From Rhodoligotrophos appendicifer (lineage in GTDB: Bacteria > Pseudomonadota > Alphaproteobacteria > Rhizobiales > Im1): a DNA stretch of 64,000 nucleotides. This document shows positions 1-64,000 of this stretch, piece by piece. The notes under the pieces are model-generated. The model was not told the DNA's origin. It did not search any database and saw only the letters and a program-made list of their open reading frames with translations. The stretch's first letter is position 1; the number at the start of each line of letters is the position of its first letter. Location: positions 62,001 through 126,000 of the forward strand of contig NZ_VHKL01000002.1 of NCBI RefSeq assembly GCF_007474605.1, read 5' to 3'. The translations under genes and the position numbers were made by a program.

Positions 1-26
1 AAGACGCGACCGCGAAAAAGAACTAA
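1..26 (+). CDS. possible 3' end of an upstream gene (partial)
   Basis: A short open reading frame enters from the left edge and ends at TAA (24-26), with a lysine-rich tail (...DATAKKN). A strong hairpin starts seven bases later, as expected for the end of a transcription unit. Too little is visible to name a product, and the frame could be fortuitous. Confidence 0.3.
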
Positions 27-32
27 GTCCTG

Positions 33-66
33 GCGAGCCCCTGCCTCCGGCGAGGCAGGGGCTCGC
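33..66 (+). terminator. perfect 15-bp hairpin before glpK
   Basis: A 15-bp perfect inverted repeat (33-47 pairs with 52-66) closes a CGGC tetraloop. It follows the TAA at 24-26 and ends 15 nt before the glpK start codon. No T-run follows, so it is not a textbook intrinsic terminator. It could end the upstream transcript or act as a structured glpK leader. Confidence 0.55.
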
Positions 67-81
67 ATCTGCGAGCGTCTC

Positions 82-1575
82 ATGACCGGCATCATCCTCG
101 CCCTCGACCAGGGCACGACATCTTCACGCGCCATGCTGTTCGATGCGAGCCTGACGGTGCTCGCCCTCGACCAGGAGGAGTTTCCGCAGCATTTTCCGGC
201 TTCGGGGTGGGTGGAGCACGACCCGGAGGACCTGTGGCGCACGACCCTCAACACGGCCCGGCGGGCGCTGGAGAAGGCCAGACTTTCGGCTCGCGACATC
301 GCGGCCATCGGGATCGCAAACCAGCGCGAGACGGTCATCGTCTGGGAGCGGCATAGTGGCAAGCCCATTCACAATGCGATCGTCTGGCAAGACCGACGCA
401 CCGCGGACGTCTGCGCGAAGCTGCGCGAAGACGGGGCCGAGCCGCTGATCACGGCGCGGACCGGCCTGCTGTCGGACCCCTATTTCTCGGGCACGAAGAT
501 CGCCTGGATCCTGGACCACGTGCCGGGCGCCCGGGCTGCGGCCGAGGCCGGCCAGCTGGCCTGCGGGACGGTGGATTGCTTCCTACTGTGGCGGCTGACG
601 GGGGGCCGCGTCCATGCCACGGACGCCACCAATGCCTCGCGCACGCTCCTTTACGACATTCATCGGGGAGCTTGGGACGAGGAGCTGCTGCGGCTGCTGC
701 GCGTGCCGGCCGCGCTGCTGCCGGAGGTGATGGACTGCGCGACCCGTTTCGGGGAGACGGAGGCCGACCTGCTGGGCGGCTCGATCGCGGTGTGCGGGAT
801 TGCCGGCGACCAGCAGGCAGCCACGATCGGGCAGGCGTGCTTCGAGCCGGGAATGGTGAAGTCAACCTATGGCACAGGCTGCTTCGCCGTGCTCAACACG
901 GGGCGATCGGCGGTCGCCTCGCAGAACAAGCTGCTGACCACCATCGCCTATCGGCTGGACGGACGGACGACCTACGCCCTGGAAGGTTCGATCTTCGTTG
1001 CCGGGGCCGCCGTCCAGTGGCTGCGCGATGCGCTGAAGGTCATCGAGACCGCAGATCAGTCGGGAGATCTGGCCGATACTGCCGACCCCGGGCAAGACGT
1101 GATCCTTGTTCCCGCTTTCACCGGGCTCGGCGCTCCTCACTGGGACCCCGAGGCACGGGGAGCCCTGTTCGGCCTCACCCGCGCTACCGGTCCGCGCGAG
1201 CTGGCACGGGCCGCATTGGAGGCCGTGTGCTTCCAGACCCGCGACCTCATCGAAGCCATGCGAAAGGATTGGCGGGACGGCTCCCAGACCATGCTGCGGG
1301 TCGACGGAGGCATGGTGGCGAGCAGCTGGACGATGCAGCGGCTCGCCGACATGCTCGATGCCCCGGTGGATCGCCCCATGATCCTGGAGACGACGGCGCT
1401 CGGTGCTGCCTGGCTCGCCGGTCGCAGCGCCGGCGTGTGGCCCGACGAAGAGGGCTTCAGCCGGCTCTGGAGGCTCGAGAAACGCTTTCTGCCGCAGATG
1501 AGTGCCGAAAGCCGGGACGTGAAGCTGCAGGCCTGGTCGCGCGCCATTGCGCGGTTGAGATACCAGCCAGGCTAG
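82..1575 (+). CDS. glpK: glycerol kinase
   Basis: Cytoplasmic FGGY-family kinase that converts glycerol and ATP to sn-glycerol 3-phosphate. The 497 residues match the usual family length. Visible motifs are the N-terminal phosphate-binding loop DQGTTSSR (9-16), the glycerol-contacting NQRE (80-83), the GDQQAA segment near 240 containing the catalytic Asp, and GTGCF in the C-terminal ATPase half. No glpF or glpD lies beside it, so it appears to be a one-gene unit: a hairpin precedes it and an intrinsic terminator follows at 1639-1663. The Shine-Dalgarno signal before this ATG is weak. Confidence 0.97.
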
Positions 1576-1638
1576 TTCGGCCCCAGCCCCCGGCGGAGAT
1601 ACGCCAGCCGCGCTTCAGATCCCGGACAAAATTCTTGG

Positions 1639-1663
1639 ACCGGGGAACCACACCCCGGTTTTT
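1639..1663 (+). terminator. intrinsic terminator of glpK
   Basis: A 7-bp GC-rich stem (ACCGGGG at 1639-1645 with CCCCGGT at 1653-1659) and a 7-nt loop are followed directly by T residues (1660-1663). It lies 64 nt after the glpK stop and is a classic rho-independent terminator. Confidence 0.85.
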
Positions 1664-1706
1664 CGAGTTCTGGTTCTTCGATCCGGAGAGCCGACGGAGG
1701 AGCACG

Positions 1707-1973
1707 GTGCAGGACGTCCGCGACAATGCCGAGAAGAGCCGCTTCGAGCTCGCCGTCGATGGCGACATCGTCTTTGCCAATTATCGCCGGAGCGGATCGT
1801 CCGTGGTGATCACCCATGTCGAGGCGCCACCCAAGCTCAGGGGCACTGGCGCTGCGGACCGGCTGATGCGCGGCATCGTGAAGGAGGTCGACGCGCAAGG
1901 TTTGGAGATCGTGCCGCTTTGCGGCTACGCTGCCGCCTGGCTGAGACGGCGTGGCAGGCCGTCGGGACGCTGA
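1707..1973 (+). CDS. small GNAT-type N-acetyltransferase (YjdJ/COG2388-like)
   Basis: An 88-residue protein starting at GTG 1707, chosen because GGAGG lies just upstream; the frame upstream of it is glpK shadow sequence. It shows the compact fold order of single-domain COG2388 proteins: a beta hairpin (FELAVDGDIVFANYRR), a strand (VVITHVEAPP), then an R/G-rich acetyl-CoA loop (LRGTGAADRLM) and the helix after it, ending in PLCGYAAAWLRR. The family is thought to bind acetyl-CoA; substrates are unknown. Confidence 0.75.
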   Translation: MQDVRDNAEKSRFELAVDGDIVFANYRRSGSSVVITHVEAPPKLRGTGAADRLMRGIVKEVDAQGLEIVPLCGYAAAWLRRRGRPSGR

Positions 1974-2077
1974 GACGCTCGATGGACGGCCGGAGTAATT
2001 TATCTAACTGAATCGAAACCATGACGCCGTTAGAGTTTTACCCCTTCGTCAGGTGAGACAGAGCAGGCACAGCAATC

Positions 2078-2428
2078 ATGCACGAAGATAAGCGGGACGC
2101 CGTCCGATATCGCCAGATGGCTAGAAAATACAGAGAAATGGCGCTCCGGACCACCGACGAAAGAGCCCTGGAGGCCATGGAGCGCCTCTCGGAAGAGTGC
2201 CTGGAGCATGCTGCGGATATCGAGCGCGTTCTGGACGAGAAAGAGCGCGAGAAAACATTGCGGATCATCGCGCATCGGATCTGGGAAGCAGAAGGGCGGC
2301 CTGAGGGGCGGGCGACTCATCACTGGCGGCAAGCCATCGAGATCTATGAGAGGGGTGAGTATTCGACTGCGCCGAAACATGCCGCGGATCCCACCAGATC
2401 CATGACGCGCACGCGCGGCTTGCTCTGA
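2078..2428 (+). CDS. DUF2934-containing small protein
   Basis: 116 residues, highly charged and helical. Residues 1-60 look like a coiled helix rich in Arg, Glu and Ala. Residues about 65-92 carry the DUF2934 signature (R-A/I-W-E-x-EGRPEGR-x-x-HW-x-x-A), common in alphaproteobacterial stress-associated small proteins of unknown function. It stands alone on the plus strand, tail-to-tail with the Nudix gene. Confidence 0.7.
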   Translation: MHEDKRDAVRYRQMARKYREMALRTTDERALEAMERLSEECLEHAADIERVLDEKEREKTLRIIAHRIWEAEGRPEGRATHHWRQAIEIYERGEYSTAPKHAADPTRSMTRTRGLL

Positions 2429-2458
2429 CAGTCTGATCCGGAGCGGCGCCTCAGCACG

Positions 2459-2959
2459 TCACGCGGTGTCGCCCGACTCCGGCTGGCCCGCTTGAGCACG
2501 CAGATCACCATCGACGCTGCGAATGAGCGCTTGGAGCTCTTCTTCACGCACGAGATCGGCGGCCTCCAAGATCGTGCACCAGCGAAGTTCCCGCTCGGCC
2601 TGTTCCTTGAAGGTGTCCAGCTGCTGGCGAACCTCCAGGAGGTAGACGGCCACCCGAATCAGTTGCCACCGGGAATCGATCTGTCGGCGAAAGGTGTATG
2701 AGCCGATCGACTGTGAGGAAATCTCACCGACGACACCAGCCTCCTCCAGCGCCTCTACAGCAGCAGCCTCGTGATCCGGCAGGCCCTTGATCAGGTTTCC
2801 CTTGGGAATGATCCATCTGCGCGTCTGGCGCGAGGTCACCAGAAGAACAGAAAGGTCTCCCGTCGGTGCGCGTCGTATGGGAAGCGCAGCCACTTGAGTT
2901 CTCTCATCATCCGGTGCCGCTTCGAGTGGGCAAAATCTCTTTAAGAATCCTGTCGTCAT
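2459..2959 (-). CDS. Nudix hydrolase
   Basis: A 166-residue protein starting at ATG 2959; longer frames upstream do not look protein-like. The Nudix helix is present as PKGNLIKGLPDHEAAAVEAL followed by EEAGV, within the variant used by a Rhizobiales-type group. The EExG glutamates that bind Mg are kept, while the first Glu and the Arg of the canonical box are replaced by Leu and Val. Such enzymes hydrolyse nucleoside-diphosphate-linked or polyphosphorylated compounds; this one's substrate cannot be read from sequence. Confidence 0.85.
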   Translation of the reverse strand: MTTGFLKRFCPLEAAPDDERTQVAALPIRRAPTGDLSVLLVTSRQTRRWIIPKGNLIKGLPDHEAAAVEALEEAGVVGEISSQSIGSYTFRRQIDSRWQLIRVAVYLLEVRQQLDTFKEQAERELRWCTILEAADLVREEELQALIRSVDGDLRAQAGQPESGDTA

Positions 2960-3331
2960 TGGGTTTGCATCATAGCGCAAATCTCCGCCCGCGTCCCGAA
3001 CTCCCTCCCCTCGTCTCGCGGATCGCGCATAGGGTTGCGAAGAAAAGGGCACTGGTTGTGCTGTGAAAGGGCGGGGAAGCGCCCCTTCCAGGGGAGAATG
3101 ATCATCAATGCTGAAAGTTGCGATCGCTGCCCATGACATTCGGCTGGACCAGTGCCCAAGCCATGTCGACGGGGTCACCACGATCGACGGCGCCCCAGGC
3201 TTGCCCGCCGCCCGCAAGGCGCTCGACTCGTAAAACGACGCCGGCACCCGTGATCGGTCCGTCCCTGCCGCGCAGGTCCGGACGAGCATGGGCACCGGCG
3301 TCGCCTTATTCGTCCTCAGTGACCGTGAAAG
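2960..3331. other. intergenic region without a convincing gene
   Basis: 372 bp between the Nudix start and the end of the YflT-like gene. It holds a GC-rich imperfect inverted repeat near 3068-3088 and a 41-codon plus-strand frame (3108-3233, MLKVAIAAHD...) with GGGGAG 13 nt upstream. That frame has no recognised relatives and weak coding character. The Nudix promoter is presumably near 2970-3060. Confidence 0.5.
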
Positions 3332-3961
3332 TTACAGACGCGGTGTCGGAGAATAGATGCTCCGCTCGCGTTCGATCTCCTCATGGGTATAGGCTGGGGC
3401 GCTCTCGTCGAAACCCGTCCAGCCTTGCTCGCGATAGGCGCGACCGCGCACATCGGGGTCAATGACAGTGTCACGATTGAGGATGGCCTCCGCCGTCGCG
3501 GCATGGGCTTCGTCAGTGCGGACGGTGACGAGGGTACCGCCTCTGCGAACGCCTTCGGCGTAGACATGGGCCCGGTCCTCATCCACCCCGGACTCCGTCA
3601 GTGCCCCGACGATGCCACCGGCCGCGCCGCCGGCAATGGCGCCGGCAATGGCACCGGTCGCCGTCGCCGCCAACCAACCCGCGGCCACGACCGGTCCAAG
3701 ACCGGGAACAGCGAGAAGGCCCAAGCCGGCGAGGAGGCCTGCGCCTCCCCCAAGCACGCCGCCGATGCCGGCGCCCTTGCCCGCGTCTTCCGCCGCCTCA
3801 CTATGGTGGTGCTCACCATGGTGGTGCTCAGAATGGCGGTTGCCGGCATTGTTAGCGACGATGCTGATGTCGCTGTGGGGGATCCCCGAGGCTTCCAGCT
3901 CAGCGACCGTGGTCCTGGCTTCGGCGAAATCATCAAATAATGCTGTCAGTGTACGTGTCAT
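3332..3961 (-). CDS. YflT/GSP17M-like general stress protein with His-rich insert
   Basis: 209 residues from ATG 3961, which has GGAG about 12 nt upstream. Residues 1-40 (MTRTLTALFDDFAEARTTV...) resemble the YflT/GSP17M alpha-beta domain of general stress proteins. A His-rich stretch (HSEHHHGEHHHSE, about 47-59) follows, encoded by a near-perfect short DNA repeat. A Gly/Ala-rich hydrophobic region (about 66-125) is typical of membrane-inserting glycine-zipper segments, and a hydrophilic tail completes the protein. It lies beside another envelope-stress-type gene. Function is inferred only as stress-related. Confidence 0.75.
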   Translation of the reverse strand: MTRTLTALFDDFAEARTTVAELEASGIPHSDISIVANNAGNRHSEHHHGEHHHSEAAEDAGKGAGIGGVLGGGAGLLAGLGLLAVPGLGPVVAAGWLAATATGAIAGAIAGGAAGGIVGALTESGVDEDRAHVYAEGVRRGGTLVTVRTDEAHAATAEAILNRDTVIDPDVRGRAYREQGWTGFDESAPAYTHEEIERERSIYSPTPRL

Positions 3962-3984
3962 AACGGCTCTCCGGTGCAAAACTT

Positions 3985-4713
3985 TTATTCAGCGACGACA
4001 TTTCCCTGAAAGTCGACACCGACCGCCATGGCCTTGCCGTCCTTCTTGGCTTCGCCCCGCCAGATACCGTTCTCATCCTTCTTCAGCGGACCGACGTCGG
4101 TGTAGCCCATGTCGGATATGCGAGACTGAGCCTGTCCCTCCGTGAAGCTGTTGGCTCCGGGAGCGAGCTTCGCCTCGTTTTTGGACGGGTCCTTCACGGC
4201 GGCGTTCTCGGCGCCATCCGCATCGTCATCCAACGCTTCGGCGAGCCGCAGATGCTCCTCAAGGTGCGGCAGCATCTTCTTGGCGAACTGACCCACCGAA
4301 TCGGTGGCCTCGGACTGCTCGCGGAACATGGCCACCGCTTCCTCATGGCCATCGACCATGGCGTCAACGAACTCCTCGTCGAAGGCTGCACCGGAAAGCC
4401 CCGACAGCTTCCGGGCGATCTCCTGGTCGTCCTCGGACGGAGCCGTAGGCGGTGTCAGGTTAAGGGACCGGGCGAGCGCCTCGGCCTCGGCATTGGCCTC
4501 GGTGTGCTCCTTCACCATCATCTCGCCATACTGGCGGACCTTTGCGTCCTGCGCCTTCTCCTGAGAGAGCTTGCCCAAAGCGATTTCAGCAAGGTTCGTC
4601 TGAATCGCCTTGGCCATGAATTCATTGTTGTCCATCTGCGCGAAAGCGGCGGTGCTCCACGCGAGTGCAAGCGCCAGACTGGCGCTTCCCAATAGGTGTC
4701 GTCTCATCTTCAT
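3985..4713 (-). CDS. secreted DUF4142 protein
   Basis: 242 residues from ATG 4713, preceded by GAGGAGC. The signal peptide (MKMRRHLLGS...STAAFAQ) ends with an AFA-Q cleavage site. The mature part begins with the DUF4142 ferritin-like helical domain (EFMAKAIQTNLAEI, then KVRQYGEMMVKEH) to about residue 165. A C-terminal 60-residue stretch (ISDMGYTDVGPLKKDENGIWRG) resembles a small PepSY-like or PRC-adjacent repeat. Such proteins are periplasmic and often stress-induced; no catalytic function is known. Confidence 0.8.
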   Translation of the reverse strand: MKMRRHLLGSASLALALAWSTAAFAQMDNNEFMAKAIQTNLAEIALGKLSQEKAQDAKVRQYGEMMVKEHTEANAEAEALARSLNLTPPTAPSEDDQEIARKLSGLSGAAFDEEFVDAMVDGHEEAVAMFREQSEATDSVGQFAKKMLPHLEEHLRLAEALDDDADGAENAAVKDPSKNEAKLAPGANSFTEGQAQSRISDMGYTDVGPLKKDENGIWRGEAKKDGKAMAVGVDFQGNVVAE

Positions 4714-4814
4714 GCTCCTCGGCATTCGTTCGCAGGACAACCGGGGGCGCGGTCATAGGTTCCTGTTTTGGCGGGAAGAATCGCTGCCGGACAGACAGGC
4801 CGTCGACGGTTGCG

Positions 4815-5765
4815 CTAGAGGCTAATCAGCGCCGTGCCGACGACGGCGAAGAAGGCGCCGAGCCACGCCGTCGCGACCGGGCGAAGACCGGTTCGGATCC
4901 AGATCATCGGCAGGATGACGATGGGCGTCATGGATGACAGGGTGGCGACGATCCCCACATTGCCATGCGCGAGTGCTGCCAGCAGAAGGCAGGTTCCCAA
5001 GGCGGTGCCGAAGAAGGCAGCGGAAAAGGCGATAGCTCTCGATTTAATCGACGGTGACTGAGACGTCGCCGTCGCTCGAGCCACGAAGGGCAGCGTGACA
5101 AGGAGCGAGAAAAACAGCGCGCCGATCCCCGCTCGAATGGCCATCGCCGTGAAGGGTTCGGCACCCGCCGCCATGGCAGGGCGCGCCAGAAGAACACCCA
5201 GGGCCTGACACAGGGCGGTGGTCGTTCCGCAGGCGATCCCAAGCCAGGGCAATTTCGCGGGCCGGGTTACTCCAGGGGCGGTCATGACGGTCTCCAGCCG
5301 TTCGGGTCGTCCGACCGCCATCACGATCCCGATCAAGACAAGACCGATCCCGAGCCCCTGCTGGGCGGTGACGACCTCATCGAGAAAGACGTAGCCGAGG
5401 AGCAGGGCAAAGGGCGACGTCAGGGAGAACAGCAAGGCTGCGGTTCGTGCACCGGCGGCGTAGATGGCCGCAAAATAGGTGATGCCGCCGATGATGATGC
5501 CGAAGAAACCCGATGCCGCCAGCAAGCTCAATTGCCACGGGTCGATGCTGCGCCAGCCACCGACGACCAAAGATGCGACAGCCGTCATGAAAAAGGCCGC
5601 CGTCATCTGCCAGCGGGTCAGGGTCAGCACCCGGACGCGGCCCCGCAATTCCGCGATCAGCATGCCGCTGAGGGCGATGCAGACTGCCGCCGCTATAGAC
5701 AGGAGTTCCGAGACGAGCATGGGGAGCCGGAGTAGAGTCAGGCGGGACGTGGTCGTCTCGACCAT
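4815..5765 (-). CDS. EamA/DMT-family inner-membrane transporter
   Basis: 316 residues with about ten hydrophobic segments arranged as two EamA repeats (about 15-145 and 175-310), including the glycine-rich segment ending each repeat (GLGIGLVLIGIVMAVGRP). EamA proteins export small metabolites or amino acids; the cargo is unknown. The start could instead be the Met at 5720 (MLVSELLS), which would give a more usual short cytoplasmic N-terminus. Confidence 0.85.
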   Translation of the reverse strand: MVETTTSRLTLLRLPMLVSELLSIAAAVCIALSGMLIAELRGRVRVLTLTRWQMTAAFFMTAVASLVVGGWRSIDPWQLSLLAASGFFGIIIGGITYFAAIYAAGARTAALLFSLTSPFALLLGYVFLDEVVTAQQGLGIGLVLIGIVMAVGRPERLETVMTAPGVTRPAKLPWLGIACGTTTALCQALGVLLARPAMAAGAEPFTAMAIRAGIGALFFSLLVTLPFVARATATSQSPSIKSRAIAFSAAFFGTALGTCLLLAALAHGNVGIVATLSSMTPIVILPMIWIRTGLRPVATAWLGAFFAVVGTALISL

Positions 5766-5839
5766 GGCGCAGTTGACCGAACAGCGGAAGTACCATGATG
5801 ATCATGGCGTCGCCTTCGGGCTGGAAAAAGGACGCGAGC

Positions 5840-6136
5840 ATGTGGGTCTATACGGTCAAGCTGACGAATAGTGTCGATGTACAGGACCTGATCACCATCC
5901 GAGACGATCGAGACCCGGGAGACATTGCCAAGGACCTCGTCAAAAAGGGATATCTGGTTTCGGAAGCCGTGAAGGTCCGCTGGGCGGTGACCGGCTACAC
6001 CACGGAAGACGGGGTGACCTACAACCAGCATTATTTCTCCGCCGATCCCCAAGGACAGACGATCCTGTTCGCGCCGTTCGTCGCGCAGATCACGGAATGG
6101 GTGGTGCCGCCCGATGCAGAGCCCATGCCCGACTGA
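5840..6136 (+). CDS. hypothetical protein
   Basis: 98 residues from ATG 5840, with AAGGA 9 nt upstream; an in-frame ATG at 5795 would add 15 residues. The sequence is beta-rich (MWVYTVKLTN, RWAVTGYTTEDGVTYNQHYF) without a signal peptide or membrane segment. I do not recognise a family. It is divergent from the EamA gene with a short shared upstream region. Confidence 0.55.
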   Translation: MWVYTVKLTNSVDVQDLITIRDDRDPGDIAKDLVKKGYLVSEAVKVRWAVTGYTTEDGVTYNQHYFSADPQGQTILFAPFVAQITEWVVPPDAEPMPD

Positions 6137-6250
6137 CATTCATCGGAGACGCACAAGAGAAGACCTCAGTCGTGCTATGAAAAAGCCTTAGACTTGGATT
6201 TGGCTTGGAGATTGCATCAGGACCCTGCAGCTTCTCGATCCAAGGCAAAC

Positions 6251-6610
6251 ATGCGCAAGTTGCTTATTTTTTCAGCCTGGGGCGCCGTCGGGTTCATCGC
6301 CCTTGCCACCCTGTCACCGCTGCGCGACCGGCCGCATATTCATGCGCTGGGAGGCAATGGTGAACATTTCATCGCCTTCGCAGCGGTCACCATCCTGTTC
6401 AGCCTGGCCTATCCCAAACGGACACTCGAAATCGCCGTGCTGATGACCTCGCTGGTGTTCGGGCTGGAATTCGCCCAATTGGTGACGCCCGACCGTCATG
6501 CCCGACTGATGGACGCGATGGTGAAGTTCGCCGGAGGGCTTTCAGGGCTTCTGGCCGCCCATGCATTGCCGATGCTTGTCCCCTTCGCGTTCCGAAGGCA
6601 GGAGCGTTGA
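6251..6610 (+). CDS. VanZ-like membrane protein
   Basis: 119 residues from ATG 6251. Four hydrophobic segments carry the VanZ-family layout: a first TM helix ending in LSPL, a short loop with the conserved GGNGEHFIAFAA (Glu-His at the start of TM2), TM3 with GLEFAQL, and a loop with R-A-x-x-x-D before TM4. VanZ-like proteins are small inner-membrane proteins, often beside polysaccharide or stress genes. Biochemical role unknown. Confidence 0.8.
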   Translation: MRKLLIFSAWGAVGFIALATLSPLRDRPHIHALGGNGEHFIAFAAVTILFSLAYPKRTLEIAVLMTSLVFGLEFAQLVTPDRHARLMDAMVKFAGGLSGLLAAHALPMLVPFAFRRQER

Positions 6611-6679
6611 GCAGGCCAGAGACACATCATTAGGTCTTTGCGTTTGAATGAGGTATGCTTCGCGGTTCAGGAGCATGTA

Positions 6680-6847
6680 ATGATCGATGTGATGAGCGTT
6701 TGCGTGGTTTTTGCCGGGGCGATTGCCGGCCATTGGCTGTTCAGGAGCTGGAAGGGCCAGCGTGAGCGCATCATCCTGGCGCGGGTCGGCGAGCCGATCC
6801 TGAAGAATTACGTGAACCGGCCGCGACGCCCGTCCACAGACCGATAG
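6680..6847 (+). CDS. small single-pass membrane protein, hypothetical
   Basis: 55 residues from ATG 6680, with AGGAG 9 nt upstream. One transmembrane helix (MSVCVVFAGAIAGHWLF) is followed by a basic cytoplasmic tail (RSWKGQRERIILAR...NRPRRPSTDR). The positive-inside pattern predicts N-out/C-in. No family recognised. It ends just before a bidirectional hairpin at 6874-6898. Confidence 0.5.
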   Translation: MIDVMSVCVVFAGAIAGHWLFRSWKGQRERIILARVGEPILKNYVNRPRRPSTDR

Positions 6848-6873
6848 CCGATCGCCGATGCATTCCGGGGCGT

Positions 6874-6898
6874 CCGGGATCCCCTCAGGCGATCCCGG
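6874..6898. terminator. hairpin between convergent genes
   Basis: CCGGGATC (6874-6881) pairs perfectly with GATCCCGG (6891-6898) around a 9-nt loop. It sits in the 65-bp gap where a plus-strand and a minus-strand gene converge, so it could end both transcripts. There is no T-run on either side. Confidence 0.45.
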
Positions 6899-6912
6899 TG
6901 ACCGATGCACAC

Positions 6913-7902
6913 TCACAGCCTGACGAGGGTCTTGCCGAAGTTCTGACCCTGCAGCATGCGCAGGAAGGCGCAGGGCGCGCTTTCCAGGCCTTCGGCAATA
7001 TCCTCGCGCATGACAATCCGGTCTTCCTGCAGCCAATGGCTGACGTCGTCGATGAATTGCGGCTGGTGATCCATGTGATCGCGCATGAGGAAGCCGCGGA
7101 TGGTCAGGCGCTGGGTCAGGATCGGGAACCAGCTCGGACCCGCGGTTGAGGCGCCATTGTATTCTGAGATCATGCCGCAGACGACGATGCGGCCGAACAG
7201 GTTCATGCGCGGCATGACGGCGTTCCGAACCTGACCCCCGACATTGTCGAAGAAGATGTCGGCCCCCGACGAACAGGCGGCCGCCAGGGCCGTGGTGAAG
7301 TCCTCGCTGCGGTAGTCGATGCAGTCGTCAAAGCCCAATTCGTCGCGCACATAGGCGCATTTACGGTCTCCGCCGGCAATGCCCACCACGCGGCAGCCCT
7401 TGATCCTGGCGATCTGCCCAGCCATCGAGCCGACTGCGCCGGCGGCGGCGGACACGATCACGGTCTCTCCCGGCTGGGGTCGACCATGGACCAGCAGGCC
7501 GATATAGGCGGTGAGGCCGGAGACGCCGAGACTCCCCAGCCAGTGGGTGAGGGGAGCCTTGGCCTCATCGATCTTGGTTGCCGTGGAGCCGTCGCTGAGG
7601 CTGTAGTCCTGCCAGCCGCCATCGGTGATCACCACCTTTTCGCCGATGGCGAAACCGGCATGGCGGGAGCTGACGACCGTGCCCGCGGTCTGTCCGTAGA
7701 TCACCGAGCCCAGAGGAGTGGGCGGGGCGTAACTGTCGCCGTCGCTCATGCGGATGCGGGCGGCGGGTGCCAGGCCCAGATAGGTGTTCCGGGTGACGAA
7801 CTGGCCGGATGCGGGCTCCGGAACGGGGGCCCTCAACAGCTCGAAGTCGGAGGGTTTGGGAAGTCCCACGGGACGGGCTTTCAGAACGATCTGCCGGTTC
7901 AT
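6913..7902 (-). CDS. NADP-dependent MDR oxidoreductase (CurA/prostaglandin reductase-like)
   Basis: 329 residues from ATG 7902. Zinc-independent medium-chain dehydrogenase/reductase of the leukotriene B4 12-hydroxydehydrogenase/YncB group. It has an N-terminal substrate domain (MNRQIVLKARPVGLP), the Rossmann motif AAAGAVGSMAGQIARIKGC near 150-168, and the DNVGG loop near 220. Such enzymes reduce the C=C bond of alpha,beta-unsaturated ketones or aldehydes with NADPH. It follows the SDR gene on the same strand by 35 nt, likely co-transcribed, and marks the left edge of the catabolic island. Confidence 0.88.
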   Translation of the reverse strand: MNRQIVLKARPVGLPKPSDFELLRAPVPEPASGQFVTRNTYLGLAPAARIRMSDGDSYAPPTPLGSVIYGQTAGTVVSSRHAGFAIGEKVVITDGGWQDYSLSDGSTATKIDEAKAPLTHWLGSLGVSGLTAYIGLLVHGRPQPGETVIVSAAAGAVGSMAGQIARIKGCRVVGIAGGDRKCAYVRDELGFDDCIDYRSEDFTTALAAACSSGADIFFDNVGGQVRNAVMPRMNLFGRIVVCGMISEYNGASTAGPSWFPILTQRLTIRGFLMRDHMDHQPQFIDDVSHWLQEDRIVMREDIAEGLESAPCAFLRMLQGQNFGKTLVRL

Positions 7903-7937
7903 CTCTGCCTCTTCGCGTCTGGATGGTCTCGCGCCGT

Positions 7938-8693
7938 TCAGCGCATGTAGTGGCCGCCGTTGATGTCGAGGGTGGCGCCGGTCATGAAGCCCGACTGCTC
8001 GGAGGCCAGGAAGGTGATCGCATGCGCGATCTCCAGGGGCTGGCCGACACGACCGACGGGCAGGGAGGCCAATGCCGTCGTCTCCTCCGCCGGGGACAGA
8101 ACGAGCCGCAGCATCGGGGTATCGATCATGCCGGGCGCCAGGGCGTTGGCGGTGACACCAATGGGGCCGCCCTCGCGCGCAGCGGTCTTCGTCAGGGTGA
8201 GAACGGCGCCTTTGGCTGCGGCATAGGCCGCACTGCCCCGCACGCCGCCGATTTGGCCGGCGAGCGAGCTGACGGTGATGATGCGGCCATGGGGGAGGGG
8301 ATTGTCCCGACGCCGGCGGAGCATCTCGCGGATGACCAGAAAGCAGCCCCGGGCATTGACCGCGAAGCTGCGCTCCCAATCCTCCAGCGAGGTGTGCATC
8401 AAGCCAATCCGGGCGCCGTCCTGGGCGATCAGGAGACCGGCAAAATTCGCCATCACGGAGACCGGGCCCAGCTCGGCCTCGACCGTGTCGAAGAGGCCTT
8501 CGACGGAGGCTTCGTCGGCGACGTCGACCGCGAAGGCGCGATGATCGCCGCCGGACAGGCCTGCCGTTGTCGCGCGCGCCGCCTCGAGGCTGAGATCGGC
8601 AACAGCCACATGATAATCCTGTGCCGCCAGTGCTTCAGCGGAGGCCTTTCCCAGGCCGCTGCCACCCCCGATGACCAGCGCAAGTCGTGACAT
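7938..8693 (-). CDS. SDR family oxidoreductase
   Basis: 251 residues, classical SDR length. Cofactor loop is GGGSGLGKASAEA (8-20), with Asp at the end of beta-2 suggesting NAD(H). The active site has Ser at VSSLAGQIGG and YAAAK near 155; the C-terminal side has APGMIDTP and the GATLDINGGHYMR end. It likely oxidises a hydroxy or hydroxyacyl-CoA intermediate. First gene of a two-gene unit with the MDR gene; the upstream region carries the recurrent island motif at 8763-8775. Confidence 0.9.
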   Translation of the reverse strand: MSRLALVIGGGSGLGKASAEALAAQDYHVAVADLSLEAARATTAGLSGGDHRAFAVDVADEASVEGLFDTVEAELGPVSVMANFAGLLIAQDGARIGLMHTSLEDWERSFAVNARGCFLVIREMLRRRRDNPLPHGRIITVSSLAGQIGGVRGSAAYAAAKGAVLTLTKTAAREGGPIGVTANALAPGMIDTPMLRLVLSPAEETTALASLPVGRVGQPLEIAHAITFLASEQSGFMTGATLDINGGHYMR

Positions 8694-8762
8694 CGCTTCT
8701 CTCCCAACACCGTCTTTCGCGGATCAGGACGGCATGATCTCAAAGAACAGAGCGCATGTAAA

Positions 8763-8775
8763 CCTATTGACAGTA
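8763..8775 (+). promoter_or_regulatory. island operator-like motif, site 1
   Basis: CCTATTGACAGTA, an instance of the pseudo-palindrome CTAT-NR-ACAG. It lies in the divergent region between the SDR (start 8693) and a TRAP solute-binding protein (start 8893). Related copies precede other units of the island, including gntR. It contains TTGACA, so it may overlap a -35 box. Confidence 0.5.
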
Positions 8776-8892
8776 CAAGAGGGCATGTGATCTCGTGGCG
8801 GAGGCCGTCCTGAGGAGGCCGCTGAAGACCCGAGCGTCTGGCGGCTCAGCAAGGGCAGCGCGCATAAACAGAAACGCGAAGAGGGAACGCAC

Positions 8893-9939
8893 ATGGGATG
8901 TCTGAAGAGGGCGGGCGCGTTGGCGCTGGCCGGGCTTGCCGTCGCACTCACCGCCAGCCTGGCCCAGGCCCAAGTCGTGCTGAAATATTCGAGCTACAAT
9001 CCGCTGACCCACTTCGTGAACAGCGAGGTCATGCTGCCCTGGGGCAAGCAGGTTGAGGAGGTCACCCAGGGGCGGGTCAAGATGGAGGCGCTGACCAAGA
9101 TGGTCGGCACCGCGCCGGCGCAATATGACGTGGTCCGCGACGGTCTCGCGGACATGGCCTTCATCACGCCGGGATATACGCCGGGACGCTTCGATCTCGC
9201 CAGCCTGGGCGAACTGCCGCTGCTGAGCGATGATCCGGTGGTCGCCTCGGTCGCCTATAACCGCTTCTTCGACAAATATCTGGCGCCGATCGGCCTGTTC
9301 GACGACGTCCATGTGCTGGCAACCTTCGTCGGCTCGCCGGGCAATGTGTTCGGGCGCAATGCGGCCATCACCAAGGCTGCGGATTTCAACGGATTGAAGA
9401 TCCGCGCGGCGGTGTCGATGACCATCCCGCTGCTGAAGAATCTCGGGGCGGCCCCGGTCCAGAAGCCGGTGACCGAGCTCTATGAACTGCTTTCGACGGG
9501 CGTTCTGGACGGGTCGCTTTCAGGCGCGGATCAAGCCGTAACCTATAATATCGCTGACGTGGCCAAGGCGATCACGCTGGTTCCGGGCGGTCTCTACAAT
9601 TCGGCGCTCGGTGTCGTCGTCAACAAGGACAGCTGGGCGAAGATCAGCCCCGAGGACCAGGCGGCGATCATGAAGATTTCCGGCGAAGAGCTCGCCAAGC
9701 GCATGGGCGAGGCGTTCCGCAAGCCCATGCAGGCGGGCATCGACGCCATGAAGGCGAAGGGCAAGGACGTGGTGACGGCCGATGCGACCCTGGTGGCTGC
9801 CATCGCCGAGGCGGCCAAGCCCGTCGAGGCCCAGCTGCTGGAGTCGGCCAAAGCCAAGGGGCTCGCCGATCCCACCGCCGCCATGGCCGACTATCGGGCG
9901 ATGATCAAAGCCATCGGCCCGGAATTCGCCGCGAAGTGA
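8893..9939 (+). CDS. TRAP transporter solute-binding protein (DctP family), copy 1
   Basis: 348 residues. The signal peptide ends ...LAQAQ. The mature protein carries the DctP fold with AQYDVVRDGLADM near 80 and PGYTPGRF just after it. It also has the conserved GLKIR arginine near 170 that binds the ligand carboxylate in TRAP proteins, and QKPVTELYELLSTGVLDG near 190-207. GAGGGAAC precedes the ATG. No permease genes lie beside it. It is one of five close paralogues in the island and probably supplies a shared permease. It is followed by an SDR gene 24 nt downstream. Confidence 0.93.
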   Translation: MGCLKRAGALALAGLAVALTASLAQAQVVLKYSSYNPLTHFVNSEVMLPWGKQVEEVTQGRVKMEALTKMVGTAPAQYDVVRDGLADMAFITPGYTPGRFDLASLGELPLLSDDPVVASVAYNRFFDKYLAPIGLFDDVHVLATFVGSPGNVFGRNAAITKAADFNGLKIRAAVSMTIPLLKNLGAAPVQKPVTELYELLSTGVLDGSLSGADQAVTYNIADVAKAITLVPGGLYNSALGVVVNKDSWAKISPEDQAAIMKISGEELAKRMGEAFRKPMQAGIDAMKAKGKDVVTADATLVAAIAEAAKPVEAQLLESAKAKGLADPTAAMADYRAMIKAIGPEFAAK

Positions 9940-9963
9940 TCGACATATAGAGGCTTGCGCATC

Positions 9964-10773
9964 ATGCTGAATTTCGGACTTGAAGGCCGCGTGATCATGG
10001 TCACGGGCGGCGCCTCGGGAATCGGGGGCGCCGTCGTGCGCCTGGCGGCTGCCGACGGCGCGAAAGTCGCCGTCGTCGACGCCAACCAGGAGGCAGGAGA
10101 TGCCATGGTCGCGCGCCTTGAGGCGGCGGGTTCGCAAGCCGTGGCGATCACACTCGACGTGCGCGATAGCGAAGCCCTGCGAGCTGCGGTCGAGACAACG
10201 GAAGCAGTGCTCGGGCCCCTCGACGGGGTCGTTGCCGCCGCCGGAATTTCGCGGCCGGCAAAGGCCGAGGAGATGTCAGGGGAGTTCTGGTCGGCGGTCA
10301 TCGACATCAACCTCACGGGCATGTTCAACACGTTCCAGGCGGCAGGCGCGCAGATGCTGCCGCGGCGACGGGGATCGCTGGTGGCCGTCGGATCGGTCGA
10401 TTCGCTGGGCGGCCATGCGGCGCGGATCCATTACAGCGCGTCCAAGCACGGGGTCGCGGGCCTGGTGAAATCACTGGCGATCGAGTGGGGCCGCCACGGG
10501 ATCCGGACGAATTGCGTCGCTCCCGGTGTCGTCGACACGCCGCTGCTGCGTAGTGTGGGGGTGCCGGAGCATATCGACGGGGTCATGTGTGACAGGACCC
10601 CTCTTGGCCGGCTGTCTTCGCCAGAGGACCAGGCCAAGGTGGCGCTGTTCCTGCTTTCGGATGCGGCTTCCTATGTGAACGGCGTGGTGCTGCCTGTGGA
10701 TGGCGGGCTGACGGCAGGCTTCTTCACCCATCTGCATGGCGCCGATTACGGTTCGCGGGCCCTGCTGCCGTGA
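9964..10773 (+). CDS. SDR family oxidoreductase
   Basis: 269 residues from ATG 9964 (a TTG at 9955 is possible). The NAD-binding loop TGGASGIGGAV is near 14-24 with Asp after beta-2. The active site comprises the Ser in GSVDSLGG and YSASK near 155; APGVVDTPLLR and the terminal PVDGGLTAGFF are typical. It lies 24 nt after solute-binding protein copy 1, so the two probably share a transcript, linking uptake with oxidation of the ligand. It converges with the next SDR gene. Confidence 0.88.
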   Translation: MLNFGLEGRVIMVTGGASGIGGAVVRLAAADGAKVAVVDANQEAGDAMVARLEAAGSQAVAITLDVRDSEALRAAVETTEAVLGPLDGVVAAAGISRPAKAEEMSGEFWSAVIDINLTGMFNTFQAAGAQMLPRRRGSLVAVGSVDSLGGHAARIHYSASKHGVAGLVKSLAIEWGRHGIRTNCVAPGVVDTPLLRSVGVPEHIDGVMCDRTPLGRLSSPEDQAKVALFLLSDAASYVNGVVLPVDGGLTAGFFTHLHGADYGSRALLP

Positions 10774-10783
10774 CGTTGAAACG

Positions 10784-11548
10784 TCAGGCGGCGGTATAGC
10801 CGCCGTCGAGCATGATCACCGCACCGGTGGCGTAAGAGGCCCGATCGGAGCACAGGAACACGACGGTCTCGGCGATCTCTTCGGGGGTCGCCAGACGGCC
10901 CAGCGGGGTGCGGGCGCGCATGCTGTCGGCACGAGTCTCGAGGGAGTGTGAGATCAGCGGCGTTTCCACATAGCCTGGACAGACGGCATTGATGCGGATG
11001 CCGTCGCGGCCATATTCCAGGGCGGCCGCCTTGGTCAGGCCGATGACGCCATGCTTGGCCGCCGTATAGGCGCCGGCATTGGGCAGGCCGATGACGCCGG
11101 CAATCGAGGCCGTGTTGATGATGACGCCGCCCTGCCGGAGGACCGACAGCTCGTGCTTCATGCAGAGCCAGACGCCGGTCAGATTGACGGCGATCATGCG
11201 GCTCCAACCTTCCAGGCTGTATTCGCCCAGGCGTTTGCCGGTCTCGCCGATGGCGGCGCCGCCGATGCCGGCATTGTTGAAGGCGCAATGCAGCGCTCCA
11301 TAGGTCGAAACGGCGTGATCGACCATGCGCGCGACCTGGGCGTCGTCGGACACATCGGCAGCCACCGCAGAGGCGGTGCCGCCTCGCGTCTGGATCATGG
11401 CGACAGTCTCGCCGGAGGTCTCGGTGCCAAGATCCGCGACGACGACGGCGGCTCCTTCGCGGGCCATGGCCAAGGCTGCCGCGCGACCGATGCCGGAGCC
11501 GCCGCCGGTGACGAGGGCCACCTTGCCGTCGAGAAGCGACGTGCTCAT
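10784..11548 (-). CDS. SDR family oxidoreductase
   Basis: 254 residues: TGGGSGIGRAAALAM (14-28), NNAG near 91, Ser in NTASIAG, YTAAK near 159, PGYVETPL and the end MLDGGYTAA. The Asp after beta-2 (VVVADLG) suggests NAD(H). Its ATG overlaps the stop codon of the upstream solute-binding protein gene (ATGA, 11545-11548), so the two are translationally coupled. Confidence 0.9.
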   Translation of the reverse strand: MSTSLLDGKVALVTGGGSGIGRAAALAMAREGAAVVVADLGTETSGETVAMIQTRGGTASAVAADVSDDAQVARMVDHAVSTYGALHCAFNNAGIGGAAIGETGKRLGEYSLEGWSRMIAVNLTGVWLCMKHELSVLRQGGVIINTASIAGVIGLPNAGAYTAAKHGVIGLTKAAALEYGRDGIRINAVCPGYVETPLISHSLETRADSMRARTPLGRLATPEEIAETVVFLCSDRASYATGAVIMLDGGYTAA

Positions 11549-12576
11549 TGGGCGAATTCGCTGCGGAACTTCGCGATCTGGGCCTTGTAATCTGCCAGCA
11601 CGGCAGCCGGATCCTGTAAGCCGCTGTCTGCCAGCGTCTGGTCGATAACGGGGGCGACCGCGGCGGTGATCTCGGCGACGAATTCAGGGCTGGCGGTCAA
11701 GACCGTCTTGGGAGGGTGGCCCATGATCTCCAGGCCACGCTGATCGAGCGTGCGATAGGCGCGACCCACCTTCTCCGCCAAAGCACGGCCGGATATCTTG
11801 GTGATCGCCGCGCGGTCGGCCTCGTCAATTCTGGCCCAGACATCCTCGTTGATGGCAATGCCCAGCACGGAATTGTAGAGCCCACCGGGCACGAGGGTGA
11901 GATGGTTGATGACTTCGCCCAGCTTGAAGCCGGCGACCTGCTCCTTGCCCGCCAGCGTGCCGTCGAGAATGCCGCCGACGAGGAGTTCATACAGTTCGGA
12001 GACGGGCTTCTGGACCGGAACGGCACCCATGGCCGCGAGCATGGGGCCGGTGGTGGCCAGGGGAGAGCGGAGCTTGAGGCCCTTCATATCCGCCAGCGTC
12101 TCGACCGGCTTCTTGACTGTGAAAATCTGGCCGGGGGAGGTGGTGAACATGGCGACCATGTGGACGCCCTTGAAGACGTCCATGGGCGTGATCACCGTCT
12201 CGTAGAACCAGTTGAACGAGACGGCGCCCGTCAACGGGTCGTCGGAGAGCATGGGCAGTTCGCCGACGGAGACGACGTTGAACCGTCCGGGCGTATAGCC
12301 GGGGATGAAGAGGGCCATGTCGGCCAGGCCGTCGCGGACCACGTCATATTGCGAGGGGACGGAGCCCACGACCTTAGGCAGGATGTTGATCTTGACGCGG
12401 CCCTCGGTGACCTGCGCGACCTCCTCGGTCCAGGGGACGATCGCCTCGGTGTGAAGCAGATGCGCCGCCGGCATCCAGTTGGAATAGTTGATCACGACCT
12501 CGGCGGCCCGTGCGGCCGACGCGGCGAGCGAGGACAAAGCTAGGGCGAGGGCCGTTGCCCGAAGGACGGTCTTCAT
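11545..12576 (-). CDS. TRAP transporter solute-binding protein (DctP family), copy 2
   Basis: 343 residues from ATG 12576. The signal peptide ends ...AARAA before EVVINYSN. It shares with copy 1 the SQYDVVRDGLADM and PGYTPGRF segments, the GLKLR arginine and KPVSELYELLVGG. It overlaps the downstream SDR by 4 nt and lies 22 nt downstream of solute-binding copy 3 on the same strand, giving a run SBP-SBP-SDR. There is no permease in this run. Confidence 0.92.
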   Translation of the reverse strand: MKTVLRATALALALSSLAASAARAAEVVINYSNWMPAAHLLHTEAIVPWTEEVAQVTEGRVKINILPKVVGSVPSQYDVVRDGLADMALFIPGYTPGRFNVVSVGELPMLSDDPLTGAVSFNWFYETVITPMDVFKGVHMVAMFTTSPGQIFTVKKPVETLADMKGLKLRSPLATTGPMLAAMGAVPVQKPVSELYELLVGGILDGTLAGKEQVAGFKLGEVINHLTLVPGGLYNSVLGIAINEDVWARIDEADRAAITKISGRALAEKVGRAYRTLDQRGLEIMGHPPKTVLTASPEFVAEITAAVAPVIDQTLADSGLQDPAAVLADYKAQIAKFRSEFAQ

Positions 12577-12598
12577 GTGCGTGCCTCCTTCGAAACGG

Positions 12599-13648
12599 TT
12601 ACTGGGCCGCTGGCTTCTTCCGTTCGGCGGTGGCGCGCGCCACGTCGGCGCGGTAGTCGGCGAGTGCTGCGGCCGGGTCCGCAAGGCCGCTTGCACGCGC
12701 CTTTTCGAGCGCCTGGGCCTCGATCGGCTCGAGGGCCTGCTTCATCGCGGCGACGAGTTCGGGAGTGGCCGTCTCGATGGTGCGGCCCGCCTTCTTCATG
12801 GCCTCGATGCCGCCCTGGTCGCCCTTATCGAAGGCACGGCCGATCTTTTCGGCGAAGGCCTCGCCGGAGACGCTCATGATCGCCTCCTGATCGGCCTTAT
12901 CGATCGAGTCCCATTTGTCCTGATTGATCAGCAGGGCCATCACCGAATTATAGGTGCCGCCGGGAATGAGGGTCAGATACTGGGTGACGTCGGCGAGCTT
13001 GTAGGAGTTGCCCTGCTCCTTCTGGGACATGGTGCCGTCGAGGACGCCGGTGGAGAGCATTTCGTAGAGCTCGGACACGGGCTTCAGCACGGGCACGGCG
13101 CCAAGCGCCTCAATGGTCGGCATGGTGCTGGCCAGCGGGCTGCGCAGCTTCAGGCCCTTGAGATCGTCGATGGTCTTGATCTGCTTCTTGACGGTGTAGA
13201 TCTGGCCCGCAGAGGTGGTGAACGTGCTCAGGGTGTGGACCCCCTTGTAGACGTCCAGGGGAGCCAGATGTTTCTCGTAGAAGCGATAAAAGGCCGTCGC
13301 CCCCACCTGTGCATCATCGGTGATGAAGGGAAGCTCGCCGAGCTCGACCAGGGGGAAGCGGCCGGGCGTGTAGCCGGCAACGATGTAGACGACGTCGGCG
13401 AGGCCATCGCGAACGACATCGAACTGGGTGGGGACGGTGCCGACCACCTTGGGCGCGATCTCGACGGTGACACGGCCGTTCGTCAGCCTGGCCACGTCCT
13501 CGGTCCAAGGCTTGAGAACATCGGTATAGAGCGGATGGCCCAAGGGCACCCAGTTGGACATCCGCAACACCGTGTCGGCGCGGGCGCCGACCGTGGCCAG
13601 GAGCGTCGTCGCAGCAACGGCAGCCGCAATCGCAAGCTTACGGAACAT
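12599..13648 (-). CDS. TRAP transporter solute-binding protein (DctP family), copy 3
   Basis: 349 residues from the third of three consecutive ATGs (13654, 13651, 13648), which has the best spacing from GGGGAG. The signal peptide ends ...VGARA before DTVLRMSN. The family core is intact: TQFDVVRDGLADV, AGYTPGRF, GLKLRSPL and KPVSELYEMLSTGVLDG. It is the first gene of the minus-strand run with copy 2 and the SDR, and is divergent from copy 4. Confidence 0.92.
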   Translation of the reverse strand: MFRKLAIAAAVAATTLLATVGARADTVLRMSNWVPLGHPLYTDVLKPWTEDVARLTNGRVTVEIAPKVVGTVPTQFDVVRDGLADVVYIVAGYTPGRFPLVELGELPFITDDAQVGATAFYRFYEKHLAPLDVYKGVHTLSTFTTSAGQIYTVKKQIKTIDDLKGLKLRSPLASTMPTIEALGAVPVLKPVSELYEMLSTGVLDGTMSQKEQGNSYKLADVTQYLTLIPGGTYNSVMALLINQDKWDSIDKADQEAIMSVSGEAFAEKIGRAFDKGDQGGIEAMKKAGRTIETATPELVAAMKQALEPIEAQALEKARASGLADPAAALADYRADVARATAERKKPAAQ

Positions 13649-13702
13649 CATCATCTCCCCACTGGTTTCTTCACATTTTTGATGCCGCCTAGCGTGCGTA
13701 TT

Positions 13703-13715
13703 TCTATAAACCAGT
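13703..13715 (+). promoter_or_regulatory. island operator-like motif, imperfect site 2a
   Basis: TCTATAAACCAGT resembles the island motif with one extra C before CAG. It lies 55 nt upstream of the minus-strand solute-binding protein copy 3, in the divergent region that also holds site 2b. Confidence 0.3.
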
Positions 13716-13770
13716 CAAGCATCAAATTAGGCTGAGACGGTCCTTCGAGGGCGAAGAGGGCAAAAGAATG

Positions 13771-13789
13771 TCTATTGACAAGACAATAG
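13771..13789 (+). promoter_or_regulatory. island operator-like motif, site 2b
   Basis: TCTATTGACAAGA matches the island motif except for one core base. Here it is part of an exact inverted repeat, CTATTG (13772-13777) with CAATAG (13784-13789) around six bases. It lies about 90 nt before solute-binding protein copy 4. TTGACA at 13775 followed after 17 nt by TGTAGT could be a -35/-10 pair for that operon. Confidence 0.45.
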
Positions 13790-13877
13790 GCATTGAGTGT
13801 AGTTCGGGAGAGTTGGCCCGTGTCGGCCGCGCAGCGCGACGAAGATCCGCAATCAACACTTCATGGGGAGCAAAAGG

Positions 13878-14921
13878 ATGGGACCATCGTGGAGGCAATC
13901 GATTCTGGCCGGCCTCGCGCTCGCCGCAGCGACGGCGTTCGCGGCGTTGCCTGCCCAGGCGGAGACCGTCCTCAAATTTTCCGCATGGCTGCCGGTTCAG
14001 CACTGGTTGAATGCGGGTGTCATGAAGCCTTGGGCCGACGCGGTCGACGAGGCCACCCAAGGCCGTGTCCGGATCGAGTTCCTGCCGAAGGTGGTCGGCT
14101 CCGCCCAGGCGCAGTTCGACGTGGTGCGGGACGGCCTCGCCGACGTCTCGATCATCGTCAATGGCTATACGCCGGGACGCTTCACCCTGCTGGAGATGGG
14201 CGAGCTGCCGTTCCTCGGCACCGAGGCGGTCGTCATGTCGCCGGCCTTCTACCGGATCTATGAGGAATATCTCTCGAAGTTCGACGAATTCGATGGCGTC
14301 CATGTGCTGAGCACCTTCACCACGGCGTCGGGCCATATCTACACCACCAAGGTCGAGATCGACGATCTTGCGGACCTCAAAGGACTGAAGCTCCGCAGCC
14401 CCCTGGGCAGCACGGCGCCGATCATGACGGCGCTGGGGGCCGTGCCCGTCCAGAAACCGTCGACGGAGGCCTATGAGCTCCTGTCGACGGGGGTGATCGA
14501 CGGCACGTTCCTGTCGCGGGAGGGCGCCAAAGGCAACAAGATCCTGGAGCTGGTGCCGTTCCTCACCGTGGTGCCGGGCGGGCTCTATAACGCCATCTTG
14601 AGCGTCATCGTGAACCAGGCGAAATGGGATGCGATCACGCCGGAAGATCAGGCCGCCATCATGAAGGTCTCCGGCGAGGCGCTGGCGCTGAAGATCGGCC
14701 AGGCCTATCAGAAAGCGGACGAAGACGGGCTCGAGGCGATCAAGGCTGCGGGACACACGGTCACGGTCGCAAATCCGAAACTTCTGGGCGAGATGAAAGA
14801 GGCCCTCAAGCCGATCGAGAGCGCCTGGATCGAAAAGGCCAAGGCGAAGGGGCTGGACAATCCGGAAGAGGTTCTGGCCCAGTTCCGCGCCGAACTCCAG
14901 GCTGGTGCCAAAGCGAACTAA
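13878..14921 (+). CDS. TRAP transporter solute-binding protein (DctP family), copy 4
   Basis: 347 residues from ATG 13878, with GGGAG 6 nt upstream; an in-frame ATG at 13863 is less well placed. The signal peptide ends ...LPAQA before ETVLKFSA. The core segments AQFDVVRDGLADV, NGYTPGRF, GLKLRSPLG and EAYELLSTGVIDG are present. It is the only intact paralogue encoded next to permease genes (DctQ 14980, DctM 15474), so it defines the transporter its four orphan relatives may share. Confidence 0.93.
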   Translation: MGPSWRQSILAGLALAAATAFAALPAQAETVLKFSAWLPVQHWLNAGVMKPWADAVDEATQGRVRIEFLPKVVGSAQAQFDVVRDGLADVSIIVNGYTPGRFTLLEMGELPFLGTEAVVMSPAFYRIYEEYLSKFDEFDGVHVLSTFTTASGHIYTTKVEIDDLADLKGLKLRSPLGSTAPIMTALGAVPVQKPSTEAYELLSTGVIDGTFLSREGAKGNKILELVPFLTVVPGGLYNAILSVIVNQAKWDAITPEDQAAIMKVSGEALALKIGQAYQKADEDGLEAIKAAGHTVTVANPKLLGEMKEALKPIESAWIEKAKAKGLDNPEEVLAQFRAELQAGAKAN

Positions 14922-14979
14922 CCCGCCATACCGGATCGGTGGCCGGACACTGCCTCAGTAGCGAACCGGGGGTGACCCA

Positions 14980-15474
14980 GTGCTTTCAGGACTCGAGAAG
15001 ACCGTCGGGATCATCGCATCCGCGTTCCTCTTCCTCATGATGATGATCACGCTCGTCGACGTGATCGGTCGACAGGTGTTCAATCATCCCATCGCCGGGG
15101 GCACGGAAATCACCGAAATCACGCTGGTGGTGATCACCTTCCTGGTCTATCCCATCATCGCCTTTCGCCGGAAGCACATCACCGTCGACATCGTCGACAC
15201 TGTGCTGGGACCCCGGGCGCGGATGGTGCAAAGGGTGGTCACGGGGCTCCTCGGCGCCTTCATCTTCGCCTGCTTGGCCTGGCGCTTGTGGATCCTCGGC
15301 GACCGGTCCGCCAGCTACGGCGACACCACGGCGTATCTGCTGATCCCGATCGGCCCGGTCTTCTGGTTCATGTCGATCATGTCGGCGCTCACCGCCCTCG
15401 CGTTCATCGCGCTGATGTTCTCCTCGGCTGGCGACAATGAGCCCGCCGTCACTTCATTGCCGGGAGCCGATTGA
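14980..15474 (+). CDS. TRAP transporter small permease (DctQ)
   Basis: 164 residues with four transmembrane segments, starting at GTG 14980 after a GGGGGTG sequence. It has the DctQ pattern: TM1 followed by DVIGRQVFNHPIAGGTE, then the RRKHITVDIVD loop. It forms the membrane complex with DctM that couples ligand uptake to a sodium gradient. Its stop codon overlaps the DctM start (TGATG at 15472-15476). Confidence 0.9.
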   Translation: MLSGLEKTVGIIASAFLFLMMMITLVDVIGRQVFNHPIAGGTEITEITLVVITFLVYPIIAFRRKHITVDIVDTVLGPRARMVQRVVTGLLGAFIFACLAWRLWILGDRSASYGDTTAYLLIPIGPVFWFMSIMSALTALAFIALMFSSAGDNEPAVTSLPGAD

Positions 15475-16769
15475 TGCTGGCTGCCGGTCTCGGCTTCCTT
15501 GCCGCCTTCGCGATCATCTTCTCCGGGATCCCCATCGCCATCGCCCTTGCGTTGGTCGGGTTTCTGGGATTTGCCGCCCTCAACGGGGTCACCCCGGCTC
15601 TCAGCATGATCGCGCTGGCGGCCAAAGACAGCACCATGTCCTATTCGCTGTCGGTGATTCCGCTGTTCATCCTGATGGGCAACTTCATCGCGGGCGCCGG
15701 CATTTCGGGCGATCTGTACCGGGCGGCTCAGGTTTTCATCGGGCGCCGGCGCGGCGGCCTCGCCATGGCGACGATCCTGTCCTGCGGCGGGTTCGCCGCG
15801 GTGTGCGGCTCGAGCGTGGCCACGGCCGTCACCATGGCCAAGGTGTCACTGCCGTCGATGCGGAAATATGGCTATAGCGACGGGCTGGCGACGGCTTCCG
15901 TCGCCGCCGGCGGGACGCTCGGGATCCTGATCCCGCCCAGCGTGCTGCTGGTGATCTACGGCATCATCACCGAGAGCCATATCGGCAAGCTGTTCGCGGC
16001 CGGCATCATCCCGGGTCTGCTCGGCATCTTCGGCTATCTGATGGCCGTGCAGTGGACCGCCTGGCGCGATCCCAGCGCCGCCCCTCCGGGAGCGATCGCA
16101 GACAGAGCCGAGAAGATCGACGCGGTGCGCTCGGTGTGGCCCGTCGTGCTGCTGTTCGGCCTGGTCATCGGCGGGATCTACGGGGGCTGGTTCACCGCGA
16201 CGGAGGCTGCGGGAATCGGTGCCAGCGGCGGCTTTTTCTTCGCGCTGCTGAGGGGACGGCTGTCGCTTGCGACGCTGTACGAGATCCTGCTCGACACGGT
16301 GCAGACGACGGCGGTGATGTTCGCGCTGCTGCTCGGGGCCATGATGTTCGGCGAGTTCATCAACTATACCGGCGCGCATGAGGGCCTGCTGCAGGTGGTC
16401 GAGGCAAAGGGCCTGCCGCCGGCGCTGGTGATCACGTTCATCATCATCATCTATCTGGTGCTCGGATGCCTGCTGGAGAGCATCTCGATGATGCTGCTCA
16501 CGGTGCCGTTGTTCTTCCCGATCATCACCGGGCTTGGCTATGACCCGATCTGGTTCGGGATCATGGTGGTGGTGCTCGTGGAAATCGGGCTGATCACGCC
16601 CCCGATCGGCGTCAATCTGTTCGTCATCAAGGCCGTGTCCAAGGATGTCTCCATGATGACGATCATCCGCGGGATCATCCCGTTCATCGTTGCAGATCTG
16701 TTCCGGATCCTGATCCTGGCGCTGGTTCCGGCGATCTCGCTCTGGCTGCCAAATCTCTTGTTCAATTGA
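15474..16769 (+). CDS. TRAP transporter large permease (DctM)
   Basis: 431 residues with about a dozen hydrophobic segments. It shows the DctM/elevator-type signature: PLFILMGNF near 60, AVCGSSVATAVTMAKV near 105, GGTLGILIPPSVLLVIYG near 145, and the second-half repeat GCLLESISMMLLTVPLF and EIGLITPPIGVNLFVI. It starts at ATG 15474, one base overlapping dctQ, in the operon copy 4 SBP-dctQ-dctM-SDR-nitroreductase. Confidence 0.95.
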   Translation: MLAAGLGFLAAFAIIFSGIPIAIALALVGFLGFAALNGVTPALSMIALAAKDSTMSYSLSVIPLFILMGNFIAGAGISGDLYRAAQVFIGRRRGGLAMATILSCGGFAAVCGSSVATAVTMAKVSLPSMRKYGYSDGLATASVAAGGTLGILIPPSVLLVIYGIITESHIGKLFAAGIIPGLLGIFGYLMAVQWTAWRDPSAAPPGAIADRAEKIDAVRSVWPVVLLFGLVIGGIYGGWFTATEAAGIGASGGFFFALLRGRLSLATLYEILLDTVQTTAVMFALLLGAMMFGEFINYTGAHEGLLQVVEAKGLPPALVITFIIIIYLVLGCLLESISMMLLTVPLFFPIITGLGYDPIWFGIMVVVLVEIGLITPPIGVNLFVIKAVSKDVSMMTIIRGIIPFIVADLFRILILALVPAISLWLPNLLFN

Positions 16770-16783
16770 CCGGAGGATCCTCG

Positions 16784-17689
16784 ATGATCCGCTTCGACAA
16801 TCGCGTGGCGCTGGTAACGGGAGCAGGGGCAGGGCTGGGGCGGTCCTACGCCCTGCTGCTGGCCGCGCGCGGCGCCAAGGTGGTGGTGAATGATCTCGGC
16901 ACCTCGGTGAAGGGCGGGGAGCGTTCCTCGGCTGCCGCTGACGCCGTCGTCGACGAGATCCGGCACGCCGGCGGGGAGGCGGTGGCCAATTACGACAGCG
17001 TCGCCGAGCCGGACGGGGCCGCTGGAATGATCGACATGGCAGTCCGCGATTTCGGCAGGCTCGACATCCTGATCAACAATGCTGGGATCCTCCGGGAGAG
17101 CCCTCTGGCGGAGATGACGCTGGAGGATATGCGGCAGGTGCTGGACGTGCATCTCATGGGAACGATCCTGTGTACCCAAGCCGCACTGCGGGTGATGCTG
17201 CCGCAAAATTACGGACGCATCGTGCTGACCAGCTCCGGTTCCGGGCTGGTGGGCAATCTGCGGCAGAGCGTCTATGGCGCTGCGAAGGCTGGGATGATCG
17301 GGCTCATGAACTGCGTCCGGCTCGACCATGCGCAGAGCCAGGTGACGATCAACACCGTGGTGCCGAGTGCCGCGACACGGATGAGCGCCGGGCTCTTGTG
17401 GGAGACCATCGAACGGCACATGAAGCCGGAGCTGATCGCGCCCCTGGTGGCCTGGCTGTGCAGCGAAGGCTGCAGCCGCACCGGCGAGATCTTCAATGCG
17501 ACCGGCGGCCATTTTGCCCGCGTGGCCCTGATGAAGGCCGAAGGCGTGCAATTCGACCCCATGGAGCCGGTGACGCCGGAGATGGTGGCGGATGCGGCGG
17601 AGCAGATCGTCGACATGAGCCGTAGCGAGGCCTATCGCGGGACCATGGCGGCACTGGAGCCCAGGCTCAAGGCCCTGGGCCGGATCTGA
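16784..17689 (+). CDS. SDR, 3-hydroxyacyl-CoA dehydrogenase-like
   Basis: 301 residues from ATG 16784, preceded by GGAGG. Longer than the other island SDRs. It resembles the dehydrogenase unit of peroxisomal multifunctional enzyme type 2: TGAGAGLGRSYALLLAARGAKVVVNDLG with a following insert (TSVKGGERSSAAADAVVDEI), NNAGIL, SSGSGL and YGAAK near 170. This group oxidises (3R)-hydroxyacyl-CoA with NAD. It is fourth in the TRAP operon and supports a beta-oxidation-type role. Confidence 0.88.
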   Translation: MIRFDNRVALVTGAGAGLGRSYALLLAARGAKVVVNDLGTSVKGGERSSAAADAVVDEIRHAGGEAVANYDSVAEPDGAAGMIDMAVRDFGRLDILINNAGILRESPLAEMTLEDMRQVLDVHLMGTILCTQAALRVMLPQNYGRIVLTSSGSGLVGNLRQSVYGAAKAGMIGLMNCVRLDHAQSQVTINTVVPSAATRMSAGLLWETIERHMKPELIAPLVAWLCSEGCSRTGEIFNATGGHFARVALMKAEGVQFDPMEPVTPEMVADAAEQIVDMSRSEAYRGTMAALEPRLKALGRI

Positions 17690-17710
17690 CCGCACAAGGA
17701 GTTAGAGTCG

Positions 17711-18373
17711 ATGGACGTTCGCGATGCAGTGCTGGCACGTCGGTCGGTTCGGGCCTTTCGCCCTGATCCGGTGCCGCGGGCGCTCGTCGAGGACATCCTG
17801 GACGTGGCCCGGCGCGCGCCCTCCGGCGGCAATCTGCAGCCGTGGCTCGTCTATGTGCTGACGGGACCGGCATTGGAGGCGTTCACCAGCCAAGTGGTGG
17901 CGCAGTTCAAGGCGGGGGTGCGGGAGACGCCGGACTACGAGGTCTATCCGCCGCGCCTGTGGGAGCCCTATCGCGGCCGACGGCGCGAGGCCGGTATCGA
18001 GCGCTACGAAGCGCTGGGGCTCAGTCGCGACGAGGGCGGCCAGGATCTGCTGTCGGAGATGAACTATAGCTTCTTCGGCGCGCCGGTGGGGCTGTTCTTC
18101 GCGCTCGAGCGGAACATGGGGTCGCCGCAATGGTCGGACCTCGGCATGTTCATGCAGACAATCATGCTGCTGGCGGTGGGCCAGGGGTTGGCGACCTGCC
18201 CGCAGGAGGTGTGGTCGAACTGGCCTAAGACCATCGGTTCGTTTCTCGGGATGCCCGAGGAGCAGATGATCTTCGCGGGCATGGCCATGGGCTATGCCGA
18301 TGACAGTGCCGCCTTGGCCAAGACACGGACGGCGCGGGTCGAGCCCGCAGCCTTCGTGACCTGGCGAGATTAG
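17711..18373 (+). CDS. nitroreductase family flavoprotein
   Basis: 220 residues. FMN-binding pattern of the family: RRSVRAFRPDPVPRALVEDIL (10-30), ARRAPSGGNLQPW near 37-49, a central FGAPVGLFF segment, and the C-terminal GMAMGYAD. These enzymes reduce nitro groups, quinones or flavins with NAD(P)H. Position after the TRAP/SDR genes and before an LLM monooxygenase suggests it may supply reduced flavin or reduce an enone. A second copy lies beside the other LLM gene (42707). Confidence 0.88.
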   Translation: MDVRDAVLARRSVRAFRPDPVPRALVEDILDVARRAPSGGNLQPWLVYVLTGPALEAFTSQVVAQFKAGVRETPDYEVYPPRLWEPYRGRRREAGIERYEALGLSRDEGGQDLLSEMNYSFFGAPVGLFFALERNMGSPQWSDLGMFMQTIMLLAVGQGLATCPQEVWSNWPKTIGSFLGMPEEQMIFAGMAMGYADDSAALAKTRTARVEPAAFVTWRD

Positions 18374-18411
18374 TCAGTGGGAAGTGGACCGCCCAACAGT
18401 TGACAAGTAGT

Positions 18412-18424
18412 TCTATTAACAGGA
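18412..18424 (+). promoter_or_regulatory. island operator-like motif, site 3
   Basis: TCTATTAACAGGA, core CTAT-TA-ACAG, lies 92 nt upstream of the LLM monooxygenase start in the 143-bp gap after the nitroreductase gene. A TTGACA at 18400 is just upstream. It implies that the LLM-flavin reductase-thiolase genes have their own promoter. Confidence 0.5.
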
Positions 18425-18516
18425 TGTTAGATCTACAAAATCATGGAGGCTGTCGCGGTGTTGTCCGGCAGGCCTCTGACGCCCTCGGCGGCACGACATA
18501 GCGACATGAGGAAACG

Positions 18517-19695
18517 ATGACCGACTTCCCGCTTCGTCACGGCATTTTTCTGGCTCCCTACCATCCCGTCGAGGAGGGGCCGACCACATGGATGCGCAAC
18601 GATCTGGATCTCTGCCGCTGGTGGGACGATCTCGGATTCGACGAAGTGTGGGTCGGTGAGCATCACTCCGGAGGCTATGAGATGATCTCGTCGCCGGAGC
18701 TGTTCATCGCGGCTGCGGCGGAGATCACCAAGCGCATCCGCTTCGGTACGGGCGTGATCACGCTGCCCTATCACAACCCGCTGATGGTCGCGAACCGGAT
18801 CACGCAGCTCGATCACATGACGAGGGGACGGGTGATGTTCGGCTTCGGTCCCGGCCTGTTGGTGACCGATGCGCATATGCTGGGGCTGCATGCGGGACAG
18901 ACGCGCGACCGCATGATCGAAGCGCTGGAGGTGATCCTCCGGCTGCTGCATGGCGAGACGGTGACCAAGAAGACCGAGTGGTTCGAACTCAAGGATGCCC
19001 GCGTGCATCTCCTGCCCTATACGCGGCCGATCCCGCATCTGGCGGTGGCGAGCGCCGGCACGCCCTCGGGCGGCCGGGCAGCGGGGAAATACGGGCTGTC
19101 GATGCTGTGCGTGGCGGCGTCGGAAATCGGCGGCTTCGACGTGCTGGGCAGCAATTGGCAGATCGCCAACGAGGTGGCAGCCGAATACGGGAACACCATG
19201 GAGCGCGGCGACCTCAGGCTGGTGGCGCCGCTGCACATCGCGGAGACGCGTGAAAAGGCGCGCGAGAACGTGCGCTTCGGCATCGAACGCTGGGCCAAAT
19301 ATTACGATCTGGTCGCGCCCAACCCCTTCGACACGAAGGGCCGCGACGTGGTCGACATCCTGATCGAATCCAAGCGCGCGGTGATCGGCACGCCGGACGA
19401 CGCCATCGCCATGATCGAGCGGTTGCAGGCCAAGCAGGGTGCCTTCGGCGCCTTCATGGCGCAGCATGTGGACTGGGCCGATCGCGAGCAGACGCGCAAA
19501 TCCTACGAGCTCTATGCTCGTTTCGTGATGCCGCATTTCGCCAAGACCAATGTGAACCGGGTCGAGACGCTGAAATGGATGGCCGACAATGACGCGGCCT
19601 TCAAGAAGGAGCGGAAATCCGCGTCGGAGGCCGCCTTCGTGCAGCATGAGGAGGCGAAGAAGGCCCGGGCGAAAGGAAGCCAGGCGGCGGAATAA
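18517..19695 (+). CDS. LLM-class flavin monooxygenase (limonene 1,2-monooxygenase-like)
   Basis: 392 residues of the bacterial-luciferase-like TIM-barrel family that uses reduced FMN and oxygen. Features typical of the group often named limonene 1,2-monooxygenase are: HGIFLAPYHPVEE at the start, WVGEHHSGGYE near 48-58, TGVITLPYHNPLMVANR near 85-101, and DHMTRGRVMFGFGPG. The C-terminus is a charged Lys/Ala tail. A flavin reductase gene 20 nt downstream can supply FMNH2, making a two-component monooxygenase. Reaction could be epoxidation, hydroxylation or Baeyer-Villiger oxidation; the terpene link is inference. Confidence 0.88.
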   Translation: MTDFPLRHGIFLAPYHPVEEGPTTWMRNDLDLCRWWDDLGFDEVWVGEHHSGGYEMISSPELFIAAAAEITKRIRFGTGVITLPYHNPLMVANRITQLDHMTRGRVMFGFGPGLLVTDAHMLGLHAGQTRDRMIEALEVILRLLHGETVTKKTEWFELKDARVHLLPYTRPIPHLAVASAGTPSGGRAAGKYGLSMLCVAASEIGGFDVLGSNWQIANEVAAEYGNTMERGDLRLVAPLHIAETREKARENVRFGIERWAKYYDLVAPNPFDTKGRDVVDILIESKRAVIGTPDDAIAMIERLQAKQGAFGAFMAQHVDWADREQTRKSYELYARFVMPHFAKTNVNRVETLKWMADNDAAFKKERKSASEAAFVQHEEAKKARAKGSQAAE

Positions 19696-19715
19696 GGCTG
19701 GGACGGTAGGCCACC

Positions 19716-20573
19716 ATGCAGCTGCGCCTGGAGAGTGATCGCGTCGGGCTCGAAGACCCTTCGGATTTCAGCCGCTTCAGAATCGTCATCGAAGACAAGC
19801 CGCGCAGCACCCTCGAGACGGTGAAGGCGGCGTTTTCGGGGATCGCTCTCTTTGCGGATGAGGAGACCGCCTGGGTCTCCGAAGATGCGCTACGCGACTG
19901 GGGCATCCTGGCCGGCGACCACGACTGGCATGCGGGCCTCAGTGCCATGATCACAGACGCCGATAGGTCCGGCCATGTCGACCGGGCGCGTCGGGCGATC
20001 AGGGCGCAGGTCGAATGGGGGCCGAAGCCCGGGGACATCGATGCGGCTGCGCCCGTCGCCGACAAGACGGCGGAGGACCTGCAACTGGCCTTCCGTGCCT
20101 CCATGCGGCGCCTGGCCGCCACGGTGTCGATCATCACCACCCGCCATCGGGGCGTTCCCCATGGCATGACAGCAACGGCGGTTTCCTCCCTGACCGTCGA
20201 ACCTCCGGCCTTGCTGGTCTGCGTGAATCGCCAAGCAAGCATTCACAGGCCGATCAGTGAGGCCGGATTTTTCTGCGTCAATTTCCTGGGGCTCGACCAC
20301 GAAGCGCTGTGCGCGCCCTTCGGGGGAAAGCTGCAGGGTGAGGAGCGCTTCGGCATCGGCGACTGGCACATGGAGGGGCCGGAGCCGCCCTTCCTGCATG
20401 GGGCGCAGGCGAACATCTTCTGCCGCGTGGACAGGTTGTTCGACTATGCAACGCATACCATCTTCATCGGCAGGGTGAGTGCCATTCGCCTTGACAGAGA
20501 GATCGTGCCTCTGGTCCACCTCAATGGCGGATTGGGCCGGTTCGTCGATCCGAGTGTCGATCTAAAGGGATAA
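19716..20573 (+). CDS. flavin reductase with N-terminal extension
   Basis: 285 residues in two parts. Residues about 125-285 are a flavin reductase-like domain: [34 protein letters not shown], then [19 protein letters not shown], of the HpaC/NmoB split-barrel type that reduces FMN with NAD(P)H. Residues 1-120 are not part of this fold; they include the segment [18 protein letters not shown] followed by helices and look like a separate alpha/beta domain. It sits between the LLM monooxygenase and the thiolase and probably is the reductase partner. Confidence 0.85.
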
Positions 20574-20581
20574 AGCAGAAG

Positions 20582-21766
20582 ATGGCTGATGCAGTAATCG
20601 TGTCGACGGCGCGGACGCCGATCGGCAAAGCCTATCGCGGCGCGTTGAACGAGACCTTGGGCCCCACGCTCGCCGGACATGCCATTTCGCATGCGCTTCA
20701 GCGCGCCGGCATCGAGGGAGGAGAGGTCGAGGACGTGACTCTCGGCTGCGCGATGCAGGAGGGGACGACCAGCTATAATGTGGGGCGGCAGGCCGCTTTG
20801 CGGGCCGGGCTGCCGGTGACCGTCGCCGGAACCACGGTCGATCGGCAATGCGCCTCCGGGCTGCAGGCGATCGCCAATGTGGCCAGGGCGATCAAGCTCG
20901 GCGAGATCGGCATCGGCATCGGCGGCGGGGTCGAGTCGATCAGCCTGGTGCAGAACGACCATGCGAACATGTATCGACGGCAGGATCCCGCCCTGCTGGC
21001 GCTGCAGCCGGACATGTATGTTCCCATGATCGACACGGCGGAAAACGTCGCCAAGCGCTATGGGATTTCGCGCGAGGCGCAGGACGAATATTCGCTGGAG
21101 AGCCAGCGCCGGACGGCCGCGGCCCAGCAGGGGCGGCGGTTTGCCGAGGAAATCGCGCCGATCACGACGATGATGAGCGTGGTCGACAAGGCGAGCGGTG
21201 CTGTGTCCACGCGCGAGGTCACGCTGGACAAGGATGAGGGCAACCGCCCCGAGACCACGCTGGAGGGTCTGGCGTCGCTCAAGCCGGTGCGCGGGCCCGA
21301 GGGTTTCATCACGGCGGGCAATGCGAGCCAGCTTTCCGACGGTGCCAGCGCCTGCGTGATCATGGAGGCAGGACTGGCGGCGCAACGAGGGCTCGAACCC
21401 TTGGGGATTTTCCGGGGCATGGCCGTCGCCGGCTGCGAACCCGACGAAATGGGGATCGGCCCAGTGTTCGCCGTGCCGAAACTGCTGAAGCAGCAGGGCC
21501 TGAGCGTCGAGGATATCGGGCTCTGGGAGCTCAACGAGGCCTTCGCCGTGCAGGTGATCTACTGCCGTGACAAGCTCGGCATCGATCCCGACAGGCTCAA
21601 TGTGGATGGCGGGGCGATCTCGGTCGGGCACCCTTATGGGATGTCCGGGGCGCGTCTCGTCGGCCATGCCCTGATCGAGGGCAAGCGCCGCGGCGTCAAG
21701 TATGCCGTCGTCACCATGTGCGTCGGCGGCGGCATGGGTGCTGCGGGCCTGTTCGAGATCGCCTGA
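20582..21766 (+). CDS. thiolase (acetyl-CoA C-acyltransferase)
   Basis: 394 residues, normal thiolase length. Nucleophilic Cys lies in DRQCASGLQ near 90; the C-terminal motifs are ELNEAFAVQ near 320, [16 protein letters not shown] (His) near 350 and [13 protein letters not shown] (Cys) near 383. It cleaves 3-ketoacyl-CoA to acetyl-CoA and a shortened acyl-CoA, or runs in reverse. It begins 8 nt after the flavin reductase gene in the same operon, so products of the monooxygenase branch probably enter beta-oxidation. Confidence 0.95.
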
Positions 21767-21772
21767 CCCCTC

Positions 21773-23203
21773 TCAGGAGCGGGACATCCGCTCCAGACTT
21801 TGCAGCAGCAGCGGGTGTGGGACCAGACGGCCTCGCACCTGCTCGAAGGCGTGGCCGGCGGCGAGGATCTGTCGTTCCGCAAAGCGCGGCCCCATGATCT
21901 GCAGGCCGATCGGCAGGCCATCGGCGAGGCCGGCGGGCACGGACAGCGCCGGCTGGCCTGTCAGATTGGCGGTCATGGTGTAGACGGTCGCGTCCCAGCG
22001 ATCGAAGGCCGGCGAGTGGTAGACGGTCGTCACCGGAGGGGCGATGTCGAGCATGGTCGGGGTGATCAGCAGCGGATAGTCCCTATGGAACTCGGCCATC
22101 TCCTGGCCGAGGACCTGGCGCTCGTTCAGTCCCTCCCATACGGGCTCCGGACCCAAGGGCAGACCCTGTTCGCAGAGCTGGCGCAGCATGGGATCGAGGA
22201 GATCACGCCGATCTTCAGGGATGGCGCGCAGAACCTGGCCGAGACTGGCCAGCCAATGGGCCTCGAAGCGTGGCTTCAGGGGGGTTATGACGGGTCCGAC
22301 CTCGTCGACGGTGGCCCCCAAGGAGCGGAAGACGGCCACCGCCTCCTGCATCACCGCGAGGGTGCGGCGGGGCGGCTCGGCGCCTGCAAAACCAGGACTG
22401 TAGGCGATGCGGATGCCGGCGAGCGGGGTGTCGAGCGCAAGGCTCCAGTCACTCGGGTCATAGGGGAGGCACAACGGATCACGAGGATCGGGCTTCTTCA
22501 TCTCGTTTATCGCCAGGGCGATGTCGCGGACGGAGCGCGCCACGGGCCCCTCCACCACGAGACTGGCGGCAGGGCCCAGCTGCGGAACATAGGGCACGCG
22601 GCCATGGGTCGGCTTGAGGCCGACGACCCCGCAGAAGCTGGGCGGCATCCTGAGCGAGCCGCCGCCATCGGTGCCATGGGCCAAGTGGCCGATGCCCGCG
22701 GCGACCGCGGCCGTGCCGCCACCGGTCGATCCGGCGGGCGTCCGTTCCGGATCCCAGGGATTGCGGGTGATGCCATGGAGCCGGGAGTCGGTCATGGCCT
22801 TCCAGGCGAATTCGGGAACCGCGGTCTTGGCGAAGAGCACGGCCCCCGCCTCGCGGAGGTGTGCCACGGCTGGAGCATCGGCCTGGGCGCGATGATCCTC
22901 AGGCGTCAGGAGAGAGGCCTTGCGGGTTGGCCACCCCTTCGCATCCACGGTGTCCTTGATGGTGACGGGGACGCCGTCGAGGGCACCGTCGGGCTTACCC
23001 GCCTGCCATCGTGCCTCGGAGGCTCGCGCCGCGTCGCGCGCCTCATCAAGGGCGAGGAAAGGAAAAGCGTTGAGCGTCGGCTCGTAGCGTTCGATCCGCG
23101 CCTCGATGTCGGAGATCACCTCGACCGGCGAGAGGGAGCGGCTGCGATAGGCGTCGAGCAGCTCCGAGGCGGTCAGCCAGGACAGCGGTTCCGTGCGCTC
23201 CAT
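21773..23203 (-). CDS. amidase (amidase signature family)
   Basis: 476 residues from ATG 23203. The Ser-cisSer-Lys triad is recognisable: Lys in VTIKDTVDAKGWPT near 85, cis-Ser in PAGSTGGGTAAVAAG near 160, and nucleophile Ser in TDGGGSLRMP near 184. It hydrolyses carboxamides or related bonds; it may release a carboxylate for CoA activation. Last gene of the long minus-strand operon, one base after the TRAP binding-protein stop codon, and tail-to-tail with the thiolase gene. Confidence 0.92.
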   Translation of the reverse strand: MERTEPLSWLTASELLDAYRSRSLSPVEVISDIEARIERYEPTLNAFPFLALDEARDAARASEARWQAGKPDGALDGVPVTIKDTVDAKGWPTRKASLLTPEDHRAQADAPAVAHLREAGAVLFAKTAVPEFAWKAMTDSRLHGITRNPWDPERTPAGSTGGGTAAVAAGIGHLAHGTDGGGSLRMPPSFCGVVGLKPTHGRVPYVPQLGPAASLVVEGPVARSVRDIALAINEMKKPDPRDPLCLPYDPSDWSLALDTPLAGIRIAYSPGFAGAEPPRRTLAVMQEAVAVFRSLGATVDEVGPVITPLKPRFEAHWLASLGQVLRAIPEDRRDLLDPMLRQLCEQGLPLGPEPVWEGLNERQVLGQEMAEFHRDYPLLITPTMLDIAPPVTTVYHSPAFDRWDATVYTMTANLTGQPALSVPAGLADGLPIGLQIMGPRFAERQILAAGHAFEQVRGRLVPHPLLLQSLERMSRS

Positions 23204-23204
23204 C

Positions 23205-24213
23205 TCACTTGCCCAGTTCGGACTTGAATTCGGCCAGGGCCGCGGAGCCTTGCTTGCCGCGGTCGTCGAGCTCCTTGGCCCATTGGGCGGCAACGGACGT
23301 CGCGGTGGCGGCGAAGGCCTGCTTGTCGGCATCGGTGGGATGGTAGAAGTCCGCGCCGAGATCCTCCATGGCCTTGATGGCGGACAGGTTCTCACGTTCA
23401 TGGGCCTGGCAGAGATGGGTGTTCGTCTCCTCCCCCGCCTTGGCCAGGGCCTGCTTCACCTCATCCGAGAGGCCGTTCCAGACGCGGTCGGAGATCGAAT
23501 AGGTGACGACGAAGCTTCCGAATGACGCGCCTTGGGTCCCGTATTTCGCCAAGGGAAAGATGTCGTAGCCCTTGAGCGAGCTGTTGGGGCCGAGATTGGC
23601 ATCGATGGTGCCGCGTTCGAGACCCTCGCGCGTCTCGGGGCCGGTCAGCTTCACGGGGGTGGCGCCGAGGGCACGGATGGTCAGGTCGACGCTGCCGCCG
23701 CTGGAGCGGATCTTGATGCCCTTGAGATCCTCGAAGGACTTGATGGGATGGTGGGGCCCGATGACCTGATAGGGCGGCAGGAGAGCCACGAAGATGGGGT
23801 GGATCTTGTTGCCGCCAAAGTCGGTCTTGGCCAGGAGGCCCTCGGTCGCCATCTTCCAGTAGGCGTGGGTGCCCTTGCAGACCTCGGTGAACATGCCCGG
23901 CAACATGGCGACGTCCGAGAGAGCCATCTTGTCCGTGACATAGGCGGGCGACATAGCCCACATCGGCGACCCCGGTGTCGACGAGCCGGAGCATGTCGCC
24001 GGCCTTGCCGAGTTGCTGGGCCGGATAATATTCGAACTCGACCTTGCCGCCGCTGAGCTCCTTGGCGCGCTTCATCCAGAAGTTGGCCCCTTCAATAGAG
24101 ATCACATGCGCGGTCGGAAAGGCGTCGGCCACCCGCAGGGTGACGGCGTCATCGGCAAGGACGGCGGTGGCGCCAAGGGTGAGGCCGGCAAAGGCAGAGA
24201 CGAGTGCTTTCAA
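23205..24213 (-). pseudogene. TRAP solute-binding protein (DctP), frameshifted
   Basis: Two frames together make one DctP protein. Residues 1-88 (signal peptide MKALVSAFAGLTLGATAVLA, then ...DMLRLVDTGVADVGYV) are read from 24213. The rest (PAYVTDKMALSDVAMLPGM... to the stop at 23205) is in the next frame. The total of 1009 nt is one more than a multiple of three; skipping one G near 23949 restores DVGYV-PAYVTDK and a 335-residue protein. This sequence differs from the five other island SBPs and belongs with DctQM at 24235-26069. It is either a recent inactivation or a sequencing error. Confidence 0.85.
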
Positions 24214-24234
24214 GCGTTCCTCCTAATGTTCTTC

Positions 24235-25518
24235 TTACATCTGAGACGGCAGCCAGAGAATCAGCCCCGGCACGAGCATGAACAGGATGATGATCAGAAT
24301 ATGGGCGATGAAATGAGGAAAGATGCCCTGGAAGACCTCTGAGACAGGCCGGTTGGCGTAGCGTGCCACGACGAAGCAATTCAGCCCTATGGGCGGCGTG
24401 ATCAGGCCGATTTCGGCGACCACGATCATGATGATGCCGAACCAGACGAGGTCATAACCGAGGCTGGCGACCAGGGGCACGACGATGGGGATCGTGAGCA
24501 CGAGGATCGCCATCTGGTCCATGAAGGCGCCGAGGATGATGTAGCCGAACAGAACGAGGCTGATGATCAGCCAGGGGGACATGTCGAGGCCGCCCACGAC
24601 GGCGATGAGCTGCTGCGGGATCTGCGAGAGGGCGATGAAATAGCCGAAGACATGGGCGCCGAGCAGGATCATGGCGATCATGCAGCTGGCGAAGGTGGCG
24701 CGCATGACGGCGCCTGCCAAGATCGAGGGCGACCCGCGGCCGCGCATGAGGGCGATGAGGAGAGCCCCGAAGGCGCCGATGGCCGAGGCCTCGGTGGGGG
24801 TTGTGAAGCCGGTGTAGATGGCGCTGGTGACGACACCGAACAGGACGATCATCGGCAGGACGCCACGCAGGTCGGAGAGTTTCTCGCGCCAGGTGGTGGG
24901 ACGTGCCTCCGGGGCGCGGGTGGGATCGAGCCAGACGAGAACCGCGACCGTGCCCATGATCAGCAGCATGACCAGGAAGCCGGGAATGATGCCCGCGACA
25001 AGAAGCCGGGCGATACTGACCTCGGCGAGGAGACCGTAGACGACGAGGCCGACCGATGGGGGGATCAGGATCGCGAGGGTGCCGGATATCGCCACGACAC
25101 CGCTGGCCATCTTCGGCTCGTATCCCTGCTTCAGCATGGCCGGGAGGGTGGTGGAGGCGAGCGTGGCCGCCGAGCCGGTGCTGGTGCCGCAGATCGCCGC
25201 GAAACCGGCTCCCGCGACCGCCGTCGCCATCCCCAAGCCGCCACGGATGCGTCCCATCCAGGTGGAGGCGGCCTTGAACAGATCATCGGCGATGCCGCTG
25301 GCCAGCACCAGTTCCGCCATCAGCAGGAACATGGGGATGGTCACGAGCTCATAGGTGTTGACCGCCGACAGGGGTGCCGTGTCGAAGATGCCGGTGAGAA
25401 TGCGCATGCCACCGAAGGCATAGAGGCCGGCGGCGCCGGAGATCAGCATGGCGAAGCCGACCGGTGCGCCCGCTGCGAGCAGGACAAACAGCCCAAGCAT
25501 GACCAAGGCGACGATCAT
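24235..25518 (-). CDS. TRAP transporter large permease (DctM), second system
   Basis: 427 residues from ATG 25518. Typical DctM features: PMFLLMAELVLASG near 55, GFAAICGTSTGSAATLASTTLP near 100, GTLAILIPPSVGLVVYGLL near 145, and the second-half GAFMDQMAILVLTIPI and EIGLITPPIGLNCFVV. It overlaps the DctQ stop by 4 nt and is followed after 21 nt by the frameshifted binding protein. If that gene is truly dead, this permease lacks its cognate SBP. Confidence 0.95.
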   Translation of the reverse strand: MIVALVMLGLFVLLAAGAPVGFAMLISGAAGLYAFGGMRILTGIFDTAPLSAVNTYELVTIPMFLLMAELVLASGIADDLFKAASTWMGRIRGGLGMATAVAGAGFAAICGTSTGSAATLASTTLPAMLKQGYEPKMASGVVAISGTLAILIPPSVGLVVYGLLAEVSIARLLVAGIIPGFLVMLLIMGTVAVLVWLDPTRAPEARPTTWREKLSDLRGVLPMIVLFGVVTSAIYTGFTTPTEASAIGAFGALLIALMRGRGSPSILAGAVMRATFASCMIAMILLGAHVFGYFIALSQIPQQLIAVVGGLDMSPWLIISLVLFGYIILGAFMDQMAILVLTIPIVVPLVASLGYDLVWFGIIMIVVAEIGLITPPIGLNCFVVARYANRPVSEVFQGIFPHFIAHILIIILFMLVPGLILWLPSQM

Positions 25519-26069
25519 TCCGCGCGCACTCCCGCGCTGTGGTCGATGTGGGGCAGGGCGACAATGTCGGTGCCGGTCGCCCAGGCGTTGAGATGGGCCA
25601 TGGCGTTGAAGAGGAGACGCAATGTGAGAAGGCCAGCGCCGATCGCGGCAAAGGCGGGTGGCGGCCAGGTCGGCCAAGCGATCAGACCCGACAAAACCTC
25701 GTCATTGGCAAAGCTCTGCCAGGCGCGCGCCGCGGCAAGATAGGCGATGAACCCGAAGACGGGAGCAGACAGCAGGCAGATGACGGTCTCAAGGAGGCGC
25801 TGCAGCGGCAGGGAGCAATATTCGAGCAGGATATCGACGCGGACATGAGAATTGTTGGTGAAGGCTCCCGACAGCGCTCCGTAGAACATCAGAACCATCA
25901 GGAACCAGCCGATGAGTTCCGTGGCCCATGACAGCGGCGCGTGGAAGAAGTAGCGCAGCACGACGTCGAATACGATGATGACCATGATCACGAAGGCGGA
26001 GACCGCGGCAAGAAGGGCGAACCCTCGCTCGATGGTGCGGAGCAGCCTGTCAGTCCGGACCAGGATCAT
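25515..26069 (-). CDS. TRAP transporter small permease (DctQ), second system
   Basis: 184 residues with four transmembrane helices. DctQ hallmarks are IVFDVVLRYFFHAPLSWATELIG near 40-62 and NNSHVRVDILLEY near 85. The ATG at 26069 is chosen; an in-frame ATG at 26099 would overlap the upstream lyase gene by 20 nt. It pairs with the DctM gene that begins in its last codons. Confidence 0.88.
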   Translation of the reverse strand: MILVRTDRLLRTIERGFALLAAVSAFVIMVIIVFDVVLRYFFHAPLSWATELIGWFLMVLMFYGALSGAFTNNSHVRVDILLEYCSLPLQRLLETVICLLSAPVFGFIAYLAAARAWQSFANDEVLSGLIAWPTWPPPAFAAIGAGLLTLRLLFNAMAHLNAWATGTDIVALPHIDHSAGVRAE

Positions 26070-26079
26070 GTCACAGCTT

Positions 26080-27039
26080 TCATTGGCGCATCTCCGCATG
26101 CCGGAACCGGGCGAGGGAGCCGGCCTTCATGACGCGGCCGGGAAGAGGGTGGCAGACGATCCCCTCTGCCAATCTTGCCGCCTCGATCAGGGCTTCCAGA
26201 TCTATGCCGGTCTGGATCCCCATCTCCTCGCAGAGGAAGACCAGATCCTCGGTGGCGATATTGCCGGCCGCAGCCCGGTTGCCCGCAAAGGGACACCCGC
26301 CGAGGCCACCCACCGACGCATCGAAACGCGCAACGCCCATCTGCAGGCCGGCCAGGACATTGGCCATGCCGATGCCGCGGGTATCATGGAGATGGAGAGC
26401 GATTTCAAGAGAGGGCCAGCGTTCGCGAATGGCCCCGACAATCGTGCTGACGAGCATGGGATTGGCAGCGCCGACCGTGTCGCAGAGATAGAGCGCGCTC
26501 GGGGCGATGCCCCTCTCGTCGTAGAGCCCTATGAGCGAGTCCGTGCAGGCGACGACCTTGGCGACGGGGACGTCACCCTCATAGTTGCAGCCGAAGGCCG
26601 TGAACAGGTAGATCGGGCCGGGTGAGAGGCCGGCATCGGCATAGACCTCCAGCATGCGCCGTTGGTCCGCCAAGGAGGCCTCGGGCGTGCGGTTGTTGTT
26701 ACGCATGAGAAAGGTGTCGGAGGCACTGCCGACGATCAAAGGGTCGAGGTCGAGCCCAGAGGCCTCAGCTCGCCGGAACCCCTTCTCATTGAGCCATAAG
26801 CCGGTATAGGCGACGCCGGCCCGGCGGCGGATACCGGCCGCGATGGCCTCGGCATCGGCCATCTGGGGCAGGCGCCTTGCATCGACGAAGGAGGCGCAGG
26901 TGATCCGGGTGACGCCCGTCTCCGCCAGCGCCTCGACGAGGCGGATCTTGGCCTCGGTCGCAATGCCGGGCGGTTCGCTCTGGAAGCCCTCGCGGGGACC
27001 CTCCTCGGTGATCGTCACGCGCGCTGGAACATCGGACAT
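26080..27039 (-). CDS. hydroxymethylglutaryl-CoA lyase family enzyme
   Basis: 319 residues, a TIM-barrel DRE-metallolyase. Catalytic and metal residues are visible: EEGPREGFQSE near 12-22 in place of the usual GPRDGLQ, LHLHDTRGIGMAN near 210-222 and GGLGGCPFAGNRAAAGN near 240-256 with the active-site Cys. It cleaves 3-hydroxy-3-methylglutaryl-CoA or a related tertiary hydroxyacyl-CoA into acetyl-CoA and a ketoacid. It lies 18 nt after the enoyl-CoA hydratase gene in the long operon and is the probable carbon-carbon cleavage step. Confidence 0.9.
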   Translation of the reverse strand: MSDVPARVTITEEGPREGFQSEPPGIATEAKIRLVEALAETGVTRITCASFVDARRLPQMADAEAIAAGIRRRAGVAYTGLWLNEKGFRRAEASGLDLDPLIVGSASDTFLMRNNNRTPEASLADQRRMLEVYADAGLSPGPIYLFTAFGCNYEGDVPVAKVVACTDSLIGLYDERGIAPSALYLCDTVGAANPMLVSTIVGAIRERWPSLEIALHLHDTRGIGMANVLAGLQMGVARFDASVGGLGGCPFAGNRAAAGNIATEDLVFLCEEMGIQTGIDLEALIEAARLAEGIVCHPLPGRVMKAGSLARFRHAEMRQ

Positions 27040-27057
27040 CGGCGGCTCCCCAATCGT

Positions 27058-27840
27058 CTAGCGGCCGGTCCAGGCCGGGGCGCGCTTCTCGTTGAATGCC
27101 GCCAGACCTTCGGCTGCGTCCTCGGTCAGGGCAAGGGAAACGATCTGATTTTCCATATAGAACAAGGACTGCTCAAAGGTCATGTCGCTGATTGCGCGCA
27201 AGGCATATTTGCCCCGGCGGATGGCCGTCGGGGATTTGTCCAGGGTGCGGCCAACAAGCCACTCCAGCTTCTCGTCAAGGCCGTGGGGCTCGGTGACGTA
27301 ATTCACAAGGCCGATCTCGCGGGCCTCCTCGGCGGAAATGGGCTCGCCGGTGATGCACATCTCGTCGAACTTGCGGCGGGGGACAATCGAATGGAGGAGG
27401 GCTGCGACCTGCATGGGGAACAGGCCGATCTTGACCTCGGGCAGGCCGAACAGGGCTTTCGAGGTGGCAACCGCCATGTCGCACATGGCGAGGATGCCCA
27501 TGCCGCCGGCAAGACAATGGCCGTTCACCCGCGCGATGAGGGGCAGGGTGCAGGATTTAGCGGTGCGCAGCAACTCGGCATAGGCAGTGCGCGGCTCGGC
27601 GGGATCGAAGCCGAAAGTTTTGGAGTTGGGCTTGAGGTCGCCGCCGGCGCAGAAGGCGCGGTCGCCGGCCCCGGTGACCACGATCACGCGATTGGCCGAG
27701 TCCTTCTGGGTTTCGCGGATCGCGACCTCCAGATCGACGAGCACCTGGTCATTGAGAGCATTGCGGGCCTCGGGGCGATTGATGGTCAGGCGCATGACGC
27801 CACCGGCCGATTGGCGGAGGATGGGGCTGGAAGAGGTCAT
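27058..27840 (-). CDS. enoyl-CoA hydratase/isomerase family protein
   Basis: 260 residues of the crotonase fold: INRPEARNALNDQ near 19-31, the oxyanion loop GDRAFCAGGDLK near 59-70, NGHCLAGGMGILAMCD near 105-120 and FGLPEVKIGLFP near 131-142. The second catalytic Glu (in LPEVKIG) is present, but the position of the first (in GGG-x-E-LA of typical hydratases) is Gly. It may therefore be an isomerase-like or specialised hydratase. Its start overlaps the stop of the ligase beta gene by one base. Confidence 0.88.
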   Translation of the reverse strand: MTSSSPILRQSAGGVMRLTINRPEARNALNDQVLVDLEVAIRETQKDSANRVIVVTGAGDRAFCAGGDLKPNSKTFGFDPAEPRTAYAELLRTAKSCTLPLIARVNGHCLAGGMGILAMCDMAVATSKALFGLPEVKIGLFPMQVAALLHSIVPRRKFDEMCITGEPISAEEAREIGLVNYVTEPHGLDEKLEWLVGRTLDKSPTAIRRGKYALRAISDMTFEQSLFYMENQIVSLALTEDAAEGLAAFNEKRAPAWTGR

Positions 27841-29006
27841 CAGGGTGCTCCGGTTGGTGACGGATCGACTTTGGCCTTCAGGCAGTCAATCAGGTCCGCA
27901 AGTTCGACCACGCAATCATAGCCCTGGCTGCGAAACAGCTTCTGGGCCTCGACAAGGGTGATGTCGGCTTCGGCGGCGCCGCTGGCATGCATGCCGAGCA
28001 CAATGGGCTTCGGTGGCGGGTTGGTGCGAAACAGCTCCTGGAGGCCATCGACCACCGCCTTCAGGGACGTCGCCGAGAGGGTGAAATAGGCGAGGATGGC
28101 GCGGATGTGGGGCGAGCGGGCATGCTCGAAGACAAGCTCGCCCATGCGCTGAAACAGGTCGGAGCCGCTGCCGCTGACCGTATCGACGAAGTTGGCCGGC
28201 TGGTATCCCGCGTCCACAAGGGCGTCGAGCACCACCATGCCGAGACCGGCACCGCCGGTGAGCACGGCGATGTCGCCGGGCAGCTCGACAAAGGTGATGC
28301 CACGTTCGGCGCCGCGCTTCTCCAGGCCATGCAGGGCGCGTTCGCGAAGCCCGAAGGACGCCAGCGAAGCATGGTCGCGATGGCGAAAGGCGGCCGCGTC
28401 ATCGAGCACGATCTTCGCGTCCAGGGCCATGAGCCCCCTCTCGGTCACGGCGAGAGGATTAATCTCGATGAGCTCGGCATCCTCGCTCCGAAACACCTCA
28501 TAAAGCTGGACCGCAAAGCGGCAGAGGGGGCCGATGAGGCGCGGATTGATCGCAGCCTGGCGGAAGAATGCGATGAGCCGATGCGGGCCCAGGGGCTCGA
28601 GAGGATCGATGGGAAACGTCCGCAAGGCGTCGGCATGGCCTTCCACATGAACACCGCCATGGGGCGAGAACAGGATCTCGGGACATTGATTGAGATCATC
28701 AAGGCGGATCGACAGGTAGAATTCCTGCGAGAAGGAGATTTTCTCCTCAACAAGAATGAAGGGTTCGCTGCCCCGCCGGCGCATGGCCTCCTGGATGCCT
28801 TCGACTTCGCCCAGGACATCCTGGGCATCGGCCAGCTTCACGAGGCCGTCGAGGCCGCGGCCGCCGGAGGTCAGCTGGGCCTTCACGGCGGCGGGCGCGG
28901 TCCAGTCCAGGCTCGCGTGGGAATCGGGTGCGACGAGAATGCCGCGCGGAACGGGCAGGCCGTGCCGCGACAGGAGCGCCTTGCCGTCTGCTTCGATCAG
29001 TTTCAT
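27840..29006 (-). CDS. ATP-grasp beta subunit of acyl-CoA ligase (SucC/malate thiokinase-like), pair 1
   Basis: 388 residues. The N-terminal ATP-grasp domain shows [21 protein letters not shown] and [11 protein letters not shown] near 41-51; EINPLAV near 180 is the metal-binding segment. The C-terminal ligase-CoA domain carries [15 protein letters not shown] near 250-264. With the alpha subunit at 30127-31020 it should form a succinyl-CoA-synthetase-type enzyme that activates a carboxylate with ATP through a phosphohistidine. It overlaps the CaiB gene upstream by 4 nt and the hydratase gene downstream by 1 nt. Confidence 0.88.
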
Positions 29007-30124
29007 TCAGAGGATCCCTGTTGCGGGGCGCTCCAGCGCGCCTTGACGGTCTCGATCTCCGTGGATGCCGGGCGGGCAGTCGCGGAGACTTCGCCTGGGG
29101 TGCGGCTGAAGCGCGGGGCGGGAGAAGGTTGGGGACTGCCGGCGACGCAGCTGAAAGCCTGCCGTGCCCGCGCGTGGGGATGGGCGGCTGCCTCCGCCAG
29201 ATCAAGGACCGGGGTCAGGCATGCGTCCGTGCCCTCTGCGAGGCTTGCCCATTCATCTCTGGTGCGGGCCAGGATGCGCCGTGCCAGGATCGTGCGGGCT
29301 TCGGGCCAGCGCTTCTGATCCCATTGCGGCGGCAACGTGTCGGCGGGAATGTCGAGCACCTGCAGAAGGGCTGCATGAAACTGCGGTTCAATGGCGCCTA
29401 CAGCGACATAGCGGCCGTCGGCGCATTCATAAGTGTCGTAGAAATAAGCGCCGCCATCGAGGAGGTTCGTGCCGCGATCGCCGAGCTGGCCGGCGGCGTG
29501 GAGGCCGAACTGCTTGGCCATGAGGGAGGCGGCGCCGTCGACCATGGCGACGTCGAGGACCTGGCCGCGGCCGGAACCGCGGGCTTCCCACAGCGCGCAC
29601 ATGATGCCGAAAGCGAGATAAAGGGCGCCACCGCCATAATCTCCGACCAGATTCAGCGGCGGCACGGGGCGCTCGCCGGGACGGCCGATGCGGCCGAGAA
29701 CGCCGGCAAGCGCGATATAGTTGATGTCGTGACCGGCGGTGTGCGCCAGCGGGCCGGTCTGGCCCCAGCCGGTCATGCGGGCGAAGATCAGCCTCGGATT
29801 CCTGGCGAGGCACAGGTCGGGCCCCAGCCCCAGGCGCTCCATGACGCCCGGACGGAAGCCTTCGATCAAGGCATCGGCATCACCGACGAGGTCGAGCAGA
29901 GCATCCCGGCCCGCCGGTGTCTTGAGGTCGAGCGACAGGGTCGGCCGGCCGCGCATCACGGGATCCGGCGCCGCCGGGGGCGTAGCGCCGGGGCGATCAA
30001 TGCGGATGATGTCGGCACCGAGGTCGGCGAGCAGCATGGCGGCCATCGGTCCCGGCCCGAGACCGGCCAGTTCGATGATCTTCAAGCCTGCCAAGGGGCC
30101 GTGGCGATGCGGTGCGGCACCCAT
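29003..30124 (-). CDS. CaiB/BaiF (class III) CoA-transferase
   Basis: 373 residues. Family signatures are [28 protein letters not shown] near 14-41, [37 protein letters not shown] near 65-100, and the catalytic Asp region [13 protein letters not shown] near 175. It moves CoA between a thioester and an acid without ATP. A neighbouring HMG-CoA lyase-type gene suggests HMG or a similar dicarboxylate as acceptor (inference). It starts 2 nt after the ligase alpha stop. Confidence 0.92.
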
Positions 30125-30126
30125 GG

Positions 30127-31020
30127 TCAGGCGACCCGGGCGCCGCGGCCGGCGGGCTCCAGCAGGTCGCGGCAGAGTTGAACGAGATGCGGCAGGCTAT
30201 CAGCCACGTGGGCGCCAGCGGCACGCAAGGCCCGGCGCTTGGCCTCGGCAGTGTCACGCTCACTGAGCACGAGGGCCCCGGCATGGCCGAGCTTCTTTTC
30301 AGGCTGGGCGGCGCGGCCGACGATCATCGCGACCAGTGGCTTCGAGAGGTGGCCGAGGCAGCGGGCCATTTCATATTCCTTAGTGCCGCCGACCTCGCCG
30401 CAATAGACCGTGACGCGGGTCGCGGGATCCTGCTCGAAGGCTTCCAGATACTCATGCGGGTTGCGACCGCAAATATAATCGCCGCCGATATGGATGCAGG
30501 CGGAGTGGCCGAGTCCCGCCTGTGCCAGCAGACGGCTGGCGCTCACGGAAATCGAGCCGCTGCGGGAGATGAGGCCCACCGGACCCGCCTGGGCAAAATC
30601 GAGGGAATAGGAGCCCAGCATGCCGAATCCCGGGATGACCATGCCGAGGGAATTCGGGCCGACCAGCCATGTGCCCTTGGACCGCGCATAAGCGGCAGCG
30701 TCCATGGCATCCTGCACCGGAGCATTCTCGGCGGCGGCAATGACCAGCCGCATCCCCGCGTCCACGCTTTCGCGGATGGCGTGCAGAAGGCCGGAGGCGG
30801 GGACATAGAGGAGGGCCGTGTTCGCCCTGGTAGCCGCGGCCGCCGCGGTCATGTCGTCGAAGACGGGGATGCCGTCCACATCACCTCCGGCACCGCCGAC
30901 GCTGATGCCGGCGACGATCCTGGTGCCCGCCTTCAGCATCATGCCGAGCTGGGCACGACTATACTTGCCCTGGATGCCGTGAATGACGGCGCGCGTTTCG
31001 CGATCGAGCAGAATGGCCAA
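30127..31020 (-). CDS. CoA-binding alpha subunit of acyl-CoA ligase (SucD-like), pair 1
   Basis: 297 residues. CoA-binding Rossmann domain with [13 protein letters not shown] near 12-24 and [16 protein letters not shown] near 42-57; the ligase domain has the phosphohistidine loop KLGHAGAL near 240-247 and GGTKEYEMA near 210. It partners the beta subunit at 27840-29006, with CaiB inserted between them in the operon. A 143-bp gap separates it from AtuA upstream, the only large gap in the 13-gene run, so an internal promoter is possible. Confidence 0.88.
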
Positions 31021-31163
31021 TGATTTTCCTCCGGCGCCGCCCTTGCATCACGTGACTGACACGTCGATCAGGCGGCTGATTGTTGTCGTGGGACGGCCCG
31101 GTGTGCCTTTCCCACAGAAGTTTACCGCTTGACCGAACTACAGGGCAAGTGTCTTTCCCTCGG

Positions 31164-32927
31164 TCAGGCGGGAATTGTGATTTCCATGTCGAGCAGGATC
31201 TGGGCGAAGGCCTTGCCAAGGGGGTCGTTGCGCAAAGACGCCGATCCGCCCCCACCGAGCGCCTCGTGAAGCAGGAGGTTGACGGCGTGGACGCCGGGAA
31301 CCTCGAAGCGCTCGACCTTGCCCTTGACGAGATGCGAAAGCTGCTCGGCCACGCGCTCCGGCGTCACTTCGCGCAGCAGGCACCCATAGAGTTCGGGGCT
31401 GCGGGCGATGACGGCGATATTGGCGAGGTCACCCTTGTCGCCGCTGCGGGCCACGGCGATGGCCGACAGGGGAGCCCGCCTGGTCCCGCTTGGCAGTGAA
31501 GCCGGAGCGGTCGCCGGAACCGGCGGCAAGTCGGGTTCACCCGGCGGCGGCAACAGGGCGGGAATCGCGGTGCTCGTGCCCTCCAACTCCACCGTGACGT
31601 CGAGCTGATCCTTCGGCACCAGGAAGGAGAAGAGGCGGAACACCTTGCCCGGCTTGGGGCGCCCGCTGAACCCCGTGGTGCCGGGGGTTCCCGCGGTTCC
31701 GAAGGGGGCGATCTCGCGGCCGAACAGGTCCAGGGCTTCGGCCTGGGCATGGCGGACGGCGATCCTGAGCACGACCTCGCGCGTGGCCGAGCCACGGGCA
31801 TGGGCGCCGTAGAAAGCCTGTTCGGTGCCGAGGGGTTCGATGCAGATCTCTTCATAGTCGCCCAGATTGCGACGGCGGAACATCTCCCGGGTGCGGGCGA
31901 TGATGGCGTCCGCGACATGGGCGGCCTTGGCCGCGGCGTCGCGGCCCACCAGAGTGAGCGTCGTTCCGGAGCGATAGCCGTCCTCATAGACGGCGCTGAC
32001 CTTGTAGCTTCGCGTCGGCGCGGCCCCGCGCGCGCCGCTGATCCGGACCCGGTTCTCGCCTGCGGCTTCGATGGTGATCCCCCGAAAATCGCAGGTGACG
32101 TCGGGGAGGAGGTAGTTGCCGGGATCGCCAATTTCGTAGAGCAGCTGCTCGGTGACCACGGTGGGCGTGACGAGGCCGCCAGTGTCGCGGGGCTTGGTGA
32201 GGATGAAGCTGCCATCGGGGCTGCATTCGGCGATGGGGTAGCCGATATCGTGGCGGCCGGGAACCTCCGTCCAGTCGGTGTAGAGGCCGCCGGTGGTCTG
32301 GGTGCCGCATTCGAGGATGTGGCCGACGACGCTCCCGGCCGCGAGGCGGTCATAATCCTGGGCCGACCAGCCGAATTCATGGATCAGGGCGCCGAGGGCG
32401 AGAGCGCTGTCGACGCAGCGCCCGGTGATGACCACGTCGGCGCCTTGGGCGAGGGCTGCCGCAATCGGGAAGGCGCCGAGGTAGGCGTTCATGCTCGTGA
32501 GCTTCGGCGGCAGATCAGCGCCGGTGAACATTTCGGTCACGCCCTGGGCCCGGAGACTTGCCTCATGGGGCAGGAGGTCGTCGCCCTCGACGACGGCGAT
32601 GCGAAGCGACAGTCCCTGTGCGGCTGCCGCCTTGCGCAAGGCGGCAGCGCATCCGCGGGGATTCATGCCGCCGGCATTCGTCAAAATGCGGATTTTGCGG
32701 GCCTTGATCTCGGGCAGGAGTGGCGCCATCACATCAGCCACGAAATCCGTCGCATAGCCGAGATCCGGATGACGCTGGCGTGCCTTGGCCAGGATCGACA
32801 TGGTCAGTTCGGCCAGATAGTCGAAGACGAGGTAATCGACGTCTGCGCTCCGCAGGATCTGCTCAGCTCCCGCCGTGCTGTCGCCCCAGAAGCCGCCGGC
32901 ACCGCCAATTCGGACCACTTGCTGCAT
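31164..32927 (-). CDS. AtuA-family protein (acyclic terpene utilization-like)
   Basis: 587 residues. The large N-terminal DUF1446/AtuA domain (about 1-460) has RIGGAGGFWGDSTAGAEQIL near the start, NAGGMNPRGCAAAL near 88-101 and VVITGRCVDSALALG near 155-169. The C-terminal AtuA-like ferredoxin-fold domain (about 485-587) has SGDKGDLANIAVIAR. In Pseudomonas the family is linked to citronellol/geraniol catabolism, but its reaction is not established. It sits between two CoA-ligase gene sets, 22 nt after ligase beta 2. Confidence 0.9.
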   Translation of the reverse strand: MQQVVRIGGAGGFWGDSTAGAEQILRSADVDYLVFDYLAELTMSILAKARQRHPDLGYATDFVADVMAPLLPEIKARKIRILTNAGGMNPRGCAAALRKAAAAQGLSLRIAVVEGDDLLPHEASLRAQGVTEMFTGADLPPKLTSMNAYLGAFPIAAALAQGADVVITGRCVDSALALGALIHEFGWSAQDYDRLAAGSVVGHILECGTQTTGGLYTDWTEVPGRHDIGYPIAECSPDGSFILTKPRDTGGLVTPTVVTEQLLYEIGDPGNYLLPDVTCDFRGITIEAAGENRVRISGARGAAPTRSYKVSAVYEDGYRSGTTLTLVGRDAAAKAAHVADAIIARTREMFRRRNLGDYEEICIEPLGTEQAFYGAHARGSATREVVLRIAVRHAQAEALDLFGREIAPFGTAGTPGTTGFSGRPKPGKVFRLFSFLVPKDQLDVTVELEGTSTAIPALLPPPGEPDLPPVPATAPASLPSGTRRAPLSAIAVARSGDKGDLANIAVIARSPELYGCLLREVTPERVAEQLSHLVKGKVERFEVPGVHAVNLLLHEALGGGGSASLRNDPLGKAFAQILLDMEITIPA

Positions 32928-32949
32928 TGGTTCTCTTCCTCGAAGCTGT

Positions 32950-34104
32950 CTAGGCGACAGTCATGCTGTCCAGGATCTTGGAGACCTCGGACACGGCCTC
33001 GTCGATGGTCGTGACGCAGCGGATGCCGCGGGACTGAAACGCCTCCCGTGCCTGCGCCAGGGTCATTTCACGCTCAGCCGCACCGGCCGCCAAGAGCCCT
33101 GCGACCATGGGTTTCGGCGGCGGCTCGCGATCCAGGAATTCGAGCAGGCCCGACACCGCGCTCTTCAACGAGGTCGCCGAGAGCGTAAAGAACATGATGA
33201 TGGCATCGACATCGGGGCGCCTGGCCCGTTCGAAAACGATGCGGCCCATGGCCTGGAAAACATCGGCCGAGCTGCCGCCCGCTGCGTCCACGAAATTCGC
33301 CGCGCCCGGTCCCGCATCGGCCAAGGCATCCACCAAGGCCATGCCCAGTCCGGCGCCACCGGAAAAGATCGCGACCCGCCCGGGAAGCTCGACGAAGGTT
33401 ACATTCGCCGCAGCGGCGCGCCGCTCGAGAGGCGACAATTCAGCGGTCTGGAGGCCGGCGGAGAGATATCCTCTCCGCTCGCCATGGCGCGGTGCGGCAT
33501 TCTCGTCGAGGGACATCTTGGCATCGAGGGCGAGAACATTGCCCGAAGGCAGGATGGCCAGCGGGTTGATCTCCAGAAGGTCGGCCTCGTGCTCACAGAA
33601 GACGCGGTAGGATTGAGCCGCGAAGCGGGCGACCGCACCCAGGCTCCTGCCGCTCAGCCCGCCGTCCATCAGCATCGGCAGGAGGTCCTGGACGTGAACC
33701 GGCCGCAGTGGATCAACGGCATATTCGCTGAGCCTGCCTTGCGCCTCGATGTCGACCCCGCCGACGGCCGAGAACATCAGGACGGGCGCCTGGCGGACAT
33801 CGTCGATGCGCCAGCCGAGATAGCATTCCTGGTCGATCTCAGCCTGCTCCTCCACCAGGACAAGGGGTGGCACACCGAGTTCCGTCATGATCTCCAAGAG
33901 CTGTTCACAGGCTGACGGCGCGTCCGCCGCGGAGGTCAGTCTGACGAGCCCCTCCTTGCCGCGTCCGCCGCGGGTCAGCTGGGCCTTCACGGCGACAGGG
34001 CCACGGGCCTCGACGGGATCCCCGGGCCCGACAAGCTGCCCTCTGGGGACGGGCAGGCCGGCATGGCGGAGGAGCTGCTTTGCTTCGAACTCGATCAGCT
34101 TCAT
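32950..34104 (-). CDS. ATP-grasp beta subunit of acyl-CoA ligase, pair 2
   Basis: 384 residues, same layout as pair 1: KLIEFEAKQLLRHAGLPVPRG, VKAQLTRGGRGKEGLVRL near 37-54, LEINPLAIL near 177 and the C-terminal FSGGAGLGMALVDAL near 245-259. The two beta subunits are clear paralogues sharing segments such as NPLAI and [10 protein letters not shown]. It is expected to pair with the alpha subunit at 35299-36165. It follows the acyl-CoA dehydrogenase gene by 7 nt. Confidence 0.88.
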   Translation of the reverse strand: MKLIEFEAKQLLRHAGLPVPRGQLVGPGDPVEARGPVAVKAQLTRGGRGKEGLVRLTSAADAPSACEQLLEIMTELGVPPLVLVEEQAEIDQECYLGWRIDDVRQAPVLMFSAVGGVDIEAQGRLSEYAVDPLRPVHVQDLLPMLMDGGLSGRSLGAVARFAAQSYRVFCEHEADLLEINPLAILPSGNVLALDAKMSLDENAAPRHGERRGYLSAGLQTAELSPLERRAAAANVTFVELPGRVAIFSGGAGLGMALVDALADAGPGAANFVDAAGGSSADVFQAMGRIVFERARRPDVDAIIMFFTLSATSLKSAVSGLLEFLDREPPPKPMVAGLLAAGAAEREMTLAQAREAFQSRGIRCVTTIDEAVSEVSKILDSMTVA

Positions 34105-34111
34105 GGCAGGG

Positions 34112-35302
34112 TCAGTAGGATTTCGGCAGGCCGAGAACCCGCTCGGCGATGTAGCACATGATCAGTTCACGGCTGACGGGGGCGATGCGAGGGAGCATGA
34201 TCTCGCGGAGATAGCGCTCCACATGGTATTCTTTGGCATAGCCGAAGCCGCCATGGGTGCGGACCGCCCGGTCGCAGGCGTCGAAGGCCGCATCGGCAGC
34301 GAGATATTTCGAGGCATTGGCCTCGGCGCCGCAAGGCTCTCCCCGGTCGTAGAGGGACGCCGCGCGCCAGACCATGAGATCGGCAGCTTCGAGAGCCATC
34401 CAGCTTTGCGCCAAAGGATGCTGTATGGCCTGGTTCTGGCCGATGGGGCGGCCGAAGACGCGACGTTCCTTGGCATAATCGGAGGCCTTGGCGAGCGCCC
34501 GGCGGCCAAGGCCGACGCATTCGGCTGCAATCAATATGCGCTCCGGATTAAGGCTGTCGAGGAGCATGCGAAAGCCCTTGCCCTCCTCGCCGATACGGTC
34601 TTCCACAGGGACTTCGAGGTCCTCGATGAAGATGGAATTCGAATTTACGGCGGCGCGGCCGAGCTTGTCGATCTCGCGCACCTCGATGCGACTGCGATCG
34701 AAGTCCGTATAGAAGAGGGTGATGCCCTCCGTGGGCTTCGCACAGTCCTCGATCGGCGTGGTGCGGGTGAGGAGGAAAAGCTTCGTCGCCTGCTGGGCGG
34801 TCGTGGTCCAGACCTTCTGGCCGTTGACGATGTAGCGGTCGCCGCGGCGCACCGCGCGCGTGGTGATGTGGGTGGTGTCGAGGCCGGCGTCGGGCTCGGT
34901 GACGCCGAAGGCCACCTTGTCCTCACCGCGCACGAGCGGCGGAATGATCCGCTGCTTCTGCTCCGGCGTGCCGTAAAGGACGACGGGGTGAGGGCCGAAG
35001 AGATTGATGTGGAAGGTCGAACAGGCGGCGATGGCGCCGGCGGAATTGGCCACGGTCTGCATCATGATCGCCGCTTCGGTGACGCCCAGCCCGGCGCCGC
35101 CGAACTCCTCCGGCATGGTGATCCCCAGCCAGCCGCCGGCCGCAATGGCGGCGTGAAAGGCATGGGGGAACTCGTGCTTGCGGTCCAGGTCGAGCCAGTA
35201 ATCATCGTCGAAGCCGTCGCAGATCCGCTTCACGGAGTCGCGAATCTGCTGACGCTCGGGCGTCATCTCGACACCTGAAGGTGCCCCGTCCTGCCAACTC
35301 AT
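34112..35302 (-). CDS. acyl-CoA dehydrogenase
   Basis: 396 residues. FAD- and substrate-binding signatures are AFGVTEPDAGLDTTHITTRAVRRGD near 133-157, GQKVWTTTAQQA near 165 and the C-terminal GGFGYAKEYHVERYLRE near 350. The usual catalytic-Glu stretch (EGT) is replaced by PRIAPVSRELIM, as in one subgroup of the family in which the Glu follows SR. It introduces the alpha,beta double bond into an acyl-CoA. Its ATG overlaps the stop of the upstream ligase alpha 2 gene. Confidence 0.93.
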   Translation of the reverse strand: MSWQDGAPSGVEMTPERQQIRDSVKRICDGFDDDYWLDLDRKHEFPHAFHAAIAAGGWLGITMPEEFGGAGLGVTEAAIMMQTVANSAGAIAACSTFHINLFGPHPVVLYGTPEQKQRIIPPLVRGEDKVAFGVTEPDAGLDTTHITTRAVRRGDRYIVNGQKVWTTTAQQATKLFLLTRTTPIEDCAKPTEGITLFYTDFDRSRIEVREIDKLGRAAVNSNSIFIEDLEVPVEDRIGEEGKGFRMLLDSLNPERILIAAECVGLGRRALAKASDYAKERRVFGRPIGQNQAIQHPLAQSWMALEAADLMVWRAASLYDRGEPCGAEANASKYLAADAAFDACDRAVRTHGGFGYAKEYHVERYLREIMLPRIAPVSRELIMCYIAERVLGLPKSY

Positions 35303-36165
35303 TGCAGCATCTCCCTCGTCTTATCCGCAAGCTCCGCCGGGGAGCGGGCGATGGTGGCGCCGGCCTCCTGGAGAGCTGCCATTTTTGCCTTGGCGGTTTC
35401 CCGCTCGCCCCCGACCAGAGCGCCGGCGTGGCCCATGCGCTTGCCCACCGGGGCATGGCGCCCGGCGATGAGGGCGAGCACCGGCTTAGTGGCCGTACCG
35501 ATCAAATCGAGCATGGAATATTCTTTCGTGCCTCCGATCTCGCCGACATAGAGAACGGCATCGGTTTCGGGATCGGCGAGGAAAAGCTGCAGCCATTCAT
35601 GGGGATTGCGGCCGCACAGGGCATCGCCGCCGACATGGACGATCGTGCTCTGTCCGATGCCGGCGCGCGTGAGGGTCGCCGCCACCGTCATGGTCAAGGT
35701 ACCGCTGCGGCCGATCACGCCGACCCTGCCGGGCATGGTCATGCCGGGGGGGATGGCGCCCAGCATGGCCTGGCCGGGAGTGACAATGCCGACCGTGTTG
35801 GGGCCGCTGATCCAGAGAGACCGCTCGCGGGCATAGGCCACGGCGTAAAGCGTGTCGTGAAGGGGAACGAATTCGGCGGCCGCGGTGGCGAGGCGCAGGC
35901 CGGCATCGGCGCATTCGACGATGGCGTCGCGGGCGCCCATGGCCGGGGTGTAAATGAGGGCCGCATTGGCCGACGTCGCCGCAACGGCCTCAGCCACAGA
36001 CTCGAAAACAGGAAGTCCATCGACGCGGGAGCCTCCACGACCGGCCGCCGCATGAGCCACGATATTCGTCCCCGTCTGGGCGGCAAACTGGACCTGGGCA
36101 CGGCCATAGGCTCCGACAGCGTTGACGGCCAGGACGCGGGCATTCCGATCGAGAAGCACTGCCAT
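35299..36165 (-). CDS. CoA-binding alpha subunit of acyl-CoA ligase, pair 2
   Basis: 288 residues. The phosphohistidine loop KRMGHAGALVGGERETAKAK is intact near 234-253, as are GGTKEYSML and GPNTVGI. The CoA-binding loop differs from pair 1: VNAVGAYGRAQ replaces the usual G-x-Q-G-K/T, though the GRGGSRVDGLPVFESV segment is kept. It is the first gene of the 13-gene minus-strand operon; its promoter must lie in 36166-36435, shared with the divergent CoA-transferase gene. Confidence 0.86.
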   Translation of the reverse strand: MAVLLDRNARVLAVNAVGAYGRAQVQFAAQTGTNIVAHAAAGRGGSRVDGLPVFESVAEAVAATSANAALIYTPAMGARDAIVECADAGLRLATAAAEFVPLHDTLYAVAYARERSLWISGPNTVGIVTPGQAMLGAIPPGMTMPGRVGVIGRSGTLTMTVAATLTRAGIGQSTIVHVGGDALCGRNPHEWLQLFLADPETDAVLYVGEIGGTKEYSMLDLIGTATKPVLALIAGRHAPVGKRMGHAGALVGGERETAKAKMAALQEAGATIARSPAELADKTREMLQ

Positions 36166-36435
36166 GGATGGGACTTGCCTGCTGATTTCAACTCTGTCGA
36201 GACAGTGTCGGGTGGATGGTCCGGGACTTGCAGCCTCAGCTTCAGAATTTGCAAAGCCCTTCAGGTAGGATTAAAACTAGGACATCCATCTTTCTCAGGC
36301 AACCGTCAATTTTCGTGGGTCCATTCTCCTGTCACGCCTGGTGAAGTATGGTCGTTCCATAAAGAGTACTCATGACCGGCGACGCGGGTGCCGGCCGGTC
36401 CGCCCTCCTGTCCGCTGTCCAAGGGATGTCTAGGC

Positions 36436-37698
36436 ATGGATGAACGCGATCTCGACCTTTCAGCCTTCATCGGTCCGGGTGATTTCATCGTCTGCCCGCA
36501 AAATCTCGGCGAGCCCGTCGCCTTGACGAGGCGCCTGGTCGAGCAGCGACACGAGATCGGGCCTTGCAGCCTGTTCATCGGCGGCTCCTATTCGGGCGTG
36601 TTCCGGCCTGAGCACGGGGACAGGATCCGCTTTCTCAGCTATTGCGGCATCGGCGACAATCGCGCCCTCATCGAGGCGGGATGTCTCGATCTCCTGCCGC
36701 TGCACTATTCGGAGCTTACGGCGTTCCTCGAGCGCGGGAGAGCGCCCGACGTGGTGCTGGTGCAGCTCAGCCCGGCCGACGGCAATGGCCGCCACAGCCT
36801 GGGCGTGAGCAACGACTACATTCTCGCGGCGGCACGGCGCGCGAAGAGGATCATCGCCGAGATCAATGAGTGCATGCCCTGGTGCCATGGGGCGGAATGG
36901 CCGAAGGAGCTCGTCCTCGACGCGGCTGTCCACACCCGACGCGAATTCACCAGGCCCAAGGTCGCCGAGGCGAACGAAGCCGCGGGCCGGATCGCCCAGC
37001 ACGTCGCCGCCTTCATCCCCGATGGCAGCGTCATCGAGCTGGGGACAGGCGCCATTCCAGACCAGATCCTGAGAGCGCTCAGGCATCACAAGGATCTGGG
37101 CATCCATACCGGCCTCGTCGGCGATGCGCTGGTCGATCTGTACGAGAGCGGCGCCGTCACCAATGCCCGAAAGCCGATCGATACCGGGGTGACCGTGACG
37201 GCCTTGCTCGGGGGGTCCAGCCGCTTGGAGCGGTTCGCCCACCTGAACCCGGACCTCTCGGTTCGGCCCAGCTCGTATACCCATGATCCGGCCATCCTTG
37301 CGAAGCTGGATGGCCTGATCGCCATCAATGGAGCGGTCGAGGTCGATCTGACGGGGCAGGTGAGCGCCGAGGTGGCGGGCCCACGCTATCTCGGAGCGGT
37401 CGGAGGCCATGGGGATTTTACACGCGGTGCCTTGCGGGCGCCCAATGGGCGGTCGATCGTGGCGCTGAACGCCACGGCGCGGCAGGGGCGTGCGAGCACG
37501 ATCGTGCCCCGGATTATCCACGGTCCCGTCACTACGCCGCGCAGCGATGTGGACCTGGTGGCGACGGAATGGGGCATCGCGGAGCTCCGGGACCAGCCAG
37601 TGGCGGAGCGGGCCCGGCGGATGGTCGCCATCGCGCATCCGGATCACAGGGAGGCGCTGGAACAGTCCGCGGCCGAGGTGCTTAAGGCCGGCTGGTAA
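36436..37698 (+). CDS. acetyl-CoA hydrolase/transferase family (class I CoA-transferase)
   Basis: 420 residues from ATG 36436. Two NagB/RPIA-type halves: the N-terminal half has CGIGDNRALIEAG and VQLSPADGNGRHSLGVS near 117-133. The C-terminal half has ELGTGAIPDQIL near 196-207 and INGAVEVDLTGQVSAE near 295-310, where the Glu of VEVDLTGQ is the expected catalytic nucleophile. It resembles 4-hydroxybutyrate/butyrate:acetyl-CoA CoA-transferases. It is divergent from the long catabolic operon and ends directly against the gntR stop codon. Confidence 0.9.
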   Translation: MDERDLDLSAFIGPGDFIVCPQNLGEPVALTRRLVEQRHEIGPCSLFIGGSYSGVFRPEHGDRIRFLSYCGIGDNRALIEAGCLDLLPLHYSELTAFLERGRAPDVVLVQLSPADGNGRHSLGVSNDYILAAARRAKRIIAEINECMPWCHGAEWPKELVLDAAVHTRREFTRPKVAEANEAAGRIAQHVAAFIPDGSVIELGTGAIPDQILRALRHHKDLGIHTGLVGDALVDLYESGAVTNARKPIDTGVTVTALLGGSSRLERFAHLNPDLSVRPSSYTHDPAILAKLDGLIAINGAVEVDLTGQVSAEVAGPRYLGAVGGHGDFTRGALRAPNGRSIVALNATARQGRASTIVPRIIHGPVTTPRSDVDLVATEWGIAELRDQPVAERARRMVAIAHPDHREALEQSAAEVLKAGW

Positions 37699-38448
37699 TC
37701 AGTATACGAAGTTCGAGATGTCGCGCTCGATGCCGAACCGGTCACCGCGATAGGTGTAGGTGCCGAAGAGCAGGATCCGATTGTTCGCGTCCAGGAAGAC
37801 GCGAGAAAGGCGGGCTACGGGCAGGGAAGAGGAGATTTTCAGCAGCCTGGCCTCCTCATATTCCGGCATGTCGACGGAAATCCGCTCGAAGGCGGATACG
37901 GGCTTGGGATCGGCGTGCTCACGGACGAGCCTGACGATCTTCACCCGACGCTCGGCGCCCTTGGGAAATTTCTTGTAGATGTCGAGCGCCACGTAATTCT
38001 CGGAGAGGGAGTAGGGGTTGTCGCGCTCGCTGTCGAGCTTGCGGACGCGCATGTAAGGACCATGCGGCGTGCCGTGACTGAGGGAGGGGTGGATGATCGT
38101 CTCCAGCTGCTCCTTTTCCAGGATCTCGATCCCATAATGGGCTGCATCGATTTCCACCGCGCCGATGGAAGAAAAAAGCGGGCGTCCGTCGGAGACCGAG
38201 ACCTGATATGTGACGAAGGTGCGGCGTCCCCGCTGGCTGGACAGAAGACCTTCATTCGAGAGCATCTGGATGGCCTGGCGGACGGTGACGCGGGCCACGT
38301 TGTATTGGAGGGCGAGCTGTTCGAGGGTGGGGATCTCCTCGCCGTCCTTCCAGACGCCGCTATAAATGCGGTCGCGCAGGATTCGGGCGAGTTGCGCATA
38401 GAGTGTGACGGGACCCGGTTGTAAAGCTGCGGACGGCATTTTCATCAT
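37699..38448 (-). CDS. GntR/HutC-family transcriptional regulator
   Basis: 249 residues. The N-terminal winged helix-turn-helix is clear: LYAQLARILRDRIYSGVW, then EEIPTLEQLALQYNVARVTVRQAIQMLSNEGLLSSQRGRRTFV near 37-80. Residues about 95-245 form a UTRA ligand-binding domain of the HutC subgroup. It is the only transcription factor recognised in the catabolic island. A copy of the recurring CTAT-NR-ACAG motif lies 14 nt before its start codon, suggesting autoregulation. Ligand unknown, perhaps an acyl-CoA or acid of the pathway. Confidence 0.93.
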   Translation of the reverse strand: MMKMPSAALQPGPVTLYAQLARILRDRIYSGVWKDGEEIPTLEQLALQYNVARVTVRQAIQMLSNEGLLSSQRGRRTFVTYQVSVSDGRPLFSSIGAVEIDAAHYGIEILEKEQLETIIHPSLSHGTPHGPYMRVRKLDSERDNPYSLSENYVALDIYKKFPKGAERRVKIVRLVREHADPKPVSAFERISVDMPEYEEARLLKISSSLPVARLSRVFLDANNRILLFGTYTYRGDRFGIERDISNFVY

Positions 38449-38461
38449 CTTGTCGGAACAT

Positions 38462-38474
38462 CCTATGAACAGGA
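38462..38474 (+). promoter_or_regulatory. island operator-like motif, site 4 (gntR leader)
   Basis: CCTATGAACAGGA, core CTAT-GA-ACAG, lies 14-26 nt upstream of the gntR start codon in the 72-bp gap between the hydrolase and gntR genes. A site this close to the start would fit autorepression. Confidence 0.5.
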
Positions 38475-38520
38475 CTACTGTACCGTGCAGGCATGGGGCG
38501 GTGCAAGATCGCCGAAGGGG

Positions 38521-39441
38521 TTAGGGACGTAGGCGCGCCGGGGCCTTCACGCGGCGGCGAAGAAACGTGCCGACCCGGTCGATGGCAGCGCGGCCTTCGG
38601 GCAGCATCTTGGCAAAGAACGGCCAGATATGGGGCATGTCCTCCCAGAGGTCGAGTTCGACCTCCACGCCAGCCTTTCGGGCATTTTCCGCCAGTCTCAG
38701 GGCGTCGTCGCGCAAGGACTCAGCCCTGGTGGCCTGGAGGAAGAGAGGCGGGAGCTCGGCGAGATCGGCAAAGACTGGAGAGGCGAGGGGATGTCGCGGG
38801 TCGCCCGATGGGCCGAGATAGCGCTCGACCGAACCCGATGCGCTGAGGCGCTGCACCAAGGGGTCGGAACGGGCATTCTCGTCCAGCGACGGCGCTGAGA
38901 GGGACAGATCGGCCCAGGGGCAGATGGCGGCGGCGCAGGCGGGAAGAGGCGCGCCCCTCTCGCGGAGGGAGAGGAGGAGCGAAAGCGCCAATCCGCCCCC
39001 GGCCGAATCTCCGGCAAGGGCAATGGACTGGGCCGGTATGCCGGCCGCCAACACGCCGTCATAGGCGGCCCCCGCATCGTCGAGGGCGGAGGGAAAGGGG
39101 TGCTCCGGGGCCAAGCGGTAATCAAGAGAGACCACCCGGAGGCCTGAGGCCCGCGCCAATCGGCCGACGAATTCCCGGTGGGTCAGTGGAGAGCCCACCG
39201 AGAAGCCGCCGCCGTGCAGGAAGAGCAGCGTACCGGCGGGTGGCTCTGCGTCTCTGATGGTGGTCACTTCAGCGGGGATGCCGCCGATTTCCGTCGGCGT
39301 CACCGTCACGTCTTCCGGAAGCGGCAGCATCAAAGCGCTCAGGCGGAGGAATCCGGCCCTGCGCATTTCCACCGAGGGATTCGCCCCGGGTTGTGGCGGC
39401 CCCAGGAGTGTCAGGAGTGCCGAAAGCTCGGGGCTAGCCAT
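38521..39441 (-). CDS. alpha/beta hydrolase, HSL (hormone-sensitive lipase) type
   Basis: 306 residues. The oxyanion motif HGGGFSVGS is near 74-82, the nucleophile elbow GDSAGGGLAL near 146-155, and the catalytic His lies in DMPHIWPFF near 275; the acid is probably in the ATRAESLRDDA segment. Such esterases hydrolyse short-chain esters or lactones, which could be the products of a Baeyer-Villiger-type monooxygenase. It follows solute-binding protein copy 5 by 33 nt. Confidence 0.9.
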   Translation of the reverse strand: MASPELSALLTLLGPPQPGANPSVEMRRAGFLRLSALMLPLPEDVTVTPTEIGGIPAEVTTIRDAEPPAGTLLFLHGGGFSVGSPLTHREFVGRLARASGLRVVSLDYRLAPEHPFPSALDDAGAAYDGVLAAGIPAQSIALAGDSAGGGLALSLLLSLRERGAPLPACAAAICPWADLSLSAPSLDENARSDPLVQRLSASGSVERYLGPSGDPRHPLASPVFADLAELPPLFLQATRAESLRDDALRLAENARKAGVEVELDLWEDMPHIWPFFAKMLPEGRAAIDRVGTFLRRRVKAPARLRP

Positions 39442-39474
39442 AGGGGGTCTCTCGTTTCTGCGACCACTGCCGGC

Positions 39475-40521
39475 TCAGTCGGCATGGTATTCCTTCTGAA
39501 GCGTCGCAATCATCGCACGATAATCGGCGAGGGCCGCCTCGGGATCCTTGAGGCCCTTGGAGCGCGCCATGTCGAGGACGGAGGCTTCCACCGGCTTCAG
39601 AGCCGCAGCGATGGCCGCGGTCAGTTCCGGGCTTGCGGTCTCCACGGTGCCCCCCGCATCGCGCATCCGCTGGAGGCCTTCGGCGACGGGCTTGCGATAG
39701 ATCTCGCCCACACGCTTGGCCAATTTCTCTCCGGAGATGGCCGTGATGGCGGCGCGATCGGCTTCGCTGATGCTGTTCCACTTGTCTTTGTTCATGACGA
39801 AGACGAGGACGGAATTGTAGAGGCCACCGGGAACGATCGTTATGGCCTTCGCGGCGTCCGCGAGGTTCCAGGTGACGGCCTGCTCGGCCCCGGACAGGCT
39901 GCCATCGATGACACCGGTCGAGAGCAGCTCATAGAGCTCGGTGGCCGGCTTCTGAACCGGGATCGCGCCGAGGGCCGTGATGACGGGAACCGTGGTCGTC
40001 AGCGGGCTGCGCAGCTTCAAGCCTTTCAGATCGGATATCTGCTTAATCGGTGGGCGCTTGGTGAAGATCACGCCCGGAGAGGCCAGCGTCACCGTCACGA
40101 CGTGGACATCCTTGAAGATGTCGAGCGGGGCCAAGTATTTCTCGTAGAACCGATAAAAGGCCACGGACGCAACCAGCGGGTCGTCGCTCAACAGGGGCAT
40201 CTCACCGATATTGGTCAGATCGAAACGTCCCGGGGTATAGCCGGGGGTGACGAGGGCCATGTCGGCCAAGCCATCCCGCACGACGTCGTATTGCGACGGG
40301 GCGGTGCCGGCCATCTTGACCATGTGTTCGAATTTTACGCGGCCGTCGGTCACCCTCGCCACTTCTTCAGCCCAGGGCAGGATCGCGTCCTTGCTGATGG
40401 GGTGGGTCGCCGGCACATAGCTCGAATATTTGATGATGGTCTCGGCATGGGCGGCCCCCGGTGCCATCCAGGCACAGAGCGCAATCAGCGCCGTACGCGC
40501 AGCCTGTCGCAACAGCTTCAT
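39475..40521 (-). CDS. TRAP transporter solute-binding protein (DctP family), copy 5
   Basis: 348 residues; the signal peptide ends ...GAAHA before ETIIKYSS, and GGGAGGAT precedes the ATG. It is closest to copy 1 by eye: both share SQ/AQYDVVRDGLADMA, TPGYTPGRFDL, PLLSDDP, KYLAP and ELYELLSTGV-DGSLSGA-QAVT. The ligand arginine is in GLKLRSPL. An orphan binding protein without permease, in a unit with the HSL hydrolase, followed by gntR. Confidence 0.93.
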   Translation of the reverse strand: MKLLRQAARTALIALCAWMAPGAAHAETIIKYSSYVPATHPISKDAILPWAEEVARVTDGRVKFEHMVKMAGTAPSQYDVVRDGLADMALVTPGYTPGRFDLTNIGEMPLLSDDPLVASVAFYRFYEKYLAPLDIFKDVHVVTVTLASPGVIFTKRPPIKQISDLKGLKLRSPLTTTVPVITALGAIPVQKPATELYELLSTGVIDGSLSGAEQAVTWNLADAAKAITIVPGGLYNSVLVFVMNKDKWNSISEADRAAITAISGEKLAKRVGEIYRKPVAEGLQRMRDAGGTVETASPELTAAIAAALKPVEASVLDMARSKGLKDPEAALADYRAMIATLQKEYHAD

Positions 40522-40624
40522 CGTGCATCCTCCCGCTTATTCTTATGATCCTGGACCCGCACGATGCGCGCCCCGGACCTGTTTGCCCGAAATAAGGCCT
40601 TCAACTCGACCATAAGTTAGGTTT

Positions 40625-40637
40625 ACCTGTCAATAGA
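40625..40637 (-). promoter_or_regulatory. island operator-like motif, site 5
   Basis: On the minus strand this reads TCTATTGACAGGT, core CTAT-TG-ACAG. It lies in the divergent region between solute-binding protein copy 5 (104 nt away) and an SDR gene (73 nt away), mirroring the arrangement of site 1. Confidence 0.5.
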
Positions 40638-40709
40638 TCTACTCCGGGTCGGAATAGGGCTTTCAAGTTCACTATCCGCGCCGTGAGCCGGTGAAGAAGA
40701 GAGGCAAGC

Positions 40710-41480
40710 ATGGTGGCATCAAGCAGCAGAGCGGTGTTGATCACGGGTGCGGCGGCCGGAATCGGGGAGGCGACGGCGCGCCATTTCGCGGCGCGAGGCG
40801 CAAATGTGTTCCTCGTCGACATCGACGGGGACGGCGTCGAGCGACTGGCACGAGACCTCGGCTGCACCGCCCGGTGGTTGTGCGCTGACGTGGCGGACGA
40901 AGCGCAGTCGTTTCACATCGTCGAGTCGATGCAGCAGGCTTTCGGGCGGATCGATGCCGCCATTCTGAATGCTGGCATCGAGGGACGAATTGCTCGCCTC
41001 GGTGAGCTCTCCCTCGGCGATTATGAAAGGGTGATGGATGTCAATGTTCGCAGCGTGTTTCTCGGCCTGTCCCGGCTGATGCCGCTCATGCGCGCCCAAG
41101 GTGGCGGTTCGATCGTGATCCTGTCCTCTACGGGCGGCGTGCGGGGGAGCGTCGGACTTGCGCCCTATGTGGCGAGCAAGCATGCAGTGCTGGGACTGAT
41201 GAAGACCGCAGCCCTGGAGGGGGCCGCCCACAAGATTCGGGTCAACAGCGTCAATCCGGCGCCCATCGAGACGCGGATGATGCAGGCGATCGAGGCGGGT
41301 GCGCAGCCCTCGGCACCGCAGCAGGCGCATGAACGGATCGCCTCGGCCATTCCGCTGAAACGGTATGGCAGGCCGGAGGAGGTCGCCGCGATGATCCATT
41401 TCCTGGCGAGCGAGGAGGCGTCCTTCTGTACGGGCGGCGTCTATATGGTGGATGGAGGAACCCTGGCCGGCCGCTGCTAG
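40710..41480 (+). CDS. SDR family oxidoreductase
   Basis: 256 residues: TGAAAGIGEATARHFAARG (12-30) with Asp after beta-2 (VFLVDIDG), NAGIEG near 88, the Ser in LSSTGGVRG and YVASK near 151; the end is VDGGTLAGRC. The motif NPAPIETRMM replaces the usual PG-x-x-x-T. Probably an NAD-dependent alcohol or hydroxyacyl-CoA dehydrogenase. Divergent from solute-binding protein copy 5; the LLM gene follows after 117 nt with its own motif. Confidence 0.9.
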   Translation: MVASSSRAVLITGAAAGIGEATARHFAARGANVFLVDIDGDGVERLARDLGCTARWLCADVADEAQSFHIVESMQQAFGRIDAAILNAGIEGRIARLGELSLGDYERVMDVNVRSVFLGLSRLMPLMRAQGGGSIVILSSTGGVRGSVGLAPYVASKHAVLGLMKTAALEGAAHKIRVNSVNPAPIETRMMQAIEAGAQPSAPQQAHERIASAIPLKRYGRPEEVAAMIHFLASEEASFCTGGVYMVDGGTLAGRC

Positions 41481-41540
41481 AGGGTCCCTCTTCAAGGCGA
41501 CTTGACAAGCGCCGCGGCCGCCTCCTAGGCTCATAGAAAT

Positions 41541-41553
41541 CCTATAAACAGAA
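41541..41553 (+). promoter_or_regulatory. island operator-like motif, site 6
   Basis: CCTATAAACAGAA, core CTAT-AA-ACAG, lies 44 nt before the start of the second LLM monooxygenase gene in a 117-bp gap. Confidence 0.5.
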
Positions 41554-41597
41554 TAACCAGATTTTAAGGTATGGGCCGTGGGTCCGGAGGAGGAAAC

Positions 41598-42677
41598 ATG
41601 CCACAAGTCGGGATCAACTGCGTTCTGCAAAACGCCTTCGATGAAATCACGGACCGTGAGGCCTATGAACGGGATCTCCATCTCGTAAAGCTGGCCGAGC
41701 CATTGGGCTTCGAGAAAATCAGCGCCGTGGAGCATCATTTCAACAATTACTCCATGGGTCCCGACAATGTGGCGCTGCTGGCCTGGCTCGCCGGGCAGAC
41801 CTCCACCATCGAGCTCATGACCGGCGCGGTGATCCTGCCGTGGAACAATCCCTTGCGGGTCGTGGAAAGAATGATCCTGCTCGACCATCTGAGCCAGGGG
41901 CGCGCCCATTTCGGGATCGGACGCGGTCTCGCCCGGCGCGAATACGAGGCCTTCGGCATCGACATGAACGAGAGCCGCGACCGCTTCAACGAGGCGGCGA
42001 AGATGGTCATCGAGGGGGTGGAGACCGGATTCGTCGAGGGGGACGGTCCCTATTACAAGCAGAAGCGCACGGAGGTCCGGCCGCGGCCCTATAAGAGCTT
42101 CAAGGATCGGATCACCTGCGTGGCCATGTCGCCGGACACGGTTCCCATCGCCGCCGAACTGGGGGCGCGGATGACCGTCTTCGCCCAGAAGCCCTGGGCC
42201 GAGATGGTCGGCCATTTCGAAACCTATCACCGGCTGTTCCGGGAGGCTCAGGGGCGCGATGCGCCCGCGCCGACCTGCACCGAATTCGTCTTCTGCGACA
42301 GCAGTGCGGATCGGGCCGAAGAGATGGCGATGAAGTATATCGGGAATTACTACGACATCCTGATCGACCACTATGAATTCGGCAGCAAGCACTTCTCGCA
42401 GACGAAGGGATATTCAGGTTATGCCACAGCCGCGGAGAAAGTCCTGACGACGGCGCATGAGCAGCTGCGGGAGGCCTATGTTCGCGCCAATAATTTCGGC
42501 ACGCCCAACCAGATCCTGGAGAATTACGAGAAGCGACGCGCGCTGATCGGCGACTTTGATATCCAGATCAATGTGACTTACGGTGGACTATCGCTGCAGG
42601 ATGCGGAGGGCAATCTTCGCCTCTATGCCGAAAAGGTGCTGCCGGAGCTCAAATCCTGGCAGCGTGAAGCCGCCTAG
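41598..42677 (+). CDS. LLM-class flavin-dependent monooxygenase, second type
   Basis: 359 residues from ATG 41598, which has GGAGGAGG directly upstream. Luciferase-like TIM barrel: FEKISAVEHHFNNYSMGPDNV near 42-62 (paired His), TGAVILPWNNPLRVVERM near 85-102, and DHLSQGRAHFGIGRGLARREYEAFG. It belongs to a different subgroup from the first LLM protein, lacking the limonene-monooxygenase-like start. It uses FMNH2 from a reductase, possibly the one at 19716. A nitroreductase gene follows 29 nt downstream. Confidence 0.88.
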   Translation: MPQVGINCVLQNAFDEITDREAYERDLHLVKLAEPLGFEKISAVEHHFNNYSMGPDNVALLAWLAGQTSTIELMTGAVILPWNNPLRVVERMILLDHLSQGRAHFGIGRGLARREYEAFGIDMNESRDRFNEAAKMVIEGVETGFVEGDGPYYKQKRTEVRPRPYKSFKDRITCVAMSPDTVPIAAELGARMTVFAQKPWAEMVGHFETYHRLFREAQGRDAPAPTCTEFVFCDSSADRAEEMAMKYIGNYYDILIDHYEFGSKHFSQTKGYSGYATAAEKVLTTAHEQLREAYVRANNFGTPNQILENYEKRRALIGDFDIQINVTYGGLSLQDAEGNLRLYAEKVLPELKSWQREAA

Positions 42678-42706
42678 CGGCTCAATGCGGGTGACTGGGG
42701 ACCAAT

Positions 42707-43405
42707 GTGGGCTTAGCGACAAATCTGCCTAATCTGCCGAGTGGAGAACAATTCCAGCGATTGATGGATGAGCGACGGAGCTGCAGGGCCTTCAAGCCCG
42801 ATCCGGTGCCGCGCGCGGTCATAGAGGAGATGCTCTCCAGCGCCCAGCTTGCCGCATCATGGTGCAATACGCAGCCATGGCAGATGATCATCCTCTCGGG
42901 TACGAAGGTCGAGGCCTTTCGCACGGGACTTTACGATCATGTCGTGTCCGGAGCCGAACCGGACCCGGATATCGAATGGCCCTCCTATCAAGGGGTCTAT
43001 CTGGACCGACGACGCGAAGTCGGCTGGATGCTTTATGACGCCGTGGGCATCAAGAAGGGGGACCGGGCGGCCTCGCAGCATCAGGCGCTGAGAAACTTCC
43101 AGTTCTTCGATGCTCCCCATGTGGCGCTGGTGACGTCGGACCGGGCGCTGGGACCCTATGGGCTGGTGGATTGCGGAGGCTTCGTCCAGAGCTTCATGCT
43201 GGCTGTGACGGCGCAGGGCCTGGGTTGCATCGCCCAGGCCGCCATCGCCGGATATAGCGGATTCGTGCGGCGGTTCCTGGATATCGGAGAGGATCGGCTG
43301 ATCCTCTGCGGCATCGCCTTCGGGCATGCGGATCGGGACCATCCGTCGAACAGTTTCAGAGCACCCCGGGCCACGGTGGACGCGGTCGCCGACTTTCGAG
43401 GGTGA
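42707..43405 (+). CDS. nitroreductase family flavoprotein, second copy
   Basis: 232 residues from GTG 42707 (GGGGA 6 nt upstream); ATG 42764 would give a 213-residue alternative. FMN-binding features: ERRSCRAFKPDPVPRAVIEEML, AQLAASWCNTQPWQ near 46-59 and the C-terminal CGIAFGHAD. It shares RxFxPDPVPRA-x-xE with the copy at 17711. Its pairing with an LLM gene mirrors that locus. It ends tail-to-tail with the cyclase gene and closes the catabolic island. Confidence 0.88.
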   Translation: MGLATNLPNLPSGEQFQRLMDERRSCRAFKPDPVPRAVIEEMLSSAQLAASWCNTQPWQMIILSGTKVEAFRTGLYDHVVSGAEPDPDIEWPSYQGVYLDRRREVGWMLYDAVGIKKGDRAASQHQALRNFQFFDAPHVALVTSDRALGPYGLVDCGGFVQSFMLAVTAQGLGCIAQAAIAGYSGFVRRFLDIGEDRLILCGIAFGHADRDHPSNSFRAPRATVDAVADFRG

Positions 43406-43414
43406 GACCCAGTC

Positions 43415-44920
43415 TCACCGCCTGATCTCACCGTCCACGGCATGGGCCCTTATGGCGTCGCTCTTGCCGCGCAGGGAAATTTCGAGGACACGGGTAAAGG
43501 CCCGGCCTGGCGGAGGCCCGCCGGCCGCGGTCAGGCAGGCATCGGAGACCAGCATCTTGGCCCCCATTTCGCGGGTGGCCTGTTCCAGCCGGCTGGCCAC
43601 GTTCACCACATCGCCCACCACCGTGAACTCGATGCGTCGGTCGGCCCCGATATTGCCGACGACCACGGCCCCATAATGGACACCGATGGCAACCTCAACG
43701 CCATCGACGCCGCGCCGTGTCCGCTTCGCGTTCCATTTGGCGATCTCGTCCTGGAGGGCGAAGGAGCAGGCGAGCGCACGGGCCGCTGAATCCGGTTGCT
43801 GCTCAAGGCCGCCAAAGGTGGCCATGACCCCGTCGCCCAGAAATTTGTCCAGGGTGCCGCCATGGGCAAAGACCACTTTGCAGCAGCGGGTCTGGAAGCT
43901 CCGCAACAGGTCGAAAATCTGCTCGGGGATCATCTTTTCCGACATGGAGGTGAAGCCGACGATATCGGCGAAGATCACCGCGACATTGCGCCTTGCGGGT
44001 TCGCCGAAGCCGAAGGCCGCCTTGGCAGACATGGCTTCGGCCACATCGGGGGAGACGTAGCGGGCAAGGTCGCTGCGGGTGACCTCCGCCTGCACCTGGG
44101 CCAAGAGAGTGGTGCGGCTTCGCCAGACGGCGAGCGCAATGATGAGAGTGAAGGACCCGGTGACGACGAGCTGTGTCCACCACTGGGTGAGGCTGACGAA
44201 GGTCGGATTGAAGATCAGCCGCAGGGCCGCTTCGTCGGATAGCTGCGTTCCGTCGAACACATCGACGAAGCGGGTGGTGCCCGGGAGCCAATAGATGATG
44301 AGGACGCCGATCGACCAGATCGTGGAGATCGCCATCCCCGTCCACACCACCATCAGGGGCGAATAGGTCAGTGCCGCTTCTGCCAGCAGCAGCAGAAGAT
44401 AGAGATATTCCTGGCCTCGAAGTCGGGTCTGCACCGGCCAGTCAGCGGCCAGGCCGCCCAGCGGCGGCAACAGGATCGCGGCGGTGATCAAGGTGACATC
44501 AAGAGCAATGAAACCGATCTTGATCAGCTTGAAGCGGCGGTGATGACGCAGCCGATAGGGGATGTAGCTGAGGACAAAGAACATCGCGATGATGCCGAGA
44601 TAATAGACATCACGCGGCCAGGCGACACTTACGAGCAGCCAGATGGCCAGAACCGCCAAGACTGCGGTCCTGACGCGGAATGCGACCACCATGCCCGCGA
44701 GTTCGGCTTGGCGAACGCTCTGCCGCAACCGTCCCGAAGGAGACCGGGGCCACCATGAAGGAGGAGCGAAGATAGAAAAGCGACGTGGGGGTAGGACGAT
44801 AGGACGATTGCTCTCGGCTGCGACAGTCACACGCACAATCCTTGCTGCCGTGAGCCTCCAATGCTCAAGGGCGGCGGATGCCCTGTAAATCGAACTCTCC
44901 GTGATCGGAGGAGCCGGCAT
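43415..44920 (-). CDS. membrane-bound class III adenylate/guanylate cyclase
   Basis: 501 residues. After a basic N-terminus (about 1-75, of uncertain start) come about six hydrophobic segments (about 78-270), then the cyclase domain (about 300-495). Metal-binding Asps are in FADIVGFTSM and LGDGVMATFG; the adenine-specifying Lys is in DKFLGDG and the matching Thr in EFTVVGDVVN; the transition-state Asn and Arg are in VNVASRLE. These residues favour adenylate cyclase. No link to the neighbouring catabolic genes is evident. Confidence 0.9.
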   Translation of the reverse strand: MPAPPITESSIYRASAALEHWRLTAARIVRVTVAAESNRPIVLPPRRFSIFAPPSWWPRSPSGRLRQSVRQAELAGMVVAFRVRTAVLAVLAIWLLVSVAWPRDVYYLGIIAMFFVLSYIPYRLRHHRRFKLIKIGFIALDVTLITAAILLPPLGGLAADWPVQTRLRGQEYLYLLLLLAEAALTYSPLMVVWTGMAISTIWSIGVLIIYWLPGTTRFVDVFDGTQLSDEAALRLIFNPTFVSLTQWWTQLVVTGSFTLIIALAVWRSRTTLLAQVQAEVTRSDLARYVSPDVAEAMSAKAAFGFGEPARRNVAVIFADIVGFTSMSEKMIPEQIFDLLRSFQTRCCKVVFAHGGTLDKFLGDGVMATFGGLEQQPDSAARALACSFALQDEIAKWNAKRTRRGVDGVEVAIGVHYGAVVVGNIGADRRIEFTVVGDVVNVASRLEQATREMGAKMLVSDACLTAAGGPPPGRAFTRVLEISLRGKSDAIRAHAVDGEIRR

Positions 44921-45002
44921 TGCCGAGACGGGAGGCCATTCTCGCCGTTATGCCGGAAGGATCTGGCTTTGTCATGGCAGGAGAAACGCAGCCGCCTGCG
45001 CG

Positions 45003-45017
45003 GCCGAGCCGCTCGGC
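45003..45017 (-). terminator. hairpin after purU
   Basis: GCCGAG and CTCGGC form a 6-bp stem around CCG, 4 nt downstream of the purU stop codon. There is no T-run, so it may be only a 3'-end structure. Confidence 0.35.
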
Positions 45018-45021
45018 GGGC

Positions 45022-45873
45022 TCAGAACACGACGGTCTTATGGCCGTTGATTACCACCCTGGATTCCAGATGGTGCTTCACAGCGCGCGCGAGGACCCGG
45101 CTTTCGATATCGCGGCCCGTGGCGACGAAGTCCTCCGCCGTCATGGCGTGGTTCACCCGCTCCGTCTCCTGCTCGATAATCGGCCCCTCGTCGAGATCCG
45201 GGGTGACGTAATGGGCGGTCGCGCCGATCAGCTTCACGCCGCGTTCGAAGGCCTGGTGATAGGGCTTGGCGCCCTTGAAGCTCGGGAGAAAGGAGTGGTG
45301 GATGTTGATGATGCGCCCTGCGAGGCGCTCGGAGAAGGAACTCGACAGGACCTGCATGTAGCGGGCGAGCACGATGAGCTCCGCCCCCGTGCTCTCGACC
45401 AAGGCGAAAAGTTCACGTTCCCGCTCCTGCTTGTTCTCCTTCGTCACGGGCCAGCAGTGATAGGGGATGCCCTCCATCTCGACGGCCCTGCGACTGTCCT
45501 CATGATTGGAGACCACAGCTGCAACCTCCGCCTTCAGCCAACCGACGCGGATCTGATAGAGGAGATGCAGGAGGGCATGGTCGAACTTGGAGACCATCAC
45601 GATGATCCGCGGCGTGCGCGCCTGATCAACCAGGGTGGTCCTGATGGCATATTTGCGCGACGGCCCGACCAGGGCTTCGGCAATCTCTTCGCGGGTGAGA
45701 TGGCTCGGCGCCGCAAATGCAATTCGCATGAAGAACTGATTGCTCTCGCGGTCCCAGAACTGGCCGCTCTCGGCGATGTTGGCTCCGATACGGGCAAGCT
45801 CCGTCGTCACTGCCGCCACGATGCCGGGCTGGTCCGTGCAGGACAGGCTCAGAACATAGAATCGATTGGCCAT
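45022..45873 (-). CDS. purU: formyltetrahydrofolate deformylase
   Basis: 283 residues; three start codons are in tandem (45879 GTG, 45876 and 45873 ATG), and the last has the best spacing from GGGG. An N-terminal ACT domain (about 1-75) opens with LSLSCTDQPGIVAAVT. The formyltransferase-fold domain has VSNHEDSRRAVE near 123-134, then the catalytic Asn-Ile-His-His-Ser segment (INIHHSFLPSFKGAKPYHQAFERG) and the Asp in HYVTPDLDEGPII. It hydrolyses 10-formyl-THF to formate and THF, supplying formate and balancing one-carbon pools. Confidence 0.96.
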   Translation of the reverse strand: MANRFYVLSLSCTDQPGIVAAVTTELARIGANIAESGQFWDRESNQFFMRIAFAAPSHLTREEIAEALVGPSRKYAIRTTLVDQARTPRIIVMVSKFDHALLHLLYQIRVGWLKAEVAAVVSNHEDSRRAVEMEGIPYHCWPVTKENKQERERELFALVESTGAELIVLARYMQVLSSSFSERLAGRIINIHHSFLPSFKGAKPYHQAFERGVKLIGATAHYVTPDLDEGPIIEQETERVNHAMTAEDFVATGRDIESRVLARAVKHHLESRVVINGHKTVVF

Positions 45874-45978
45874 CATCACCCCGAACCCGATTGGAGGCTG
45901 CCTCGCGCACGCGCCATTTCGGGGGCCTGTAGCGGAGGAGCCCCGGCACTGTCAACAGAGGAACAAAAGTTTCACGTG

Positions 45979-46015
45979 AGGAAAAAGAAGAAGCACGGAC
46001 CCTGCGGCCCGTGCT
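45979..46015 (-). terminator. intrinsic terminator of groESL
   Basis: Read on the minus strand, AGCACGG (46015-46009) pairs with CCGTGCT (45998-45992) and is followed by a pyrimidine-rich tract with a run of five T (down to 45979). It lies 30 nt after the groEL stop, matching a rho-independent terminator. Confidence 0.75.
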
Positions 46016-46044
46016 CCCCAATATCGTGACGATGCAGACCAGGC

Positions 46045-48058
<2,014 letters not shown>

Positions 48059-48109
48059 ATGAGTTTCTTTCTGCGGCCATCAGAGGCCAGCATCACCCTT
48101 ATACATGCT

Positions 48110-48136
48110 TTGGCACTTGAATGATAGGAGTGCTAA
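48110..48136 (-). promoter_or_regulatory. CIRCE element (HrcA operator) of groESL
   Basis: TTGGCACTT-N9-GAGTGCTAA, differing from the consensus TTAGCACTC-N9-GAGTGCTAA at two positions in one arm, with the exact 9-nt spacer. It lies between groES and the divergent small gene. HrcA binds such sites to repress groESL outside heat stress; hrcA itself is not in this window. Confidence 0.92.
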
Positions 48137-48305
48137 CGTCGAAAATAAAATCGGGGCGTTTCGCCCGGACAGGAAAAAATCGTTTAACAGTGGGCGAGGA
48201 TGATTTTTGTCGAAGCGAGAATTTAATGACGTCATTCGAGAGAATATTTGAGGAATTACTTCTCCAGAGGCGTCTCTCAGGCGGCGTCGAGGCGGGTCAA
48301 CTTCA

Positions 48306-48551
48306 ATGACGAAGCAAACGGCGTATATCGTTCAGGCCTTCGTTGCCGGCCGCGGCAAATCCCTGAGGCAGGAGCCGCCGATCCTGTGTACGTCCGCAGA
48401 TGACGCCTGCCGGCGCGCAGAGCGCCTCTCGAAGGTCAGGCTCGGGGTCGTCGCTTTCTCCACGTCGGCCGATGTCGAGATGGGCGATTATGACGACACT
48501 CCCATCATATTGTTCAAGGCCGGAGAGTTCCCCCCGGCCTTCGACGAATAA
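48306..48551 (+). CDS. conserved-looking small hypothetical protein
   Basis: 81 residues: MTKQTAYIVQAFVAGRGKSLRQEPPILCTSADDACRRAERLSKVRLGVVAF..., a beta-alpha-beta pattern without signal or membrane segment. The acidic end (VEMGDYDDTPIILFKAGEFPP) is strand-like. The layout resembles small alphaproteobacterial proteins of unknown function. Tail-to-tail with the next gene. Confidence 0.6.
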   Translation: MTKQTAYIVQAFVAGRGKSLRQEPPILCTSADDACRRAERLSKVRLGVVAFSTSADVEMGDYDDTPIILFKAGEFPPAFDE

Positions 48552-48563
48552 GACGTCTTGCGT

Positions 48564-48866
48564 TCAGTGCCAGCCGCGCGCCGTCGGCAAGTCGCCGGTG
48601 ACATCAACATGGGCTGCATCGGCGGAGGCGAGCAGCTGCTTGGATGAGAATCTGAGGTTCAGCAGGCGACCATCCTCGGTCAGAAGCTGAATGTTCGGAC
48701 GGCCGAAGACATCCTTGAGAATGGCCGCGGCCATGCACACCTCGCCTGAGCTTGTCACCCCGCGTGCGCCTTGGTTAAACCCTTCGAAGTCATAGGAGGC
48801 CTGGCCGATCTCGCCGCCATCGCACATGACGCGTCCGGTTCCTGAAATTCTCCCGAGATACTGCAT
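48564..48866 (-). CDS. small hypothetical protein
   Basis: 100 residues from ATG 48866, which has GGAGG 7 nt upstream and is preferred over 48929. Beta-rich: MQYLGRISGTGRVMCDGGEIGQASYDFEGF, GVTSSGEVCMAAAIL, FGRPNIQLLTEDGRLLNLRFSS. This looks like a conserved alphaproteobacterial protein of unknown function. A good extended -10 promoter lies 49 nt upstream. Confidence 0.65.
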   Translation of the reverse strand: MQYLGRISGTGRVMCDGGEIGQASYDFEGFNQGARGVTSSGEVCMAAAILKDVFGRPNIQLLTEDGRLLNLRFSSKQLLASADAAHVDVTGDLPTARGWH

Positions 48867-48914
48867 GTCATCGCCTCCGAATTTGACCAGGGCATCGCTG
48901 CATCCTGCAAATAA

Positions 48915-48923
48915 ATTATAACA
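48915..48923 (-). promoter_or_regulatory. extended -10 promoter element
   Basis: On the minus strand, TGTTATAAT is a perfect extended -10 (TG-n-TATAAT), 49 nt before the ATG at 48866, inside an AT-rich stretch. No convincing -35 is present at 16-18 nt, as is common for extended -10 promoters. Confidence 0.5.
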
Positions 48924-49089
48924 ACTCAATAAAAAGATGGAATTGTCGCTGAATAATAAATAGGTTTAATATTTGACAATTCAAGTTATTGTTGTGGCGT
49001 CGACTGACTCGGAATGCCCCGCCCGAGGGATGGTTATCATTGCCGGTCGGACGCCGCGGCTCGACTCCGCAATCCAAGGAAAAAAATTC

Positions 49090-49299
49090 ATGAATTCCCG
49101 CAGCTCAAAGGCCAAGGCAGAGCGTCAATTTCATCCGGCGGCAAAGACCGACAAGAGTGCCGTGATGCGCATGGTCGAGGCGGATGCCCTCCTCGCCCAG
49201 CAAAAAACTGCCCGGCTGCGGGCCCAGCGCCTGGCGCATGAGTCGACGATCTTCGTGTCGCCGGCCAAGGTTCTGAAAGCGCCTCCCGCCGCAGGATGA
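49090..49299 (+). CDS. small basic hypothetical protein
   Basis: 69 residues from ATG 49090, preceded by AAGGA. Rich in Lys, Arg and Ala (MNSRSSKAKAERQFHPAAKTDKSAVMRMVEADALLAQQKTARLRAQRLA), predicted mostly helical. A longer frame starting at 48973 also exists but has weaker coding character. No family recognised. Confidence 0.5.
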   Translation: MNSRSSKAKAERQFHPAAKTDKSAVMRMVEADALLAQQKTARLRAQRLAHESTIFVSPAKVLKAPPAAG

Positions 49300-49364
49300 G
49301 CCGGGTTCCTTCCGCCTCAGTCCAAGGGGCGCACCCGATCGCGAGGGGTGCCTCGGCCATGCGA

Positions 49365-50363
49365 TCATAAAAGAAGCGTCGTCCCCGCCTGCCCGGTTCG
49401 TGCACCGTCATAGACGATGCGGGCGGCCACCAGATCCTCCATGGCGATCCCCATGGCCTTGTAGATCGTGATGTCACCCTGGGTGATGCGGCCGGGCTTG
49501 TGACCCAGCAGCACCTCTCCCAGTGCCGTAGCTGTGGCGGGATCGATCCCCGCCAGTTCGCCGCAGCCGACCGGTGGCGCGTTGAAGGCATCCGCGGTCT
49601 CCACGAAGAGACGGCCGCGCTTGAGGAGATCCGGTGGAAGCTCCCCCGATGGCGGGGCATAACCCACCGAAGAGACATGGGTGCCGGGACGAATCCAGCC
49701 GGCGTCAATGACCGGGGCGTAAGCATGGGTCGCCAGGCAGACCACGTCGGAGCTGCGTATGGCGGCCTCCACATCCTCAACGGCGCGCGCGCCGGAGTGA
49801 CTCTCCGCCAACAGCTGGGCATCCGCAAAATGCAATGATGCGATGCGGATCTCGGCGAAGTCGCGGACCAAAGGCAGGAGCCGCAGGTGTTCCCGGCCCT
49901 GTACACCCGCGCCGATCAGCGTCACCACGCGCGCATCGGGGCGGGCCAGTTCGCGCACGGAGAGGACCGCCGAGGCCGCGGTGCGCATCCCGGTGATGTG
50001 AGTGCCATCCATGATGCACAGGGGCGTCCCCGTCTCGGGATCGAAGAGCGCAATCAAAGCGAGGTGGTTGGGAAGGCCCCGCGCCAGATTGCCCTCGAAG
50101 ACGTTCACCACTTTCACGGCGATCGGCCAGCCCGGCGCCCAGGCCGGCATGGACAGGGAGAATCCTGCGTTCGGCAGCGTGACGCCGACGCGCTCGGGAG
50201 ACTGGACGTCTCCACTCGCCAGCCGCCGAAAGCCCTCGGCGAGACCGTCGAGCAGGGAGGTGGGGTCAAGAAGGCGTGCGACGTCGCGCTCGCCGAGACA
50301 CAAGACCGGCAGGTCCCCCTTGGTGATCGTCGCTGCACCAGGAGCGCTTAGAGTGTCGTGCAT
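49365..50363 (-). CDS. ornithine cyclodeaminase/mu-crystallin family protein
   Basis: 332 residues from ATG 50363 (GGAG 8 nt upstream). The Rossmann motif GAGVQGREHLRLL is near 142-154, with AVKVVNVFEGN near 81, ITGMRTAAS near 119-127, and VSSVGYAPPSGELPPDL near 235. Members are NAD(P)-dependent imine reductases, dehydrogenases or cyclodeaminases; the exact substrate (ornithine, ketimine or opine) cannot be read. Divergent from a LysR gene, which probably regulates it. Confidence 0.88.
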   Translation of the reverse strand: MHDTLSAPGAATITKGDLPVLCLGERDVARLLDPTSLLDGLAEGFRRLASGDVQSPERVGVTLPNAGFSLSMPAWAPGWPIAVKVVNVFEGNLARGLPNHLALIALFDPETGTPLCIMDGTHITGMRTAASAVLSVRELARPDARVVTLIGAGVQGREHLRLLPLVRDFAEIRIASLHFADAQLLAESHSGARAVEDVEAAIRSSDVVCLATHAYAPVIDAGWIRPGTHVSSVGYAPPSGELPPDLLKRGRLFVETADAFNAPPVGCGELAGIDPATATALGEVLLGHKPGRITQGDITIYKAMGIAMEDLVAARIVYDGARTGQAGTTLLL

Positions 50364-50467
50364 TTCCGTCTCCGTGAAGTTCTGCGGATCTGGCAGTAAA
50401 ATCATGGTGACCTACCGGAGCAAATGAGGAATGCTGCTTCATCATAATCTTGGGTAATGATGAAGCC

Positions 50468-51367
50468 ATGCGTCGACTTCCGTCACTGGGTGCCTTACGC
50501 GGCTTCGAGGCCCTCGCGCGCACGCTCAGCTTCACGCGGGCCGCCGCCGAACTCGGAGTGACACAAGCCGCCGTCAGCCGGCAGATCAGAGGGCTGGAGA
50601 CCGAGCTCTCCGTTCGCCTCATCGACAGGCGACCGGGGGCCGTTCACCATCTTACGGATGCCGGAAGGCTGCTCTTCGAAGGCCTCGATAAGGGATTCGG
50701 AGCCATTGCCGAGGCGGTGGCGCAGGTGGCCGGCAGCGAAGATCGCCACATCCTGACTGTGGGAGTGCCGCCGTTCTTCTCCGCCGAGTGGCTGACCCCG
50801 CGGCTGCACGAATTTCTCTCCATGCATCCGGATATCGAGCTGCGGCTGCACCACTCCTATGCTCCGGCCGATCATCGTCGCGAGGGGATGGACCTTGATA
50901 TCAGCTGGGCCGGTGCGGACGCTTTCGGCATTCGGCGCGAGAAGGTGCTGGACGGGTCACTGGTACCGGTTGCAAGCCCTGCGTTCGTCGAGACGTCGGG
51001 CGGTATTGCTGCGCCCAGGGACCTGCTTGAGCATCGGCTGTTTCACGAGTTCGAAGTCGACCATTGGGTTGCATGGTTCGCAGGGCAGGGGGTGAAAGCG
51101 CCTGAGAAAATCCCCAGCCTGAGACTGAACGACAGCCATGCCTTGCTGCGCACGGCACTGGACGGGCATGGCGTCGCGTTGTTTTTCGCGGAGCTCATTC
51201 AGCCCTATGTGCAATCGGGACAGCTCATGCGCCTCTTCCCGAACGCCGTGCATGTGGGATTGGATTTTCAGCTGGGCTTTCCGGACGGCCGAGACCTTAC
51301 CGCTAAAGCAAAGGCCTTCCGCCGATTCGTCCACGCGGTGGCTGCTGGCTCCACCGAAGAGGAGTGA
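50468..51367 (+). CDS. LysR-family transcriptional regulator (GcvA-like)
   Basis: 299 residues from ATG 50468. The N-terminal HTH is LGALRGFEALARTLSFTRAAAELGVTQAAVSRQIRGLE (about 6-43), the GcvA-type opening. The effector domain (about 90-290) has DISWAGADAFGIRREKVL and a C-terminal FPDGRDLTAKAKAFRRF. It sits 104 bp from the divergent cyclodeaminase-family gene, the usual LysR-target arrangement. Confidence 0.92.
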   Translation: MRRLPSLGALRGFEALARTLSFTRAAAELGVTQAAVSRQIRGLETELSVRLIDRRPGAVHHLTDAGRLLFEGLDKGFGAIAEAVAQVAGSEDRHILTVGVPPFFSAEWLTPRLHEFLSMHPDIELRLHHSYAPADHRREGMDLDISWAGADAFGIRREKVLDGSLVPVASPAFVETSGGIAAPRDLLEHRLFHEFEVDHWVAWFAGQGVKAPEKIPSLRLNDSHALLRTALDGHGVALFFAELIQPYVQSGQLMRLFPNAVHVGLDFQLGFPDGRDLTAKAKAFRRFVHAVAAGSTEEE

Positions 51368-51490
51368 TCAACCGGCTTCGCTGTAGCGATAGCGGGTCTC
51401 GATGTGATCCCATGACGGAGCTTGAGCCGAGACATGCTGGGGCGGGTTCAGCGCCAAGAAAGTCTTGAGTGCAGCGATCAGTCGGCTCAT
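51368..51490 (-). CDS. 40-residue hypothetical protein
   Basis: ATG at 51490 is preceded by AGGGGA 6 nt upstream, and the stop abuts the LysR stop codon tail-to-tail. The product begins with an amphipathic helix (MSRLIAALKTFLALNPP) and has an aromatic, charged end (WDHIETRYRYSEAG). The start and the Y-R-Y pattern recall small DUF1127-like proteins, but the match is weak. A real small gene is plausible, not proven. Confidence 0.4.
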   Translation of the reverse strand: MSRLIAALKTFLALNPPQHVSAQAPSWDHIETRYRYSEAG

Positions 51491-51563
51491 GGGTCATCCC
51501 CTCAGTTTACAAAGCGATAACCAACTTCGCAAAAACTGGTTCCCCAAAGATAAAGGCCGCGAG

Positions 51564-51584
51564 AAAAATTTTTCCGCCAGGCGG
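51564..51584 (-). terminator. possible terminator of the MFS gene
   Basis: On the minus strand CCGCC-T-GGCGG (51584-51574) is followed by AAAAATTTTT (down to 51564), beginning 5 nt after the MFS stop codon. The stem is short, but the T-run supports termination. Confidence 0.45.
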
Positions 51585-51588
51585 CTAT

Positions 51589-52794
51589 TTACAAAGCGGG
51601 TCTCAATCGATGTCCGGGGAGCGGCGGGAAGGTGAAGGCCACGGCGACGGCCGCCAGCCCAACGACCGCGGACCCGAGGAAGAGCCAGGAATATCCGCCA
51701 AAGGCATCGAAGATCAGGCCACCCGCCAACGGGCCAAAGGCCATGCCGAGGCTCGACAGCATGGTGACCGCGCCGAAGACGGTGCCGAGAATGCGCTGGC
51801 CGAAATATTCGCGCGCCAGCACGGCGTAAAGCGGCATCACCCCGCCATAGGCCGATCCGAAGATGATCGCGAGGGCATAGAACTGCCCGATGCCGCTGAC
51901 AAGGACATAGGCGGCAATCGCCAGGGCCTGCACGGCCAGACCGGCGATGAGCACCGGCTTGACGCCCAGGCGGTCGGCCAGCGTCCCGTAGAGGAGCCGG
52001 CCCCCCAGTCCGGCGAGGCCCTCGACGCTGTAGATGCTGACGGCCGCCATGGGACCTATGCCGCAGATCATGGCATAGCTGACCATATGAAAGATCGGTC
52101 CCGCATGCGCTGCACAGCAGGCAAAGAAGGTGAGACCCAGCACGAGAAATTGCGGCGAGCGGAACGCGTCGGACACCGACATGCCTGTTGTAGCGACGGA
52201 CTCGTGAGGAGCCCTTTGGGCCGGTGCGAGGGCCGGGGGGCGGCGGACCATGAGGGCAGCCGGCACCAGCAGCGTCCAGGCGGCGATGCCGATGATCAGC
52301 ATGGCGGTGCGCCAGTCAGAGGCTGAAATCAGCCAGCGGGCGAAGGGTGAGATGGTCATAGGCGCGACCCCCATGCCGGCGGAGACGAGAGAGACGGCAA
52401 GGGCGCGGTTGTCGTCGAACCAGGCGGTGGTGGCTGCGATCATGGGGGCAAAGAAGGCGCTGGCGGCGAGGCCGACAAGGACGCCATAGGTCAGCTGGAA
52501 GACGAGCAGGGATGGCGCACGGCTGGCGAGAACCAAGGCCAGTCCGAGCAGGAGGGCGCCAGCCAGGACGACGATGCGCGCACCAAAACGGTCGCTGGCC
52601 GCGCCCCAGGCGAAACCACCAAGGCCCATGACGATGAAGTTGAGGGTCATCGCAGTCGAAATGCCGGTGCGCGACCACTGGGTGTCAACCGACATGGGCT
52701 CGAGGAAAATCGCCAGCGAGAACATCGTGCCCATGGCGACGCAGGTCATCAACGCGCCAAGGGCGACGATCACCCAACGATAGGAATGGCTCAT
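51589..52794 (-). CDS. MFS transporter (OFA/monocarboxylate-like)
   Basis: 401 residues with about 12 transmembrane helices. The loop 2-3 signature GAASDRFGARIVVLAGA is near 60-76 and its second-half counterpart GTLADRLGVKPVLIAG near 265-280, after a central loop of Ala/Pro/His (near 200). The start (SHSYRWVIVALGALMTCVAMGTMFSLAIFLEP) is like the oxalate/monocarboxylate subfamily. Substrate unknown. An upstream CGGGGG-TTG-CCCCCG hairpin (52808-52822) lies against the Shine-Dalgarno sequence. Confidence 0.88.
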   Translation of the reverse strand: MSHSYRWVIVALGALMTCVAMGTMFSLAIFLEPMSVDTQWSRTGISTAMTLNFIVMGLGGFAWGAASDRFGARIVVLAGALLLGLALVLASRAPSLLVFQLTYGVLVGLAASAFFAPMIAATTAWFDDNRALAVSLVSAGMGVAPMTISPFARWLISASDWRTAMLIIGIAAWTLLVPAALMVRRPPALAPAQRAPHESVATTGMSVSDAFRSPQFLVLGLTFFACCAAHAGPIFHMVSYAMICGIGPMAAVSIYSVEGLAGLGGRLLYGTLADRLGVKPVLIAGLAVQALAIAAYVLVSGIGQFYALAIIFGSAYGGVMPLYAVLAREYFGQRILGTVFGAVTMLSSLGMAFGPLAGGLIFDAFGGYSWLFLGSAVVGLAAVAVAFTFPPLPGHRLRPAL

Positions 52795-52850
52795 GCCTGC
52801 ACCTCTCCGGGGGTTGCCCCCGTGCCGATGCTACAGCAGGGCTCAGATTG

Positions 52851-52895
52851 CCCGGCTGCACCACGTTCTCAGTCTCAAGAACGAATGCAGCCGGG
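52851..52895 (-). other. two-part hairpin between lon and the MFS gene
   Basis: A 10-bp perfect stem (CCCGGCTGCA 52851-52860 with TGCAGCCGGG 52886-52895) continues through a small internal loop into a 6-bp stem (CGTTCT 52864-52869 with AGAACG 52878-52883) and an 8-nt loop. It lies 66 nt after the lon stop codon. No T-run follows on the minus strand. It may be a 3' stabiliser or terminator of lon, or a structured RNA. Confidence 0.5.
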
Positions 52896-52961
52896 GTCAA
52901 TCCTACAGGTCAGATATTTTTTCCTATCAGGACGCGAGAGGATGCTGCGCAGATGCGGCGT

Positions 52962-55379
<2,418 letters not shown>

Positions 55380-55393
55380 ATTTTTCTTCGCCT

Positions 55394-55813
55394 TCAGACT
55401 TTCCGCAGCACGACGGCCAAGCAGCCGTTGACAACTGCGGGGCGTGCAACCTCATAGCGGCCCGGCGGAAGCTGGACCTGCCGTTCAAAGCGGCCTTGCG
55501 GCAATTCCATGCGATGGATCGTTGCCGTGCGCAGTTCGCTGGGCAGCACGCGTTCACCCGAGATGGTCAGCGCACCATTGTGGATGGCAATGTTGATGCG
55601 GTCCGAATCCACGCCCGGCAGAGCCGCGAGAACGAGCACTTCGCGTTCGGTCTCGAGCACATCGACCGGGGGTTCCCAACAGGGCGCGCGATGATGCGCG
55701 CGGGACCCGGGGGTCGGCGCGGGCTGAAACATCTGCCGATGCATCCGCTCGGCACGGTCCAGCATGTTCAGGGCGTCGGACCACATCCAGATGCGGGGAT
55801 CAGTGTCTTTCAT
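55394..55813 (-). CDS. Hsp20/IbpA-type small heat shock protein
   Basis: 139 residues from ATG 55813 (GGAGAGCC upstream). The alpha-crystallin domain spans about 47-139: PPVDVLETEREVLVLAALPGVDSDRINIAIHNGALTISGER, then RMELPQGRFERQVQLPPGRYEVARPAVVNGCLAVVLRKV. The C-terminal I-x-I tail common in IbpA is absent; the protein ends at VLRKV. It holds unfolded proteins for refolding. It precedes lon by 14 bp and is probably co-transcribed. Confidence 0.9.
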   Translation of the reverse strand: MKDTDPRIWMWSDALNMLDRAERMHRQMFQPAPTPGSRAHHRAPCWEPPVDVLETEREVLVLAALPGVDSDRINIAIHNGALTISGERVLPSELRTATIHRMELPQGRFERQVQLPPGRYEVARPAVVNGCLAVVLRKV

Positions 55814-55967
55814 CAGGCTCTCCGTCGGCACACCGTTGTGGCTCGCCGCCATGATATGGGTGGTTAGGGACCGGCTTGCCAGTGATGGCCAAGCCTGCGA
55901 CCCGTAATGCAGGTTAGGATCGTCACGGAGATTGCCGCAAGCGGCGTGGGTGCCGATTCTTTTAGGA

Positions 55968-57716
55968 TCACACGATGCCTTGCAGAGCCCCCTGAAGGTC
56001 CTCGATATCCTCACAGACAGAAATGCCGAGACGGCGCAAATCCGACGAGACATCCACCGGCACAGGCTGATCGTCGGCGTCCTGGTTCAGCTTGCCCCCC
56101 ATGATGATCCTGGCGTCGACGCCGCGCGCCTTGAGCTCGGTCAGCAGCTGCCGAGCGTAGCTCAGGGCCATGCCGTTATGGGTCGAAATCGCCACAACCG
56201 TCGCATTCACCTTGGCGGCCATCTCCGCGAGCTCGTCCGGATCGAGGTCGACGCCCGCACTGATCGGCTGCAGTCCCATGGCCTGCAAGGTGGTCATGAC
56301 GAGATGCATGCCAAATTCATGGATGTCGGTGGACCCGACAAGGACCTTCATTGGCCGCAGGATCACTGCGCCGGACGTGCGGATCCTGGTCTCGATCGTG
56401 TCGCGGCGCTCAAGATAGTCGCGGTGGGTGTCGGTGGGCAGAATCGGCTCGTAATGGAGGGGGCCGATCTCCGGGCGTGCGCCGGCGCCGAACATCCGCT
56501 CGATCCGCACCGCCCCCAGGCGTCTCACGGCGAGGAGGAGCTGCAGCACGTCGGTCACATCCACGCCCAGTCCTGACAAGCCGGCCAGGAGATTCGAGAA
56601 GAACTCGCGACCATGGTGGATGAGCCTGTCGCGCTGCGCCTCGATGGGCCCCCAATTGACCATCGGCATGAGGCGCGGCGCATCGTCGATGATCCGCCGG
56701 GTGATGTTGTGCACTTCGACGGTCTCGTCGAGAGTGGGGACGCGTAGCGCCTCCGTGACCGGAATAGGCAACACCGCGCTGCCGGTCCCCAGCCTCAGTT
56801 CCGTGAGGACCTGATACAGCATGTCGATGGACAGGGCGGCGTAGTTGCGCTCGACGTCCTTCGTGAAGTGGGTCGTGTCGCAATGGTAGAAGCCATGGAA
56901 CCTGCCCTTGGGCTTCACCGCTTCCAGGGCGTGCGTGACAGCGGATTTCATCAGCGGGTCATGGGTGAGGCCGCCCCAGGAGACGGACAGATGTCCCCCG
57001 ACCAGGTCTTCGACCAGGTAGCGCTCGAACAGCGCCCAGCCGATGTAGGAGCTGTAGTCGGAGAACTGGGCGCAGTAGCCATCGTCGAGATAGGACTGGA
57101 CGACGGCCCCCTGATCAACCTTGGCCCCCATGATGCCGAGTGCCTTGACCATCTCGCCCATCTGGTCGAGATCGGTGCCGTCCCAGACCGGATAATTCCA
57201 CGAGAACTGGCTCATGTTGCCGATGTAGTTGACGCCGGCTCGGAGCGCTCGCACGCAGTTGGGCACCGACATGGGGGAGCCGATCATCATGTCGGCGAGG
57301 CCGGGTTGGATCGGCACCGTCGAGGCCGTCTGCTCCCACTCCGCATCGGTCAGGAGCAGCGGTCCGGTCTCCTTCGAGGCTGCATCCCACAATTGGGGCG
57401 GGATGCCCATTCGGCGGTCCATCTGAAATGTGAAGCGGTCGATGCGGAAGCCGCGTTTCGCCGCCTGCTCGCAGATATGGAGGAGACCGGAGCGGGTGGC
57501 GGCCCATGTCGGACAGCCGAGATTCATGCAGGTCATGACGCGGCCCTCCGCCGTCATGCGGGCCTTGTATTCGGCTTCGTTGCGGACGCCGAATTCACGG
57601 CACAGGAGACTCGTTCCGACCTCGACACCCGCCGCGATGGCGCGGCCTTCCGCCAACAGCTCACCGCCGCTCGGCATGTCGGTGGCAAGAAGGTCCTCAT
57701 CCAAACGACGCAACAT
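55968..57716 (-). CDS. B12-binding protein with glutamate-mutase-like architecture
   Basis: 582 residues from ATG 57716 (GGAGGG 6 nt upstream). Residues about 1-450 look like a TIM-barrel catalytic domain: TWAATRSGLLHICEQAAKRGF, QMDRRMGIPPQLWDAASKETGPLL, NYIGNMSQFSWNYPVWDGTD and LPIPVTEALRVP. Residues about 450-582 form a cobalamin-binding domain: TDIHEFGMHLV (D-x-H-x-x-G), AISTHNG and IIMGGKL. Fused catalytic-plus-B12 layout resembles methylaspartate (glutamate) mutase MutE plus MutS. The true substrate is unknown; no MutL or methylaspartate ammonia-lyase gene is nearby. Confidence 0.75.
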   Translation of the reverse strand: MLRRLDEDLLATDMPSGGELLAEGRAIAAGVEVGTSLLCREFGVRNEAEYKARMTAEGRVMTCMNLGCPTWAATRSGLLHICEQAAKRGFRIDRFTFQMDRRMGIPPQLWDAASKETGPLLLTDAEWEQTASTVPIQPGLADMMIGSPMSVPNCVRALRAGVNYIGNMSQFSWNYPVWDGTDLDQMGEMVKALGIMGAKVDQGAVVQSYLDDGYCAQFSDYSSYIGWALFERYLVEDLVGGHLSVSWGGLTHDPLMKSAVTHALEAVKPKGRFHGFYHCDTTHFTKDVERNYAALSIDMLYQVLTELRLGTGSAVLPIPVTEALRVPTLDETVEVHNITRRIIDDAPRLMPMVNWGPIEAQRDRLIHHGREFFSNLLAGLSGLGVDVTDVLQLLLAVRRLGAVRIERMFGAGARPEIGPLHYEPILPTDTHRDYLERRDTIETRIRTSGAVILRPMKVLVGSTDIHEFGMHLVMTTLQAMGLQPISAGVDLDPDELAEMAAKVNATVVAISTHNGMALSYARQLLTELKARGVDARIIMGGKLNQDADDQPVPVDVSSDLRRLGISVCEDIEDLQGALQGIV

Positions 57717-58524
57717 TCCCAACCCTCCGCGCGAGCTCGCAAGGCCCCGGTTTCTCCCGGTTCGCCGCGTCCATCTTGGCGGCGAGGCTGGATCGTGTCG
57801 ACAGATTCCGCAACGTCAGTCGTTGCGACAATGGCTGCGCTCGTTTTGAGCGTCTTCACCAAAGGATGCGGCAAATCCGGCCAAGACCTCAGGTGGTCGA
57901 GCTGTGGAGGGCAGCAATTCTCACGATAAAAATCGAACATCATGTTGCATGAAAAGGATATTTTTGGGTTATCTGTAAACTTATGCTTTATATATCGGCG
58001 TAAAGTGAAAAACAGTTGAGTTATAATTTAAAGATTTTGCCCGTTGACTTCGTGCAGCAAGAAACCTCAAATAACGGCTGACTCGTCGGCGAGGCCCACG
58101 AGATCCACCGGAGCACAAGACAGCATGTGTATTTCGACGATCGCGTTGCCTTAGAGTTCCTGGAAGAATGAGTTCCGTAACCCTGCTCAATGTAAGGCCT
58201 TGCACAGTGGCTCCGACTCCGAAGAGCCGCCTCATCCGATCAAAGTTCGCATTATTCCGGAAACCCTAGCGGGGTTCGCGGGTCAGTATTCGCAAACGTT
58301 CCCAGCAGCGTCGCGCCGCCGTTCAGATCCTCACCGTCTCACGCTCCGGGTGTCTTCACCTCGGAGTGCGGTAGCCATCCTGGCGTGCATCGTCGAGAGG
58401 CGAGCCTCTCCCGGGACAGGTGCCCGTCGCTGAGCGGCCGAATCCCGAGCGACAGGCTCAGGTCGCCGGTCGGCAGTCTGTGCGGCGAGGAAATTACCAG
58501 TGCGCCACAAACACATACAGAGCC
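57717..58524. other. 808-bp non-coding spacer
   Basis: No convincing gene is seen on either strand. From about 57930 to 58070 the sequence becomes AT-rich (runs such as TTTTTGGG, TTTATATAT, TATAATTTAAAG), unlike its neighbours, with a TATAAT at 58022 that could serve a plus-strand promoter for the polysaccharide operon. Short frames at 57554-57943, 57981-58235 and 58200-58433 lack coding character. Confidence 0.6.
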
Positions 58525-59505
58525 GTGAAAATCCTCATCCCAAATTATCCGTCCCCGGACAGTTTCGCGGATAATGCGGTCTATACACTGCGGAAAATGG
58601 GTCATGAGGTGGACACTCTGCCCTTTGCCCCTCCGCGAAACGTCCTGGCCCGCGGCATCGCCGAGCTCCGATCGAAAGCCTTTCCCCATTACTGGTCCGC
58701 CGCCGAACGCTGGGCCGTGGGACGGGCCCGCCAGACGCGCTGCGACCTGGTCCTGTGTCTCACCCAGAGCCTGCGCGAGGATGTGCTGGCCGAGCTCAAG
58801 CGGCATAAGGTGAGAAGACTGGCCGCCTGGTGGGGAGATCCGCCCGCCAATATGCGCGGCATGGGGCTGCTCTCGGACGCCTGGGACGCGATCTTCCTCA
58901 AGGATGCTCTGGCCGTACGCAAATTCCGTACGGTCGGACTGCATGCCGAGCTCCTGCACGAGGCCTTCAATCCCGACTGGCACCAGCGGAGGTTTGGTGC
59001 GATCGGCGGCGAGATCGTCGTGGCCGGAAATTATTATGGCTACCGACAATTCATCGTTCGGCGGCTGATCGAGGCCGGATTGCCGGTGGCGCTGTACGGC
59101 TTTCCCCCTCCACGATGGGCGGATCCAACGATCAAGGCGGCGCATCGTGGCAGCTTTATCGTCAGGATGGAGAAGAGTGCGATCTTCGGCAGCGGAATCG
59201 CCTGCCTGAACTCGACCACCCTGGCCGAAGGCGACAGCCTGAATTGCCGTGCCTTCGAGATCGCCGGCGCCTGCGGCCTGCACCTGATCGAGGATCGCCC
59301 CGCGGTCGCCGGCTGCTTCGAGCCCGGCACCGAAGTGCTGGTCTATCGGTCCATCGACGATATTACCGAATTCGTCGCGAAAGCCCAGCGGGATCCGGCT
59401 TGGGCCCTGTCCATCCGGGAGGCCGGGTCTCGGCGAGCCCATGCGGAACACAGCTACCGGCAGCGGCTCGAGCTGATTTTGCGCCGCGTCAAACTCATGA
59501 CCTGA
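58525..59505 (+). CDS. CgeB-like glycosyltransferase
   Basis: 326 residues from GTG 58525 (VKILIPNYPSPDSFADN). The N-terminal Rossmann-like half contains AAWWGDPPANMRGMGLL near 95-111 and a variant DAIFLKD near 115; the C-terminal half has a glycosyl-transferase-1-like end: GSGIACLNSTT and FEIAGACGLHLIEDRP near 255-270. This pattern fits CgeB/spore-coat-type transferases (GT4-like). It probably adds a sugar to a surface polysaccharide. First gene of the operon. Confidence 0.82.
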   Translation: MKILIPNYPSPDSFADNAVYTLRKMGHEVDTLPFAPPRNVLARGIAELRSKAFPHYWSAAERWAVGRARQTRCDLVLCLTQSLREDVLAELKRHKVRRLAAWWGDPPANMRGMGLLSDAWDAIFLKDALAVRKFRTVGLHAELLHEAFNPDWHQRRFGAIGGEIVVAGNYYGYRQFIVRRLIEAGLPVALYGFPPPRWADPTIKAAHRGSFIVRMEKSAIFGSGIACLNSTTLAEGDSLNCRAFEIAGACGLHLIEDRPAVAGCFEPGTEVLVYRSIDDITEFVAKAQRDPAWALSIREAGSRRAHAEHSYRQRLELILRRVKLMT

Positions 59506-59531
59506 CCCTCAGAGCCACCAGCGGAGTCCTC

Positions 59532-60647
59532 TTGTCCATCAGCTATCCCGTCTCGCGGCCGTCCATCACGGCCCTTGAGATCCAATATGTGACCGACGCG
59601 GTGCGCTCCGGCTGGATCTCCTCGCTGGGGTCCTATATCAGCCGCTTCGAGGCTGATTTCGCGGCGCTGTGCGGCACGAAACATGCCGTTTCGGTGTGCA
59701 ACGGGACGGCGGCGCTGCATCTGGCGCTCTTGGCGATGGGCATCGAGCGGGGAGACGAGGTCATCGTACCGGACCTTTCCTTCATCGCAACGGCCAATGC
59801 CGTTCTGATGGCGGGCGCGACGCCGGTGTTCTGCGACGTGGACCCCTTCACATTATGCCTCGATCCGAGGCTTCTGGAGGGGCTGCTGACCGGGCGGACG
59901 AAAGCCATCATGCCAGTGCATCTCTATGGCCATCCCGCGGACATGCGGGCCATCGTGGATGTGGCGAACAGGCACGGACTGCTGGTCATCGAAGATGCTG
60001 CCGAAGCGCATGGTGCGACCATCGAGGGGCAGCCGGTGGGATCGTTCGGGGCGTGCGGGACCTTCAGCTTCTATGGCAACAAGAACCTCACCACCGGCGA
60101 AGGCGGGATGGTGGTCACCGACGATGGTCTCCTGGCGCAGCGCTGCCGTTTGCTGAGGGATCACGCCATGAGCGGGCAGAGGCGTTATTGGCACCAGGAG
60201 CTCGGCTATAATTACCGCATGACCAATCTCCAGGCGGCCGTCGGCTGCGCTCAGCTCGATCGCGCCGAGGCCTTGCTGGGAGGCAGGCGCGCTCTCTTCA
60301 AGCTCTATCAGGACCGGCTCGCCTCGCATCCCGGCCTGCGCCTCAACCGGACGGCCAACTGGGCCGGCAACAGCTTCTGGATGGTCTGCGTCGAAATCGA
60401 CGGGCTGGACGAGGCCCGCCGCGATGCCTTCATGGGGTTGCTGAAGCAGCGGGGCGTGGACACACGGCCCTATTTCCATCCCATGTCGGACATGCCCTAT
60501 CTGAGAGCAGCCGATACGCCACAAGCCCACAGGCTGTCCCCGATCGGGCTCAACTTGCCGACCTATGTAGGCCTGGAGGACCGGGATGTGGATGCCATCG
60601 TCGGCACCCTGGTCCAGACAGCGCGCGAACTGTCTCTGATTGCTTAA
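59532..60647 (+). CDS. DegT/DnrJ/EryC1/StrS sugar aminotransferase
   Basis: 371 residues from TTG 59532 (GGAG 6 nt upstream); an earlier in-frame start is not visible. PLP-dependent aminotransferase: YVTDAVRSGWISSLG, CNGTAALHLALLAMGIERGDEVIVPD near 53-78, IEDAAEAHGA near 155 and the PLP Lys in FSFYGNKNLTTGEGG near 178-192. It makes amino-deoxy sugars on NDP-4-ketosugars for polysaccharide units. Confidence 0.9.
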   Translation: MSISYPVSRPSITALEIQYVTDAVRSGWISSLGSYISRFEADFAALCGTKHAVSVCNGTAALHLALLAMGIERGDEVIVPDLSFIATANAVLMAGATPVFCDVDPFTLCLDPRLLEGLLTGRTKAIMPVHLYGHPADMRAIVDVANRHGLLVIEDAAEAHGATIEGQPVGSFGACGTFSFYGNKNLTTGEGGMVVTDDGLLAQRCRLLRDHAMSGQRRYWHQELGYNYRMTNLQAAVGCAQLDRAEALLGGRRALFKLYQDRLASHPGLRLNRTANWAGNSFWMVCVEIDGLDEARRDAFMGLLKQRGVDTRPYFHPMSDMPYLRAADTPQAHRLSPIGLNLPTYVGLEDRDVDAIVGTLVQTARELSLIA

Positions 60648-61296
60648 GCGGCTGCTCCTGCATCTGTGGGAGGACGTGATCCGCGGAGTGAGCGGACCCG
60701 TGGGCATCCGTCTGCGACGCGGCTACTACCGGCGGCGATTGAAGCGTTGCGGCGACGCTGTCACCATCGCGCCGGGCGTCTGCTTCACGGCGCCGGAATG
60801 CATCTCGCTGGGGGACAATGTCTGGATCGACCAAAATTGCATTCTGATCGCCGGTGCCCCTCTCTCTGGAACGCCTGGGCATTGTTCTCACGACGACGGC
60901 GAGGCTGGGATCGGCGAAATCGTGATCGGCCACCATTCTCATGTGGGGATCGGGACGATCATCCAGGGCCATGGGGGGGTGAGGGCAGGGGATGCCTTCA
61001 CCACATCCGCGGGGGTGAAGATCTATTCCTTCTCAAATGATTTCCGGCGGTGCCGGGATGGAACCATGCGCTGGGGCGAAAGCGACCCACACACCATTCT
61101 GAGCCCGGTGCGGTTCGGGAGGAATGTCTGGTTGGGGTTGAACTCGATCGTAATCGGCCACTCCATCGGGTCCGACAGCTTCGTGAAGCCAAATGCGGTC
61201 GTGTGTTCGTCATTCCCGGAGAACTCGCTGATCGAGGGGGCTCCGGCACTCCGCAAGGGCGCACGATTCGAGGATTCCGCGGTGGCATCCCGGTGA
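60640..61296 (+). CDS. left-handed beta-helix acyltransferase
   Basis: 218 residues from TTG 60640, overlapping the aminotransferase gene by 8 nt. Hexapeptide-repeat (LbH) pattern throughout: VTIAPGVCFTAPECISLGDNVWIDQNCIL, IGEIVIGHHSHVGIGTIIQ, FGRNVWLGLNSIVIGHSIG and FVKPNAVV. The conserved His of the acyltransferase active site is probably in GHHSHVG. It likely acetylates a sugar or amino sugar made by the preceding enzyme. Confidence 0.88.
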   Translation: MLKRLLLHLWEDVIRGVSGPVGIRLRRGYYRRRLKRCGDAVTIAPGVCFTAPECISLGDNVWIDQNCILIAGAPLSGTPGHCSHDDGEAGIGEIVIGHHSHVGIGTIIQGHGGVRAGDAFTTSAGVKIYSFSNDFRRCRDGTMRWGESDPHTILSPVRFGRNVWLGLNSIVIGHSIGSDSFVKPNAVVCSSFPENSLIEGAPALRKGARFEDSAVASR

Positions 61297-62696
61297 CGTC
61301 CATCCTACCGGAGATCTGGGCGGTCGGCGTGACATGGATCGTCCTGGTGCTGCTCGTCGCGCGGATGACGCAGCGGTCGCCGCTGGGCAGCGTGGGCTTG
61401 CCGATCGCCTTCCTGTTGTCGATGTCGTTCCTCTATTGCGGCTTTGCCTCCTATGGCGTGCCCGGCTATTCCCATATGCGGCCGGACGGGCGGCTGTACC
61501 TTCAGAGCTACGGGTTCACGGAGGAGACCGTTCTCGTCGGGGCGAAGGCTTCGCTGCTCGGCGTCTTCGGCTTTGCGCTCGGGTGCTGGGTTTCCGAACG
61601 CCGGGCCCTGCGGCACGCACGGCAGCCGGTGCGAAGGGCGAGCTTCAGCCCCTCAGCCAATCGAGAGCTGATGATGGTGCTGGGGGCATTCGGCCTTGCA
61701 GGCTTCCTGGCGGCGGGGACCAGCCTGCCGATCCCGATGCTGCAGGCGGTTCTCCAAGTCGGACGGAACGTGGCCGTCGTGGCGATCTGCCTGGGTGCCG
61801 TGATCGCCGCCCTGTCCGGGCGGAGCACCGGGCGATGGATGGCCTTGGCCTGCGTCATTCCCATGACCTATCTCGTTGCGTTCGGATTTACGTCCTACGG
61901 CTTCATCGTCCTGACCATCTTTCTCGGCTTCTGGCTGTGCAACTTCGTACCGCGGCGCTGGGGAGAGTTGCGGCTGACCGCGGGGGCCGCGATCGGCGGC
62001 TATGGACTGCTCTCCCTGTTCGTGACTTGGATGTCCTTCCGGGACCAGCTCAGGGCCGTGCTGTGGAGTGACGCGGGCCTGTTCGCGCGGTTGGGGGCAG
62101 TCGCCGACGCGGTTGCCAGGTCCGAATTCCTGTCGCCCTGGAACTTCGCCAGCCTCGACCAGATCAATGGGCGGCTCAACCAGTATATCTTCGTCGGCAA
62201 GATGATCGAGTGGCATGCCCAGGTGCCGGGCCTCAGGCTCTATGGCGAGACCCTCTATCTGGCGCTCCTGGCCTGGATGCCGCGCTTCCTCTGGCCCGGA
62301 AAACCCGAAATGGGCGGCAGCCAGTTCGTTGCCGAGCATACCGGCATGCGGTTCTCGGAGCGTGCGACCTTCGGTGCGGGGCCAGTGTTCGAGTTCTACG
62401 TGAATTTCGGCCACGCGGGAGTGCTTCTCGGGTTCTTCGCCCTCGGCCTGTTCATCCATTTCGTGGACAAGAAGGCGGCGCTGGGATTGCGGGAGTGGCG
62501 GCCTATGAGCTTTGCCGGCTGGTTCGCAGCCGGCATGGCCTTCATCGCACCGCTCACCGACTTCTTCTTCATGGTGAATACGGCGGTGATCTCCGCGGCC
62601 CTGATCTGGGCGATCAGCCAGTTTCTGCAGAGCGGACATGCTCCTCGCCGCCGGGATGCCGCACGCGGGAAGATGACCGGGGCCCGTCACCGGTGA
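61293..62696 (+). CDS. polysaccharide (O-antigen-like) polymerase, membrane protein
   Basis: 467 residues from GTG 61293, overlapping the previous stop codon (GTGA). About 11-12 hydrophobic segments with a large outer loop (about 335-365, including QVPGLRLYGETLYLALLAWMP). The layout of Wzy-type polymerases is matched but sequence identity is weak, as is normal for them. It would assemble repeat units in the inner membrane. Position in the cluster supports the call. Confidence 0.75.
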   Translation: MTSILPEIWAVGVTWIVLVLLVARMTQRSPLGSVGLPIAFLLSMSFLYCGFASYGVPGYSHMRPDGRLYLQSYGFTEETVLVGAKASLLGVFGFALGCWVSERRALRHARQPVRRASFSPSANRELMMVLGAFGLAGFLAAGTSLPIPMLQAVLQVGRNVAVVAICLGAVIAALSGRSTGRWMALACVIPMTYLVAFGFTSYGFIVLTIFLGFWLCNFVPRRWGELRLTAGAAIGGYGLLSLFVTWMSFRDQLRAVLWSDAGLFARLGAVADAVARSEFLSPWNFASLDQINGRLNQYIFVGKMIEWHAQVPGLRLYGETLYLALLAWMPRFLWPGKPEMGGSQFVAEHTGMRFSERATFGAGPVFEFYVNFGHAGVLLGFFALGLFIHFVDKKAALGLREWRPMSFAGWFAAGMAFIAPLTDFFFMVNTAVISAALIWAISQFLQSGHAPRRRDAARGKMTGARHR

Positions 62697-63841
62697 GCGT
62701 GCGCCCGAGGCTGTCCGACACGGCGGCCATCCTGATCTCGCCGGGCGCGGTCGACGCCTATCCGCCGGTGCAGTGTCAGGCGCGGCTTCTCAGCGAGGCC
62801 GGCTATGCGGTCGAGGTGGTGACGACCTTTCGCAAAGGTGCGCAGGCCATGGCCTTCGCTGCTCCTGGCGTGAAGGTCACGATCGTGCACCCGCCCTGGT
62901 GCCGCGGCCTCAGCCGGATGCACCGAACGACCAGCTTCCTCGCCAAGATCACTGCCGCGAGACTGGCAGCACGCGGCAAGCGGCTGGTGGAAATCGCGTT
63001 CGATCCGCTGGGGATGCTCTATAGCGACATGGCGCCCTTTCGGCCCAGCCTCCGCGGCGCACATTTTCATGAAAGCCTGCAGCATATCGAAACAAGCCGC
63101 GTGGAGCAGCGGCTGCGCCTGTCGCTCGGGCGCTACCAGTTCTGCATGGCCCCCGATGAGGATCGAGCCCAGCATATCAGGACAGTGCTCAGTCTGAAGG
63201 ACAGGTTCCTGGTGGTGCCCAACTACCCTTTGCGTGACGGTGCCGGAGAGACATTGCAGGTGGGGAAGACACCCGGTTTCGAAGTCGTCTATTGCGGCAC
63301 CATCGGAGAGACCCAGAAGATCGACATGATCGCCGCTTCCGTGGAGCAATGGCCGGGCGATGCTCAGTTCACCATCATCGGCGACGACGCCTCGCCCCTG
63401 GCGACACGGTTGAAGTCGGGCCTGTCGTCAAGGGTCAACATCGAAGGATGGATGCCCTACGACCTGCTGCGCAACAGGTTGGCGTCGGCTCGCCTCGGCA
63501 TCAGCCTCCTGGAGGGGGCATCCTTCCAGTGGCGATCCGCGTTGGGCGCGAGCAACAAGCGCTACCAGTATATGCAGGCGGGGCTGGCTCAGATCGGAGA
63601 CGGCAATCCAGGGGTGCCAGGCCTCATCGAGGGCAACGGGATCGGGATTTGCCTGAAGACTGTCTCTCCTGGCGACATTGCGGCGGCGGTTGCACTCTAC
63701 TGCAACACTCCAGAGCGATGCGTGATGGAGGGGCGGCGGGCGCGCCGGCTCTATTGGCAGAGATACAATTATGATCGTTGCTTTGCCCCGGTGATCGAGA
63801 TGATCGAGCACAGGTTGCAGCACCAGGCGCTGGCGTCCTAG
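62693..63841 (+). CDS. glycosyltransferase, GT4-like
   Basis: 382 residues from GTG 62693, overlapping the polymerase stop (GTGA); another GTG at 62699 is possible. N-terminal half: SPGAVDAYPPVQCQARLLSEAGYAVEVVTTF. C-terminal half: VVYCGTIGETQKIDMI, the IIGDDAS segment, VNIEGWMPYDLL and LGISLLEG near 270, the usual GT-B donor side. Donor and acceptor unknown. Confidence 0.82.
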   Translation: MSVRPRLSDTAAILISPGAVDAYPPVQCQARLLSEAGYAVEVVTTFRKGAQAMAFAAPGVKVTIVHPPWCRGLSRMHRTTSFLAKITAARLAARGKRLVEIAFDPLGMLYSDMAPFRPSLRGAHFHESLQHIETSRVEQRLRLSLGRYQFCMAPDEDRAQHIRTVLSLKDRFLVVPNYPLRDGAGETLQVGKTPGFEVVYCGTIGETQKIDMIAASVEQWPGDAQFTIIGDDASPLATRLKSGLSSRVNIEGWMPYDLLRNRLASARLGISLLEGASFQWRSALGASNKRYQYMQAGLAQIGDGNPGVPGLIEGNGIGICLKTVSPGDIAAAVALYCNTPERCVMEGRRARRLYWQRYNYDRCFAPVIEMIEHRLQHQALAS

Positions 63842-63845
63842 ACCT

Positions 63846-64000
63846 TTGGCGACCATCAACTTCATCTCCAACCTTGCGGAGGATTTGACGGGCGGCGGGT
63901 ACTCAGCGCGGAACAGGGCGGTGCTCAAGGCGCTGCGGCGTGACTATGAGGTGCGCTATGTGGGACCCATCGATCCGCCGGCCGCGCCACATCGCAAGCT
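63846..64000 (+). CDS. probable glycosyltransferase, partial (runs off window)
   Basis: TTG at 63846 opens a frame that stays open to the end of the window (51 codons): LATINFISNLAEDLTGGGYSARNRAVLKALRRDYEVRYVGPIDPP. The pattern fits the acceptor-side start of a GT-B glycosyltransferase. It begins 4 bp after the preceding gene in the same operon. Confidence 0.55.
   Translation, partial: MATINFISNLAEDLTGGGYSARNRAVLKALRRDYEVRYVGPIDPPAAPHRK

Follow-up and report, generated by a model that had tools for sequence, protein, structure and literature searches.

Clustered pseudo-palindromes as predicted operators of a local GntR/UTRA regulon in a catabolic island of Rhodoligotrophos appendicifer

A short pseudo-palindromic word recurs before most units of a catabolic island in Rhodoligotrophos appendicifer, which raises the question of whether it serves one regulator and, if so, which. 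The window analysed here is a stretch of 64,000 nucleotides (positions 62,001 to 126,000 of contig NZ_VHKL01000002.1). A first-pass annotation had read the word as CTRT-NN-AYAG and proposed a single local regulon under the island's own GntR/UTRA protein. The sites cluster non-randomly at unit heads, and they recur with the lineage of this GntR and with its orthologue (53% identity) in Chelatococcus reniformis. Judged from these sequence comparisons, the repeated word is very probably the operator of the GntR/UTRA protein, and the single local regulon is the best-supported reading, given the only regulator that Pfam detects in the island, the dyad of its lineage, and the Chelatococcus island as compared with 68 other loci.

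The window has six copies of the word CTATNRACAG (0.13 expected), and none of 100 shuffles reaches that count. Five of the six exact cores, together with both variants (CTATTGACAA at 13772 and CTATAAACCA at 13704), lie in gaps at unit heads, and this placement of all seven previously reported sites was confirmed against the open reading frames (ORFs). The sixth, at 5693 within the ORF of an EamA transporter, had been overlooked. The five exact cores and two variants reported earlier are present, but the exact cores had been placed one or two bases too early and start at 8764, 18413, 38463, 40627 (minus strand) and 41542. The features of the island are as follows.

8762..8775, plus strand: predicted operator ACCTATTGACAGTA, in the gap separating the divergent SDR (7938-8693, minus) and TRAP binding protein DctP (8893-9939, plus) genes; 119 nt to the DctP start
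13702..13715, plus strand: predicted variant operator TTCTATAAACCAGT (leave-one-out), 49 nt upstream of a DctP gene (12599-13654, minus)
13770..13783, plus strand: predicted variant operator GTCTATTGACAAGA (leave-one-out), 81 nt upstream of a DctP-DctQ-DctM-SDR-nitroreductase unit (13863, plus)
18411..18424, plus strand: predicted operator TTCTATTAACAGGA, with the top matrix score, 94 nt upstream of an LLM monooxygenase-flavin reductase-thiolase unit (18517, plus)
21773..36165, minus strand: 13-gene operon, whose membership of the regulon is not secure in this genome
36355..36368, plus strand: weak candidate TTCCATAAAGAGTA (score 12.4), in the gap where the 13-gene operon (36165, minus) and a CoA-transferase gene (36388, plus) diverge
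37699..38448, minus strand: GntR/UTRA (HutC-type) regulator of 249 aa, predicted binder of the island operators
38461..38474, plus strand: predicted operator TCCTATGAACAGGA with two TCCTRT half-sites, 14 nt upstream of the gntR ATG; putative auto-regulatory site
40625..40638, minus strand: predicted operator ATCTATTGACAGGT (minus reading), in the divergent gap between a DctP gene (39475-40521, minus) and an SDR gene (40710, plus)
41540..41553, plus strand: predicted operator TCCTATAAACAGAA, 19 nt upstream of an LLM monooxygenase ATG (41571, plus)

With heads as drawn in this analysis, strong sites stand at 9 of 11 unit heads: SDR 8693 (minus), DctP 8893 (plus), DctP 13654 (minus), DctP 13863 (plus), LLM 18517 (plus), gntR 38448 (minus), DctP 40521 (minus), SDR 40710 (plus) and LLM 41571 (plus). 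A predicted operator thus precedes both the regulator gene and structural units, as in a local autoregulated regulon, and the distance of 14 nt before the gntR ATG given earlier is correct. The divergent heads at 36165 (minus) and 36388 (plus) have the weak site alone. This weaker match, previously placed at 36357, does exist, although ten positions outside the seven sites in 166 kb, itself included, reach its score, and it is suggestive only. The 13-gene operon encodes an amidase, TRAP genes, an HMG-CoA-lyase-like protein, an enoyl-CoA hydratase, two succinyl-CoA-ligase-like pairs, a CoA-transferase III, AtuA and an acyl-CoA dehydrogenase; it holds most of the acyl-CoA enzymes, yet has only the weak site, and this AtuA operon is not securely in the regulon here.

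A hypothesis-free search for gapped 4-n-4 words in 11 island gaps (still including three uncalled genes and one 6-base gap) returned CTAT-2-ACAG as the most widely shared word, present in 5 gaps, and 2 of 200 shuffled gap sets had any word reaching 5. When each site was left out in turn from a 14-column matrix, between 0 and 2 positions on both strands of 166 kb equalled or beat the held-out site. All seven sites have the asymmetric form CTAT-NR-AC (A at -3, C at +3); this asymmetry exceeds what a symmetric dimer requires and counts against the model.

The earlier annotation had proposed that the motif should be neither as frequent in coding sequence nor as frequent elsewhere in the genome, and both comparisons turned out favourably. 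The exact core occurs 34 times in the 5.59 Mb genome and its reversed control 41 times, a flat count without genome-wide enrichment. All five exact island cores are intergenic, compared with 6 of 29 in the remaining genome, where the other 23 lie within ORFs (hypergeometric 462/278256 = 0.0017, by hand; coding status throughout is by mechanical ORFs). A degenerate 14-mer, which covers the seven sites by construction, has 12 further places in the genome, the same as its reversed control. A strong matrix match 8 kb beyond the window (C2:134100) lies inside a mechanical ORF and was taken as chance, as was a perfect TCCTATTAATAGGA at C1:156663.

By Pfam, the GntR/UTRA protein is the sole DNA-binding regulator among the scanned genes of 8.7-43.4 kb. 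It has an N-terminal GntR winged helix (PF00392, 1.6e-17, residues 16-79) and a C-terminal UTRA ligand-binding domain (PF07702, 5.7e-13, residues 128-238), and its relatives of solved structure include YvoA (1.1e-11) and DasR (5.7e-9). Its scores are far below the cut-offs of the HutC (TIGR02018, 71.2 bits vs 220) and PhnF (TIGR02325, 56.7 bits vs 156.8) equivalogs, and judged by these models it is filed as neither. The three related genomes searched, two further ones from the genus and one from the family, contain no close relative of it (best 2.5e-11).

Chelatococcus reniformis provides the strongest evidence for the GntR-operator link: its matching island has sites of the same kind together with a close GntR relative, which makes the word very probably the binding site of the GntR protein. 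The VARVTVRQA recognition stretch of the orthologous regulator is identical, and most matched island enzymes share 52-83% identity. The orthologue of the LLM monooxygenase at 41571 (78%) has the site ACCTATAAATAGGA 54 nt before its start. When 100 kb of Chelatococcus DNA was scanned with the window's matrix, the ten best matches (two of which, 259560 and 259573, overlap each other) all fell inside the 50-kb island, whose bounds (223-273.1 kb) were drawn after the matches were partly known. Seven of the ten are in gaps, which make up 9.3% of bases; two overlap the first 8-15 bases of a mechanical ORF, and one is in an ORF conflicting with an SDR match. In 11 head gaps there were 9 matches, where 500 column-permuted matrices gave a mean of 0.87 and at most 5; the gaps were picked near orthologues and matches, and two of them were stretched about 30 bases into the start of a mechanical ORF. 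Four of the 11 gaps score below 12, including the acyl-CoA dehydrogenase head, and the matrix scan gave no strong site directly before the Chelatococcus gntR. The fully symmetric YCTATNNAYAGR occurs twice in the 6.8 Mb genome, both times in the island. Sites thus precede most of the examined orthologous units, in agreement with the conservation in a relative's promoters that had been suggested as a check.

In Chelatococcus, TCCCATATATAGGA lies in a divergent gap flanked by a CoA-transferase homologue (35%) and by a SucD-type orthologue (62%). This gap is the counterpart of the 36166-36387 gap at the head of the 13-gene operon.

Homologues of the monooxygenase provide a comparison. Among 69 loci, a promoter site was found at one, namely the locus whose genome has the GntR orthologue (Chelatococcus), and at none of the 68 others. 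In 66 of the 67 other genomes there was no GntR match at 1e-15, an absence that is soft as many of the 67 are draft or metagenome assemblies; the remaining genome has a 35% relative without the site.

A dyad was also found upstream of GntR homologues in other families. From 53 homologue loci, 44 non-redundant promoters were retained after near-identical upstreams were thinned (L014 was omitted because of a contig edge), and the spacer tests were designed after the upstream sequences had been read. A spacer-4 dyad matching at least 9/10 was present in 8 of 44, compared with 0-1 at spacers 1-3 and 5-8, a mean of 0.78 and a maximum of 4 in 100 shuffled sets, and 0 of 11 weaker GntR controls, which include L009, placed among the homologues by the tree. 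The relaxed form YCTR-N4-YAGR was detected in 10 of 44, with ten other spacers giving 0-3 (mean 1.6 and maximum 6 in 200 shuffled sets), and is missing from the other 34. At a cut of 8/10, spacer 4 is not prominent (15 of 44 vs 17 for spacer 6; shuffles mean 10.2, maximum 17). In 28 loci of relatives, 12 of 39 dyad matches at 9/10 are intergenic, and 7 of the 28 carry the dyad directly before or beside gntR, at L091 11 nt before it; both sites before gntR at L090 sit in a mechanical ORF. Thus, the dyad recurs at a minority of this lineage's genes in other families, well above controls. Its carriers are not clustered on the GntR tree (9 changes vs a shuffled mean of 8.6), and none of the 12 relatives grouping with the window GntR reaches 9/10 before its gntR. 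Within the first 20 GntR loci, exact CTATNNACAG is found in the window's own copy alone, and the link became visible only once the palindrome was widened beyond this form. Three relatives carry a perfect TCCTR-N4-YAGGA, and site 38461 is one of the 15 perfect matches listed in the genome. The homologue upstreams support writing the predicted operator as TCCTR-N4-YAGGA rather than as CTRT-NN-AYAG alone; the palindromic core first described holds, but the wider form fits better. As a finder the wider form is useless, with 418 places a strand genome-wide at one mismatch (control 541).

Several other explanations deserve consideration. The word could be a promoter element, in that TNRACA resembles the -35 hexamer (TTGACA) and would mark promoters instead of a repressor site. 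Sites with NR = TG or TA do contain TTGACA or TTAACA, a scan gives TTAACA-17-AATCAT at 18416, a minus-strand TTTACA-17-GATCAT starts beside the 8762 site, and 8380-18540 holds 4 promoter-like matches vs 1.5 expected. However, the scan of 36160-41600 gave no such match, the sites before gntR and LLM 41571 are too close to the ATGs for a -35, the word lacks genome-wide enrichment, and in Chelatococcus its place is taken by a symmetric variant built from the same half-sites (CTATAAATAG). The promoter scans carried little weight either way, and we regard a promoter element as very unlikely. That the words reflect chance, or came without meaning with the duplicated promoters of paralogous DctP, SDR and LLM genes, is scarcely credible: most headed genes do have island paralogues, and the hypothesis-free count was reached by some shuffled sets, but across the 21 pairs of the seven sites the flanks share no more than 3-13 of 30 bases per side, gntR is not paralogous to the other headed genes, and the island of another species has such sites as well.

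That the sites belong to some other regulator, whose gene lies elsewhere in the genome and which also controls gntR, seems quite unlikely. The GntR-site link is sequence-based, and the nearest relatives on the tree lack the 9/10 dyad before their gntR, both of which leave some room for it. On the other hand, the dyad accompanies genes of this lineage in other families and recurs in the Chelatococcus island, LLM homologues lack the site in genomes without the GntR, and the scanned island genes yield no second regulator by Pfam.

With the GntR/UTRA protein as the preferred regulator, a homodimer would bind the imperfect palindrome TCCTR-N4-YAGGA at most unit heads and, perhaps, also control the 13-gene operon. 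Bound 14 and 19 nt before the gntR and LLM ATGs, it would block the start of transcription, and therefore repression, of the pathway and of its own gene alike, is its most likely mode of action. Some metabolite of the pathway would release it, probably a carboxylic acid or, as a guess, an acyl-CoA. The operator marks scattered units of one degradation pathway in two genomes with no need to identify the substrate, and could serve as a ready reporter for finding it. Transporters differ between the islands (TRAP in the window, branched-chain ABC in Chelatococcus). We lean slightly towards a broader reading, in which a HutC/UTRA clade of acyl-CoA and terpenoid-like catabolism shifted from GT-N4-AC to TCCTR-N4-YAGGA, with an acidic residue replacing Arg at HTH position 28, and tied together islands of independent units. 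Within this reading, the same regulator and operator over orthologous enzymes but unrelated transporters would imply that the operator was newly installed upstream of a different uptake system.

Among known systems, Arg35 of FadR, which contacts G, falls at HTH position 28, whereas the window GntR has Glu and its Chelatococcus orthologue Asp; Arg occupies it in 0 of 54 homologue rows, compared with 4 of the 11 weaker GntR controls. No report of a TCCTR-N4-YAGGA operator turned up in literature searches covering open-access papers. SdhR is supposed, from its name, to control succinate dehydrogenase. In the parts of the comparative genomics of the HutC subfamily (HutC, NagR/YvoA, DasR, PhnF) drawn on here (Suvorova et al. 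2015, PMC4494728), members combine, like the window protein, a GntR winged helix with a UTRA domain and use palindromic sites; as in the island, single sites occur in divergent gaps and double sites each lie near their own operon (cf. 13702/13770). Most HutC-type sites described there have GT-N4-AC (NyGTMTAKACNy), with FarR, NagQ and SdhR as stated exceptions (PMC4494728). The seven island sites (CTAT-NR-AC) lack GT-N4-AC; they keep N4 but between TR and YA, flanked by CC/GG. The island operator is therefore not a typical HutC operator, and HutC/UTRA membership is unaffected, GT-N4-AC being usual and not defining. The exceptional SdhR site (TCTTATGTCTTATATAAGACATAAGA) is likewise, in the same source (PMC4494728), a non-canonical palindrome without GT-N4-AC and has somewhat similar TCTTAT half-sites, but differs in its nested longer symmetry and spacing. 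The island thus adds a predicted non-canonical operator to the HutC subfamily, together with a candidate specificity residue.

The catabolic island of the window (about 8.7-43.4 kb) contains five exact copies of the core CTATNRACAG and two variants, as the first-pass annotation had described, with starts 1-2 bases later than it gave. These sites had been placed at the heads of the island's units, and the one at 8764 is also upstream of a divergent SDR gene (7938-8693) that was left unmentioned. The features used here are:

18517 (+), second luciferase-like (LLM) monooxygenase gene
21773-36165 (-), 13-gene operon with AtuA and acyl-CoA genes
36355-36368, weak candidate site for this operon
37699-38448 (-), gntR, encoding a GntR/UTRA (HutC-type) regulator of 249 aa
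41571 (+), LLM gene, hereafter the monooxygenase

Six matches to the core were found in the 64-kb window versus 0.13 expected, the sixth (5693), unreported earlier, being inside an EamA-like transporter ORF. When the surroundings of all 34 matches in the 5.59-Mb genome were inspected, all 5 island cores proved to be intergenic, whereas 23 of the 29 elsewhere lie inside mechanical ORFs and 6 in gaps. The reversed pattern has 41 genome matches, and thus the word is not selected overall; similarly, a degenerate 14-mer derived from the seven sites hit 12 further places in the genome, and its reversed control equally many. When every 4-n-4 word was counted across 11 island gaps, CTAT-2-ACAG was the most widely shared (equalled in 2 of 200 shuffled sets), and each site held out from a 14-column matrix was equalled or exceeded by at most 2 positions in 166 kb. 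At C1:156663 (L107:1464-1477) of the same genome, distant from the island, a mechanical ORF contains a perfect symmetric TCCTATTAATAGGA, which was regarded as a chance occurrence.

Based on Pfam and NCBIfam, the island encodes TRAP binding proteins and two DctQM pairs, redox proteins (SDRs, two luciferase-like monooxygenases, a flavin reductase, and nitroreductases), thiolase, amidase, AtuA, acyl-CoA dehydrogenase, HMG-CoA-lyase-like and CoA-transferase proteins, two succinyl-CoA-ligase-like pairs, and one regulator, GntR/UTRA. One of the monooxygenases distantly matches 3,6-diketocamphane monooxygenase (5.1e-16). Judging from these enzyme families, the pathway may degrade a cyclic or branched terpenoid-like acid. 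The TRAP membrane pairs lie at 14980-16769 and 24235-26099; four DctP binding proteins (8893-9939, 11545-13654, and 39475-40521) have no DctQM pair of their own and belong to units headed by the putative operators, and such orphan receptors may feed shared permeases. The second TRAP system may have a disrupted or wrongly sequenced binding protein, since its DctP-like gene (23205-24213, -) seems to be divided between two reading frames, one ORF spanning 23205-23963 and the other 23461-24213, with a PF03480 match of only 51 residues in the latter. A class III adenylate/guanylate cyclase gene (43415-44920, -) directly adjoins the island, and none of the seven sites lies upstream of it.

Comparison with promoters of relatives, proposed in the first-pass annotation, revealed AACCTATAAATAGGATAAT 54 nt upstream of the Chelatococcus reniformis monooxygenase, an orthologue with 78% identity detected by scanning with the window protein. 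The only GntR match at 1e-6 in that genome is 53% identical and lies on the same contig, approximately 43 kb away. Further matches on this contig (52-83%) include acyl-CoA dehydrogenase, lyase, hydratase, a second monooxygenase, ligase subunits, SDRs, and a hydrolase; its CoA-transferases share no more than 29-35% identity with those of the window, and the matches listed include neither a TRAP protein nor AtuA. In place of the TRAP genes, this island (L201-L203, C7:210001-270000) has permeases of the branched-chain ABC type together with Peripla_BP_6 binding proteins, several of them preceded by operator-like sites.

When the window matrix, made symmetric, was applied to 100 kb of Chelatococcus, the ten best matches all fell within its island (223-273.1 kb): seven in gaps, which make up 9.3% of bases, two overlapping the start of a mechanical ORF, and one inside such an ORF. 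Matches head the monooxygenase, a hydratase-lyase operon, a nitronate-monooxygenase-like gene, and branched-chain ABC transporter permease genes, and also occupy the divergent CoA-transferase/ligase and second monooxygenase/SDR gaps. In 11 chosen gaps, 9 matches were found versus a mean of 0.87 and a maximum of 5 for 500 column-permuted matrices; a score of 12 was reached in 7 of these gaps, and the acyl-CoA dehydrogenase head scored 10.1, below that value. The fully symmetric YCTATNNAYAGR occurs only twice in the 6.8-Mb genome, both times inside the island, and the general pattern is no commoner in that genome than its control (13 vs 16).

Among 69 loci with monooxygenase homologues, only Chelatococcus has a site within 300 bases upstream (19.4; next best 10.1). 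No GntR match at 1e-15 was found in 66 of the 67 other genomes with such a homologue; one search batch contained no positive genome, and the same query matched in two other searches, Chelatococcus included. Paraburkholderia elongata carries two GntR matches (35% and 31%) together with the homologue, whose promoter has no site (score 10.0).

The reported site 14 nt upstream of the gntR ATG was confirmed, and with its flanks it reads TCCTAT-GA-ACAGGA, a palindrome with TCCTRT half-sites. Relatives of the window GntR (27-39% identity) were collected from plasmids and from four partly overlapping genome sets (61, 385, 398, and 297 genomes), and the regions upstream of their genes were examined. 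The dyad TCCTR-N4-YAGGA, at 9/10 or better, was detected in 8 of 44 homologue promoters (three perfect), compared with 0-1 at spacers 1-3 and 5-8, a mean of 0.78 (maximum 4) in shuffled promoters, and none among 11 weaker GntR controls; at 8/10, the signal sinks into background (15/44 vs 10.2 in shuffles). The shorter YCTR-N4-YAGR was present in 10 promoters versus 0-3 at ten other spacers, and its absence from the other 34 of 44 counts against a link between site and GntR. The dyad lies directly upstream of or beside gntR in 7 of 28 loci and is doubled in two, one of these pairs (L090) falling within a mechanical ORF. In the tree, the window GntR groups with 12 relatives, mostly plasmid-borne or from Tistrella-like genomes, none of which has the dyad at 9/10 or better, and the dyad carriers are scattered. 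Tistrella has TCTAACAATAGG between gntR and an acyl-CoA dehydrogenase operon. On plasmids, gntR adjoins acyl-CoA genes (CoA-transferase, enoyl-CoA hydratase, thiolase or acyl-CoA dehydrogenase) in five of seven annotated loci (the Cupriavidus record is unannotated), with AtuA also present in Microvirga; the exceptions are Bradyrhizobium and Sinorhizobium.

The placement, recurrence, and co-occurrence of the sites are observed features of these genomes. GntR would most likely be a dimeric repressor that sits over start regions and might be released by a pathway acid or acyl-CoA, and gntR would be autoregulated. As for the 13-gene operon, the weaker match noted earlier, TTCCATAAAGAGTA, is indeed present, yet it scores just 12.4, and ten such scores occur in 166 kb. 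Because a counterpart Chelatococcus gap has TCCCATATATAGGA, this operon likely belongs to the putative GntR regulon.

Most HutC-type sites described in PMC4494728 contain GT-N4-AC, and the operator G is linked there to Arg at HTH position 28 (FadR Arg35). By alignment with YvoA, this position is Glu in the window GntR; it is Asp in the Chelatococcus protein. Among 54 homologue rows, 35 have an acidic residue there and none has Arg; 7 of 8 non-window dyad carriers are likewise acidic at this position, and Arg occurs in 4 of 11 weaker GntR controls. As a correlation, the absence of this Arg fits a predicted operator that, in contrast to the usual GT-N4-AC of HutC-type sites, has lost the GT.
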